Position numbers and translations under genes: made by a program. Positions 1 through 64,000 of a stretch of 64,000 nt of DNA are shown in pieces. The DNA lies in contig NW_027017953.1 in NCBI RefSeq assembly GCF_032854445.1, forward strand, positions 1,056,501 through 1,120,500, given 5' to 3'. The DNA comes from Liolophura sinensis. Taxonomy: Eukaryota; Mollusca; Polyplacophora; Chitonida; Chitonidae. The notes beneath the pieces are model-generated. The model had not been told where the DNA came from. It searched no databases and saw nothing but the letters and a program-made list of their open reading frames with translations. Each line of letters opens with the position of its first letter. Position 1 is the stretch's first letter.

Positions 1-780
1 GGAACACTGAAACAGTAAGCATAACACCCAAACAGCCAAACAGGAAGAGAAACACCCAAACAGTAAGCAGAACAGCCAAACAGGAAGAGGAACACCAAAC
101 AGTAAGCAGAACACCCAAACAGTAAGAGGAACACCCGAACAGTAAAAGGAACATCTAAACAGTAAGAGGAACACCCATACTATAAGCTGAACACCCAAAC
201 ACCCAAACAGGTAGAGGAACAGCTAAAGAGTAAGCAGAAAATCCAAACAGGAAGAGGAACACCCAAACAGCAAGCAAAAAAGCAAATGTTGAAAACGCCC
301 AGCCCTGCAGTAAACAGAATATTCAAGCGGTAAGAGGAACATTCAAACAGAAAGAGGAACACCCAAACAGTATGCGGAACACCCAAAAAGTAAGCAGAAC
401 ACCCAAACAGAAAGAGGAACATTCAAACAGAAAGAGGAACACCCAAACAGTAAGCAGAACACCCAAACAGAAAGAGGAACACCCAAACAGTAAGCAGAAC
501 AGCCAACAGTACACCCTAACAGTAACAGGAAGACCCATACTGTAAGCAGAACACCCAAACAGCTAGCAGTACACCCAAACAGTAAGCGGAACGTCCAAAC
601 AGTAAGAGGAACGTCCAAACAGGAAGCAGAACACCCAAACAGGAAGCAGAACACTCAAAAAGGAAGAGAAACTCCTGGCTCACCAATAAGCAGATCACCC
701 AAGCAGCTGGCAGAAAACCCATCATGTGGTAACCACAGAACATTTAAACTTCAAAACATAACACCCAAGCAGAAAGCCAG
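1..780. repeat. 20-bp minisatellite, start of window
   Basis: Tandem copies of a unit of about 20 bases built around aacacccaaacag plus taagcag or taagagg. The array runs off the left edge. Because 20 is not a multiple of three, three units make a 60-base reading cycle, and this gives spurious Cys/Phe/Leu-rich minus-strand frames. No gene is visible in it. Confidence 0.9.
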
Positions 781-839
781 ACATCAAAATATCAAAACAT
801 CAGGCCCATCGGTAACTGAAACATTTAAATAGACACAAG

Positions 840-1480
840 ACCACCCAGCCCAGCAGCAAACAGAACACCAAACAGAAACAGGAACACATAGCCCAGCAGT
901 GAATGGAACACCCAAACAGAAACAGGAACACCTGGCCCAGCAGCAAATGGAACATCCAAGCAGAAAATGGAAACCTGGCCCAGTGGTAAATGAAACATCC
1001 AAACCAAAACAGGAATATCTTACACCCAGCAGCGAATGGAACACCCAAACAAAAACAGGAACACCTAGCCCAGCAGCAAATGGAACATCCAAACAGAAAA
1101 AGGAAACCTGGCTCAGTGGTAAATGTAACATCCAAACCAAAACAGGAACATGACACCCAGCAGCAAATGGAACACCCAAAACAGAAAAAGGAAACCTGGC
1201 CAGCAGAAAAATGAAAAGAGAACACCCAGCCCAGTGAATAATGAAACACCCAGACAGAAACGGGAACATCTGGTCCAGCAGTCAATGGAACACCCAAACA
1301 GCAACAGGAACATCTGGTCCAGCAGTCAATGAAACACTCAAACAGAAACTGGAACGCCTGGCCAACAGTGAATGGAAAACCCTGAACAGAAGGAGAAACA
1401 TCCAAATCAGTGGTAAATAGAACATCCAAACAGTAAGCGAAACACCTGAACAGAAAGCAGATCACCCAGAGAGACGAACA
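840..1480. repeat. about 44-bp minisatellite related to the preceding array
   Basis: Longer units of about 44 bases alternate a cagcagcaaatgg block with the aacacccaaacag block of the array to the left, so it looks like a higher-order derivative of that array. Copies are diverged at many positions. Confidence 0.8.
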
Positions 1481-1560
1481 TCCGGCCGTGCAGTAACCAA
1501 CTGCCCAAATGCCCACACAGAAAGCTAAACACCAAAACAGCAAGCTAAACACCAAAACAT

Positions 1561-2113
1561 CAAGCTAATGCACTCAGAAGGTGTTATTAAAGCCTAAATG
1601 TTGATGACATTAAAAAGCCCTCCTGCAATGCTAAATCCAGCTGGATATTGTCATAATTTGGGGTTAATTTGTGATTTCATATTTTATACTTTTATAAAGT
1701 TCAAATTGAACTTGTTGGGCAACAATATGTAATTAATTTATTTCATTCTAACAGTAATAACATTATTACGAATTTCATTTTATGAATATAGCACAGAATT
1801 TAGTGCCTAAATAATTTTGTAATACACCTACTACAAAGTTAACTTCGTTACAAGTGTTAATTTATCCAGTTGTAAAGAGGCATTTATTGTTCCATGCTTT
1901 CACTGTCAGAAATCAAATGGAATTGCCTTGCTTTCTTGCAAGGACTGGCACGTTGAAAGTTGGCCGTTTCACAAGAGCCAGCAGACCATGTGTTTGAATG
2001 GTCCTCTTCTCCCCCTGCCAACCACAGACAGGCTTGAGCACGTCGACAATGCGTGGTCAGTTAGAGTGATCTCCCTTCTGACGCCGCTCTCCGCACTTCG
2101 CTCGTGAGTAACC
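1561..2113 (+). promoter_or_regulatory. Presumed SPTLC1 promoter and 5' UTR
   Basis: AT-rich unique sequence changes to a more GC-rich stretch near 2040-2113 just before the SPTLC1 start codon. I see no clear TATA box. Assignment rests only on position upstream of the first coding exon; the transcription start cannot be located from sequence. Confidence 0.4.
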
Positions 2114-2176
2114 ATGATCATGGCGATCATCCCAGCCACTTACAACATGTACGAGATGTTTCAGGCTGTTCTTCAG
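2114..2176 (+). CDS. SPTLC1: SPTLC1 exon 1
   Basis: Starts with ATG and encodes 21 residues with [12 protein letters not shown]; donor gtaatt, phase 0. A second ATG lies two codons on and could be used instead. Confidence 0.88.
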
Positions 2177-5100
2177 GTAATTAATCGCTATTTTCCAGTG
2201 AAAACGCCATACGCGCAAAATAACAATCGGTACTCAGTGCTCCTACTTAATTTTTCGTATTTTTGTCCGACAATAACCATTTTTCTCTAAGTGGTATTTG
2301 TCACCCTCAAGGCGGCGTCATTAGAACAACAACGACGTGTAGGGTGGGGTGTTGACGTTTAACATCAGTATATCATAGTGATAAAACGATTATTATTATC
2401 GCGGCTAATTTAGCACTATTTGTAATATGTATCATAGTCTGTTAAAATGGAGGGCGTTAATGCACGCTAACATTACTAGTTTTATTTATTTCACTTGTGA
2501 TTATTTAGTTTTCTTGCATTTGTTACATAAATATACAAGACAGATTTCATTTAGGGTCATCCCCCAATGCCCTCCCACCATCGTCCTGGGCGATGTCGTA
2601 TGAATGAAATATTCTTGATTACAGTGTGAGACACTGATCAGATGAATAAAATTTAGGGTGTTTAAGTAAAGTGGTGTAAATGCCTAACCTGTTGTTTTGG
2701 GGCTATTTTTGGCTAAGCAAAACTTTGCCAGACCCAATGTCTTAGCAGTCTGGTACTAGTTGCAACCTTAGTCCGATTTCCATGTCTCAGTTAGTCAATT
2801 CCCACCTATCAAAAAAATCGCCGCACATTTCAGAACTTCTACTCAATGGAACAGATCTGAGTGAAGTCACCGGTCCTGAACGCACAGTTGACAGAGCGTC
2901 CACTTCAGGAGTGGTAGATCCAGGGTCAATCCTGGGTCGAATCGCATCTAAAACTTTAAAAGAGGAAGTTGTAACATCCTCGCTTGGCGTTTAGCATGAA
3001 GGAGAAGTGCAACTACTGACTGACCCATATCAGTATAATGGTTCTGGCCGGGCTGCTTACTTGTCCTTGGTATGTCGTCTCAGTGAAGCAGCTAGATAAA
3101 AGAGTGGTGGAAATCCGTCCTGCAAAAGGAGGCACATTACATGCACTCCAAGGATTCCTTGGTCGTCATATGGCTGAAAAATTAAGTACGACGTTCAACC
3201 CCAAGCACTCACTCACTGAGTGAGGTCTGACAGTAACAAAACTTAACTGCTCTAAAAATTTAAGTTCTTTTTTATTCCTTTCTAAGCTGAATTAAGAATT
3301 TCGAAGTTGTGCTCACAAACTTTGGTAAATGCCAAAATTCTATGCAAAAAGTTGATGTTGATATTTGAAACTCGACGTTCAGGGTTTACTGAATTTTGAG
3401 AGTTGATTCAAGCAGATTACCAAGTCAAAATCCACTTTGGGTGAAGACTACCATATTAATTGTGATTTCATGCTGATGGATAAATTGGTATGGGTAACCT
3501 GAAACATTTTGCATTACTGAACTGATTGTTGACATGGTTTAAATAACTGAGAACATTTGCACATTCACTTGAAATCAGACTCATTAGTAATTGCCTTTAA
3601 ATTTATAATTTTTAGTCCCCAACAATAAACTAAATGTGTGCCAGGGAATGGCAAATAAGAGAATCTGATGAAGACTGTAATTTCTTCTTTTACACTAGTT
3701 TGGAGGAAGTCTTCAGAACAAAGGAACTATAAACATTCTTGCAGTGTAGTCTTTTTATAACATTCATGCACAACATAATTACAAATGTACAGTAAATCAT
3801 GTCAGTACATGAAAAGTTTTTATTATGTTTTTATATTTAATAAAATAGTAGATGTGTTCACTTGGAAAAATGAGTTTGTAAAAATTTGTGGTTTTGGTGT
3901 AATTATGGATTGAGCAAGATTTTCCATTAAGCATTCATTGGTTATTCTGTGTTTTTAGGTGACTTATGTTTTTTATTGTAGGCCCCGGCTTATCATCTCA
4001 TATTTGAAGCTCTGCTGATCGTATGGATCATAAAACTGATATTCTCCAAAAGCTACAGTCCAGCAAAAGAGATTTTAACAGAGAAGGTAGGGTTCATTAA
4101 ATACAGCTAGAGGAAAAATGTTCCTGTTGTTTATGTTGAGCGATGATTTTTTGCTGCCAGACTGACTATAATTGTACCAGATGAAGAAAACAATTGTATT
4201 TGATTTATTTTTTTCTATTCAGTTCATTCTCAGGTGGCCTCTGTCTTTAAGGTTCATTTGACAGAGTTTATAAAAAGTAACATATGTGTCCAATTCTAAT
4301 AGATGTAAACATTGTTAATGAGTTAACATTAAACAAAGATGGCTGGAGAATGTGAGAGGAAATGAGGAAAGGTTTGCCAGTGGAATAAAAAAACTATGCC
4401 TGCAGGAGTCACTTGTCCAGCCTTAAATTGTATCCATCATTTTCTCCATGTGAGGTATTTGTTCTGTTGATGACTCTGTTGACTATTGTAGGAGAAAGAT
4501 GAGCTGATAGCAGAATGGACCCCTGAACCTCTGGTACCAGACACACCCCCTGACCACCCAGTCCTCCTGGCTATGGAGAGAAACATAATACATGGGTATG
4601 GGTATCACTACCTTACCCTCTACATGAGGGCCTGATTCTACAAGACCTTCCTCACTACCTGACCCTCTACATGAGGGCCTGATTCCACAAGCCCTTCCTC
4701 ACTCCCTGACGGTCTACATGAGGGGCTGATTCCACAAGACCTTTCTCACTACCTGACCCTCTACATGAGGGCCTGATTCTACAAGACCTTCCTCACTACC
4801 TGACCCTCTACATGAGGGGCTGATTCCACAAGCCCTTCCTTACTCCCTGACCCTATACATGAGGGGCTGATTCCACAAGACCTTCCTCACTCCTTTACCC
4901 TCTACATGAGGGGCTGATTCCACAAACCCTTCCTCACTTCCTGACCCTCTACACGAGGGGCTGATTCCACAAGACCTTCCTCACTCCTTTACCCTCTACA
5001 CGAGGGGCTGATTCCACAAGACCTTCCTCACTCCCTGACGGTCTACATGAGGGGCTGATTCCACAAGCCCTTCCTCACTCCCTGACCCTCTACATGAGGG

Positions 5101-8100
5101 GCTGATTCCACAAGACCTTTCTCACTACCTGACCCTATACATGAGGGGCTGATTCCAAAAGACCTTCCTCACTCCCTTACCCTCTACATGAGGGGCTGAT
5201 TCCACAAACCCTTCCTCACTCCCTTACCCTATACATGAGGGGCTGATTCCAAAAGACCTTCCTCACTCCCTTACCCTCTACATGAGGGGCTGATTCCACA
5301 AGCTCTTCCTCACTCCCTTACCCTCTACATGAGGGGCTGATTCCACAAAACCTTCCTCACTCCCTGACCCTCTACATGAGGGGCTGATTCCACAAGACCT
5401 TCCTCACTCCCTGACGGTCTACATGAGGGGCTGATTCCACAAGCCCTTCCTCACTCCCTGACCCTGTACATGAGGGGCTGATTCCACAAGCCCTTCCTTA
5501 CTCCCTGACCCTCTACATGAGGGGTTGATTCCACAAACCCTTCCTCACTCCCTTACCCTCTACATGAGGGGCTGATCCCACAAGCCCTTCCTCACTCCCT
5601 GACCCTCTACATGAGGGGCTGATTCCACAAGCCCTTCCTCACTCCCTTACCCTCTACACGAGGGGCTGATTCCACAAGCCCTTCCTCACTCCCTTACCCT
5701 CTACACGAGGGGCTGATTCCACAAGACCTTTCTCACTCCCTGACCCTGTACATGAGGGGCTGATTCCACAGGCCCTTCCTTACTCCCTGACCCTCTACAT
5801 GAGGGGCTGATTCCACAAGCCCTTCCTCACTCCCTGACCCTCTACATGAGGGCCTGATTCTACAAGACCTTCCTCACTACCTGACCCTCTACATGAGGGG
5901 CTGATTCCACAAGCCCTTCCTTACTCCCTGACCCTGTACATGAGGGGCTGATTCCACAAGCCCTTCCTCACTCCCTGACCCTGTACATGAGGGGCTGATT
6001 CCACAAGCCCTTCCTTACTCCCTGACCCTGTACATGAGGGGCTGATTCCACAAGCCCTTCCTCACTCCCTGACCGTCTACATGAGGGGCTGATTCCACAA
6101 GCCCTTCCTCACTCCCTGACCGTCTACATGAGGGGCTGATTCCACAAGCCCTTCCTCACTCCCTTACCCTCTACACGAGGGGCTGATTCCACAAGCTGTT
6201 TCTCACTTAAGTCAAAATTGGCTTTGTGAAGTTGACAGAACATCAACATTACCAGAAGCAGATGAATAGAGAGAAGTTTGATACTGCGCTATATGCATGT
6301 CTGTACTCTGGTTACTGGGGGGATGTTTTTAAACATAGACAAGCAATACTGATGAATTATGGACAGTAATTTGTAGTCTGCATATCACGATCAGAGATTA
6401 CTGTAAGAATGCGTTTTGGTGCATTCTGTCTATAATGGAAATATCACTTCTGCTATTGCTGTGACCATATGCATTTATCAGTTTGGGGTGGAAGTACCTA
6501 CATGTAGATAGCAGAATCATAAAGAGATCATGGCACATTTCTCTCATTTTATGTACGTCTGACATTACATGTTACATGGTCATTTGAACCCATTGGAACA
6601 CAAGGTGAAACAAGCTGCTCTCTTATCTTGGATGTTTGGTAGTAGGGCAGTGGAATGTGAGCTTCTAGGTCATTGGTAGATGTGGCACTAAAGCATTGAC
6701 AGCCAAAGTACATATGTCACACAGTGTTACTAGATTAGCACGACATTACATACCCATGTTCTGTACATGGGAAAGTTTGTCAGCAACCTGCAGATGGTCA
6801 TGGGTTTCCACAAGCATATACAGCCCATTACAATGTCAGGTTCTGAGGAATTTCGTGTGGGGGCTTTTGCACATATACCAGAAATTGAGGTTAGAATCCT
6901 GGCAGTGAACAGTCTTCACGTACAAAAGTGTTGGCCGAATGGAGCGTGTTCTCAATAACGTGTCAGTAGTTTATGTCAATCACAGTAAGCATTAACCAGC
7001 GCACCTGTCACAATGTAAGGTTACCGCATGTGGGCCTAAAAACAGGCTACCCAGTAACACACAGGCATGGGGCCAAACGTGTACATACCATAGGTTTTTG
7101 TTAGCAAATCATCGGTCTCGCACAAAGCCAAAGTCAAGGAATAAATAAAGTATCCATGTAAGCACTATTTATAAAATATAGGCCTGTATTAAACCCGTTT
7201 TTGATATTAAATTTTTTGTATAAACAGATTTGTTTTGAGAAGAGAGGCAACAATGAAATGGTCACAGAGATGAAGGGCCTAGTCTAAGATGTGCTCATAC
7301 TGGTGATAGTTGATATGCTTGAGCATGTCTTTACCATGACAAAATGGCTTTATGAGATTAAAGCTAATCGGATTAAGAACTTGTAAAACAACGCCTTACC
7401 CCTCTCCACCCACCAAGACATCTCGAGACTGGAGTCCTAATCTGGATTTAGTGTTTATCAGTATAATCCTTTTGATTTAAACAATGTACATCTTCTGGCT
7501 CAAAGCACTCACATGTACTGAGTGCAAATCTAGTGCACCATATAAAATGATAAATTTCTTCCTATTTCACTTAAAACAAAATTCGGCATGGATGCATTGA
7601 GAACACGCTTCATTCGTCCAACACTTACGTACGCGAAGGGCGTTCACAGCCAGAATTCTAACTTTAATTTTCGGTATATGGGTGAGCGGGCCCACATGGA
7701 ACTCTCGAGAACCTGAATCTGTAATAGGCTCAAATTTCCTCTCACCATAACATATAAGTGAAATATTCTTTAGCATGGTGTAAAACACCAATAAAACAAA
7801 TAAATCAATTAAACCTTCATTTGCTGTTCTCTTAAATTGTGTTGTTTTTTTTTTTACTGTCTTCTCCAGGCGTGCTGGGAAATATGTGAATATCAGAAGT
7901 CATGAATGCCTCAACATGGCCACTTTTAACTTCCTGGGTTTAGTCAATGATAAGTCAGTAGAGGTAAGATAAACTTACACTTACGCACATTTTTTGTTTT
8001 TGTCATAATTGTTTATACCTAAAACAGAAAACTCAGGAATTTCTTTTTCCAGTTGTAAGTTTTTTTTATAGTATAACTATTCCGTCAATGTACACATGTA

Positions 8101-11100
8101 TTAAGTTGATTTTCTTGGTCAGATACATTTGTGGTTATATATACGTGTACGTATGCATATTGCTAGCTATTTCTGTTGTGACATTTACAGGATGCAGTGG
8201 TGGTGGCCCTGAAGAAATATGGGGTGGGCTCATGTGGTCCTCGGGGATTTTATGGAACTATGGGTAAGAGGGCTTGTAGTGAACCCGTAAGCAATGTGTG
8301 AGATGCCAGGTAACCATGGAAATTGTATCCATGTCTCTCTCAGATTAAACAGACTGATTCAAACATTTGTCTGTAGTCGCAGTTATGCAGGCATGTGGAT
8401 TTGCACCGGCCTGTGGGTAGATGTCACAGCGTGTAAGACTGTTCAAATTTTGTACACTCTTTGTTTTATTACTAATATTGTCCTGATCTCAGTTTTTTAA
8501 ATTCATGTGTTTTGTGGTTTCTGTCCCAAAATCTGACTGACATTTTGAAATATTTGCTTTATGAGCGTCTGTAGGATAAATGGGTAAATAAGGTAAGATC
8601 ATCGTATGTATTGATGAATCAAGGCATGAATATTGTTTGTATTTCTGTTCTTGAGTATGATGTAAATTGCCAATCAAATAAATGAGTAAAAGGATCATAG
8701 TGGCATACAGTCATTTTAAGACTTGTGTGTTTGTGGTTTCAGATGTTCATTTGGAGCTGGAGGAGCGCTTAGCCAAGTATATGGGTTGTGAGGAAGCTAT
8801 TGTATACTCTTACGGGTTTGCTACAATAGCCAGCGCCATCCCAGCGTATTCCAAACGAGGGGATGTCATATTCTGGTAAGGTGCCTCTGTCTCCATATGA
8901 GCTCTACAGATCACTAACTTATCCGTCTTATAACTGGCTCAGCTGTTATGATCAGACCTGCTGTAAGATGGTTAACTCTTGACCAGTCAGGTTGATTGTG
9001 TCTTTATGGTTAGATGTTTCTGAAGTACATGACCAGATACGGTGGCACCTTAACTTCAAAGCAGTTTACTGTGCAAAAATTGTGACTTTCCAAATCAATA
9101 TTTATTTTGATGCTAAGATTTGCCTTCCACTTCCATGATAGAATTGAAAATTTTTAGTATGAAGTTCAGATCTCAAGATCTAGGGCCACTGTTCCAGAAC
9201 ACCCTCCTAAGATGTAATTACTATAGCAATCAAGTGTCAACTGGCATCTGTTCATGTTTTTCCATACAGTGATCTGCCTGTTTCCATCAGTGTGCACGCT
9301 AGAACCTTCCGTTTATGTGCGTTAATGGGATGTTGACCTGTATTTCAGTGATGAAGGAGTGTTTATGTGTGTTAATGGGATGTTGACCTGTGTTTCAGTG
9401 ATGAAGGAGTGTTTATGTGTGTAATTGTAATGTTGACCTGTGTTTCAGTGATGAAGGAGTGTTTATGTGTGTAATTGTGATGTTGACCTGTGTTTCAGTG
9501 ATGAAGGAGTGTTTATGTGTGTTAATGGGATGTTGACCTGTGTTTCAGTGATGAAGGAGTGTTTATGTGTGTTAATAGGATGTTGACCTGTGTTTCAGTG
9601 ATGAAGGAGTGTTTATGTGTGTAATTGTGATGTTGACCTGTGTTTCAGTGATGAAGGAGTGTTTATGTGTGTAATTGTAATGTTGACCTGTGTTTCAGTG
9701 ATGAAGGAGTGTTTATGTGTGTTAATGGGATGTTGACCTGTGTTTCAGTGATGAAGGAGTGTTTATGTGTGTTAATGGGATGTTGACCTGTGTTTCAGTG
9801 ATGAAGGAGTGTTTATGTGTGTAATTGTAATGTTGACCTGTGTTTCAGTGATGAAGGAGTGTTTATGTGTGTAATTGTGATGTTGACCTGTGTTTCAGTG
9901 ATGAAGGAGTGTTTATGTGTGTTAATGGGATGTTGACGTGTGTTTCAGTGATGAAGGAGTGTTTATGTGTGTAATTGTAATGTTGACCTGTGTTTCAGTG
10001 ATGAAGGAGTGTTTATGTGTGTAATTGTGATTGAAGGAGTGTTTATGTGTGTTAATGGGATGTTGACCTGTGTTTCAGTGATGAAGGAGTGTTTATGTGT
10101 GTTAATGGGATGTTGACCTGTGTTTCAGTGATGAAGTAGTGTTTATGTGTGTTAATGGGATGTTGACCTGTGTTTCAGTGATGAAGGAGTGTTTATGTGT
10201 GTAATTGTGATGTTGACCTGTGTTTCAGTGATGAAGGAGTGTTTATGTGTGTAATTGTAATGTTGACCTGTGTTTCAGTGGTGAAGGAGTGTTTATGTGT
10301 GTAATTGTGATGTTGACCTGTGTTTCAGTGATGAAGGAGTGTTTATGTGTGTTAATGGGATGTTGACCTGTGTTTCAGTGATGAAGGAGTGTTTATGTGT
10401 GTTAATGGGATGTTGACCTGTGTTTCAGTGATGAAGGAGTGTTTATGTGTGTAATTGTAATGTTAACCTGTGTTTCAGTGATGAAGGAGTGTTTATGTGT
10501 GTAATTGTGATGTTGACCTGTGTTTCAGTGATGAAGGAGTGTGCTTTGCCATACAGAAGGGACTGGTTGCCTCACGCAGTAAAATCTGCTACTTCAAGCA
10601 CAATGATATGCAGGACCTGGAGAGATTACTGAAGATTCAACAAGACGATGATAGAAAGGTATTTATAACTTTTTTGTCACGTGAAAACTATTTATTGTTC
10701 ATGGTACGGATTGAGAATGTAGTATGGCAGTGACATTTGCTCTTTGAAGTTGCAATACTGTCTGGAAAGACAAGGTAAAAATACAATTCCCATGGTTGTG
10801 CTGAAGTAGACCTATGAGGATATGTAGATTTGCTTTGCCTCACACATGTATACATCTTGCTTTGATGTATTTTGCAGAATCCTCGAAAGGCCAAAGTGAC
10901 GAGGAGGTTTTTGGTTGTAGAAGGAATATACGCCAAGTCTGGCAGTATTTGCCCTCTTCCCAAACTGGTAAGGGGAGGAAATCTTGTTATCACAAGCTTT
11001 CTCAAACAGCAGGGGATATTAATTTGGGTTTTCCTGTCTTTCATTTTTTCTCCTCAAAATATTGTCTGGTTTTAATCACATTTAAAATGTTCACTTTGTA

Positions 11101-14100
11101 AAATGTCATGTTGAGTTTGAAAACCGGTCAGATAAGACAAACCAGTGCATAACTTTTGAAGATTTGGCTTCTTCATTCAGTTATTATTATCAGAAGTAGA
11201 CATCTAGCAGACTTCCCATTAGACAAAAACTATTTCTGCTGCTTGGTATACCTGCAGGATAGACAATATTCTCAGTTATATATACAGTCGTTTTCTCATT
11301 TTAGATTGAATTCAAGTACAAGTACAAAGTTCGCATCTTCCTGGAGGAGAGTTTTTCATTCGGTGTTCTGGGAGCAACAGGAAAGGGCATAAGTGAACAT
11401 TTCAATGTTCCAGTGAGTTTTTCTATGTTGTCTTTTTTGGTTCAGACTGGTAGGTAACCAGTATGTTGGAAAAGCAATATTTCCAGAATGCTTGTTATGA
11501 AATTTGTAAGACATAATGATACCATTGCAGTGGTTAAGAGAGCTTTTTGGGACTGGACACAAAGAGCAAGTTACACAGTTACCTGTATATAAGCATGTGG
11601 TGTGTTCTCTCTCCACGCAGGTGTCAGACATAGACCTGATAGCAGCATCACTGGAGACGGCCATCAGTTCCATGGGGGGATTCTGCTGTGGCAAGAAATA
11701 TGTAGTAGATCATCAGGTAAGGTGGATTCTCTGAATTCATTGAGGTTTAATTATTCTGTCTTCAGGTGCAGAAAATGATGAGTGTTAGAAAGTGTAGGGA
11801 TTATTAGCATTGCACAAAATCTGGATTTTGGGTTTGTGATGGATGTACCACATCCACCAACATCTCTATTGGATTCTGCTCTGATTGGGGTTTTTGGTTT
11901 GTGAAGGATGTACCTTGTCCCCTGACATCTGTATTGGATTCTGCTCTGATTGGGGTTTTGGGTTTGTGATGGATGTACATGTCCGCCATCATCTGTATTG
12001 GATTCTGCTCTGATTGGGGTTTTTGGTTTGTGAGGGATGTACCTTGTCCATGGACATCTGTATTGGATTCTGTTTCGATTGGGGTTTTGGGTTTGTGATG
12101 GATGTACCTTGTCCACGGACATCTGTATTGTATTCTGCTCTGATTGGGGTTTTGGGTTTGTGATGGATGTACCTTGTCCACGGACATCTGTATTGGATCC
12201 GCTCTGATTGGGGTTTTTGGTTTGTGAGGGATGTACCTTGTCCACGGACATCTGTATTGGATTCTGCTCTGATTGGGGTTATGGGTTTGTAATGGATGTA
12301 CACGTACATCAACATCTGTATTGTATTCTGTTCTGATTGTGGTTTTGGGTTTGTGATGGATGTACATGCCCGCCATCATCTGTATTGTATTCTGCTCTGA
12401 TTGTGGTTTTGGGTTTGTGATGGATGTACCTTGTCCCCTGACATCTGTATTGGATTCTGTTCTGATTGGGGTTTTGGGTTTGTGATGGATGTACCTTGTC
12501 CACTGACATCTGTATTGGATTCTGTTTCGATTGGGGTTTTGGGTTTTCGATGGATGTACATGTCCGCCATCATCTGTATTGGATTCTGCTCTGATTGGGG
12601 TTTTGGGTTTGTGATGGATGTACCTTGTCCCCTGACATCTGTATTGGATTCTGTTCTGATTGGGGTTTTGGGTTTGTGATGGATGTACCTTGTCCACTGA
12701 CATCTGTATTGGATTCTGTTTCGATTGGGGTTTTGGGTTTGTGATGGATGTACCTTGTCCACTGACATCTGTATTGGATTCTGCTCTGATTGGGGTTATG
12801 GGTTTGTGATGGATGTACCTTGTCCACTGACATCTGTATTGGATTCTGCTCTGATTGGGGTTATGGGTTTGTGATGGATGTACCTTGTCCACCAAATCTG
12901 TATTGGATTCTGCTTTGATTGGGGTTTTGGGTTTGTGATGAATGTACACATTCACTAAAATCTGTATTGGATTTTGTTCTGAGTGGGGTTTTTGGTTTAG
13001 TGCATGAATGGAGTTCTGTATGTTTTCACAACAACAACAACATTGCACCAGTTACCTGGTACTCTGAAATGAAGCTGCTGTATGGTGTACAGGCCCTAAT
13101 GTTGGGTAAGGTGACAGTACTTCTGAGATGTCAATTGCCTTTGTTTGTCTATTGTAACGTTTTGATTAGCAAATGTAGATCTTAAGTCAAAATTTTAGTC
13201 ATTAAACTTGGCATGTTCCTTTCTGTTATTTTAGCTGAAAGTTTACCCAGAAATTACGTTGTCAAGCGGTGTTTTGACCTTGTTACCTCAGAAATAACAA
13301 TTTTAAAGTGATTTTTAAGATAGCGTCATAGTGTCAGAGGCTGACAAATAAGGCGTTTAACTAGAAGAACTTGTAACACAGAGTTCGGTATTTCACTGTA
13401 GATAAATTTCTGACAAAAGTTGTATCTTCTGTTGTATGTGTCTTGTTACTTGTTAAGAAAAGGAATCTGGATCCAGGCGATGGAATTACTGCACGATCTT
13501 AGATTTTAAAATTGTTGTTTCATCTGCGGCCTGATGTTCTATGATTTGTTTGTCTCGGAGTTCATGTAGGCCAGGAAAAACTCTCTGACATGAGATGAGT
13601 GAAAAATTCTTTAGTGTTGCACAATAATCAAATATTTAAATAAACTAAAACGACCAGGGCATGACATTGTGTGAGGCCCCAGTCAGCTTTGAGAAACATC
13701 TCTCTGTGGCCAGACCTTCAGGTCGTACATGAATGATTGTGTGTTACAGAGACTGTCAGGCCAGGGTTATTGTTTCTCTGCCTCTGCCCCACCTATGACT
13801 GTCTCAGCAGCTATCCAGGCTCTTAATGTCATGGAGGAAAAGCCAGGTGAGTCTTCTGCCATCTTCGTTTACAAGGCTCTGTAGATTTTTGAGAGTAACA
13901 CATTTGGTGAAAAGGTAAAAAAAAAAAATTGGTAAAAATATGATAATGATAAATGAGATATGGCTAATTTTGATTTTTCTTATTAATATTTGAGTGCATA
14001 AAGACATGGATGAATTCTGTTTCGCTGTTCTGTTTTGTTAGTTTTTTTGTAGAACGTGTAGCTTGTTACAAAAAAATAGATCAAAGGTATACTCATGATG

Positions 14101-15645
14101 TTTGTACATTGAAACCAGGAAATGCGCACAGCATGATCACAGTAGAGAATGAAGTTTTTATTATCATGGTTTACAAGAAATTAGTAATATATTTTAATTG
14201 TTTTGATGATCATGTAATGTTTGTGCTATTTAGCAGCACTTGCTGAACTGGGACCATTTTGTAAATCAGTATTTCATAACTTTTCTTGTGGCTGTATAAG
14301 CTATAGCCAACATCATTTCCAAGAAATTTACAACTATTCAGAAATATGGCTTCAGTGAAGTTTTGCCTAAGTGATCTCATAATGGTATTAAACAGAAGTA
14401 ACGTTGGACATTGTGTTGTAGAGATGTTTGAGCGGCTGCGTGAGAACTGCAGGAAGGTGCACAAAGGCCTGTCACAGATCCCCGGGATGAAGGTGGATGG
14501 GGTGAGCGTGTCCCCCATCAAACACCTGCGTTTACTGGACCCCTCCCCAGAGAGGGATCTGGATAACCACACCCTTCAGCTCATCGTTGACAAAGCCATC
14601 GACCGGGGGGTGGCATTCACCATGGCCCGCTACCTGGAGAAAGAGGAGCACAAACTTCCACCTCCCAGGTAATTGCTCAGGTATAAATGTTGAGGCAGAC
14701 ACTTCCACCTCCCAGGTAGGTGCTCAGGGCTAAATATTCGGGCACAAACTTTCACCTCCCAGGTAGGTGCTCAGGGCTAAATGTTGGGACACAAACTACC
14801 ACCTCCCAGGTTGGTGCTCAGGGATAAATGTTGAGGCACACACTTCCACCTCCCAAGTAGGTGCTCAGGTGTAAATGTTGAGGCAGACACTTCCACCTCC
14901 CAGGTAGGTGCTCAGGGCTAAATGTTGAGGCACAAACTACCACCTCCCAGGTAGGTGCTCAGGGCTAAATGTTGAGGCACACACTTCCACCTCCCAGGTA
15001 GGTGCTCAGGGCTAAATATTCGGGCTCAAACTTCCAGCTCCCAGGTAGGTGCTCAGGGCTAAATGTTGAGGCACAAACTTCCACCTCACAGGTAGGTGTC
15101 CAGGGCTAAATGTTGAGGCACACAGGGCTAATTGTTGGAGATTTGTCAACCTGGCCTCTGTCATGGCAATGAGCTTACATTTAGGTGTGGAGAAATGAAT
15201 GATCAGGGCTTAAATGGTGTCACACTAATAGTTTGCCATTTTAGTCGCGACCTTGGCTGTTTATATGCAGGAAATGTTCCTGCTTTATCTAGAACCAGTG
15301 GAAATCACAGTAAATATTCTTGCTGTCAGTAAATTAAAAAAAGAAAAGAACCAGTCTCATTATAGCGCTGGCTGTTTGTGCATTGTTGATTCCACTTGAT
15401 CATTAGGCAGACAAAGTGTGACTGTTGAAGATGAAAAGCTCTGTATTGTTGAGTATGATTGATGAGTGTTGTTTGATGACTGCTTTTTCTGTTTCAGTAT
15501 TCGTGTGTCTGTAAACAGTAAGCTGTCAGATGAGGAGATCCAGAAGGCTGTGTCTGTTCTCACCTCTGTCTGTAAGGCTGTCCTCAACACCAGGTACAAT
15601 TCTCACAAGTTTACTTCTCATTCAGTCAGTCAGGTGAAATTGTGA
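2114..15645 (+). CDS. SPTLC1: Serine palmitoyltransferase long-chain base subunit 1, whole coding span (13 exons)
   Basis: Encodes the large, non-catalytic subunit of serine palmitoyltransferase, which with SPTLC2 condenses serine and palmitoyl-CoA in the ER membrane, the first step of sphingolipid synthesis. The spliced reading is 495 residues (human about 473) with every intron phase matching. An N-terminal amphipathic stretch is followed by a membrane segment ([11 protein letters not shown], residues about 33-43), then the aminotransferase-like fold with [32 protein letters not shown] and [11 protein letters not shown]. The cysteine equivalent to human C133, mutated in hereditary sensory neuropathy, is present. 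No PLP-binding lysine is expected in this subunit. Introns 3, 6, 10 and 12 carry minisatellites, and those in introns 6 and 12 duplicate splice sites. It is convergent with CYB5RL. The start is the first in-frame ATG. The C terminus is the least certain part. Confidence 0.95.
2765..3226 (+). mobile_element. tRNA-derived SINE-like element in SPTLC1 intron 1
   Basis: Contains a B-box-like gggtcgaatc near 2935, a central block with tcgcttggcgtttagcat at about 2979, and a 3' end with cgtcatatggctgaaaaatt and acgacgttcaaccccaag followed by a CACT-rich tail. This arrangement resembles SINEs common in mollusc genomes. Short frames across it are accidental. Confidence 0.6.
3982..4086 (+). CDS. SPTLC1: SPTLC1 exon 2
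   Basis: 35 codons beginning [15 protein letters not shown], covering the membrane segment; acceptor ttgtag, donor gtaggg, phase 0 at both ends. Confidence 0.95.
4492..4595 (+). CDS. SPTLC1: SPTLC1 exon 3
   Basis: Encodes [16 protein letters not shown] and on to IIH; acceptor ttgtag, donor gtatgg, ends in phase 2. The donor runs almost directly into the 47-bp array. Confidence 0.93.
4597..6195. repeat. 47-bp minisatellite in SPTLC1 intron 3 (about 34 copies)
   Basis: Units carry ctctacatgaggggctgatt followed by ccacaagcccttcctcactc. The array begins within a few bases of the exon 3 donor, but the unit holds no exon sequence. Variation is mostly substitution. Confidence 0.93.
6690..6954 (+). 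mobile_element. Diverged SINE fragment, left arm of an inverted repeat
   Basis: Positions 6770-6815 match the middle of the SINE at 40077 (catgggaaagtttgtcagca, then a cctgcagatgg core). Positions 6838-6954 form one arm of an inverted repeat with 7598-7714. Lies in SPTLC1 intron 3. Confidence 0.6.
7598..7805. mobile_element. Diverged SINE fragment, right arm of an inverted repeat plus SINE tail
   Basis: Positions 7598-7714 are the reverse complement of 6838-6954, both 117 bases. From about 7745 the sequence matches the common SINE 3' end (aagtgaaatattcttt, then gtaaaacaccaat and a caaataaat tail). Confidence 0.6.
7870..7963 (+). CDS. SPTLC1: SPTLC1 exon 4
   Basis: Encodes [20 protein letters not shown] and [11 protein letters not shown]; acceptor ttctccag, donor gtaaga. 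Enters in phase 2 and ends in phase 0. Confidence 0.95.
8191..8263 (+). CDS. SPTLC1: SPTLC1 exon 5
   Basis: Encodes [20 protein letters not shown] and YGTM; contains the conserved cysteine of the SCGPRGFYG motif. Donor gtaaga, ends in phase 1. Confidence 0.95.
8743..8875 (+). CDS. SPTLC1: SPTLC1 exon 6
   Basis: Encodes [20 protein letters not shown] and the highly conserved [20 protein letters not shown]; acceptor tttcag, donor gtaagg, ends in phase 2. The next acceptor is the last of about 25 duplicated copies. Confidence 0.96.
9309..10542 (+). repeat. 50-bp minisatellite carrying the SPTLC1 exon 7 splice acceptor (about 25 copies)
   Basis: Each unit contains the intron end ttgacctgtgtttcag followed by the first 14 bases of exon 7 (tgatgaaggagtgt) and then a short linker starting ttatgtgtg. 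Linkers come in two types, gttaatggga and gtaattgtra, interspersed. One unit near 10030 lacks about 30 bases and its acceptor. The last copy is the real exon 7 start at 10529, where tgtttatg is replaced by tgtgctttgcc. Nearly all decoy acceptors keep a perfect pyrimidine tract and AG. Confidence 0.95.
10529..10658 (+). CDS. SPTLC1: SPTLC1 exon 7
   Basis: Encodes [20 protein letters not shown] and [15 protein letters not shown]; completes the split TG-T cysteine codon of exon 6. Donor gtattt, ends in phase 0. Its first 14 bases are repeated upstream. Confidence 0.95.
10878..10967 (+). CDS. SPTLC1: SPTLC1 exon 8
   Basis: 30 codons: [20 protein letters not shown] then [10 protein letters not shown]; acceptor tttgcag, donor gtaagg, phase 0. 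Confidence 0.96.
11305..11412 (+). CDS. SPTLC1: SPTLC1 exon 9
   Basis: 36 codons including [19 protein letters not shown] and [11 protein letters not shown]; acceptor ttttag, donor gtgagt, phase 0. Confidence 0.96.
11621..11716 (+). CDS. SPTLC1: SPTLC1 exon 10
   Basis: 32 codons with [20 protein letters not shown] and [11 protein letters not shown]; acceptor ccacgcag, donor gtaagg, phase 0. Confidence 0.96.
11815..13000. repeat. 64-65-bp minisatellite in SPTLC1 intron 10 (about 18 copies)
   Basis: Units contain attggattctgctctgattg, a gggttttgggtttgtgatgg block and atgtaccttgtcc. The minus-strand frame is open for over 400 codons (Asn/Gln/His-rich) simply because the unit lacks stops there. 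Confidence 0.93.
13750..13846 (+). CDS. SPTLC1: SPTLC1 exon 11
   Basis: Encodes [20 protein letters not shown] and ALNVMEEKP; acceptor gttacag, donor gtgagt, ends in phase 1. Confidence 0.96.
14422..14668 (+). CDS. SPTLC1: SPTLC1 exon 12
   Basis: The longest exon: [20 protein letters not shown] through [19 protein letters not shown]; acceptor gttgtag, donor gtaatt, ends in phase 2. Its last 20 or so bases are the seed of the array that follows. Confidence 0.95.
14648..15125 (+). repeat. 47-bp minisatellite carrying the SPTLC1 exon 12 donor (about 10 copies)
   Basis: Each unit repeats the exon 12 end cacaaacttccacctcccag and a donor, then gtgctcagggctaaat. The real junction is the first copy with donor gtaatt. 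The decoys mostly read CAG|gtaggt, which looks at least as strong. Ends at about 15125 in a truncated unit. Confidence 0.93.
15498..15645 (+). CDS. SPTLC1: SPTLC1 exon 13 (terminal coding exon as read)
   Basis: Acceptor tgtttcag, completes the split serine codon, then [20 protein letters not shown] and SVCKAVLNT align with the conserved C terminus. Read through, it adds [17 protein letters not shown] and stops at 15643-15645. A donor-like AG|gtacaa at about 15595 lies where related proteins end, so a further tiny exon is possible. Confidence 0.8.
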
Positions 15646-15654
15646 GACTACTTT

Positions 15655-16240
15655 GAAGTTTTATTATCTTTGCTAAGATAGCAGAACAAAGTTTTAATAC
15701 CTTTGCTAAGATAGACAAACGAAGATTTAATACCTCTGCTAAGATAGAAGAATGAAGATTTAATACATCTGCTAAGATAACAGAACCAAGTTTTAATACC
15801 TCTGCTAAGATAGCAGAACCAAGTTTTAATACCTCTGCTAAGATAGCAGAACCAAGTTTTAATATCTAAGCTAAGATAGCAGAATGAAGCTTTTATACCT
15901 CTGCTAAGATAGACAAACGAAGATTTAATACCTCTTCTAAGATAAAAGAACGAAGATTTAATACATCTGCTAAGATAACAGAACCAAGTTTTAATACCTC
16001 TGCTAAGATAGAAGAACCAAGTTTTAATATCTAAGCTAAGATAGCAGAATGAAGGTTTTATACCTCTGCTAAGATATACGATAGATGTTTTAATACCTCT
16101 TCTAAGATACAAGAATGAGGATTTAATACACCTGCTAGGATAACAGAATCATGATTTAATACCTCTTCTAAGATAGCAGAACCAAGCTTTAATCTCTAAG
16201 CTAAGATAGCAGAATGAAGCTTTTATACCTCTGCTAACAT
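15655..16240. repeat. 33-bp minisatellite downstream of SPTLC1 (about 18 copies)
   Basis: Units carry ctctgctaagatagcagaac and caagttttaata; an 11-residue minus-strand periodicity (YLSRGIKTSFC) follows from the 33-base unit. No coding role is suggested. Confidence 0.92.
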
Positions 16241-17264
16241 ATCGGAAAGAGTAAATTGTCAGAATTTGTGTCAATTTTTCTTTCTTTCTGCTGAAAGCTT
16301 TATACTTGATACATATTGTTTTCTGACAAGACTAGTAGGTCTCATCTTAGGCTTATGGTCACACGTTTTTTCATAAAAGGCCAACTTTAAACAGAACTTG
16401 TTGATTTTATGTGAACCTGGAAATACATAATTGGGTGGTGCGTTAATTAGTATTTCACAGAATTCTGAAATACACCGTTAATACATTGTAATTATCATTT
16501 GTGAGAGTATGTATGTTCAGACGATATTATAAGGAAACTTCATCAGAACTGCCCCGTGAGACAGAATTTTTTCTTCCTCATGAATCAAGCAAATCAGAGC
16601 ACTGTTGTAGACTCCTGTAGACTTTGCATATACATGTCATGCCAGCGAATCTACCAGTATGATCCAGACACCTCTGTTTTCTTGGTTTCTAAGTTACTCT
16701 AATGGTGGCGACTGGTATGTGAAGGAAAGCCACTAGTACACACCTACTGGTCGCTGAGGACAACTATGGTCAGCAGTCATTCAGAGGTCTACGGTATGAA
16801 GGTGAGAAAGTCACTGGATGAAGTGGATCTGACCACTGCCCACACTTGAGTTAACACAAAATCAAAGGCAAGGGGGCTGTGAGTGGCCATTGACAAGGCA
16901 TGGACAGGTCATGGGCAGGGTGTGAAGAGGACATGAACAGGGCTGTTTGTTGTAACAGGGCTGATATGTAACAAACATCCAGCTGTGGGAGTTCTGTTAA
17001 GGTATGGATGGCTGGTTGGACGTGTCTGTCTGACTGTAAGTGTTGGTCTATCAAGACATGCATGTCTAACTGGACATGCCTATCTGACTGGAAGTGTTCT
17101 TTTGTCAAGACACTCATGGCTATTTAGACATGTCTATCTGGCTGGAAGTGTCAAGATATACATGGCTAGTAGCATGTTTCCATCTCACTAGAGTTGTTCA
17201 TCTGTCAAGACATGCATGTCTGTCTGAACATAGGTGATCTGGAGTGCTTATCCCTGTCTGTCTG
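16241..17264. other. Unique intergenic stretch, no gene seen
   Basis: AT-rich sequence with a loose repeat of acatgtctatctgactgg-like phrases between about 17015 and 17220. I find no exon or RNA gene. Confidence 0.5.
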
Positions 17265-17935
17265 AGGATGTATATTTGAGTATGTGTCTGTTATATGTAT
17301 GTTATATGTGGAGTGCAGTACATCTGAAATCTGACTAGAAATAAACGGTACATTTGAGTATGTGTACGTTATATGTTGAGTGCAGTACATCTGAATTCTG
17401 ACCAGAAATAAACGGTACATTTGAGTTTGTGTATATTACATGTGAAGTGCAGTACATCTGAAATCTGACCAGAAATAAACAGTACATTTGAGTTTGTGTA
17501 TATTACATGTGAAGTGCAGTACATCTGAAATCTGACCAGAAATAAACAGTACATTTGAGTTTGTGTATGTTACATGGGAAGTGCAGTACATCTGAAATCT
17601 GACCAGAAATAAACGGTACATTTGAGTTTGTGTATGTTATATGTGAATTGCAGTACATCTGAAATCTGACCAGAAATAAACGGTACATTTGAGTGTGTGT
17701 ATGTTATATGTAGAGTGCAGTACATCTGAAATCTGACCAGAACTAAACGGTACATTTGAGTGTGTATGTTACATGGGAAGTGCAGTACATCTGAAATCTG
17801 ACCAGAAATAAACGGTACATTTGAGTTTGTGTATGTTATATGTGGAGTGCAGTACATCTGAAATCTGACCAGAAATAAATGGTACATTTGAGTGTGTGTA
17901 TGTCTTGTTTGAAGTGTGGTACAGCTGAAATAAAA
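17265..17935. repeat. 67-bp minisatellite with a plus-strand AATAAA in most units (about 10 copies)
   Basis: Units contain gcagtacatctgaaatctga, then ccagaaataaacggtacatt. Most units therefore hold an AATAAA in the sense of SPTLC1 transcription, the first at 17340-17345. One unit near 17740 has aactaaa instead. Confidence 0.92.
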
Positions 17936-18287
17936 AGTTGTATTTGTGAAAATGTCATTTTTGGAGTTTAGCACTTCTGAGATCTGTTCAGAAATACATG
18001 TTGAAGGGAAGTGTTTACTGGCTGAACATTGGTACTAAATTATGATAAATAATTTTCAACAAAAATAGTTGGACGAAAAAGACTTCAGCTAGTAGAAAAA
18101 GCTGGGTCACCTGTGCAAATCAGATACAAGGTGTAAAGAGTATTTACTGTTACTGTTGTAAATTTACAGTATACTGGGCTGAGACTCAGATTCATGTATT
18201 GAGTGATTGCTTTGTCAAAGTCTGCGCGATTTGTTTGTATCTTTGTCAACTTTGGCATCAAAATGTTTCACTCATGCCATTGTCTTT

Positions 18288-18312
18288 ACACACACACACA
18301 CACACACACACA
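18288..18312. repeat. (CA)n microsatellite
   Basis: About 12 uninterrupted CA dinucleotides. Confidence 0.95.
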
Positions 18313-19749
18313 TGTATATTCCAAATTCTCTTGTACATTGCCATTGCATAATATTGATGCATTTATGTAAGTGGGAGCTTTATAATATATGTTATGTATA
18401 ATATGTTGTCATATGTCCCTTTGTAATTTTTTTTATGATTGAATAATGTGTGTACTTATTATTACTGGAGTTTGTGTCAGTCTTTGCTTGCAATTTTTCC
18501 CCTTAAATCAAGCCGCATCAAAATGTTACGTTCTAATGTCAGTTTTAATGTTGATTTGGTATTATGCTCGGTGTTGATCAGAGCTGACTAAGGATTCCAC
18601 TGATCAGATGTGTAGATATTTGTAAGCAGATTGCAACCCTTTTACGGATGAGTTATCTGCCCCTGCCCCCATGCACAGCCTGTGGTGTTCAGGTTACTAC
18701 GATACTGTGAGCTTTAAACAGATTTCACCTGTGGGGCAAATTTAGCACGTTAATAAGGACAAGTACTGTATGTCCAATGCTCAAAATCACACACAGAAAA
18801 TGACTTCAATTCCGGGCATGCCTTGAAAATTCTCTAAAATAAGTCCTTTAGGAAAGTAAAAACTCATCTTTTGTGGATTGAAGTTTCATTGTGGTATATG
18901 ATGTGCCCTTCTGTAAAGCGACGACATGACACAAAGGGGCACCATGTTACTGTCATGTCAAAACTCAAGCCAAACTGTAGTGGTTTGTCAGTGATGATGT
19001 TCCCAATCTGCTGTGGCACCCTCTGTTGGCAGGGATGGTCAAATCAGTAAGAAACCGCTCTATTCAGTCAAACATTTACAATTGTTTTTATCTTTGATAT
19101 ATAATGCAATGTTTTCTATTTTCATATTATTGTCTCAGAATTGGTGATTTGTCCAGGATATCGTCAATCTTTCAATGCTTGGATTTAGAAATTAAAATAT
19201 ATGCCTGCTGCTGATGTTTCAGGCAGAAGGTAATCATTGTACAAAATAATTAATTAGGAACTCCAGGAGCTCTTTCTGTATAAGACATCCACATGTTCTC
19301 GTGATGATTTGACTAAAATTCTGCTAGATGAGCATTCATTCATGAGCATTCATTCATTCTGAGACATTCTCTATTCTGTACAGACTCTGTGAGTGGAAGA
19401 GTACACGAATTACTTGTAAGCAATGATCAAATTAAAGTTAAGAAATAAAAATGCCATGAACTCTAACATGATGAAGTTAGTGAGTTTATTTTCTTTTCCG
19501 TTACTTTCAAAATTTTTCAGGGAAAAGGCAACTTTTTATTTAGTGTTGGCCAGAAAAAAATTGTTGGCAGCTCACTCAAACTCACTGCTTACAATGTAGG
19601 GTTTCTTTCCTGAGCACTTTGATGATATACTATGTTTATAATATTCTTTGCTAAATACGGCAAATTTATGGAAAGAAATTTTTGCAGTTTAAAGAAAATA
19701 GGTTGTCAAGCTTCTAGTGGGTCATTGAAATGATCCAAATCAGACGGAA

Positions 19750-19995
19750 GCTTGTCTGGAATGAGGCCCCAGTCATTAAGCCGCCCACCCTGACCTGATT
19801 ACCCCAGGACTGAGCAGGTCTCTGTTTGAATCCAGCATCTACAGGTATGGCTGCAGTTTTAAGTCTAGAGGTTTTCACCCAATGAAAGGTGGTGGTTAAA
19901 CCAGCCATAAACCTGACAGTCGCCATAAACCTGACAGCCACCCAAAAAATTATAATATTCATGAGTGTGTATGTTATACTCCAATCAAACAAAAT
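19750..19995 (+). mobile_element. Possible degraded SINE
   Basis: B-box-like gtttgaatccagc near 19826 and a 3' end ccaatcaaacaaaataaat resembling the tail of the better-preserved SINEs in this window. The middle is diverged, with a 20-base phrase ccataaacctgacag repeated twice. Confidence 0.4.
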
Positions 19996-20645
19996 AAATT
20001 CTGTCGAAAACTAAGAACTTTCAATCCTCCAATTTGGTACTTACAGTACTTGTCAGAGGCCATACTTACAGACAGTCCAAAGTGGTTTATTTGATGAAAA
20101 TCCTCTATTTCATGAGTACTGTCAGGTTACATATAGGTTAAAAAAAAGAAAAAACCTGTGAGTAAAATGTGCCTGTCCCATGAGAATGAGGTACTGATAG
20201 TTCAAGAGATATTGACAGAGTGACACTTCCTGGTTTATTTTGAAAAACAGTCTCTAACATTACACATATAAAATCAAGGGATAAAATTCTAGTTTCAAAC
20301 ATATTTTCAAAATGTATATGCAAACCTACAATCTATGTTCCATTAGATTGCCAACAGGAGATTTTAAAGAGTTATGATATTAAAGAAAAACAGAACTGAA
20401 GCTGATTGGCTTACAGTGAAGACAGGATTTCCTAGGTCAAAATCCACAGCCTTGGTCGTGCTTCAGTGAATTTGCCATACCTGTAATACAGCTTAGGCTA
20501 TGCATAGCCTGGACTTGCCTATCTCTCACACCAGTCAATCACAAACGGTTCTGTATTCCTTTTGAGATATGTCAGAGAGACAGCTATCTTTTTCCCGACT
20601 TTCACACAAAAGGACAAAATATACATTGCTTATAAAAACTTATTA

Positions 20646-20651
20646 TTTATT
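20646..20651 (-). terminator. Candidate polyadenylation signal for CYB5RL
   Basis: TTTATT on the plus strand gives AATAAA on the minus strand about 510 bases beyond the CYB5RL stop. Position alone supports it. Confidence 0.35.
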
Positions 20652-21164
20652 TATCAATTGTTTTCCAACCTCATACTCAAGAACGCTTAAAAAAGAATAC
20701 ACATAAATGATGAAGATACACAGATGAGCATCAAATTAAAACAAACCTGTTCATACAGACATAAATGACATACCCAGACCTACTTCATAAAATTTAAGAT
20801 TACAATTAGTTCCAGGAAAGGTTAAAAAAAAACAAAAGGGCAAAATGTTGTTAAAAAAATTAAAACTAACAAATTTGCATTGTGCATGTACTTTAAAATC
20901 ACAGAGAAAATCTTTTTATATTTATGTTGAAGACATTTCATATTATACACTATCAGCAATGAAGCATGAATCTTCATTGGCTGAGCCTTTCATACATACA
21001 TTACATTCCATGATATGCTAGCAGAACTTGACTTACATAAAAAGAATATCTTGTGGAATACCATAACGAAGTTCAATAATCCATATTCTGTCTACACAAA
21101 ATTAGTTGACTTAAGTATATGGTTATTACAGCCAAGGAAAACCTGTATCTATTAAAAAAGTATA

Positions 21165-21371
21165 TTAAAATTTATGATAATTGTGGCTGGAGATGCCACT
21201 GTCCACCAAGTATGAGATCATATCTTTCTCAAATGAAGTTGTTCCACAAATGAGTACGTAGTTGTCTGGGGATATGTTGCCAAGGACTTGTGATAAGAGA
21301 TGATAATCCAGCCTTCCGTGGTGGATATTGTCTCCATACCGCTTCAGCGATCTCACTCTCTCAGGACTGTC
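21165..21371 (-). CDS. CYB5RL: CYB5RL exon 6 (terminal)
   Basis: Encodes DSPERVRSLKRYGDNIHHGR through NYVLICGTTSFEKDMISYL and the stop at 21165-21167; acceptor tatacag. CGTTSFEKDM is the conserved C-terminal NAD-binding motif. Confidence 0.95.
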   Translation of the reverse strand, partial: DSPERVRSLKRYGDNIHHGRLDYHLLSQVLGNISPDNYVLICGTTSFEKDMISYLVDSGISSHNYHKF

Positions 21372-24300
21372 CTGTATAAACGAATGGGTAACACTGGGTT
21401 AAAGTTTTATTGATTCTGCTATATTCTCTACACTGCTATATTCTCTCCTCTGATCAATTTATATGTACAACACACATTCTGTAAGTTATGAAAATATATA
21501 TATACATCTATATGAAATTTAAAATTATTCTTGCACATATGGGCTTTGATATATATTTTGAATCCCTATACACATTGTGCAGACTGTAGCGTAGGTTTGA
21601 ACCCACAGAAATAGACGACAACATCCTTCTGTTACTTCACCATCATTATGGTGCAGGTTTTTTACCATTCTCACAGGAGTTTGGAATCAAAAACAAACCT
21701 ACAGCATGACACCAACTTTCCAGGTCCATCTCCTTGGAGGTTTCATACATCTCGTCAGCCTTGTAGGCAACCAGACTTTAAATTTACAGACTGAACTGTT
21801 AATTAACAAGTTTTCAAAACATTATGGTGGTGGTACCTGGGTTAGGATGTAGAGGATGGTGACATTCCAGTAGGCTGAGCACTCCTCCAGCTGAGACTTC
21901 AACAACAGGTCTTCATACCTCTTACAGGTGTACACCAGCAACAGTCGTGTATCATCCCGCTCGTTAATAATCACCTGTCTGATTACCTGTATCATGGGAG
22001 CTATACCTGTGCCAGCTGCCAGGAGGACCAGCCTCTGCCACTGTAAGCAGAAAATAAGGGTAGACAACTCACACCATAAACAGTGACTGAATACTTGACA
22101 GCTGTCAGTATAGGACCAGCCTCTGCCACAGTAAGGAGATAATCAGGGTAGACAACTCACACCATAAACACTGACTGAATTACTGAATACAAGACGCTCA
22201 TGAAACTTCTTCCATTATATTACCCCATGAGGTGTGCAGAGCCCTGGTCTCTTTTAAATGTTGATATTAAAGCTACAGCTGATCCTGTGGTATGTTTTTA
22301 ACCTCTGACCTCCTGGTCAATGAGTGACTAGCAATAATTTGACTCTGTGGAGCCAAGAAAACAGCTTTCCATATAACCTGGACTTTTCCTATTTATTTCA
22401 TTAGTGTTTTACATGATACTCAGGAATATTTCATTCCTATGACAGCGGCCAGTATTAGGGTGGGAGGAAACCTGTCTCATCTGCAGATTGCTGGCAGATG
22501 GCTTTCCACTTGGTGTCTTCCATGTCAAGATGTACAAATGTTCTGCACACAACATACCTTGTTTGGTGAATATGAGAACCTTCCACAGGGCCCTCTCAAT
22601 TCCACTTTGTCTCCTGTTTTGAGGGCTTTGACATGTCTGGACATCCTGCCATCAGGGTATATCTAAATCATATCATGCATAAAATATTAATTACGTTAGA
22701 AAAAGAAAGGTAATCAATTTATCTAGCAAAGACTCTTGAGAAAACTTTCAGGAGAGAATCCCAGGCACAGAATGCCTTATAGTAGTGAAAAACAAAAATT
22801 TCATGCATCTTGAAACTGAAGATGACTTAATCATGTGGTATGAAGTCAATAATTTTCAGCATCTGCAGGAGAGAATCCATCAATTACCTTAATTAGAAGA
22901 TCAAAGTAGCCGAGAGCATGAAGTGGGCTGACGGGGGTGTACTGTCGCGTGATCACTCTGCCATCCCCAATTACCCTGCAATCACACAACTAGACATTAG
23001 AGCTGGGTAATGTTTGTGATGTGTAATGCAGAGCTATTCCAAAGACTGTCACACCATGTGTGCTTTCATAATAAAATAAAACCCCATTTTCACACTGATA
23101 CACCAAAAAATATGCGTGAATGCAAATTTAATTGATAAACTCTATTCTGATGACAATTCTGTATGTGTTAAACTGCACCTCGCACACCTGTGGAGGTACA
23201 TGTATGGGTGGCACGCTTGTGGAGGTATGGGAGGCACGTCTGTGGAGGTATGAGTGGCACAGCTGTGGAGGTATAGATGGCACACCTGTGGAGGTACGAG
23301 TGGCACAACTATGGAGGTATGGCTGGAACAGCTGTGAAGGTATGGATGGCACAGCTGTGGAGGTACATGTATGGGTGGCACGCTTGTGGAGGTATGGGAG
23401 GCACGTCTGTGGAGGTATGAGTGGCACAACTATGGAGGTATGGCTGGGACAGCTGTGAAGGTATGGATGGCACAGCTGTGGAGGTACATGTATGGGAGGC
23501 ACGTCTGTGGAGGTATGAGTGGCACAGCTGTGAAGGTATGGATGGCACAGCTGTGGAGGTACATGTATGGATGGCATAGCTGTGGAGGTATAGGTCGCAC
23601 AGCTGTGGAGGTATAGATGGCACACCTGTGGAGGTGCGAGTGGCACAACTATGGAAGTATGGCTGGAACAGCTGTGAAGGTATGGATGGCACAGCTGTGG
23701 AGGTAAATGTATGGATGGCATAGTTGTGGAGGTATAGGTCGCACAGCTGTGGAGGTATAAGTGGTACACCTGTGGAGGTATAAGTGGCACACCTGTCGAG
23801 GTATGGGTGGCACACCTGTTGAGGTATGCGATGGGCCATTCAACACATGCACATTTAAGTACAGATGTACCTAATATTACTTGCCTCATGATAATATGTT
23901 GGCCAGTATGCAGACCCAGGCACTTTCCATCAGGAAGTTGAAATCTCAGAACATAAGTATCACAGCTTTCTTGCTTTATGCTTGATATAGAAAAGTATCT
24001 GTATTCACACTCAGAGAGAGTAGGTATCTGAAATTGTAAAACATAAAAAACTGACAAAACAGTTATCTCCATATTCACTGACAATGCCACAGGCACGAAA
24101 TGTTGATTTGATCTCATGGGATTTGAATTACACGGATTCTGTATCAACCATCAGTGATCAGACAGGGAAGTATCCAGGATTATACGTGTGCTCAACCATC
24201 AGTGATCAGACAGGGAAGTATCCAGGATTATACGTGTGCTCAACCATCAGTGATCAGACAGGGAAGTATCCAGGATTATACTTGTGCTCAACCATCAGTG

Positions 24301-27300
24301 ATCAGACAGGGAAGTATCCAGGATTATACCTGTGCTCAACCATCAGTGATCAGACAGGGAAGTATCCAGGGTAATACGTGTGCTCAACCATCAGTGATCA
24401 GACAGGGAAGTATCCAGGATTATACGTGTGCTCAACCATCAGTGATCAGACAGGGAAGTATCCAGGATTATACGTGTGCTCAACCATCAGTGATCAGACA
24501 GGGAAGTATCCAGGATTATACGTGTGCTCAACCATCAGTGATCAGACAGGGAAGTATCCAGGGTAATACGTGTGCTCAACCATCAGTGATCAGACAGGGA
24601 AGTATCCAGGATTATACCTGTGCTCAACCATCAGTGATCAGACAGGGAAGTATCTAGGATTATACGTGTGCTCAACCATCAGTGATCAGACAGGGAAGTA
24701 TCCAGGATTATATCTGTGCTCAACCATCAGTGATCAGACAGGGAAGAATCCAGGATTATACCTGTGCTCAACCATCAGTGATCAGACAGGGAAGTATCCA
24801 GGATTATACCTGTGCTCAACCATCAGTGATCAGACAGGGAAGTATCCAGGATTATACCTGTGCTCAACCATCAGTGATCAGACAGGGAAGTATCCAGGAT
24901 TATACCTGTGCTCAACCATCAGTGATCAGACTGGGAAGTATCCTGGATTATACGTGTGCTCAATCATCAGTGATCAGACAGCGAAGTATCCAGGATTATA
25001 CGTGTGCTCAACCATCAGTGATCAGACAGGGAAATATCCAGGATTATACGTGTGCTCAACCATCAGTGATCAGACAGGGAAGTATCCAGGATTATACGTT
25101 TGCTCAACCATCAGTGAACAGACAGGGAAGTATTCAGGATTATATGTGTGCTCAACCATCAGTGATCAGACAGGGAAGTATCCAGGATTATACGTATGCT
25201 CAACCATAAGTGATCAGACAGGGAAGTATCCAGGATTATACGTGTGCTCAACCATCGGTGATCAGAGAGGGAAGTATCCAGGATTATACGTGTGCTCAAC
25301 CATCAGTGATCAGACAGGGAAGTATCTAGGATTATACGTGTGCTCAACCATCAGTGATCAGACAGCGAAGTATCCAGGATTATATGTGTGCTCAACCATC
25401 AGTGATCAGACAGGGAAGTATCCAGGGTTATACGTGTGCTCAACCATCAGTGATCAGACAGGGAAGTATCCAGGATTATACGTATGCTCAACCATCAGTG
25501 ATCAGACAGGGAAGTATCCAGGATTATATCTGTGCTCAACCATCAGTGATCAGACAGGGAAGTATCCAGGATTATACGTGTGCTCAACCATCAGTGATCA
25601 GACAGGGAAGTATCCAGGATTATATCTGTGCTCAACCATCAGTGATCAGACAGGGAAGTATCCAGGATTATACCTGTGCTCAACCATCGGTGATCAGACA
25701 GGGAAGTATCCAGGATTATATGTGTGCTCAACCATTGGTGATCAGACAGGGAAGTATCTAGGATTATACGTGTGCTCAACCATCAGTGATCAGACAGGGA
25801 AGTATCCAGGATTATACGTGTGCTCAACCATCAGTGATCAGACAGGGAAGTATCCAGGATTATACGTGTGCTCAACCATCAGTGATCAGACAGGGAAGTA
25901 TCCAGGATTATACGTGTGCTCAACCATCAGTGATCAGACAGGGAAGTATCCAGGATTATACGTGTGCTCAACCATCAGTGATCAGACAGGGAAGTATCCA
26001 GGATTATATCTGTGCTCAACCATCAGTGATCAGACAGGGAAGTATCCAGGATTATACGTGTGCTCAACCATCGGTGATCAGACAGGGAAGTATCCAGGAT
26101 TATACGTGTGCTCAACCATCGGTGATCAGACAGGGAAGTATCCAGGATTATACGTGTGCTCAACCATCAGTGATCAGACAGGGAAGTATCCAGGATTATA
26201 CGTGTGCTCAACCATCAGTGATCAGACAGGGAAGTATCCAGGATTATACGTGTGCTCAACCATCAGTGATCAGACAGGGAAGTATCCAGGATTATACGTG
26301 TGCTCAACCATCAGTGATCAGACAGGGAAGTATCCAGGATTATACGTGTGCTCAACCATCAGTGATCAGACAGGGAAGTATCCAGGATTATACGTGTGCA
26401 GAAAACTGTGAAGTCTCAGTCAGAGGCTCTCCAAAAATCATACTAACAACTGGTTGTGGCGGAAGATGCATTAAAATGAACTTACAATTTCTGAAGTTAG
26501 TGCTTTGTTGGCGACGTTAAGAGAAGCTTTACTGCCTTAGTTGAAATGGACCTCCTGCTGTCACACGTTTGTGCAATTTAGCCAGAGTTTAAAGAAAAGG
26601 AGACTGACTTACAAGACTCTGGTTTACCTAGATATCTGCTCCTGTAGATATGTGAACACTGTATGTGTTTTTCTATTTAAAGTGACTATAGCAAATAATT
26701 TCAGGTTAGGGTGCACTTTATTCTCACGTGTCAACCTAGCAAATCTGTACACCACACAATGACTAAAGGTCTCCTTTATTTTTATGTAATTTGTACACCA
26801 GACAATGAGGAAAGGTCTCCTTTATTATTATATAATCTGTACACCAGACAATGACTCAAGATCTCTTTTATTTTTATGTAATTTGTACACCAGACAATGA
26901 CTAAAGGTCTCCTTTATTATTATGTAATTTGTACACCAGACAATGACTCAAGATCTCTTTTATTATCATATAATTTGTACACCAGACAATGACTAAAGGT
27001 CTCCTTTATTATTATATAATTTGTACACCAGACAATGACTAAAGGTCCCCTTTATTATATATAATTTGTACACCAGACAATGACTAAAGGTCTCCTTTAT
27101 TATATATAATTTGTACACCAGACAATGACTAAAGGTCTCCTTTATTACTATATAATCTGTACACCAAACAATGACTGAAGCCACAATCATATATAATAAA
27201 ATGAAAAGAAAAATAAATTAAAAAGGAACCGCAGAAGAGTTCACAGGCTTGGAAGAAGGCAGGTGTGATCTCTGTGCAGACTTTTCATGTATATCTATAA

Positions 27301-27527
27301 TCAGTGAAGTTTACCTGCACTAATGAGACATTCGTGTCCCCCGGGTTCTCCGTCGCGACATTGCCCCTGCGTATCCTCTCGCATTCCCTTTCCCACAGGT
27401 GAACTTCCTGTTCGTATCTGTCAAAGACACATGGCCTGCAGCCCATGCCACAACAGTCCCCCTGTAGAGGCTCCTCAGGTTTGGGTGGAAAGTGCCACAT
27501 ACTTCCTGTGTAATCCATTCTGTTCAT
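21165..27527 (-). CDS. CYB5RL: NADH-cytochrome b5 reductase-like protein, whole coding span (6 exons)
   Basis: A flavoprotein oxidoreductase of the ferredoxin-NADP reductase superfamily, expected to pass electrons from NADH through FAD to a one-electron acceptor; the partner is not known from sequence. The spliced protein is 318 residues, close to the human length, with all phases consistent. Residues about 15-40 form the Cys-rich oxidoreductase-like N-terminal domain (GDCCGMGCRPCVFDRYEQEV). The FAD part has RQYTPVSP and GRMSRHV plus GPCGRF. The NAD part has LLAAGTGIAPM and ends with CGTTSFEKDM. Intron 2 uses a GC donor. Introns 1 and 2 are filled with minisatellites, and the exon 5 acceptor region is duplicated upstream. 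The start is the first ATG after an in-frame stop. Confidence 0.92.
21837..22037 (-). CDS. CYB5RL: CYB5RL exon 5
   Basis: 67 codons starting WQRLVLLAAGTGIAPMIQVI, the dinucleotide-binding GTGxxPM motif, and ending TILYILTQ; acceptor gcttacag, donor gtacca, phase 0. Confidence 0.96.
22020..22195 (-). repeat. Two-copy duplication spanning the CYB5RL exon 5 acceptor
   Basis: Positions about 22111-22190 repeat 22021-22100, including the first 16 bases of exon 5 and its upstream intron. In the distal copy the acceptor AG is TG on the minus strand (plus strand ccactg becomes ccacag), so the decoy is inactivated. Confidence 0.9.
22395..22525 (-). mobile_element. SINE fragment in CYB5RL intron 4
   Basis: Matches the reverse-oriented SINE at 57732 (tgttttacatgatactcagg, aatatttcattcctatgaca, gcggccag and a cagattgctggcaga core), with clear divergence and no head. 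It ends about 30 bases beyond the exon 4 donor. Confidence 0.7.
22558..22662 (-). CDS. CYB5RL: CYB5RL exon 4
   Basis: 35 codons: IYPDGRMSRHVKALKTGDKV then ELRGPCGRFSYSPNK, the FAD-binding GxMS and GPxGxF motifs; acceptor atttag, donor gtatgt, phase 0. Confidence 0.95.
22888..22975 (-). CDS. CYB5RL: CYB5RL exon 3
   Basis: Encodes VIGDGRVITRQYTPVSPLHA and LGYFDLLIK; RQYTPVS is the flavin-contacting motif. Acceptor gattgcag supplies the base completing the AG-G arginine codon; donor gtaatt. Confidence 0.95.
23190..23835. repeat. About 23-bp minisatellite in CYB5RL intron 2 (about 28 copies)
   Basis: Units of ggcacagctgtggaggtatg type, a few with an 8-base acatgtat insertion. Several overlapping Pro/His/Thr-rich and Gly/Trp-rich frames through it are by-products. 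Confidence 0.9.
23885..24027 (-). CDS. CYB5RL: CYB5RL exon 2 with GC donor
   Basis: Encodes IPTLSECEYRYFSISSIKQE then DTYVLRFQLPDGKCLGLHTG and QHIIM. The donor reads ATGAG|gcaagt, a GC-AG intron with otherwise perfect consensus; phase 2 fits exon 3 exactly. Confidence 0.94.
24144..26399. repeat. 48-bp minisatellite in CYB5RL intron 1 (about 47 copies)
   Basis: Unit contains accatcagtgatcagacagg and gaagtatccaggattatac. Almost no length variation over 2.25 kb, so a plus-strand frame of 613 codons with 16-residue periodicity (ISDQTGKYPGLYVCST) stays open. It lies antisense in the intron, so I treat it as non-coding. Confidence 0.95.
26755..27180 (-). repeat. 46-bp minisatellite with AATAAA in CYB5RL sense (about 9 copies)
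   Basis: Plus-strand units read gactaaaggtctcctttatt then an AT-rich run and ttgtacaccagacaat. On the minus strand each typical unit contains AATAAA, inside intron 1 close to exon 1. Confidence 0.9.
27315..27527 (-). CDS. CYB5RL: CYB5RL exon 1
   Basis: 71 codons from ATG: MNRMDYTGSMWHFPPKPEEP, GDCCGMGCRPCVFDRYEQEV and on to DTNVSLVQ; donor gtaaac, phase 0. An in-frame stop lies upstream. The CC-x2-GC-x2-C pattern is the oxidoreductase-like domain. Confidence 0.92.
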
Positions 27528-27786
27528 TTCCTCATGCAGTACTATGACAGCATAGAGAAAGGCTCACATTTCACACTAGTTCTGCACAAAAAGAACTGAC
27601 ACGAGAACAAAAAAAAATCCTCACCATCATTGTGGATATGTCAAAACCCTTTCACACTTCACAGGTTAAGTCTGAAAGATTTTTATCTTTCCGAAATCAA
27701 AGGTGAATCCAATTGAAAGATGTGTGAAATAAATTGAAAAAGATTAAACAAAACTGCTGCCTTAGTGTGAATCAGTTTGACACGTT

Positions 27787-27995
27787 CTATTGTCCATGAT
27801 GCTTTTCCTTTGATTTAATTTTAACTAGTTGAGGACGAGTGTTTCTGAAGTCCATGTCATATATTAGGCATATCCACCAAGAAAACCCCTCCTTCACCAC
27901 ACGCTTCTCTCCTGAAGTCTTATCAGCACTGGCAAGGGTATCTGTTATTTCTCTTCCTGCATCCTCTATCTTTCTTTTCTTTAGGCATGAAGAAT
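27787..27995 (-). CDS. Candidate terminal exon of an unrecognised small gene
   Basis: Acceptor aaattttacag, then 69 codons ending in TAG, with SSCLKKRKIEDAGREITDTL, GEKRVVKEGFSWWICLIYD and RNTRPQLVKIKSK. The start phase (two bases needed to finish a codon) matches the ATG exon at 31779-31806, giving 78 residues in all. I do not recognise the family and see no polyadenylation signal close by. It could be an unrelated open stretch. Confidence 0.4.
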
Positions 27996-28314
27996 CTGTA
28001 AAATTTGTCAAAAAATATATAACACCAAATGGTATTCAGCCATACTGACTTCAGTTTACAGTAAACACCATTTTCAGTACCAGTAATTGAAAATTTCGCA
28101 AGTAAACTGAGATACTGAAGTATAATTTATCATCAATACCATTTACAACTGTAACAATCACCCACTCGATCCCATTCCGCTGTGGAAACATCAATAAATA
28201 AATCCAGTACTTACACACTAAATATGTTTAATTTGATAATACAGTGAATCAAAAATAATGGAGAGAACCATAACTTTTAACAATTATTTACATCACTCCT
28301 CAGTTTTCAATGAC

Positions 28315-29490
28315 TTAATGTACAGCATCCGACATGCTTCTGTTGATGACTTAATGTACAGCATCTGACATGCTTCTGTCAATGGCTTAATGTACAGCAT
28401 CTGACATGCTTCTGCCACTGACTTAATGTACAGCATCTGACATGCTTCTGCTAATGACTTAATATACAGCATCTGACATGCTTCTGTCGATGACTTAATG
28501 TACAGCATCTGACATGCTTCTGCCAATGACAATGTACAGCATCTGACATGCTTCTGCCAATGACTTAATGTACAGCATCTGGCATGCTTCTGCCAATGAT
28601 AATGTACAGCATCCGACATGCTTCTGTCGATGACTTAATGTACAGCATATGACGTGCTTCTGCCAATGACAATGTACAGCATCTGACATGCTTCTGACAA
28701 TGACTTAATGTACAGCATCTGGCATGCTTCTGCCAATGACAATGTACACCATCCGACATGCTTCTGTCGATGACTTAATCTACAGCATCTGACATGCGTC
28801 TGCCAATGACTTAATGTACAGCATCTGACATGCTTCTGCTAATGACTTAATGTACAGCATCTGACATGCTTCTGTCGATGACTTAATGTACAGCATCTGA
28901 CATGCTTCTGCTAATGACTTAATATACAGCATCTGACATGCTTCTGTCGATGACTTAATGTACAGCATATGACGTGCTTCTGCCAATGACTTAATGTACA
29001 GCATCTGACATGCTTCTGTTGATGACTTAATGTACAGCATCTGACATGCTTCTGTCGATGACTTAATGTACATCTGACATGCTTGTGCCAATGACTTAAT
29101 GTACAGTATCTGACATGCTTCTGCCAATGACTTAATGTACAGCATCTGACATGCTTTTGTCGATGACTTAATGTACAGCATCTGACATGCTTCTGCTAAT
29201 GACAATGTACAGCATCTGACATGCTTCTGCCAATGACTTAATGTACAGCATCTGACATGCTTCTGCCAATGACTTAATGTACAGCATCTGACATGCTTCT
29301 GCTAATGACTTAATGTACAGCATCTGACATGCTTCTGCCAGTGACTTAATGTACAGCATCTGACATGCTTCTGCTAATGACTTAATGTACAGCATCTGAC
29401 ATGCTTCTGCTAATGACTTAATGTACAGCATCTGACATGCTTCTGCTAATGACTTAATGTACAGCATCTGACATGCTTCTGCCAATGAAG
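28315..29490. repeat. 36-bp minisatellite (about 32 copies)
   Basis: Units carry ctgacatgcttctgccaatg and acttaatgtacagcat. Twelve-residue minus-strand periodicity (MLYIKSLAEACQ) comes from the 36-base length. It would lie in the intron of the candidate small gene. Confidence 0.93.
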
Positions 29491-31150
29491 GACATTAAGG
29501 TCTTAAAATGTTACTTCTGATGTCAACACTGAATTTTTTCTCATCAAAAACAAATCGTAAGAGGCCCAATAAGCTGAATGAATCAGAACAACACAATACA
29601 ATAAATTCAATATCGGAGTGGCTATTTACCCGGCAGCTGTGGATGTAACAATCAATTCCTGGTTATATCCACATCTACTCTTCGCCAATCAGCCCTGAAC
29701 CGTCAAATTTGTTGTGGCATGAAATGAGCCCAAGTTCCAAAGACTAAGAGAATGTTTGGCTGGGTGGTTAGTTCCTGGTCGTCCTTTCACATGAATGCTG
29801 CGAGAAAGGGTCTTTTCACTTCACCATGGAACATAATACAACCTGGGATACAGCTAGTGTGAGAGGGATAGTAAATTGTGACTCCTTACACTTTTTCCAT
29901 TGTTGTTGTTGAGAGGGATAATGAATTGTTACTCCTTATAACTTTTCCATTGTTGCTGTTGTGGTTTTTTTTATCACTATTATTTTTTGTTTTTGTTTAG
30001 ACAGTTTACAATAAAGTAGATGAACATTATAATGTTAACATTCAGTTAGTTTATAGAGTGTTACCTTCACATATTATCAGTACAACAGAGGTTAGGAAAA
30101 GCAACTTCAAAGGTCTACAATGCTGTGTGTGCTGTTGTCATCATTTTGTGGATGAACAACAACATATTAAGACTTAATGCATATTTCATTGCAGTTATTA
30201 TTCAGACAGTATGAGGAATTATGTGCTCATTGGACGACATGGCTTGAGTGACATTTGAGGCTTGAGGTTACTCTGCCATGTTTTATTAGTCCAAGATTGC
30301 TCTAACGTTAAGTTTGGCAAAATTTTGTCCAGTCAACCAACACTGCCTTGGGGCCATCCATGGCTGAACAACATTTTGCAAAACCCAATGTCAGAGCAAT
30401 CTGGGACTATGTTTTATGAGAAGTCCATTAATGTCTGCTCATATTTGACTTAATGTGGGTATAGCTTGTTGCCCTATATATTTTTGAATAATAGAACGGT
30501 ACTCGGCTTCATGAGTGGAGGAAACCGGAGTTCCCGGCGTAAACCTTCAACCTTTGGCTAATTACCTACTGGTTTGAACTTTTCCATATCTGACAGACAG
30601 ATATGCACAACAAATGTTAGACAGCTTAAATGGCCACACTAGAGTTGTCGACTGCCTACACTGTTCCTCAGACCCCACAAGCAGTGAAAGCGGAGGAATA
30701 TACAAATTCCCTGCCCAAGCCCGGGCTTGAACCTGCACCTCATGTGTTGTATTAGGTAAAAGACAAGCTCCACTAAACACTGCTGTCTGGGCATGTAAGG
30801 ATAAAATGCACATGATATCCACAGTCACAGGTGATGGGTATATAAAAACATTTTTGAAGCTATAACCACAGCCACTGGGTATATGAAAACAATTCTCGCA
30901 GCAACTGATTACGGGTGCATAGGTATACCCTTATTCCTCAATATTTTTGCATATGAAAGAGCAACTTTCAGTGCAATTTATGCACATCTATAACTTCATT
31001 TTGCAGAAAAAATACATTGGTTGCACTGACCAATTTCAGGGCTTCAAAAAAAGTTAAATTTTATCAGTCGACACACAATAATGTCTTCAGAATATGTCTG
31101 AATAAACACCTTGCAAACATTCAAAATGGTTGAAGAATTACAGAACGCAA
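29491..31150. other. Unique stretch with minor duplications, no gene seen
   Basis: Holds a two-copy repeat of about 57 bases at 29862-29960 (gagagggata, then ctccttaca or ctccttata, ttttccattgttg) and a SINE-like element at 30496-30800. No exon supported. Confidence 0.45.
30496..30800 (-). mobile_element. tRNA-derived SINE-like element
   Basis: Plus-strand ggcttgaacc at 30722-30731 is the reverse complement of a perfect B box GGTTCAAGCC. The flank gtggaggaaaccgg near 30516 resembles the middle of other SINEs here. Boundaries are approximate. Confidence 0.5.
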
Positions 31151-31154
31151 AAAC

Positions 31155-31455
31155 TTTCAGTCACAGGGTATATATATCCACAGCCGCCAGGTATGTAAGG
31201 GGAAAAATTGGATTATATCCACAGCCTCTTGGTAAATAAGCAAAACAGATTCTGATTATATCCACAGCAGCTGGGTAAGTAAGCAACAAAGACTCTGATT
31301 ACATCCACAGCCGCGGGGTAAATAGACAAAACAGATTCTGATTATATCCACAGCAGCTGGGTATATAAACAAAAAAAAATTCTGATTATATCAACAGCCG
31401 CTGGGTAAATAAGCAAAAAAGACTCTGTTTATATCCAGAGCCGCTGGATATATAG
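31155..31455. repeat. About 43-60-bp imperfect tandem repeat (about 6 copies)
   Basis: Copies contain gattatatccacagcagctg and gggtaaataagcaaaa with variable linkers. Diverged relative to the other arrays. Confidence 0.75.
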
Positions 31456-31778
31456 TGACTGCCTTTAAATATTCCTGGTACCGTCGTGCTAGTGTAAAAT
31501 AATAATGATCATACAGTACATCTTAGAACCTATATGCCTATATGAAAAACATATATGTATAGAATATAACACTGTGAATAAAAAATAAACCAGAAGTTCC
31601 ATTTTACAAGCCTAAACTAAATTCAAGAATCTTCAATGATTTTCTGCCCAGGTGCAGACTCAACAGAAGTGAATTTGGTTGATCAAAATGTAAACTATCC
31701 GACTGGTACATTCGCCCCAATTTCAGGTAAGCAAACGGATGATAACCTGCAAACACCTGATGTGAACATATAGCTCAC

Positions 31779-31806
31779 CTGTGTTACAATTATCATTGTC
31801 ATCCAT
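31779..31806 (-). CDS. Candidate first exon of the small gene
   Basis: ATG followed by DDNDNCNT codons and one base, then donor gtgagc. Phase 1 fits the exon at 27787-27995. Its start is 290 bases from the PARS2 ATG on the other strand, a head-to-head arrangement with an ETS-type site between. Very short, so support is limited to donor, phase and position. Confidence 0.35.
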
Positions 31807-32095
31807 GATTTTGTTTACAAATGAAACTGATTAAATTAGGTATCTTTTACAACGACATCCATATCGTCTGCAAACATTCGTCTTTAGAACTCTTCTGCTT
31901 TTGAGAACTACAAAAGAACTACTTCCGGTGAAAACTAGCAGACGGAAAAAGAAACGTGTTTTAATGTGCGTTGAACATCAAAAGTGAACAGTGTTTGGCT
32001 CACCAAAATATCTGTTGTCCAGTTACCATACTTGACTAAATTGGTCAGTTGTAGCACAGATCAGTACTTTAATCAAGATCAAAGAAAAAGTGTTA
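31807..32095. promoter_or_regulatory. Candidate bidirectional promoter of PARS2 and the small gene
   Basis: Only 289 bases separate the two start codons. ACTTCCGG at 31921-31928 is an ETS/GABP core, a class of site common in promoters of nuclear genes for mitochondrial proteins and in bidirectional promoters. No TATA box is apparent. Confidence 0.45.
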
Positions 32096-32350
32096 ATGCA
32101 GATACCAATGAATCTAACTCAACTTTACGCTTGCACATGCACGCGGCTAGCCGCCCAAAGTGACAGTGTTATCCTGTTGTCGACATGCCTGAGGAATTAC
32201 AGATTAAGTCCTTCCTTTCTGGCGATGAAAAGGCAAAATTTTCACATTCAGAAAAGATGTCTGTATACGAGAAAGTATATTTCAAGAATGTTCATAAACC
32301 CTGGAAAACCACAGCCGAAAGAAACAGACCTGGTTTGCAAGAGTCACAAG
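32096..32350 (+). CDS. PARS2: PARS2 exon 1
   Basis: 85 codons from ATG, a presequence-like N terminus ([28 protein letters not shown]) ending TDLVCKSHK. An upstream GTG extends the frame but ATG at 32096 or 32108 is more likely. The donor is gttaga, weak at positions 3-6. Confidence 0.88.
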
Positions 32351-35300
32351 GTTAGATGCACTGTACTGTAGCCTACACTTGCTCTGTGTGTCTGGTGATT
32401 CACGTTAAACTGTCGTCATTATACAGTGTTTCATTTCTTCGTTAAATTCGTGGCATCAAGAAAAATGACTTGCCCAACATGGCGCCACCTTGATGTTTGC
32501 TAACCGTACTGACTGAGCCATTCAAGGTGGCAGAACACTGGCACAAATCCAAGAACAGTAAATAGAATGTTGTATCTCTCTACCGGAGTGTTAAAAAAGG
32601 GTAGATCCATGTAGGGCTAGTTCTAGCCAAAGGCTGTTTCTGTCCTCTCATATCGCCATCAATCACTCAACAGCTTTAATTTGTACGTTTAAATTTTAGC
32701 ACTTCATGTGTGAAGAAATGTATTTCCTGTATGTTATTTGATCGTATCCATGGGAACATTATTTTTTTTTTTTTGAGGGCTGGGAGAGTTGGGTGGGATG
32801 GTGTATAAACTCTCATCTTGACATTTGCTCATCTCAACATTTGCTCATCTCGAGTTTTGCTCATCTTGACATTTGCGTTTAACTGAGGGTATTGTGTATA
32901 TACTTATCTATTAATCTAACACCTTTACAAAGTTTGATTGGTTTTCCTGTTATTTCTGTGTTTTATAAGCTGATGCTATACAATGATATCATCGCACAAG
33001 GACATACAGGTGCCTTCCATATGTTACCATTCGGATTAAGAGCTTTTGAGAAACTGTCTCGATTGATAGATGAAGAGTTACAAGCATTGGGATGTGAAAA
33101 ACTGATGCTGACAACAATGACAAGCAAACACCTTTGGCAAAAAACCGGTGAGTATTTTAACCACATGTATTGATGCAGTGTTCAGTGAAATGATTTTAAT
33201 ATTACTGATTTAGTTGTGGACTTGTATCTTCTTGAAATAATTATTTGTCCAGTGCTACTATAACTAAAGTGTTATTATTGCTCTATAACATAAATTAAAG
33301 TTTTATTTGATTTTTTTCTTTTTTGATGTTGAATAGGTCGGTGGGATTCCATGGGGTCAGAGCTGTTTAAATTGAAGGACAGACATGACATGTACTATTG
33401 CCTGGGGCCGGTAAGTCAGACATGACATGGACTATTGCCTGGGGCCAGTAAGTCAGACATGACATGGACTATTGCCTGGGGCCTGTAAGTCAGACATGAC
33501 ATGGGCTGTTGCCTGGGGCCAGTAAGTCAGACATGACGTGGACTATTGCCTGGGGCCAGTAAGTCAGACATGACATGGATTATTGCCTGGGGCCAGTAAG
33601 TCAAACATGACATGGACTATTGCCTGGGGCCAGTAAGTCAGACATGACATGGACTACTGCCCATGGCCTATAAGTCAGACATGACATGGACTATTGCCTG
33701 GGGCCAGTAAGTCAGACATGACATGGACTATTGCCTGGGGCTGGTAAGTCAGACATGACATGGACTACTACCCATGGCCTATAAGTCAGACATGACATGG
33801 ACTATTGCCTGGGGCCTGTAAGTCAGACATGACATGGACTATTGCCTGGGGCCGGTAAGTCAGACATGACATGGACTACTACCCATGGCCTATAAGTCAG
33901 ACATGACATGGACTATTGCCTGGGGCCTGTAAGTCAGACGTGACATGGACTATTGCCTGGGGCCGGTAAGTCAGACATGACATGGACTATTGCCTGGGGC
34001 TGGTAAGTCAGACATGACATGGACTATTGCCTGGGGCCTGTAAGTCAGACATGACATGGGCTGTTACCTGGGGCCAGTAAGTCAGACATGACGTGGACTA
34101 TTGCCTGGGGCCAGTAAGTCAGACATGACATGGATTATTGCCTGGGGCCAGTAAGTCAAACATGACATGGACTACTGCCCATGGCCTATAAGTCAGACAT
34201 GACATGGGCTGTTGCCTGGTGCCAGTAAGTCAGACATGACGTGGACTATTGCCTGGGGCCAGTAAGTCAAACATGACATGGACTATTGCCTGGGGCCAGT
34301 AAGTCAGACATGACATGGACTACTGCCCATGGCCTATAAGTCAGACATGACATGGACTATTGCCTGGGGCCAGTAAGTCAGACATGACATGGACTATTGC
34401 CTGGGGCTGGTAAGTCAGACATGACATGGACTACTACCCATGGCCTATAAGTCAGACATGACATGGGCTACTACCCATGGCCTATAAGTCAGACATGACA
34501 TGGACTATTGCCTGGGGCTGGTAAGTCAGACATGACATGGACTACTGCCCATGGCCTATAAGTCAGACATGACATGGACTACTGCCCATGGCCTATAAGT
34601 CAGACATGACATGGACTATTGCCTGGGGCCTGTAAGTCAGACATGACATGGACTATGGTTTTCTTAACCCACACATGGGACACAGTGTTCAAAAAATGTT
34701 AATTAGCTTGTGTAAATGTACCTCAACATGGTAAAATTTGTTCACTCGTGTAAAACTGTATTATATTCAAATTCTGTCACAATATACCAGCTCCAGGTGT
34801 CTCATTGTTTAAAATTGTATAGACTCATTCTATACTGCAACCATGAATGTGAACTATGTTCACCATGAAACTGGTACATACTGGTTTGTTCACTTTGTTT
34901 TTGTATGTAACTTTAATATAAATAAGAATTCTTTTTGTTTAGCACCTTACTCTTTTGAAGGTGATAGGTTGTTGCCGCAACATCAATAAATAATTTACAC
35001 TGTCCAGGAGAACAGTTTTATAGTGTTATCTTTTATAACATAGACATATACTATTGTAATAAACAGGCTACTGCTGTTGAAACTCATGTTTAAACACAGG
35101 TACTGTATTCTAATATGGATCATATGATAGATGACAGATAACCTACAGTCTAGTGAAGTGTTTCCTATTTATATGACACCGTTGGTATTACCCGGTACTG
35201 TATTTTACCTAATGTTTGGCATGTAAAAATGCACTTTCAGTAGCACACAAAGGCCGTAAAATGGTAGTTCTGATGCCAACACTTCACATGAAGGCCATAA

Positions 35301-38300
35301 AATGGTAGTTCTGATACCAACACTTCACATGAAGGCCGTAAAATGGTAGTTCTGATGACAACACTTCACATAAAGGCCGTAAAATGGTAGTTCTGATGCC
35401 AACACTTCACATGAAGGCCGTAAAATGGTAGTTCTGATGCCAACACTTCACATGAAGGCCGTAAAATGGTAGTTCTGATGCCAACACTTCACATGAAGGC
35501 CGTAAAATGGTAGTTCTGATGCCAACACTTCACTTGAAGGCCGTAAAATGGTAGTTCTGATGACAACACTTCACATAAAGGCTGTAAAATGGTAGCTGTG
35601 ATGACAACACTTCGCATAAAGGCCGTAAAATGGTAGTTCTGATGCTAACACTTCACATAAAGGCTGTAAAATGGTAGTTCTGATGCCAACACTTCACATG
35701 AAGGCCGTAAAATGGTAGTTCTGATGCCAACACTTCACATAAAGGCCGTAAAATGGTAGTTCTGATGACAACACTTCACATAAAGGCTGTAAAATGGTAG
35801 CTGTGATGACAACACTTCACATAAAGGCCGTAAAATGGTAGCTGTGATGACAACACTTCACATGAAGGCCGTAAAATGGTAGTTCTGATGACAACACTTC
35901 ACATAAAGGCCGTAAAATGGTAGCTGTGATGACAACACTTCACATAAAGGCCGTAAAATGGTAGCTGTGATGACAACACTTCACATAAAGGCCGTAAAAT
36001 GGTAGCTGTGATGACAACACTTCACATAAAAGCCGTAAAATGGTGGTTCTGATGACAACACTTCAAATAAAGGCCGTAAAATGGTAGTTCTGATGACAAC
36101 ACTTCAAATAAAGGCCGTAAAATGGTAGTTCTGATGACAACACTTCACATAAAGGCCGTAAAATGGTAGCTGTGATGACAACACTTCACATAAAGGCCGT
36201 AAAATGGTGGTTCTGATGACAACACTTCACATGAAGGCCGTAAAATGGTAGTTCTGATGCCAACACTTCACATAAAGGCCGTAAAATGGTAGTTCTGATG
36301 ACAACACTTCACATAAAGGCTGTAAAATGGTAGCTGTGATACCAACACTTCACATAAAGGCCGTAAAACATTTCACAAAAAATTGTGAAGAGGCCCTGAA
36401 TTAAAGATGGATAAATTAATGAGAGCTAAATATGTCAAATGCTAAACTTCAGGTGAAATACTGTAGGTCATTAATTACACCTAAGTTTAAATAGTAGGCG
36501 TGCTTTTTTGACAACTGTCTGGTTAATTTACATGTATATATGTATACAAGCAAATGAATTTTCTCAATTTTCTCAGACACATGAAGAAGCCGTCACAGAC
36601 CTGGTGGGGTCTCAGCCTATCTCCTATAGAACACTACCCATTATGCTGTATCAGGTACAGTCGTCTATACGATTGCTAGTGCCGTTTTTTTGAATGGCTA
36701 TTTCTTAATTTGCTGAAATTAAATTAACTAAATGTAATTTAGTGTAGTCAGTTTATTTCAATATATCATTATGGTTTGTTACATTATTATGAGAATTTCA
36801 GAAGTGTGGGTATTCTTTATATCCATTCCTCAGATACGTGGTGGAATATCCTAGGAGACCAAAGTCCACGATTAATAGTGACATGGTGAATTAATGTCCA
36901 GATATCTGCGACACGTGTCTGTAGTGTGAATTAATGTCCAGATATCTGCGACACGTGTCTGTAGTGTGAAGTAATGTCCAGATATCTGTGACACGTGTGT
37001 GTAGTGTGAATTAATGTCCAGATATCTGCGACACGTGTGTGTAGTGCGAATTAATGTCCAGATATCTGCGACACATGTGTGTAGTGTGAATTAATGTCCA
37101 GATATCTGCGACACGTGTGTGTAGTGTGAATTAATGTCCAGATATCTGCGACGTGTGTGTAGTGTGAATTAATGTCCAGATATCTGCGACACGTGTGTGT
37201 AGTGTGAATTAATGTCCAGATATCTGCGACACGTGTGTGTAGCGTGAATTAATGTCCAGATATCTGCGACACGTGTCTGTAGTGTGAATTAATGTCCAGA
37301 TATCTGTGACACGTGTGTGTAGTGTGAATTAATGTCCAGATATCTGCGACACGTGTCTGGAGTGTGAATTAATGTCCAGATATCTGCGACACGTGTCTGT
37401 AGTGTGAATTAATGTCCAGATATCTGCGACACGTGTGTGCAGTGTAAATTAATGTCCAGATATCTGCGACACGTGTGTGCAGTGTGAATTAATGTCCAGA
37501 TATCTGAGACACGTGTCTGGAGTGTGAATTAATGTCCAGATATCTGCGACACGTGTCTGTAGTGTGAATTAATGTCCAGATATCTGCGACACGTGTGTGT
37601 AGTGTGAATTAATGTCCAGATATCTGCGACACGTGTCTGTAGTGTGAATTAATGTCCAGATATCTGCGACACGTGTGTGCAGTGTGAAGTAATGTCCAGA
37701 TATCTGCGACACGTGTCTGTAGTGTTCCATCCCGTGCTTACAGAAAAACTTGTGGTGATATATTACGTGTAGATGTGAGGTGCTCCAAGAAGTATTGTGC
37801 TTACTTGTTTTACTGCCTCTTATCTTGATACTTACATTAAACTGCTCAATTTCAGACCACTCGCAAGTTTCGTGATGAAATGGCACCGAAATATGGTTTA
37901 TTAAGAGGACGGGAATTTGAAATGAAAGGTAAGCGTGGGATAATATTGAATCGTTATTGAATAAATATCGACTGATGCAGACAAGGTTTTTTTTTGTTTT
38001 GCACAAAAGTGTACAATGTTGCTATGTTGCTAATGCAGGTATGCCATATGAATGTTGCTAATGCTGGTATGCCATATGAATGTTGCTAAGGCTGGAATGC
38101 CATATGAATGTTAATGCCGATGTGCAATAAGAATGTTGCTAATGCAGGTATGCCATATGAATGTTTCTAATGCTGGTATGCCATATGAATGTTGCTAATG
38201 CTGGTATGCCATATGGATGTTGCTAATGCTGGTATGCCATATGAATGTTGCTGATGCCGGTATGCAGTATGAATGTTGTTAATGCCGATGTGCAATAAGA

Positions 38301-41300
38301 ATGTTGGTAATGCCGATGTGCAATAAGAATGTTGGTAATGCCAGTATGCGGCATGAATGTTGTTAATGCCGATGTGCAGTAAGAATGTTGGTAATGCCGG
38401 TATGCATTATGAATGTTGTTAATGCCGATGTGCAATATGAATGTTGTTAATGTCAATGTGCAATAAGAATGTTGGTAATACTGGTGTGCAATAAGAATGT
38501 TGGTAATGCCAGTATGCAGTATGAATGTTGTTAATGCCTATGTGCAATAAGAATGTTGGTAATGCCGGTATGCAATAATTATGCTTGTAATACTTTTCAT
38601 TTGCTTTTGTTTAAATGCATGCCGTGAAGAAATGGTTTTATTCTGCACCCGGCTGTAGATTTCCATGGTTTATGGCCATGGTTTGGGAAAAAACCATGAA
38701 AAAAGTATGGGAATGGTGGAATTTGTGTGGAAAGCAGGGACATTTTCCATGTATTGACATGGACAGCTCATGGCTTGTACATGTATTTTCTACAGGTACA
38801 GCCCATGACTTGTCCATGTATTTTCTGCAGGTACAGTCCATGGCTTGTACATGTATTTTCTGCAGGTACAGCCCATGGCTTGTACATGTATTTTCTGCAG
38901 GTAGAGCCTGTTGCTTATACATGTATTTTCTGCAGGTAGAGCCCATGACTTGTCCATGTATTTTCTGCAGATACAGCCCATGACTTGTCCATGTATTTTC
39001 TGCAGGTACAGCCCATGGCTTGTACATGTATTTTCTGCAGGTAGAGCCCATGACTTATCCATGTATTTTCTGCAGGTACAGCCCATGACTTGTCCATGTA
39101 TTTTCTGCAGGTACAGCCCATGGCTTGTACATGTATTTTCTGCAGGTACAGCCCATGGCTTGTACATGTATTTTCTGCAGGTAGAGCCTGTTGCTTATAC
39201 ATATATTTTCTGCAGGTAGAGCCCATGACTTGTCCATGTATTTTCTGCAGGTACAGCCCATGACTTGTCCATGTATTTTCTGCAGGTACAGCCCATGGCT
39301 TGTACATGTATTTTCTGCAGGTACAGCCCATGACTTGTCCATGTATTTTCTGCAGGTAGAGCCTGTTGCTTATACATGTATTTTCTGCAGGTACAGCCCA
39401 TGACTTGTACATGTATTTTCTGCAGGTACAGCCCATGGCTTATACATGTATTTTCTGCAGATACAGCCCATGACTTGTACATGTATTTTCTGCAGGTATA
39501 GCCCATGACTTGTACATGTATTTTCTGCAGGTACAGCCCATGGCTTGTGCATGTATTTTCTGCAGGTACAGCCCATGGCTTATACATGTATTTTCTGCAG
39601 GTACAGCCCCTGGCTTATACATGTATTTTCTGCAGGTACAGCAGAAGATGTACATGTATTTTCTGCAGGGAACACTGCTGGCTTGTAAATATATTTTCAG
39701 CAGGTACAGCAGCTGCCTTGTACATGTATTTTCTGCAGGTACAGCCCATGGCTTGTACATGTATTTTCTGCAGGTACAGCCCATGACTTGTCCATGTATT
39801 TTCTGCAGGTACAGCCCATGGCTTGTACATGTATTTTCTGCAGGTACAGCCCATGGCTTGTACATGTATTTTCTGCAGGTAGAGCCTGTTGCTTATACAT
39901 GTATTTTCTGCAGGTACAGCCCATGGCTTGTACATGTATTTTCTGCAGGTAGAGCCCATGGCTTGTCCATGTATTGTCTGCAGGTAGAGCCTGTTGCTTA
40001 TACATGTATTTTCTGCAGGTACAGCCCATGGCTTGTACATGTATTTTCTGCAGGTAGAGCCCATGGCTTGTATTACGGGGCCTTCTTGGCTCAGTTAGTT
40101 AGCATGCTAGCGCAGCGTAATGACCCAGGAGTCTTCCACCAATGCGGTCGCTGTCAGTTCAAGTCCAGCTCATGCTGGCTTCCTCTCCGGCCGTACGTGG
40201 GACGGTCTGGCAGCAACCTGCGGATGGTTGTGGGTTTCCCCCGGGCTATGCCCGGTTTCTGCCCACCATAATGCTGGCCGCCATCGTATAAGTGAAATAT
40301 TCTTGAGTACGGCATAAAACACCAATCAAATAAATATCTAAAATTGTACGTGTATTTTCTGCAGGTACAGCCCATGGCTTGTACATGTATTTTCTGCAGG
40401 TACAGCCCATGACTTGTATTTTCTGCAGGTACAGCCCATGACTTGGACATGTATTTTCTGCAGATACAGCCCATGACTTGTACATGTATTTTCTGCAGAT
40501 ACAGCCCATGACTTGTACATGTATTTTCTGCAGATACAGAACATGACTTGTACATGTAGTAATCCACTTTATGCCATGTTTTTGTTGCAGATTTATATAC
40601 TTTTGATTCATCTGAAGAAAATGCAAAGGAAACTTATGAGAGAATTAACAATGCCTACATCAGTATATTCAACAGGCTACACTTAAATTATATTAGAGGT
40701 GAGTGGTAAATTGATTCTCACAAACTGATCTTTGGGCACTAATCTGCCAGCATTAATCTGTCACTGTTTTATAATGTATAATTTCTGTGTGAAGGCTACC
40801 ATGCCACATGGTCTGCATTTTTTGTGTGGTGAAGCCTTACTGATGTTTTAAGGTGATTAGGTAAAATTTGTGACATGAGGTTACCCAAGGCTTCTACAAT
40901 GGTCATCCTGAAGTCTAATGTTTTAAATAGGAGTCGTCCTGAAAGCAGGAAGTAAAGCTACATGGTATTTGCATGACAAACCTTTGATCTGTACACACGC
41001 ACAAAATTACGATTAATAAAGCCTTAAACTTCACTCAGTTTTGCAGCCCTTGGAACATGTAGGTCTACAAACTATTGAGGAACTACAGAAATTGTATTGA
41101 AGTGTTGTAGTCTTTATTGGTTGAACACTCTATTTGAGTCACACCTTTGGCAGATGAGGATGTGAGTTCAAATCCCACTCTGTTCCAGTTGCTGGGGACT
41201 CTGGTGCTATAGGGGGAGATCTGTCTCATGAGTTTCACATCCTAGCAGATATAGGACAGGACAAACTTCTCATTTGTTCAGAGTAAGTTCAATGTTCTGC

Positions 41301-44300
41301 GGATAGATATGGGATAAAATTTATCCATTGTTAACACAGGTCAAATGCTAACAATTTATTTTCAACATTTGTCGTTGTTGAATGTAGAGATACTGAACGT
41401 AATTGTATTATTTGCATAATCTTGTTATGGTGAAAATAATGAGAAATTCTAGAAGCTTTAAGAAATGTAATTTAGCACACTGTGGTTTTAATTTTTTCAT
41501 TAAGCTTGAATTAAATTTTTTCAATTTTACAAGCCTTGTGTTGTTTCACCAACAATACAAAGTTTAACTTTTCGGAAAAGGTGGACCTAAGAGAGGTAAT
41601 AGTTGAAAACTGTAGTCTCTTACCTGCGAGGTCTCCTGTTTAATTCAACTCCTTTTTGGTTTGGCTTTGTGTTAACTCCTGGTTGTTTGTCAGATACTTG
41701 CAGTATTATCCTTGGGTTTTGTTTTCTAAAATAAAAGCCTTAAATCTGTATACTGTCATATACATCTGAGGGAAGTGTTGTAAACAATGATCGTGTAAAT
41801 AAATACTTGTGAGAAATGTGATGGTAATGTGTGGTTGTTTTTGTCCATAGTTGTGGCCTAGGATGGAACCAGGAGTTAGTAGGTAAGGTACCTGGTGAGG
41901 GTCGAAACCTGGCTGTCTCTCATCATAAGCCTTACCCTCATGGTATGAGGAAAAAATCCTCATGTACAGTGTTGAAGGGCAGTCAGATAAATAAATGAAT
42001 AAGTTGGTTTGATCCTAAAGGATAGGAAATGGTACAAATTTTATTTTGGTATAATGTATACTTTTGATGATGTAATGTTGTAAATATTGTTTATTATAAA
42101 TTCTGTTTTTTAAATTTCCTCTGATAGATTGATTATGATCACTGTCACTGTACACTTGTTTATTAAATGTGGTACTCAAGTTTATAACCCAGGCTATGAA
42201 GACAAACCTCCACCAATACAGTACTTAACTTTCTTCTTCTTTTTTCTCAAAACTTTTAAACTTGACAAAACAAGAGACAAAAAAAAAACTGTATTATATT
42301 TCAGCTGAGCGACACATTTTTCTTAATTCTGATTTATTCACCTGCCTTATACACGTACTGCCACTGTTTGTGAAGTTTGATTAATTCCTTACCTGAGAAC
42401 TTTTCAGGCCTTCGGGTGCTTCAGAAATGCATTTTTATGTAGCAGGCATTAAGTGAAATACAATAAATGCTGTGGAGTTAAGTTCTAGCCTCATTGGTAC
42501 ATTTGGCATGTGATTTGAACACTTTTATGTTACAGACAGCCAGAGCAGTCAGACGTGCTCAAGGTCAGATTGTGGACCAAATTTGACAGACAAAATTGGG
42601 ATAGAGGTGTGTGGAAGTGTGTGCTAAAAACAAGAAGAGAAACTTTTAAAGAGAAAACATGAGCAGCTGTAATGTAAGATAGCGAGAGCAGCCTATGCTT
42701 ACCTGTGATGTCACCTGTTGTCATATGTGTCATATTTGATTGGTTTGCAGGTGGGACATACATTTTTCCTAGGAACAAAATATTCCAAACCATTGAATGC
42801 TACCTTCCAGACAGAGACAGGCAAACAGGAGTAAGTTGTATCTGCTTGTGTTTGTCACTCTGTCACATACATGTTTCCTAATAATATTTTATTAATTTTT
42901 TATCAAGTATTTACTAATTGGAACTGTTGGTGTTAGGCAGATCTTCACTGCCTTCTTAAAAAGATACATTACTCTTGTCAAATTGGTTTATTACACCTGT
43001 CTAAGTGATTTATTACACCTGTAACACAGATTCATTACACCTGTCTAACTGATTTATTACACCTGTCACACAGATTCATTACACCTGTCACTGATTTGTT
43101 ACACCTGCCAAGATGAGCCGTTACACCTATCACACTGATTCGTTACATCTTCCAAGAAGAGTTATAACACCTACCACACTGATTTATTGCACCTGCCAAA
43201 ATGAGCCATGTCTTCAGTGCTTTACATATGTTGTTAGTGGTACATGTAATTGTTTATTCATGCATTGCCTGCCACCCCTCCTCTGTGATAATGGCCTGCT
43301 GCTCCTCCTCTGCGATAATGGCCTGCCACCCCTCCTCTGTGATACTGGCCTGCCACCCCCTCCTCAGTGATAATGTCCTGCTGCCCCTCCTCTGTGATAA
43401 TGGCCTGCCACCCCTCCTCTGTGATAATGGGTGGCCACCCCCTCCTCTGTGATACTGGCCTGCCACCCCCTCCTCAGTGATAATGTCCTGCTGCCCCTCC
43501 TCTGTGATAATGGCCTACCAATCCTCCTCTGTGATAATGGCCTGCCACCCCTCCTCTGTGATAATGGCCTGCTGCTCCTCCTCTGTGATAATGCCCTCTT
43601 TCTCCCAGGTTACTACAGATGGGCTGTTACGGGCTTGGAGTGACCCGAATCTTGCAGTCAGGGTTGGAGGTGCTGTCTCTGGAGAATCAGATTCGTTGGC
43701 CACACCTTCTGGCTCCTTACCAAGTCTTGATCATCCCCCAGAAGGTAACCTACAACCAAGTTTTCTGTGTGAAACTTGAACACAGCCACCCTCTTGTAGT
43801 CTCAACTAGAAACTGCCCAATAGCTTCAGGGACTTGATAAAAACATTTGTAAACAAACTTGACATTGCCTGTGGATAACTCCTTCATTTTTTTCATGCAT
43901 GACATTCCCGTATTGATTCCAGTATTGTTATCAACTGAGCTTCTTAATTCAAATCAGCTTCTAAATGCTAACTGAAGAAAACTAGTTTGTTTTAAGTCAT
44001 CCTCTTTCCAAATTTGCTGATGCGTACAATGTTGTAATGAAATGTCAAAACTTGAACATTGGGCACACATAAATCTAAGGCTTGAGGAGATTAAGAAGAC
44101 ATAAATGTATTACTAGATCATAACTCCTGTCTAAATATTATTTGGGGCCTCAGTGGCCGAGGTGGTTAAGAGCCTGCCAGAGCGGTGCTATGACCCAGGA
44201 GCCTCAAACCAATGCGGTCACTGTGAGTTCAAGTCCAGCTCATGCTGGCTTCCTCTTCGGCCATACTTGGGAAGGTCTGTCACCAACCTGAGGGAGGTCA

Positions 44301-45634
44301 TAGGTTTCTCCTGGGTTATGCCTGGTTTCCTCCCACAATAATGCCGGCTGCTGTAAAATAAGGAAAGTGTTCTTGAGTATGGCGTAAAACATTAACCAAA
44401 TAATTAAGTAAATATCATTCTCTGTCTATAATTCATTCATGATTTCATTCTGTTAATAATTTTTTTAAAAAACCCTAAATTTTCCTAAAAGTGTCTGAAA
44501 TGAGCATCCTGGTTGCAGTTGTGATGAGTGACACAATGAAGGCCTGAAATCTCTGCTAATCTTCCACACGTACATGTCATTACACACCTGTCAATCAGTA
44601 ATTAATAAATCAGTTAATACTGTGTTTGCAGGCAGGCTATAAAGCAGGTGTGTGTTTGGATTTAGCGGAGTGCCTGTCTGATCGCCTCTCATTGAATGCC
44701 GCACTAACAAATGAGGTTGTGATAGATGACAGGACGCAGATGACCATCGGCAAACGACTGTACGAAGCCAAGAGATTAGGGTTTCCTTACATAGTTGTGG
44801 CTGGAAAAACGGTAAAACCGCTGTAACCCACATAATTAAACCTGATCTTAAATCTCATCTTCTGTAAATCTTCTACATTTTTGACCTTTAAAGCACTTTT
44901 TTTCAGTGAAATTTATACATTTAATTACTATTAAAATATTTCTTTACACCCCTTAGTTCTCTCAGAATGATTAAAAATATTGGCTTCAAAGATAGTTGAA
45001 GAGGTTGAAGAATTACAGTATTTATGATATGATGGAAAACACTGGTGTCATCAATAAATGAAGATATTCATGATGTCCTACATAGAAGCAATGAGGGGTT
45101 ACTTTGATATTTTTGATACAGTCAGTCCTACCTGCATACCGAATGTTAAGGTACATGTTAGGGTGTACTGGGACATCCTAACATTGCTATGTGGTAAGAT
45201 TTAAAGGGAACAACCAGGGTCAGTCTGGAACATCTTGTGTATGTGGATATTTTGAAGCCATCAGGAGATATTCAGTGATATAATTCATGGTACCTGTATT
45301 TTCCTTTCCGTTCGGAGTAAGCCATATTGACTGTTCAGTGCGTTGTCAGTCCATGCTTTATCCTAAGTATTTGCCAAATGCTATATAAATAAGGAACAGG
45401 TAAACCCTATGCAATTGCAATACATTATGTTATAATTATTTGACAATTTTACTTTTTCAGCTTGAGTATTTGGTTTTGTACGAATTTCTCTCTTGGTTTA
45501 TGTTTTACCAGGCTTTACAGACGCCTGCCATGTTTGAAGTGATAGAGGTAGCCTCTGGAGCCACAGAGACAATGACAGAGGATCAGCTGTTTGATAAACT
45601 CTCCTGTATAGAGACAATACCCTGTCATTCTTGA
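32096..45634 (+). CDS. PARS2: Mitochondrial proline-tRNA ligase, whole coding span (13 exons)
   Basis: Class II aminoacyl-tRNA synthetase that charges mitochondrial tRNA-Pro with proline. Spliced length is 493 residues (human 475), all phases consistent. The N-terminal 70 residues are rich in Arg, Ser and Leu with few acids, fitting a matrix-targeting sequence. Motif 2 is in [20 protein letters not shown], followed by DLYTFDSS. The bacterial-type [11 protein letters not shown] segment and two Cys pairs (CSDC and CSRSDC) follow. Motif 3 is [12 protein letters not shown]. The anticodon-binding domain includes [20 protein letters not shown] and IVVAGKT. Introns 3, 4, 5 and 10 are loaded with minisatellites, and the end of the last exon is itself tandemly duplicated. 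Confidence 0.95.
32970..33147 (+). CDS. PARS2: PARS2 exon 2
   Basis: Encodes [40 protein letters not shown] and [10 protein letters not shown]; acceptor tataag, donor gtgagt, ends in phase 1. Confidence 0.95.
33337..33410 (+). CDS. PARS2: PARS2 exon 3
   Basis: Encodes [20 protein letters not shown] and YCLGP; acceptor gaatag, donor gtaagt, ends in phase 0. Its last 31 bases plus donor seed the following 37-bp array. Confidence 0.95.
33378..34655 (+). repeat. 37-bp minisatellite made of PARS2 exon 3 end plus donor (about 34 copies)
   Basis: A unit is gtaagt followed by cagacatgacatggactatt and gcctggggcc, so about 31 of 37 bases are exon-derived. Two classes exist: live units ending ggggcc(a/g/t)gtaagt, and a minority ending catggcctataagt in which the donor GT is AT. 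The first junction at 33410/33411 is the real one. Confidence 0.95.
35240..36370. repeat. 41-bp minisatellite in PARS2 intron 3 (about 27 copies)
   Basis: Units hold aaggccgtaaaatggtagtt and ctgatgccaacacttcacat, with a second class carrying agctgtgatgacaac. The two classes are mixed along the array. No exon sequence is included. Confidence 0.93.
36577..36654 (+). CDS. PARS2: PARS2 exon 4
   Basis: 26 codons: [20 protein letters not shown] and PIMLYQ; acceptor ttctcag, donor gtacag, phase 0. Together with exon 3 it forms the LGPTHEE motif. Confidence 0.96.
36865..37725. repeat. 40-bp minisatellite in PARS2 intron 4 (about 21 copies)
   Basis: Units read gtgtgaattaatgtccagat then atctgcgacacgtgt and gtgta or ctgta. 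One unit near 37150 is three bases short. It ends about 130 bases before exon 5. Confidence 0.93.
37856..37928 (+). CDS. PARS2: PARS2 exon 5
   Basis: Encodes [20 protein letters not shown] and FEMK, class II motif 2; acceptor atttcag, donor gtaagc, ends in phase 1. Confidence 0.97.
38020..38580. repeat. 28-29-bp minisatellite in PARS2 intron 5 (about 19 copies)
   Basis: Units such as atgttgctaatgctggtatg ccatatga and a second class with gttggtaatgccgatgtgca. The first part and second part of the array are dominated by different classes. Confidence 0.88.
38760..40066. repeat. 35-bp minisatellite in PARS2 intron 5, part 1 (about 37 copies)
   Basis: The unit is gtacagcccatggcttgtac then atgtattttctgcag. 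Each junction reads attttctgcag|gtacag, a 3' splice site set directly against a 5' splice site. Minor variants carry gtagagcctgttgc. The array continues after a SINE insertion. Confidence 0.94.
40077..40340 (+). mobile_element. tRNA-derived SINE inserted in the 35-bp array
   Basis: Starts ggggccttcttggctcagtt with an A-box-like tRNA head, has a B-box-like cagttcaagtccagc, a middle block gcagcaacctgcggatggtt and a 3' end ttgagtacggcataaaacac followed by a caaataaat tail. Well preserved and in plus orientation. Confidence 0.85.
40345..40548. repeat. 35-bp minisatellite in PARS2 intron 5, part 2 (about 6 copies)
   Basis: Continuation of the array interrupted by the SINE at 40077; it ends about 45 bases before exon 6. 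One copy is shortened (acttgtattttctgcag). Confidence 0.92.
40591..40698 (+). CDS. PARS2: PARS2 exon 6
   Basis: Encodes [20 protein letters not shown] and [16 protein letters not shown]; acceptor ttgttgcag, donor gtgagt, ends in phase 1. Confidence 0.96.
41105..41188 (+). mobile_element. tRNA-like SINE remnant abutting PARS2 exon 7
   Basis: gagttcaaatccc at 41164-41176 is a near-perfect B box with a Leu/Ser-tRNA-like upstream stretch. The exon 7 acceptor ctgttccag lies only 12 bases further on. No 3' tail follows, so it is at most a remnant. Confidence 0.35.
41189..41282 (+). CDS. PARS2: PARS2 exon 7
   Basis: Encodes [20 protein letters not shown] and [10 protein letters not shown]; the GxIGGxxSHEF motif is diagnostic of prolyl-tRNA synthetases. 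Acceptor gttccag, donor gtaagt, ends in phase 2. Confidence 0.94.
41851..41882 (+). CDS. PARS2: PARS2 exon 8, 32-base microexon
   Basis: Acceptor tgtccatag, then [11 protein letters not shown], donor gtaagg. It restores the phase between exons 7 and 9 and completes a C-x2-C-x4-N-x-E pattern ([11 protein letters not shown]) as in human PARS2. A B-box-like ggtcgaaacc follows at about 41904, so a SINE may lie alongside. Confidence 0.78.
41890..41998 (+). mobile_element. Possible SINE fragment after the PARS2 microexon
   Basis: gggtcgaaacctgg is B-box-like, and the stretch ends in cagataaataaatgaataa, the A/T-rich tail type of other SINEs here. The head would overlap the microexon if tRNA-derived. 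Confidence 0.35.
42536..42606 (+). CDS. PARS2: PARS2 exon 9
   Basis: Encodes [20 protein letters not shown] and GIE; supplies the second Cys pair. Acceptor gttacag, donor gtgtgt, ends in phase 0. Confidence 0.9.
42751..42830 (+). CDS. PARS2: PARS2 exon 10
   Basis: Encodes [20 protein letters not shown] and TETGKQ; acceptor tttgcag, donor gtaagt, ends in phase 2. Confidence 0.95.
42965..43200. repeat. Imperfect 25-28-bp repeat in PARS2 intron 10 (about 8 copies)
   Basis: Copies of gatttattacacctgtca with variable linkers such as cacactgattc. Diverged. Confidence 0.75.
43255..43600 (+). repeat. 27-bp pyrimidine-rich minisatellite leading into the PARS2 exon 11 acceptor (about 13 copies)
   Basis: Units of ctgccacccctcctctgtga taatggc. 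The last unit runs straight into the acceptor ctctttctcccag, so the polypyrimidine tract seems to have been expanded in tandem. Confidence 0.9.
43609..43744 (+). CDS. PARS2: PARS2 exon 11
   Basis: Encodes [20 protein letters not shown] and [20 protein letters not shown]; class II motif 3 (GLGVTR). Acceptor tctcccag, donor gtaacc, ends in phase 0. Confidence 0.97.
44144..44410 (+). mobile_element. tRNA-derived SINE in PARS2 intron 11
   Basis: Same family as 40077: ggggcctcagtggccgaggt head, gtgagttcaagtccagctca B-box region and ttgagtatggcgtaaaacat 3' end. More diverged in the middle. Plus orientation. Confidence 0.85.
44632..44811 (+). CDS. PARS2: PARS2 exon 12
   Basis: 60 codons: [40 protein letters not shown] and [10 protein letters not shown], the anticodon-binding domain; acceptor gtttgcag, donor gtaaaa, phase 0. 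Confidence 0.96.
45512..45634 (+). CDS. PARS2: PARS2 exon 13 (terminal)
   Basis: Encodes [20 protein letters not shown] and [20 protein letters not shown] then TGA; acceptor ttaccag. From 45541 on, the exon is the first unit of a 102-bp tandem array. Confidence 0.93.
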   Translation, partial: ALQTPAMFEVIEVASGATETMTEDQLFDKLSCIETIPCHS

Positions 45635-45945
45635 CAAGAACTGATATAGGTAGCCTCTGGGGCCACAGAGACAATGACAGAGGATCAGCTGTTTGATAAA
45701 CTCTCCTGTATAGAGACAATACCCTGTCATTCTTGACAAGATGTGATATAGGTAGCCTCTGGAGCCACAGAGACAATGACAGATGATCAGCTGTTTGATA
45801 AACTCTCCTGTATAGAGACAATACCCTGTCATTCTTGACAAGAACTGATATAGGTAGCCTCTGGAGCCACAGAGACAATGACAGAGGATCAGCTGTTTGA
45901 TAAACTCTCCTGTATAGAGACAATACCCTGTCATTCTTGACAAGG
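45541..45945 (+). repeat. PARS2: 102-bp tandem array of the PARS2 C-terminal coding end (4 copies)
   Basis: Copies start at 45541, 45643, 45745 and 45847, exactly 102 bases apart, nearly identical. Each holds 30 codons of the exon, the TGA stop and 9 linker bases. In copies 2-4 the first codons read ATA TAG instead of ATA GAG, so a second stop has been added. Confidence 0.95.
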
Positions 45946-46524
45946 ACAGTCTGCTTAGTGTGTAATGGGGCTAAATTGACGAACATAACTTAATAATTAC
46001 AGCGAATATTGTGAATTTAGTTTCATGGAAAAATTGAATTATTATAATGTATTGGGCATAAGCATGTAACATTATCTATGATGGAGGAAAGTTTGAGGAA
46101 TAGGTTGTTGTTTCTTTAATTTGTTGTGATTTAGTTCAATGTAGGTCTAATATGAATAAGGCAAATCTGAGTTAGAGTTCTTGAAGATAACAGCAGCAGG
46201 ACTGTTGAGAATTTCAACAGGCGGGTACCATAATTGAAGAATAAAAACAAAATGAAAGGAAAATTATTCTTTAAATCTTCATCCTGTTTGTATTTTTGTA
46301 CCATAAAAAAATTTTGTACCATAATAAAATACATACAAATACTTATGTATGGGATTAAAATACATAAAATGTTATGTCCAATTAGAAGTATTGCATTATG
46401 TGATCAACATCAATAGAAGTCTATACCTCTGACAAATGCTGATGTCAAGTACCAGGTAAATCAAACTTACCAACTGGTTCTGTGTGTACTTTATACCAGT
46501 TTACTGGTTTTTAGACCATGGTAA
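45946..46524. other. PARS2 3' flank with candidate polyadenylation signals
   Basis: AT-rich unique sequence. AATAAA occurs at 46240-46245 and again near 46322, either of which could end the PARS2 message. Confidence 0.4.
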
Positions 46525-48835
46525 GTCACACACTAGTAGCCCTGCCCGTGTCACAGACTGGTAGCCCCTCCTGAGCCACACACTGGTAGTCCTGCCTGGG
46601 CCGCACAGTGGTAGCAATGCCCGTGCCACAGAGTGATAGCCCTGCCCGTGTCACACACTGGTAGCCCTTCCCAAGCCACACACTGGTAGTCCTGCCCCAG
46701 CCACACACTGGTAGCCATGCCCGCGTCACACACTGTTAGCCCTGCCCATGTCACACGCTGGTAGCCCTGCCCGTGTCACACAATGGTAGCCCTGCCCGTG
46801 TCACAAGCCGATAGCCCTGCCCGTATCACATGCCGGTAGCCCTGCCCGTGTCACACGCCAGTAGCCCTGCCCGTGTCACACACCTGTAGCCCTGCCCGTG
46901 TCACACACCGATAGCCCGGCCGTGTCACACACTAATAGCCTTGCCCGTGTCACACACTGGTAGCCCTTACTGAGACACACACTGGTAGCCTTGCCCGTGT
47001 CACACACTGGTAGCCCTGCCTGTGTCACACACTGGTAGCCCTGCCCATGTCGCAAACTGGTAGCCCTTACTGAGCCACAGAGTGTGACACACTGGTAGAC
47101 TTGCCTGTGTCACACACTGTTAGCCTTGCCTGTTTCACACACTGATAGACTTGCCTGTGTCACACACTGGTAGGCCTGCCCGTTTCACACACTGGTAGCC
47201 CTGCCCGTGTCACACTGGTAGCCTTGCCTGTGTCACACACTGGTAGCCTTGCCTGTGTCACACACTGGTAGCCCTGCCCATGTCACACACTGGTAGCCCT
47301 TACTGAGCCACAGAGTGTGACACACCAGTAGCCTTGCCTGTGTGACACACTGTTAGCCTTGCCTGTGTCACACACTGGTAGCCTTGCCCGTGTGACACAC
47401 TGGTAGCCCTGCCCATTTCACACACTGGTAGCCCTGCCAGTGTCACACACTAGTAGCCCTTCCCGTGTCACACACTGGTAGCCCTGCCCATGTCACACAC
47501 TGGTAGCCCTGCCCATGCCACACACTGGTAGCCCTTCCCGAGCCACACACTGGTAGCCCTGCCCATGCCACACACTGGTAGCCTTGCCTGTGCCACACAC
47601 TGGTAGCCTTGCCCGTGTCACACACTGGTAGCCCTGCCCGTGCCACACACTGGTAGCCCTGCCCGTGTCACACACTGGTACCCCTGCCCGTGTCACACAC
47701 TGGTAGCCTTGCCCGTGTCACACACTGGTAGCCCTGCCTGTGCCACACACTGGTAGCCCTGCCCGTGTGACACACTGGTAGCCCTGCCCGTGTGACACAC
47801 TGGTAGCCCTGCCCGAGCCACACACTGGTAACCCTGCCCGTGCCACACGCTGGTAGCCCTGCCCATGTGACACACTGGTAGCCCTGCCCGTGTGACACAC
47901 TGGTAGCCCTGCCCGAGCCACACACTGGTAGCCCTGCCCATGCCACACACTGGTAGCCCTGCCCTTGCCACACACTGGTAGCCCTGCCCATGTGACACAC
48001 TGGTAGCCCTTCCCGAGCCATACACTGGTAGCCCTGCCTGTGCCACACTGGTAGCCCTGCCCGTGTGACACACTGGTAGCCCTGCCCGTGTCACACACTG
48101 GTAACCTTGCCCGTGTCACACACTGGTAGCCTTGCCCGTGTCACACACTGGTAGCCTTGCCCGTGTCGCACACTGGTAGCCCTGCCTGTGCCACACACTG
48201 GTAGCCCTGTCCATGTGACGCACTGGTAGCCCTACCCGTGTGACACACTGGTAGCCCAGCCCATGTGACACACTGGTAGCCCTGCCCGAGCCACACACTG
48301 GTAGCCCTGCCCGTGCCACACACTGGTAGCCTTGCCCGTGTCACACACTGGTAGCCTTGCCCGTGTCATACACTGGTAGCCCTGCCCGTGCCACACACTG
48401 GTAGCCCTGCCCATGTGACACTGGTAGCCCTGCCCATGTGACACACTGGTAGCCCTGCCCGAGCCACACACTGGTAGCCCTGCCCATGCCACACACTGGT
48501 AGCCCTGCCCGTGTCACACACAGGTAGCCCTCCCCGTGTCACACACTGGTAGCCCTGCCCGAGCCACACGCTAGTAGCCCTGCCCATGCCACACACTGGT
48601 AGCCTTGCCCGTGTCACACACTGGTAGCCCTTCCCGAGCCACACACTGGTAGCCCTGCACGTGCCACACTGGTAGTCCTGCCCGTGCCACACACTGGTAG
48701 CCCTGCCCGTATCACACACTGGTAGCCCTTCCTGAGCCTCACACTGGTAGCCTTGTCCGTCTCACACACTGGTAGCCCTGCCCGTGCCACACACTGGTAG
48801 CCCTGCCCGTATCACACACTGGTAGCCCTGCCCAT
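46525..48835. repeat. 25-bp intergenic minisatellite (about 92 copies)
   Basis: Units are ctggtagccctgcccgtgtc acaca with frequent variants (gtgcc, gagcc, gtgtga, cttgcc). It lies between PARS2 and ASNSD1. Three units make a 25-residue cycle in every minus-strand frame (GLPVCDTGRATSVWHGQGYQ), which explains the open frames. Confidence 0.96.
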
Positions 48836-48840
48836 GTCAG

Positions 48841-49631
48841 CCAACTGGAACTTGGTTAAGCTTTGTGTTTTGTGTCCTCAGGATTAATAAGCTGTGCTAT
48901 GATACCATCCTCTTGATGAAACCCAGTCATGAAATGACTAAAGTAAACTCACCATTTAACTCGGAACATTTTTTTTTACTTTTTTGTAAAATTCATATAA
49001 CATAAATGATTCACTATTAATTCTTCGAGGTTATCACATAAGTTGGATATTAAGATGTAATTATCATGGCATGGTATGTAAATTTATGTCAAACAGACAC
49101 CGAAATATGGCCTGTGCAGTTACAGTTATCTCCCCTATTGGAGGTCTTCAGTGTTTGACATGTCACACCAACAACAACGACACGTGTTGTCAAAGTTAAC
49201 CAGTGATCAGATGTCTAGGATGTGTTGGGATAAGCAGGGGGGAGAAGGCAAGTAACGCTGTTCTGATCGACAGATGTCTGATATTGAGGAGGAACTGTCC
49301 TGTAGACATCGGATAATTCGGTGTTCACAACATTTAAAATTACCAATTTTACATTTAGGTTGATGAAATCGGCTAACAATAGCACAGAGTTAACGTTATA
49401 GGCCTACTGTGTATAGTAAACGTTGCAGTCTTCTTTTTTAAAAATGTATTGGCACATGTGGCTATCCGTGGCATAGGTCTAACTGAATAGCCTTTACATC
49501 AGGTTAATTGGAGTGAACAACAAAACGCCACACAGTGCATTGTGTATTCAGCTTTTCTTTCCTCTTGTTTTAGACTTAGTTCCTCTCAGTCAACAAAGTC
49601 ACTAAGCATTAGGTGAAGCAGGGTGCGAACC
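48841..49631 (+). promoter_or_regulatory. Presumed ASNSD1 promoter and 5' UTR
   Basis: Unique sequence before the ASNSD1 start. A possible 3' splice site cctcttgttttag at about 49560-49572 would place the start codon in the second exon. I looked for an upstream frame like the one encoding ASDURF in vertebrates and did not find one. Confidence 0.35.
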
Positions 49632-49688
49632 ATGTGTGGTATATGTTGTGTACTAGGAGATGAGAATTGTCCCATTATAACTAACAAG
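49632..49688 (+). CDS. ASNSD1: ASNSD1 exon 1
   Basis: 19 codons MCGICCVLGDENCPIITNK with the N-terminal nucleophile-type cysteine; donor gtaagt, phase 0. Confidence 0.92.
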
Positions 49689-52600
49689 GTAAGTTTAAAT
49701 GTACCTGTTGCATTTGGTGCGTGTTGTAATTAAACATCTCAGTGCGCTTCTCTTCATCAATATCACCCTGTTAAGATTAAACTTGTTAATAATTAAATAT
49801 AAAGAACTCTAAAAGTACATGTAGCACACTGTCCCTAAGCCAACAGAGTTATCCTCTACTTTGCAGATAGGTAGGTAGAGATTATTCCACTAACAATCAA
49901 TGCAGACACATCCAAGATTGTCATAGCATACGTGTTTATTACATATAATTGAGCCATGTATGTCATACCTGTCGATCAACTGATGATTTCAGTTTTAACT
50001 AAAATGTGTTTCATACAGGCTGATATGATCAAAAGAATAATATGTGTTTTAAGTTCGGCCACAAAATACCCTGACAAAAACCATACCTGATACTGGTACC
50101 TTCCTTGATCTGCTGCTGTTGTTTTGTAGTATAATTGGCTAATCAGATGTCACAATCAAAGCAAGGAATCTGTAACTTCAGCAACACGTCTTAAATTACC
50201 ACACAGATTTTATGAAAATGTGTTGATGCTATTTAGGTGATGAACGCCATCTTGTGTTTGGTGTTATACATATATGTAAGTGACATAAATAAACATGAAA
50301 TTGTGACTAAAGGAAAGTATAGTTAAGACACACAAATGAGGTGTTTCCTTTGCAGAATTGATTGGTGCATTAAACTAAGGGTGGATAGATTGATATGTGT
50401 GTATCTTGTTTTTAAGGATTACTTTCATGAACAGTCTCGCTTGTACAATAGAGGCCCGGGACTGTCGGAGGAGGGTGGAGTTACCTGCCCCTGATGGGCA
50501 GACCCTGGTGATGTGTGGGTCAGTGTTAGGTCTGAGAGGGCCCCTCACCTCCCAGCCCCTAACTCTCCCAGGGAGCAGGAACACCTTACTGTGGAATGGG
50601 GAAATATTTGGGGGCCTGAAGGTAACTTCATTTGTGATGTGTTTCGTATAAATATGGTTCTTTTTTTCTGAAGATACTAATGATCTCAAATTGTACATGT
50701 CACAAACACATTCCTAAGCAGATGTAGTAGTCTCTGTTTGTATTCATTCTGCAAATCATTTTCTCCTGACTGATTTATCCTGTTAGGACAAGATAACACC
50801 AAACACTGAGTGATTGCATTATCAGCTTCTCTTGTCGGTGGCAAGGTAATGTTGATATATTGACATCATCAGAATGTATTTCTACTTTACTTATCTAATC
50901 AGAATGTAGTGACTTGCTTATCTATTCTGATTCTGAGTGTTTGAGTGAATCAGTGAACGTACATGTAAAATGATGCGTTCCTGTGGGTTAAACTCAAAGT
51001 ACAGTCACAGGTAAAATTAGTTCTGCAGGAATTGATGAAAACTGATCCTACAGCTCTCTCTGTCTTCTTCATGTCCTCTGTGATTGTCTATTGAGCAGTA
51101 GGAGAAGATTGTAATGACACTAGGGTTTTGCTGAGGACACTGTCACAGTGTACATCCACGGCAGAGATACTGCAGGTGATGGTGATGATACAAGGGCCTT
51201 CTCATTCATATATTGGCAGGTAAGGAAGATAAAGTCTTCACTCAGCTATTTTATACCTTTTAGATTTTTTTTTTTTTTTTTGATTTGTGTTTTACGCCGT
51301 ACTCAAGAATATTTCACTTATACGACGGCGGCCAGCATTATGGTGGGTGGAAACCGGGCACGACCCCGGGGGAAACCCACGACCATCCGCAGGTTGCTGG
51401 CAGACCTTCTCACGTACGGCCGCCAGCATGAGCTGGACTTGAACTCACAGCGACCGCATTGGTGAGAGACTCCTGGGTCATTACGCTGCGCTAGCGCTTT
51501 AACCGACTGAGCCACGGAGGCCCTACCTTTAGAAAGTTTCAGTGTCAGTTTGGTAATTTGGTTTCACTTCTCAAAAATTTAAAAATGAAAACATTTAGGT
51601 GAAGCTGATTGAACTGTGACGAGTGCTCTTTCTGTACTTCTGTTGTTAAAATGTTCCCATTGACAACTGTGATGAGTGCTCTTTCTGTCCTTCTGTTGTT
51701 AAAATGTTCCCATCGACAACTTTGATGAGTGCTCTTTCTGTACTTCTGTTGTTAAAATGTTCCCATGGACAACTGTGATGAGTGCTCTTTCTGTACTTCT
51801 GTTGTTAAAATGTTCCCATGGACAACTGAGATGAGTGCTCTTTCTGTCCTTCTGTTGTTAAAATGTTCCCATCGACAACTGTGATGAGTGCTCTCTCTGT
51901 CCTTCTGTTCTTAAAATGTTCCCATCGACAACTGTGATGAGTGCTCTTTCTGTCCTTTTGTTGTTAAAATTTTCCTATCGACAACAGTAGTTCTAGAGTC
52001 TTAGAGCCCAAATCATAAATCTTTGCTGTGAGTTGGCCAGGAAATGACTTTGGAAGTGTATTAAAATGGTATATAACAAGTAAATGTCCTTCTTTTTTTA
52101 AGGATTCTACAAATACTCTTTGGTTTGGGAGAGACACTTTGGGTCGAAGAAGTTTACTCTGGCATCTTCCTATCTGTTCTGAAGATGTGTTTATGCTCTC
52201 ATCTGTCAAAGTACACCATATGGTAAGTAGGTAGATAAGTAGAGAATAAATATGGATGTGTTTGGTATTTTAGGTACCTGTAAGCTTGTGTGGCATTAGT
52301 GGAGTGGGTAAAGCCCTATGATAATCTGGCAAAGGTGTGGCCACATTCACCTGGCTGACTGGTATTTCCGGCTTCAAGCTCATTGCTGTAGAAAGCATGA
52401 TGTCTCAGGTTCAGTCCCAAGTGTTGTCATATTCTAAACTTCAGAATAGGAATAGTTTACTGTGACTGTATGGGGCCTCATGTCAGTGCGCAGTGAGAAT
52501 ATGGGCCTCATGTGATTGTGTAGTGTCAGTGTATTGTGACAGTGTAGGTTCCCAAGTTGTGCGGTGTCAGTGCACAGTGACTGGATGGGGCCTCATGCCA

Positions 52601-55600
52601 TTGTGTGGTGTCATTGTTTTGTGACTGGATGGAGCCTCATGCCATTGTGTGGTGTCATTGTTTTGTGACTGGATGGAGCCTCATGCCATTGTGTGGTGTC
52701 CGTGTACTGTGACTGGATGGAGCCTCATGCCATTGTGTGGTGTCATTGTACTGTGACTGGATGGGGCCTCATGCCATTGTGTGGTGTCATTGTTTTGTGA
52801 CTGGATGGAGCCTCATGCCATTGTGTGGTGTCAGTGTACTGTGACTGGATGGGGCCTCATGCCATTGTGTGGTGTCAGTGTACTGTGACTGGATGGGCCT
52901 CATGCCATTGTGTGGTGTCATTGTTTTGTGACTGGATGGAGCCTCATGCCATTGTGTGGTGTCAGTGTACTGTGACTGGATGGGGGCCTCATGCCATTGT
53001 GTGGTGTCAGTGTACTGTGACTGGATGGGGCCTCATGCCATTGTGTGGTGTCAGTGTACTGTGACTGGATGGGGGCCTTGTGATTGTGTGGTATCAGTGT
53101 ACTGTGACTGGATGGGGCCTCGTGATTGTGTGGTGTCAGCATAGTGTGAGTTGATGGGGCCTGTTGATTGTGTGGTGTCGGTGATGTCTTGTGTATGACA
53201 TGGTATTTCAGTAATACAGAAGAATAAGTGCCTTCACTGGGATTAGCCTTTTACCAGGAGGTCATTACAGAAATATCGAAACCAACCAGGCAAGCAAACA
53301 ATCACTTTGCTGAGATAAGTACTTGTTGGTTGTGTGCAGTATTCTGTGATGTCCATGGCATGGCATTGCAGTGAGGCAGCATTCTGAATGGTGATCTTCT
53401 ACTTACAGAGACCCCCATTTTGGTATACATTAGGTGTCTGCAAGATGTGTTGTCTGAATGATTAACTTGTGTGCATAAATCTGTTGGAGTTTCCATGATG
53501 ATGTAAACAACCTAATGTGGCAGTCGAGTTTTGGGATTATTTGTAGAAATTTGAGGAAGTTCCTGCGGTTGGTATATTTTCACTGAGATTGAGTGACAAG
53601 AAAGCTGGAGATACATGTTGCTTTATGCAAATGACATTGTTTCCATGGAAACCAAGTGGCTTAGCAAGAATACATCCCATAGCTGAAGAAGAAAAGAGCT
53701 GCTGGAAAGAAAGATTAAGGGAATGTTTACCTGCTTTGACTGAATCTTCTCTTCATTGTGACATGGTGACTTTGAGATACATTCCCACATTCCCAAGGTC
53801 AACAAGGACATAGAGGCACCCACAGATAGATCTTTGGGAAAACTTGAACCGGTTGACTTCCTGCAGTCATTGCTGACAAAAGACGATACACTGGAAAAAC
53901 TTTCGTCACAACTAATAGATGTTCTTAAAAAAGCTGTCCAGGTTCGAGTCAGCTGTATAAGTAAAACCGGCGGTCCCGAGCAGAATGAACCAAGAGAGTG
54001 GTGCTGATTTGTGTTCCTGTCAGTCTAGAGAACAAGTACAAAGTGATGCGTTTGCTAATGGTTTGTAGTGGAGAGGTTCAAATCCAGCTGGAACAACAGG
54101 TACCTAGTCTCTGTGAGGATTTGAAGAATGCAGAACGTAAGGCAAACTTTGAAGACAATCATAGTCAAGCAGTAGACCTAAACTCATCAAAAATGACTCA
54201 AATTTGTGAACCCCGAAAAAGCAGTGTAGCCATTTTGTTTTCTGGAGGTCTTGACTCAACTGTGATCGCTGCCTTGGCTGATAGGTAAGGTTATTTTTCA
54301 CTTTAAGTTTTCTGGTATAAATGGCATGAAAACAGACATTTCAACTCTTGTAGCTTGGCACATTATTTGGCAAATTCAGATTTTCATTCATTAGAAACTA
54401 TCACAGATGTTGGCTTTAATGAGAAACTGACATGACAAAAACTACATCTGCATATTTACTTTAAAATATGACAAATTCAACACCTTTTGTTGTTAATAGT
54501 GACGTATGAGTCCATGAAGTTATTTCTTCTTTTCAGTCTGAACCACACAACAAGTTCAGTGGGTCTAGCAGTAACAAGGTTGTTGTTCTCTTATGGAGTG
54601 GCAAAAGTTGCATTTTGTAACAAAATAAACCCATTACAGGAAGCCCATGTAAAGCAAAAACAATACGTACACAATCGGCAGTATCATCCTTCATTGTCTT
54701 CTAAAAGACGTTAAACCTCACTTAATCACTCACTCTCTCGTCTGAAAGTCGCCGCCATATGACGACGTTCAACCTCAATCACTCACTCGCTCTTCTAAAA
54801 GTTGCCGCCATATGGCGACGTTTCAACCTCAGTCACTCACTCGCTCTTCTGAAAGTCCGCCGCCATATGACGACGTTCAACCTCAATCACTCACTCGCTC
54901 TTCTGAAACTTGCCGCCATATGACGACATTCAACCTCAATCACTCACTCTCTTTTCTGAAACACGCCGCCATATGACGACATTCAACCTCAATCACTCAC
55001 TCTCTCTTCTGAAAGTCGCCGCCATATGACGACGTTCAACCTCAATCACTCACTCGCTCATCTAGACATCTAGTTAGTGGTAGTTTGAGTTATAATTTCC
55101 TTGTTTCAGATGTTTGCCAGAAGATGAACCGATTGACCTGTTGAATGTTGCTTTTGAACAGAAATCCAAACCACATGTTGAGAAAACCAGCAAGCACAAA
55201 GGGCCGGGCAGGTAGGGAAAGCTTGGGTCATTCCAGTAGACTCCAGGGGTATAATGTGGGTAAGAACAGAAATCCAAACCACATGCTGAGAAAACCAGCA
55301 AGCACAAAGGGCCGGGCAGGTAGGGAAAGCTTGGGTAATTCCAGTAGAGACTCTAGGGGGTAAAATGTGGGTAAAAACAGAAACCCAAACCACAAGCTGA
55401 GAAAACCAGCAAGCACAAAGGGCCGGGCAGGTAGGGAAAGCTTGGGTCATTCCAGGAGACTCCAGGGGTATAATGTGGGTAAGAACAGAAATCCAAACCA
55501 CATGATGAGAAAACCAGCAAGCACAAAGGGCCGGGCAGGTAGGGAAAGCTTGGGTCATTCCAGTAGAGACACCAGGGGATATAATGTGGGTAAGAACAGA

Positions 55601-58600
55601 AATCTAAACCACATGCTGGGAAAACCAGCAGGCACAAAGGGCCGGGCAGGTAGGGAAAGCTTGGGTCATTCCAGTAGAGACTCCAGGGGGTATAATGTGG
55701 GTAAGAACAGAAATCCAAACCACATGCTGGGAAAACCAGCAAGCACAAAGGGCCGGGCAGGTAGGGAAAGCTTGGGTCATTTCAGTAGAGACTCCAGGGG
55801 GTATAATGTGGGTAAGAACAGAAATCCAAACCACATGATGAAAAAACCAGCAAGCACAAAAGGCCGGGCAGGTAGGGAAAGCTTGGGTCATTCCAGGAGA
55901 CTCCAGGGGGTATAATGTGGGTAAGAACAGAAATCCAAACCACATGCTGGGAAAACCAGCAAGCACAAAGAGCCGGGCAGGTAGGGAAAGCTTGGGTCAT
56001 TTCAGTAGAGACTCCAGGGGGTATAATGTGGGTAAGAACAGAAATCCAAACCACATGATGAGAAAACCAGCAAGCACAAAGGGCCGGGCAGGTAGGGAAA
56101 GCTTGGGTCATTCCAGGAGACTCCAGGAGGTATAATGTGGGTAAAAACAGAAATCCAAACCAGATGATGAGAAAACCAGCAGGCACAAAGGGCCGGGCAG
56201 GTAGGGAAAGCTTGGGTTATTCCAGTAGAGATTCCAGGGGATAAAATGTGGGTAAGAACAGAAATCCAAACCACATGCTGAGAAAACCAGCAAGCACAAG
56301 GAGCCGGGAAGGTAGAGAAAGCTTGGGTCATTCCAGGAGACTCCAGGGGATAAAATGTGGGTAAAAACAGAAATCCAAACCACATGCTGAGAAAACCAGC
56401 AAGCACAAGGAGCCGGGCAGGTAGAGAAAGCTTGGGTCATTCCAGGAGACTCCAGGGGGTATAATGTGGGTAAGAACAAAAATCCAAACCACATGCTGGG
56501 AAAACCAGCAAGCACAAGGAGCCGGGCAGGTAGAGAAAGCTTGGGTCATTCCAGGAGACTCCAGGGGATAAAATGTGGGTAAAAACAGAAATCCAAACCA
56601 CAAGCTGAGAAAACCAGCAAGCACAAAGGGCCGGGCAGGTAGAGAAAGCTTGGGTCATTCCAGTAGAGACTCCAGGGGATATAATGTGGGTAAGAACAGA
56701 AATCCAAACCACATGCTGGGAAAACCAGCAAGCACAAAGGGCCGGGCAGGTAGGGAAAGCTTGGGTCATTCCAGTAGAGACTCCAGGGGATAAAATGTGG
56801 GTAAGAACAGAAATCCAAACCACATGCTGGGAAAACCAGCAAGCACAAAGGGCCGGGCAGGTAGGGAAAGCTTGGGTCATTTCAGTAGAGACTCCAGGGG
56901 GTATTATGTGTGTAAGAACAGAAATCCAAACCACATGATGAGAAAACCAGCAAGCACAAAGGGCCGGGCAGGTAGGGAAAGCTTGGGTCATTCCAGGAGA
57001 CTCCAGGGGGTATAATGTGGGTAAAAACAGAAATCCAAACCACATGCTTTGAAAATCAGCAAGCACAAAGGGCCGGGCAGGTAGGGAAAGCTTGGGTCAT
57101 TTCAGTAGAGACTCCAGGGGATAAAATGTGGGTAAGAACAGAAATCCAAACCACATGCTGAGAAAACCAGCAAGGACAAGGAGCCGGGCAGGTAGAGAAA
57201 GCTTGGGTCATTCCAGGAGACTCCAGGGGATAAAATGTGGGTAAAAACAGAAATCCAAACCACATGATGAGAAAACCAGCAGGCACAGAAGGCCGGGCAG
57301 GTAGGGAAAGCTTGGGTCATTCCAGTAGAGACTCCAGGGGATATAATGTGGGTAAGAACAGAAATCCAAACCACATGCTGGGAAAACCAGCAAGCACAAA
57401 AGGCCAGGCAGGTAGGGAAAGCTTGGGTCATTTCCAGGAGACTCCAGGGGGTATAATGTGGGTAAGAACAGAAATCCAAACCACATGATGAGAAAACCAG
57501 CAGGCACAGAAGGCCGGGCAGGTAGGGAAAGCTTGGGTCATTCCAGTAGAGACTCCAGGGGATATAACGTGGGTAAGAACAGAAATCCAAACCACATGCT
57601 GGGAAAACCAGCAAGCACAAAAGGCCAGGCAGGTAGGGAAAGCTTGGGTCATTTCCAGGAGACTCCTGGGGGTATAATGTGGGTAAGAACAGAAATCCAA
57701 ACCACATGATGAGAAAACCAGCAGGCACAAAATTTATTTATTTATTTATTTGATTGGTGTTTTACGCCGTACTCAAGAATATTTCACTTATACGACGGCG
57801 GCCAGCATCATGGTGGGTGGAAACCGGGCACAGCCCGGGGGAAACCCACGACCATCCGCAGGTTGCTGACAGACCTTCCCACTTACGGCCGGAGAGGAAG
57901 CCAGCATAAGCTGGACTTGAACTCACAGCGACCGCATTGGTGAGAGGCTCCTGGGTCATTACGCTGCGCTAGCGCGCTAACCGGCTGAGCCACGGAGGCC
58001 CCAGCAAGCACAAAAGGCCGGGCAGGTAGGGAAAGCTTGGGTCATTCCAGGAGACTCCAGGGGGTATAATGTGGGTAAGAACAGAAATCCAAACCACATG
58101 CTGGGAAAACCAGCAAGCACAAAGAGCCGGGCAGGTAGGGAAAGCTTGGGTCATTTCAGTAGAGACTCCAGGGGGTATAATGTGGGTAAGAACAGAAATC
58201 CAAACCACATGATGAGAAAACCAGCAAGCACAAAGGGCCGGGCAGGTAGGGAAAGCTTGGGTCATTCCAGGAGACTCCAGGGGGTATAATGTGGGTAAAA
58301 ACAGAAATCCAAACCAGATGATGAGAAAACCAGCAGGCACAAAGGGCCGGGCAGGTAGGGAAAGCTTGGGTCATTTCAGTAGAGACTCCAGGGGGTATAA
58401 TGTGGGTAAAAACAGAAATCCAAACCACATGATGAGAAAACCAGCAGGCACAAAGAGCCGGGCAGGTAGAGAAAGCTTGGGTCATTGCAGGAGACTCCAG
58501 GGGATAAAATGTGGGTAAGAACAGAAATCCAAACCACAAGCTGAGAAAACCAGCAGGCACAAAGGGCCGGGCAGGTAGGGAAAGCTTGGGTCATTCAGGC

Positions 58601-59111
58601 AGAGACTCCAGGGGGTATAATGTGTGTAAGAACAGAAATCCAAACCACAAGCTGAGAAAACCAGCAGGCACAAAGGGCCGGGCAGGTAGGGAAAGCTTGG
58701 GTTATTCCAGTAGAGACTCTAGGGGGTAAAATTTGGGTAAGAACAGAAATCCAAACCACAAGCTGAGAAAAGCAGCAGGTGCAAAGGACCGGGCAGGTAG
58801 GGAAAGCTTGGGTCATTCCAGTAGAGACTCCAGGGGGTAAAATGTGGGTAAGAACAGAAATCCAAACCACGTGCTGAGAAAAGCAGCAGGCACAAAAGGC
58901 CGGGCAGGTAGGGAAAGCTTGGATCATTCCAGGAGACTCCACGGGGTAAAATGTGGGTAAGAACAGAAATCCAAACCACATGCAGAGAAAACCAACAAGC
59001 ACAAAGGGCCGGGCAGGTAGAGAAAGCTTGGGTTATTCCAGAAGACTTCAGGGGTATAATGTGGGTAAGAACATGTGTAATGTGTAGAGCTTAAGCGAAA
59101 ACTACTCATAT

Positions 59112-59171
<60 letters not shown>

Positions 59172-62100
59172 TTCTGTCAGTTTTAGTGTTACATATGTAC
59201 ATACTGTATTCTTCAAAATGGAGGGAAAGGCCATGTGCTGGTGTGTCAGGTCTCCTTAAAAGGTTATCAAGCCAGGTGTCTTTAACAAGCATTCACAATT
59301 CACTGAAGCCACACCATAATACATGTATGTTCACACTGAGACATTCCTGCTGCTTGCATATAATAAGGATGTAGAGCATGGGGAGAAAAACCAGAGCAAG
59401 TACCACAGTGTGATAGATGTAGAGCATGGAGAGAAAAACCAGATCAAATACCACAGTGTGATAGACATAGAGCTTGGAGAGAAAAACCAGAGCAAATACT
59501 GCAGTGTGATAGACGTAGAGCATAGAGAGAAAAGTCAGAGCAAATACCACGGTGTGATAGCCGTAGAGCATGGAGAGAAAAACCAGAGCCAATACCACGG
59601 TGTGATAGACGTAGAGCATGGAGAGAAAAACCAGAGCCAATACCACGGTGTAATAGACGTAGAGCATGGAGAGAAAAACCAGAGCAAATATCACAGTGTT
59701 ATAGACATAGAGCATGGAGAGAAAAACCAGAGCCAATACCACGGTGTGATAGACGTAGAGCATGGAGAGAAAAACCAGAGCAAATATCACGGTGTGATAG
59801 CCGTAGAGCATGGAGAGAAAAACCAGAGCCAATACCACGGTGTGATAGACGCAGAGCATGGAGAGAAAAAACAGAGCAAATACCACAGTGTGATAGACGT
59901 AGAGCATGGAGAGAAAAACCAGATCAAATACCACAGTGTGATAGACATAGAGCTTGGAGAGAAAAAACAGAACAAATATCACAGTGTGATAGACGTAGAG
60001 CATGGAGAGAAAAACCAGAGCAAATACCACAGTGTGATAGACGTAGAGCATGGAGAGAAAAACCAGAGCCAATACCACGGTGTGATAGACGTAGAGCATG
60101 GAGAGAAAAGTCAGAGCAAATACCACGGTGTGATAGACGTAGAGCATGGAGAGAAAAGCCAGTGTCAATACCACAGTGTGATAGACGTAGAGCATGGAGA
60201 GAAAAGTCAGAGCAAATACCACGGTGTGATAGACGTAGAGCATGGAGAGAAAAACCAGAGCAAATACCACTGTGTGATAGCCGTAGAGCATAGAGAGAAA
60301 AACCAGAGCCAATACCACAGTGTGATAGACGTAGAGCATGGAGGGAAAAGTCAGAGCAAATACCACGGTGTGATAGACGTAGAGCATGGAGAGAAAAACC
60401 AGAGCCAATACCACGGTGTGATAGCCGTAGAGCATGGAGAGAAAAACCAGATTCAATACCACAGTGTGATAGACGTAGAGCATGGAGAGAAAAACCAGAG
60501 CAAATATCACAGTGTGATAGACGTAGAGCATGGAGAGAAAAACCAGAGCCTATACCACGGTGTGATAGCCGTAGAGCATGGAGAGAAAAACCAGAGCAAA
60601 TACCACAGTGTGATAGGCGTAGAGCATGGAGAGAAAAACCAGAGCAAATACCACAGTGTGATAGGCGTAGAGCATGGAGAGAAAAACCAGAGCAAATATC
60701 ACAGTGTGATGGACGTAGAGCATGGAGAGAAAAACCAGAGCAAATACCAAGGTGTGATAGACGTAGAGCATGGAGAGAAAAAACAGAGCAAATACCACAG
60801 TGTGATAGATGTAGAGCATGGAGAGAAAAACCAGAGTCAATACCACGGTGTGATAGACGCAGAGCATGGAGAGAAAAACCAGAGCAAATATCACAGTGTT
60901 ATAGACATAGAGCATGGAGAGAAAAACCAGAGGAAATATCACAGTGTGATAGACGTAGAGCATGGAGAGAAAAACCAGAGCCAATACCACGGTGTGATAG
61001 ACGTAGAGCATGGAGAGAAAAACCAGAGCAAATATCACAGTGTGATAGACGTAGAGCATGGAGAGAAAAACCAGAGCCAATACCACGGTGTGATAGACGC
61101 AGAGCATGGCGAGAAAAACCAGAGCAAATACCACAGTGTGATAGGCGTAAAGCATGGAGAGAAAAACCAGATCAAATACCACAGTGTGATAGACATAGAG
61201 CTTGGAGAGAAAAACCAGAGCAAATACCGCAGTGTGATAGATGTAGAGCATGGAGAGAAAAGTCAGAGCAAATACCACGGTGTGATAGACGTAGAGCATG
61301 GAGAGAAAAACCAGAGCCTATACCACGGTGTGATAGCCGTAGAGCATGGAGAGAAAAACCAGAGTCAATACCACAGTGTGATAGACGTAGAGCATGGAGA
61401 GAAAAATCAGAGCAAATACCACAGTGTGATAGACGTAGAGCATGGAGAGAAAAACCAGAGCCAATACCACGGTGTGATAGACGCAGAGCATGGCGAGAAA
61501 AACCAGAGCCAATACCACGGTGTGATAGACGTAGAGCATGGAGAGAAAAAACAGAGCAAATACCACAGTGTGATAGGCGTAGAGCATGGAGAGAAAAACC
61601 AGAGCAAATACCACAGTGTGATAGGCGTAAAGCATGGAGAGAAAAACCAGATCAAATACCACAGTGTGATAGACATAGAGCTTGGAGAGAAAAACCAGAG
61701 CAAATACCGCAGTGTGATAGATGTAGAGCATGGAGAGAAAAAACAGAGCAAGTACCACAGTGTGATAGGCGTAGAGCATGGAGAGAAAAACCAGAGCAAA
61801 TATCACAGTGTGATAGACGTAGAGCATGGAGAGAAAAACCAGAGTCAATACCACGGTGTGATAGGCGTAGAGCATGGAGAGAAAAACCAGAGCAAATACC
61901 ACAGTGTGATAGACGTAGAGCATGGAGAGAAAAACCAGAGTCAATACCACGGTGTGATAGCCGTGGAGAATGGAGAGAAAAGTCAGAGCAAATACCACGG
62001 TGTGATAGACGTAGAGCATGGAGAGAAAAAACAGAGCAAATACCACAGTGTGATAGGCGTAGAGCATGGAGAGAAAAACCAGAGCAAATATCACAGTGTG

Positions 62101-63374
62101 ATAGACGTAGAGCATGGAGAGAAAAACCAGAGTCAATACCACGGTGTGATAGCCGTGGAGAATGGAGAGAAAAATCAGAGCAAATACCGCAGTGTGATAG
62201 ATGTAGAGCATGGAGAGAAAAACCAGAGCAAATATCACAGTGTGATAGACATAGAGCATGGAGAGAAAAACCAGAGCAAATATCACAGTGTGATAGACGT
62301 AGAGCATGGAGAGAAAAACCAAAGCAAACACCATAGTGTGATAGATGGCAGATGGTCACATGTAACCGGTGAAATACGGCCTTATGTTAGTTTACCTCAG
62401 TCAGGGTTTATTATAACTGTAAATACATGAATAGTAGCAAATTTCACCATGGCTTGAATTAGCAGAATTAGGTAAAAAAAATGCAGTGATGTTAATTGCA
62501 ATTTATTTGAATTCACTTGTCTAGAATTACTGAAAATGCTGTGTTGTCATCACTTTGAAACACTGCTTTAATGTGACATGAAGAATGGTAAAAGCAATGT
62601 TGACCATCAAATAAGTTAAAAGTTATGTGCTCTGTTTCAGGATGACCAGTCCCCCCGTTGACCCATTTCTGGTGCCAGACAGACAGACAGGTTTGAGTGC
62701 GCTTCGTGAGCTTAACCCATGCCGTCAGTGGAACTTTGTTGAGGTAGGAGCTTACTTGTTTTGTCAGTTGACTGATTTTCTTAACCTATTCATAATGTTC
62801 CCTTTATAGCTTGTTACATATGTTTTCATCCACAAAACGGTACTCTTTGTTTCATGGGAAAGAAATTTACTTTGAAAGATAAACATCACCATGTTGTCAT
62901 ACTTGAGACAAAGTGAAATAAATATTCAGACAATAGTATTGCCCATGCTTTTATACAGCATGGGCAATATACATGTAAAATTTCATCCGTTTTTGTGTAT
63001 AATTGTGTATTCTTTGTGTGGGTTGTTTCCTGTAAAAACTCACATTCTGTTTAATGTGAGTTTGAATGACTCTTGTTGGATGCAGTTGTGCTGGAGGATG
63101 GCAGAGCTTTGACTATTGAGATCATTTCAGAAGGTTTGATTTCCACCTTCCCAAGGGTGGGCTTGGGGGATGGGGTCCCCCCCTAACATACCATCACCCA
63201 CAAGCTCCAGTCATTTAACAGAATCTTGATTATGGTATAAAAAATAACATGCAAAAAATAAAGGTGGAAATCCTTGTATGTTTATTTCATGTTTGATGGA
63301 CCTTGTATGTCATGTTGGATTGACTGTGTTTTATTTCAGATTAACATAACCATTGAGGAATTGAGGAAATACAG
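49632..63374 (+). CDS. ASNSD1: Asparagine synthetase domain-containing protein 1, partial at 3' end, frame broken (8 exons in window)
   Basis: Resembles asparagine synthetases: a class II glutaminase-type domain beginning MCGICC with Cys2, then a synthetase-type domain with the PP-loop SGGLDS. The function of this family is not well defined. Recognisable segments are NRGP, RNTLLWNGEIFGGL, LWFGRDTLGRRSLLWHL, KSSVAILFSGGLDSTVIAAL, EDEPIDLLNVAF and RQWNFVEINITIEEL. Splice sites of introns 1 and 3-7 look normal. However, exon 2 needs one frame change, exon 3 one, exon 5 at least two, and the exon 2 to exon 3 phase does not fit. The other three genes have no such breaks. It may be a decaying copy or carry uncorrected small indels. 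Intron 6 is 7.4 kb and almost wholly minisatellite. The gene continues past the right edge. Confidence 0.88.
50417..50621 (+). CDS. ASNSD1: ASNSD1 exon 2, frameshifted
   Basis: Begins DYFHEQSRLYNRGPGLSEE in the frame set by exon 1, then hits TGA at about 50492. From about 50485 the conserved reading (DGQTLVMCGSVLGLRGPLTS, RNTLLWNGEIFGGLK) is in the next frame, as expected from one extra base. Acceptor tttttaag, donor gtaact. Exon length 205. Confidence 0.85.
51099..51219 (+). CDS. ASNSD1: ASNSD1 exon 3, frameshifted
   Basis: Encodes GEDCNDTRVLLRTLSQCTST and AEILQVMVMIQGP, then changes frame to FSFIYWQ at about 51196-51200, as expected from one missing base in gggccttc. Acceptor gagcag (or cagtag), donor gtaagg. 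The entry phase does not match exon 2. Confidence 0.8.
51265..51523 (-). mobile_element. tRNA-derived SINE in ASNSD1 intron 3 with target-site duplication
   Basis: Reverse-oriented copy: poly-T, tgttttacgccgtactcaag, a middle accatccgcaggttgctggc and a head ending gccacggaggccc. Flanked by taccttttaga at 51254-51264 and tacctttaga at 51524-51533, a near-perfect target-site duplication. Lacks about 15 bases (cggagaggaagcc) present in other copies. Confidence 0.9.
51615..51985. repeat. 53-bp minisatellite in ASNSD1 intron 3 (about 7 copies)
   Basis: Units of gatgagtgctctttctgtcc ttctgttgttaaaatgttcc catcgacaactgt. It ends about 120 bases before exon 4. Confidence 0.92.
52103..52222 (+). CDS. 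ASNSD1: ASNSD1 exon 4
   Basis: 40 codons: DSTNTLWFGRDTLGRRSLLW, HLPICSEDVFMLSSVKVHHM; acceptor tttttaag, donor gtaagt, phase 0. Strong match to the conserved WFGRDxxGRRSLLWH block. Confidence 0.94.
52480..53180. repeat. 44-bp minisatellite in ASNSD1 intron 4 (about 15 copies)
   Basis: Units contain catgccattgtgtggtgtca gtgtactgtgactggatggg gcct. Outer copies are shorter and more diverged than central ones. Confidence 0.92.
53547..54284 (+). CDS. ASNSD1: ASNSD1 exon 5, frame broken at least twice
   Basis: Starts KFEEVPAVGIFSLRLSDKKA and LFPWKPSGLARIHP in phase 0, with a stop at 53811. The reading from about 53789 to 53986 is in another frame (IPKVNKDIEAPTDRSLGKLE, LSSQLIDVLKKAVQVRVS). After about 54000 a third frame leads to EPRKSSVAILFSGGLDSTVI and ALADR. 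Donor gtaagg, phase 2 in the last frame, which fits exon 6. Confidence 0.85.
54720..55060. repeat. About 53-57-bp minisatellite in ASNSD1 intron 5 (about 6 copies)
   Basis: Units of cgccgccatatgacgacgtt caacctcaatcactcactcg ctcttctgaaagt. The core resembles the 3' end of the SINE-like element at 3175-3226, so the array may have grown from a SINE tail. Confidence 0.88.
55110..55211 (+). CDS. ASNSD1: ASNSD1 exon 6
   Basis: Encodes CLPEDEPIDLLNVAFEQKSK and PHVEKTSKHKGPG; acceptor tgtttcag, donor gtaggg, phase 1 in and phase 2 out. The DEPIDLLNVAF block is diagnostic. Its last 60-odd bases seed the large array downstream. Confidence 0.94.
55145..59075 (+). repeat. 108/111-bp minisatellite carrying the ASNSD1 exon 6 donor (about 33 copies)
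   Basis: Each unit repeats the exon end (aacagaaatccaaaccacat, then cagcaagcacaaagggccgg gcag) and a donor gtaggg or gtagag, then aaagcttgggtcattccag and a short linker. Length alternates mainly between 108 and 111 bases, both multiples of three. A SINE splits the array at 57732-57999. Confidence 0.95.
57732..57999 (-). mobile_element. tRNA-derived SINE inserted in the 108/111-bp array
   Basis: Reverse-oriented and intact: tttatttatttatttatttg tail, tgttttacgccgtactcaag, middle accatccgcaggttgctgac and head ending gccacggaggcccc. The array words cagcaggcacaaaa and cagcaagcacaaaa on either side look like a target-site duplication of about 14 bases. Confidence 0.92.
59110..59168. repeat. (TA)n microsatellite
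   Basis: Uninterrupted TA dinucleotides over about 50 bases between the two large arrays of ASNSD1 intron 6. Confidence 0.95.
59365..62345. repeat. 48-bp minisatellite in ASNSD1 intron 6 (about 62 copies)
   Basis: Units of gtagagcatggagagaaaaa ccagagcaaataccacagtg tgatagac. Purine-rich on the sense strand. With no length change over 3 kb, the plus frame stays open for 1035 codons with 16-residue periodicity (VIDVEHGEKNQSKYHS), and minus frames also stay open. Variants such as gac/gcc/ggc before gtagagc recur across the array. Confidence 0.96.
62641..62743 (+). CDS. ASNSD1: ASNSD1 exon 7
   Basis: Encodes MTSPPVDPFLVPDRQTGLSA, LRELNPCRQWNFVE; acceptor ctgtttcag completes the split arginine codon; donor gtagga, phase 0. 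VPDRxTG and WNFVE match the family. Confidence 0.94.
63340..63374 (+). CDS. ASNSD1: ASNSD1 exon 8
   Basis: Encodes INITIEELRKY plus two bases; acceptor ttatttcag, donor gtattg, ends in phase 2. Human ASNSD1 continues for over 200 residues beyond this point, so the remaining exons lie outside the window. Confidence 0.9.
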
Positions 63375-64000
63375 GTATTGCATTTACTGTCGTATTAATC
63401 ATACTTCATAATTGTTTCATGTGTAATAATTCAAAACTACTCTGGTTAAAAATGAAATACGCCGTAAGTACGTATAACTGTAATATTTACTATGTTAAGA
63501 TGTCATTTGATGGGATGATCCAGGCTTTTTTAAAATGAAGAATCTGATAAGCACTGGATTTGTTTATTCATGTATCTTATGAACGCAGAAAGTAACAATT
63601 GCTACTGAATTATTTAATTACACAGTAAATTAATATTTTATGCTGTAGTTAACAGTACTCTTATTACTGACGAGTGTCATAATCGTGGGTCAAAGAAAGG
63701 TCAAAAAAAATTACAGCATCTTACCTGACATTTCTTGATATAATATCACCTACCTCTTTACTGGTAGAAAATTGAACATCAGGTGCCAGTAAATTGACAA
63801 ATAATTTAGCAAAAGCCCAACAAAAGCCAAACTCTTCTGTAGATCTTGGGACACCATGCAAAGTTTGGTGTAAGTATATAGCTACGGAACCACTGACAGA
63901 AACCACTTTTAATTGAAGAAAGAAAGAAAAATCCCTAGTTCAAAGCCTTAAATAAAGTTTAAAAAATGGCTGAATAGAGTCGTTCTCAAAATATTAATCT
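63375..64000 (+). other. ASNSD1 intron 8, partial
   Basis: AT-rich intron sequence to the window edge. I see no exon. A minus-strand open stretch at 63721-63906 has no supporting features. Confidence 0.5.

Follow-up and report, generated by a model that had tools for sequence, protein, structure and literature searches.

The stretch of chiton (Liolophura sinensis) DNA analysed here, 64,000 nucleotides long and hereafter called the window (C14:1056501-1120500), contains the genes SPTLC1, CYB5RL, PARS2 and ASNSD1 together with dozens of tandem arrays, which were detected with Tandem Repeats Finder. The majority of these arrays contain no junction and most lie entirely within introns; four of them, confirmed in the sequence itself, cross a true splice junction, namely the acceptor and a donor of SPTLC1, a donor of PARS2 and a donor of ASNSD1. 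Tandem arrays are unusually abundant in the window: they occupy approximately one third of its bases, against 12.5% of the gene neighbourhoods sampled. Two arrays with a 48-bp unit (24144-26399 and 59371-62345) give rise, the unit length being divisible by three, to mechanical open reading frames of 614 and 1036 amino acids, for which no evidence of being genes was found.

Arrays at the junctions of the four genes

SPTLC1 is affected at two junctions. Its acceptor array (9311-10542, forward strand), defined by Tandem Repeats Finder and by the sequence itself, has a 50-bp unit repeated ~24 times and ends with the copy that carries the real acceptor site (AG|T at 10528|10529), the first 14 bp of the exon 10529-10658 (same strand) being inside the array; the splice dinucleotide is kept in 23/23 of the other copies. 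The donor array (14648-15122, forward strand; ~10 copies of a 47-bp unit) includes 21 bp of the exon 14422-14668 and has the real donor in its first copy. All nine of the other copies keep the GT and seven of them score at least as high as the true donor, whose score of 4.6 is below that of most of its copies (median 6.8). When the exons are joined through the exon-proximal sites, 285 residues align to human SPTLC1 with no gaps, the exon ending at the real donor continuing gaplessly over the junction to IRVSV, and the unit that the original prediction had designated as the real one is thus the right one.

The same holds for PARS2, in which the exon 33337-33410 (forward strand) ends at the real donor and has a gapless protein join to the next exon: with the exon-proximal site, 162 residues align without gaps to the bacterial-type prolyl-tRNA synthetase, through ...YYCLGP|THEEAVT..., again in agreement with the predicted real unit. 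The donor array of this gene (33380-34656, forward strand) is made of ~35 copies of a 37-bp unit, includes 31 bp of the exon and keeps the GT in 24 of the 33 other copies found. A second array, four copies of a 102-bp unit located by Tandem Repeats Finder at 45536-45944 on the same strand, involves the terminal coding exon and crosses the stop codon but no splice site. Within a PARS2 intron lies a further array (38763-40558), in which TTTTCTGCAG|GTAC occurs in most units and provides a strong AG|GT signal where no exon is present; the array may be what remains of a lost exon, or else raw material for a new one.

In ASNSD1 the exon 55110-55211 (forward strand; CLPEDEPIDLLNVAFEQKSKPHVEKTSKHKGPG) ends at the real donor, and the array that crosses it extends from 55156 to 59073 and includes 56 bp of the exon. 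It is split into a first block (55156-57731; ~23 copies of a 111-bp unit, with the GT retained in 22/22 other copies) and a second one with the same unit (58001-59073), both on the forward strand and both found by Tandem Repeats Finder, by a tRNA-derived SINE recognized by direct reading of the sequence on the reverse strand (57733-58000). Directly past the donor the reading frame meets a TAG (AGG TAG). The next exon was not found within the window, so that this junction rests on exon homology and donor consensus. A tRNA-derived SINE is also present in the PARS2 intron array (40073-40343) and, since the SINEs sit inside both arrays, the latter are older than the insertions.

The CYB5RL repeat is of a different kind. 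The segment at the acceptor side of the exon 21838-22043, containing the real site (22024-22092, reverse strand), when compared with the neighbouring intron sequence recurs once (22112-22180, reverse strand); the two 69-nt copies are 93% identical and 88 bp apart, and as there are only two of them a minisatellite is ruled out. Another exon of this gene (23884-24027, reverse strand) has an apparent GC donor (CATGAG|GCAAGT). The original prediction had spoken of six duplications including a real splice site or a terminal exon: the four junction arrays and the PARS2 stop-codon array bear this out, whereas CYB5RL does not supply a minisatellite. The repeats observed are real and that observation was largely right.

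That they are a product of the assembly, in which repeats had been collapsed or expanded, is scarcely credible; tandem arrays can indeed be misassembled, but the assembly was built from PacBio HiFi reads whose mean length of 8.3 kb (PMC11068029) exceeds every junction array, the units differ in sequence from one another and two arrays carry SINE insertions.

The splice dinucleotide is kept in nearly all array copies, which often score near the true site. Selection for spare donors, by which extra copies of the 5' splice site would aid U1 recruitment or buffer weak donors, would account for this retention, as well as for the SPTLC1 donor array with its low-scoring true site. However, the copies do not outscore the true site in most of the other arrays, and use of a decoy would mostly cause a frameshift (units of 37, 47 and 50 bp) or reach a stop, as in ASNSD1; selection of this kind is considered very improbable.

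Junction crossing and random placement

The premise that chance would rarely include exon ends is not confirmed in the window, where, considering arrays no more than 190 bp from its junctions, 4 crossing arrays are found vs 2.3 expected (P = 0.19). In the null model used here an array with a unit u of at least 20 bp has its exon-facing edge anywhere from u inside the exon to 190 bp inside the intron, so that the chance of crossing under random placement is ~u/(u+190).

The excess was assessed in exon neighbourhoods that were independent of the window and were picked solely by Pfam hits from the genome (one haploid assembly of 609,464,459 bases in 632 contigs). Sample A comprises 50 merged regions (200.6 kb) with 97 exons of CCT/HSP60, myosin and ALDH genes and sample B 70 regions (56.8 kb) with 76 exons of kinesin and adaptin genes, making ~257 kb and 173 exons, all from conserved gene families. 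The placing of splice sites took into account their consensus score, the reading frame and how near they were to the hit, the exon ends coming from homology and consensus rather than from transcripts.

Junction-crossing arrays recur in these samples, in CCT, myosin, ALDH, kinesin and adaptin genes; 15 were found at the 173 exons, the near-array cases being curated by eye with the question known to the curator, vs 7.7 expected for donors and acceptors pooled (P = 0.005). The excess is entirely on one side: 13 donors are crossed vs 5.5 expected (P = 0.001), whereas acceptors show no excess (2 vs 2.2 expected), the ratio of 13:2 being itself significant (P = 0.007). Each sample taken separately yields the donor excess (7 vs 3.1 and 6 vs 2.4 expected; P = 0.019 for each), which is maintained when the intron stretch is shortened to 100 bp (13 vs 7.0 expected, P = 0.006) and when only arrays with at least 3 copies are considered (10 vs 4.7 expected, P = 0.009). 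Together with the window, 16 donors and 3 acceptors are crossed. Junction crossing thus exceeds chance moderately, an excess confined to the 5' ends of introns; of the “shared rule” that had been proposed for these junctions, what stands is the recurrence in the genome and the excess at donors, while acceptors are at expectation, the window count does not depart significantly from chance and most arrays are wholly intronic.

Three candidates were set aside upon inspection by eye or reclassified: in L111 the array begins ~57 bp past the donor, in L017 it reaches the acceptor yet extends a mere ~1 bp into the exon, and L073 (hit C11:29422443-29422616) turned out to be a stop-codon case instead of a splice-site crossing. 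The latter is an ALDH9A1-like terminal exon in which a 79-bp, 3-copy array extends from the last codons over the stop codon, resembling the PARS2 array at 45536-45944. In both L055 and L017 the exon is flanked on its two sides by different minisatellite arrays, which in L055 are both within ~16 bp of the junctions.

Composition, position and polarity

The GC content of the arrays is 0.42 vs 0.36 in background introns (P = 7e-7) and exon ends are likewise GC-rich. When positions are weighted by the GC preference learned from non-crossing arrays, the expectation for donors rises to 8.1, so that part of the donor excess is due to composition; the 13 observed then correspond to a 1.6-fold excess (P = 0.03), and for acceptors 3.0 are expected vs 2 observed. 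It could be held that the placement of arrays is random relative to the junctions and that the donor excess is nothing but small numbers and composition, as the window count, the acceptors and the modest P value left by the GC correction would allow. Nevertheless, the excess appears independently in both samples and persists with arrays of at least 3 copies, and pure chance is judged unlikely.

A second possibility is that the junction itself is the target, a transcription-time event at the exon-intron boundary starting the duplications preferentially at 5' splice sites, about 1 donor in 13 bearing an array of intact, ignored decoy donors; candidate triggers would be break repair, R-loops forming on the GC-rich end of the exon or a polymerase that pauses at the donor. 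In addition to the donor excess seen in each sample, this possibility is favored by the distribution of array starts in sample A, which amount to 0.64 per kb within 0-100 bp of donors, 0.43 at 101-200 bp and 0.05-0.16 out to 1200 bp, that is ~0.5 per kb up to 200 bp from the donor vs ~0.1 farther away (P = 0.001), although the far bins may hide unannotated exons; the median intron between known exons is 633 bp. On the acceptor side of the same sample the array starts show no significant trend (P = 0.23). The lack of an acceptor excess and the partial loss of the donor excess upon GC correction speak against it, and so does the strand GC skew of the arrays, which is not clearly distinct from that of the background (P = 0.17); moreover, donor-like motifs as nucleation sites are not significantly enriched in intronic arrays (with a low threshold 5/48 vs 4.7% expected, with a high one none, a comparison of low power). 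Birth targeted to the junction can thus be entertained only tentatively, and is rather doubtful.

The real site is found in the first unit at donors and in the last one at acceptors, an arrangement that had been taken as a sign of growth outward from the junction. It is instead a geometric necessity: an array that crosses a donor has to begin in the exon end, the reverse being true for acceptors, and since any other arrangement would put repeats within the coding sequence and destroy the protein, the polarity is a consequence of protein conservation. Nor do the arrays bear any trace of outward growth, the similarity between units not decaying with distance along the array (0.92 for adjacent and 0.95 for distant units of the SPTLC1 acceptor array; 0.93 and 0.94, respectively, in ASNSD1), and outward growth was rejected as unsupported. 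The units of two arrays that were searched for were found nowhere but at their own locus, which indicates that these two arrays arose locally.

The reading that best accommodates these data, to which we assign a probability of roughly 60%, is that of locally born tandem duplications, tolerated as long as one terminal copy stays intact, with some preference for the donor side. A segment of ~30-110 bp would first undergo tandem duplication at its own locus, the resulting array being later expanded and homogenised through unequal exchange or slippage. The first duplication may land anywhere in or beside an intron, GC-rich DNA being hit more often; should it cover a junction or a stop codon, the terminal copy would still provide an intact exon end and the mutation would be tolerated, while a duplication within the exon body would be eliminated by selection, a filter that alone would yield the polarity. 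Stop codons are in fact crossed alongside splice sites, both in PARS2 and in the ALDH9A1-like gene. A moderate preference for the 5' side of introns, with none at acceptors, would be superimposed, and splicing would have to pick the copy nearest the exon in the presence of many intact decoys, as the continuity of the proteins suggests. Random birth followed by tolerance leaves the residual donor excess that survives GC correction without explanation.

Relation to known systems

The structure is one already known as the “mirage” minisatellites of amphioxus, described in Adh3, the globins BflGb6 and BflGb9, troponin C and PGBD5, for which RT-PCR suggested normal splicing, somatic instability was shown and a way of gaining introns was put forward (PMC3087553, PMC3902484), and it is here found in a mollusc. 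In both cases tandem repeats cross the exon-intron boundary of ordinary conserved genes, with units that in amphioxus range from tens to ~160 bp; both 5' and 3' intron ends are affected and many copies retain their AG/GT signals. Unlike in amphioxus, the copy numbers are above the 3-6 units reported for BflGb6, the arrays have been counted against random expectation and are donor-biased, and the phylum is Mollusca, prior reports having been restricted to cephalochordates; the likeness is one of structure and no common origin is claimed. Normal splicing, which in amphioxus relies on RT-PCR, would in the chiton be suggested only indirectly, by the gapless SPTLC1 and PARS2 proteins. The literature searched contains neither an earlier molluscan report nor a genome-wide count of such arrays.

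Within-gene tandem duplication that copies splice signals is also the basis of the Rogers model of intron gain from duplicated AG/GT proto-splice sites (potato RdRp, PMC4974935; Drosophila, PMC2891723). In the chiton, unlike in that model, the copies lie in an existing intron and adjoin its real splice site, and an intron having both splice sites in one array was found neither in the window genes nor in the 47 introns of the samples for which the exon on either side is known. Internal tandem repeats likewise overlap gene structure in human segmental duplications, where they alter exon structure (PMC2812944); those cases are paralogue-specific, whereas the chiton arrays affect single genes whose protein sequence is kept.

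In amphioxus the mirages were reported for one gene at a time, and a count against chance was not found in the literature searched. The count made here in a second phylum indicates that local tandem duplication and tolerance account for most of the pattern, leaving a residue at donors only, which, if upheld genome-wide, would point to a transcription-linked cause. The decoy arrays represent natural experiments on the choice of the spliceosome among many equal donors or acceptors and, should transcription-linked births at donors prove true, chitons would offer a large natural test set for first-donor choice and intron gain.
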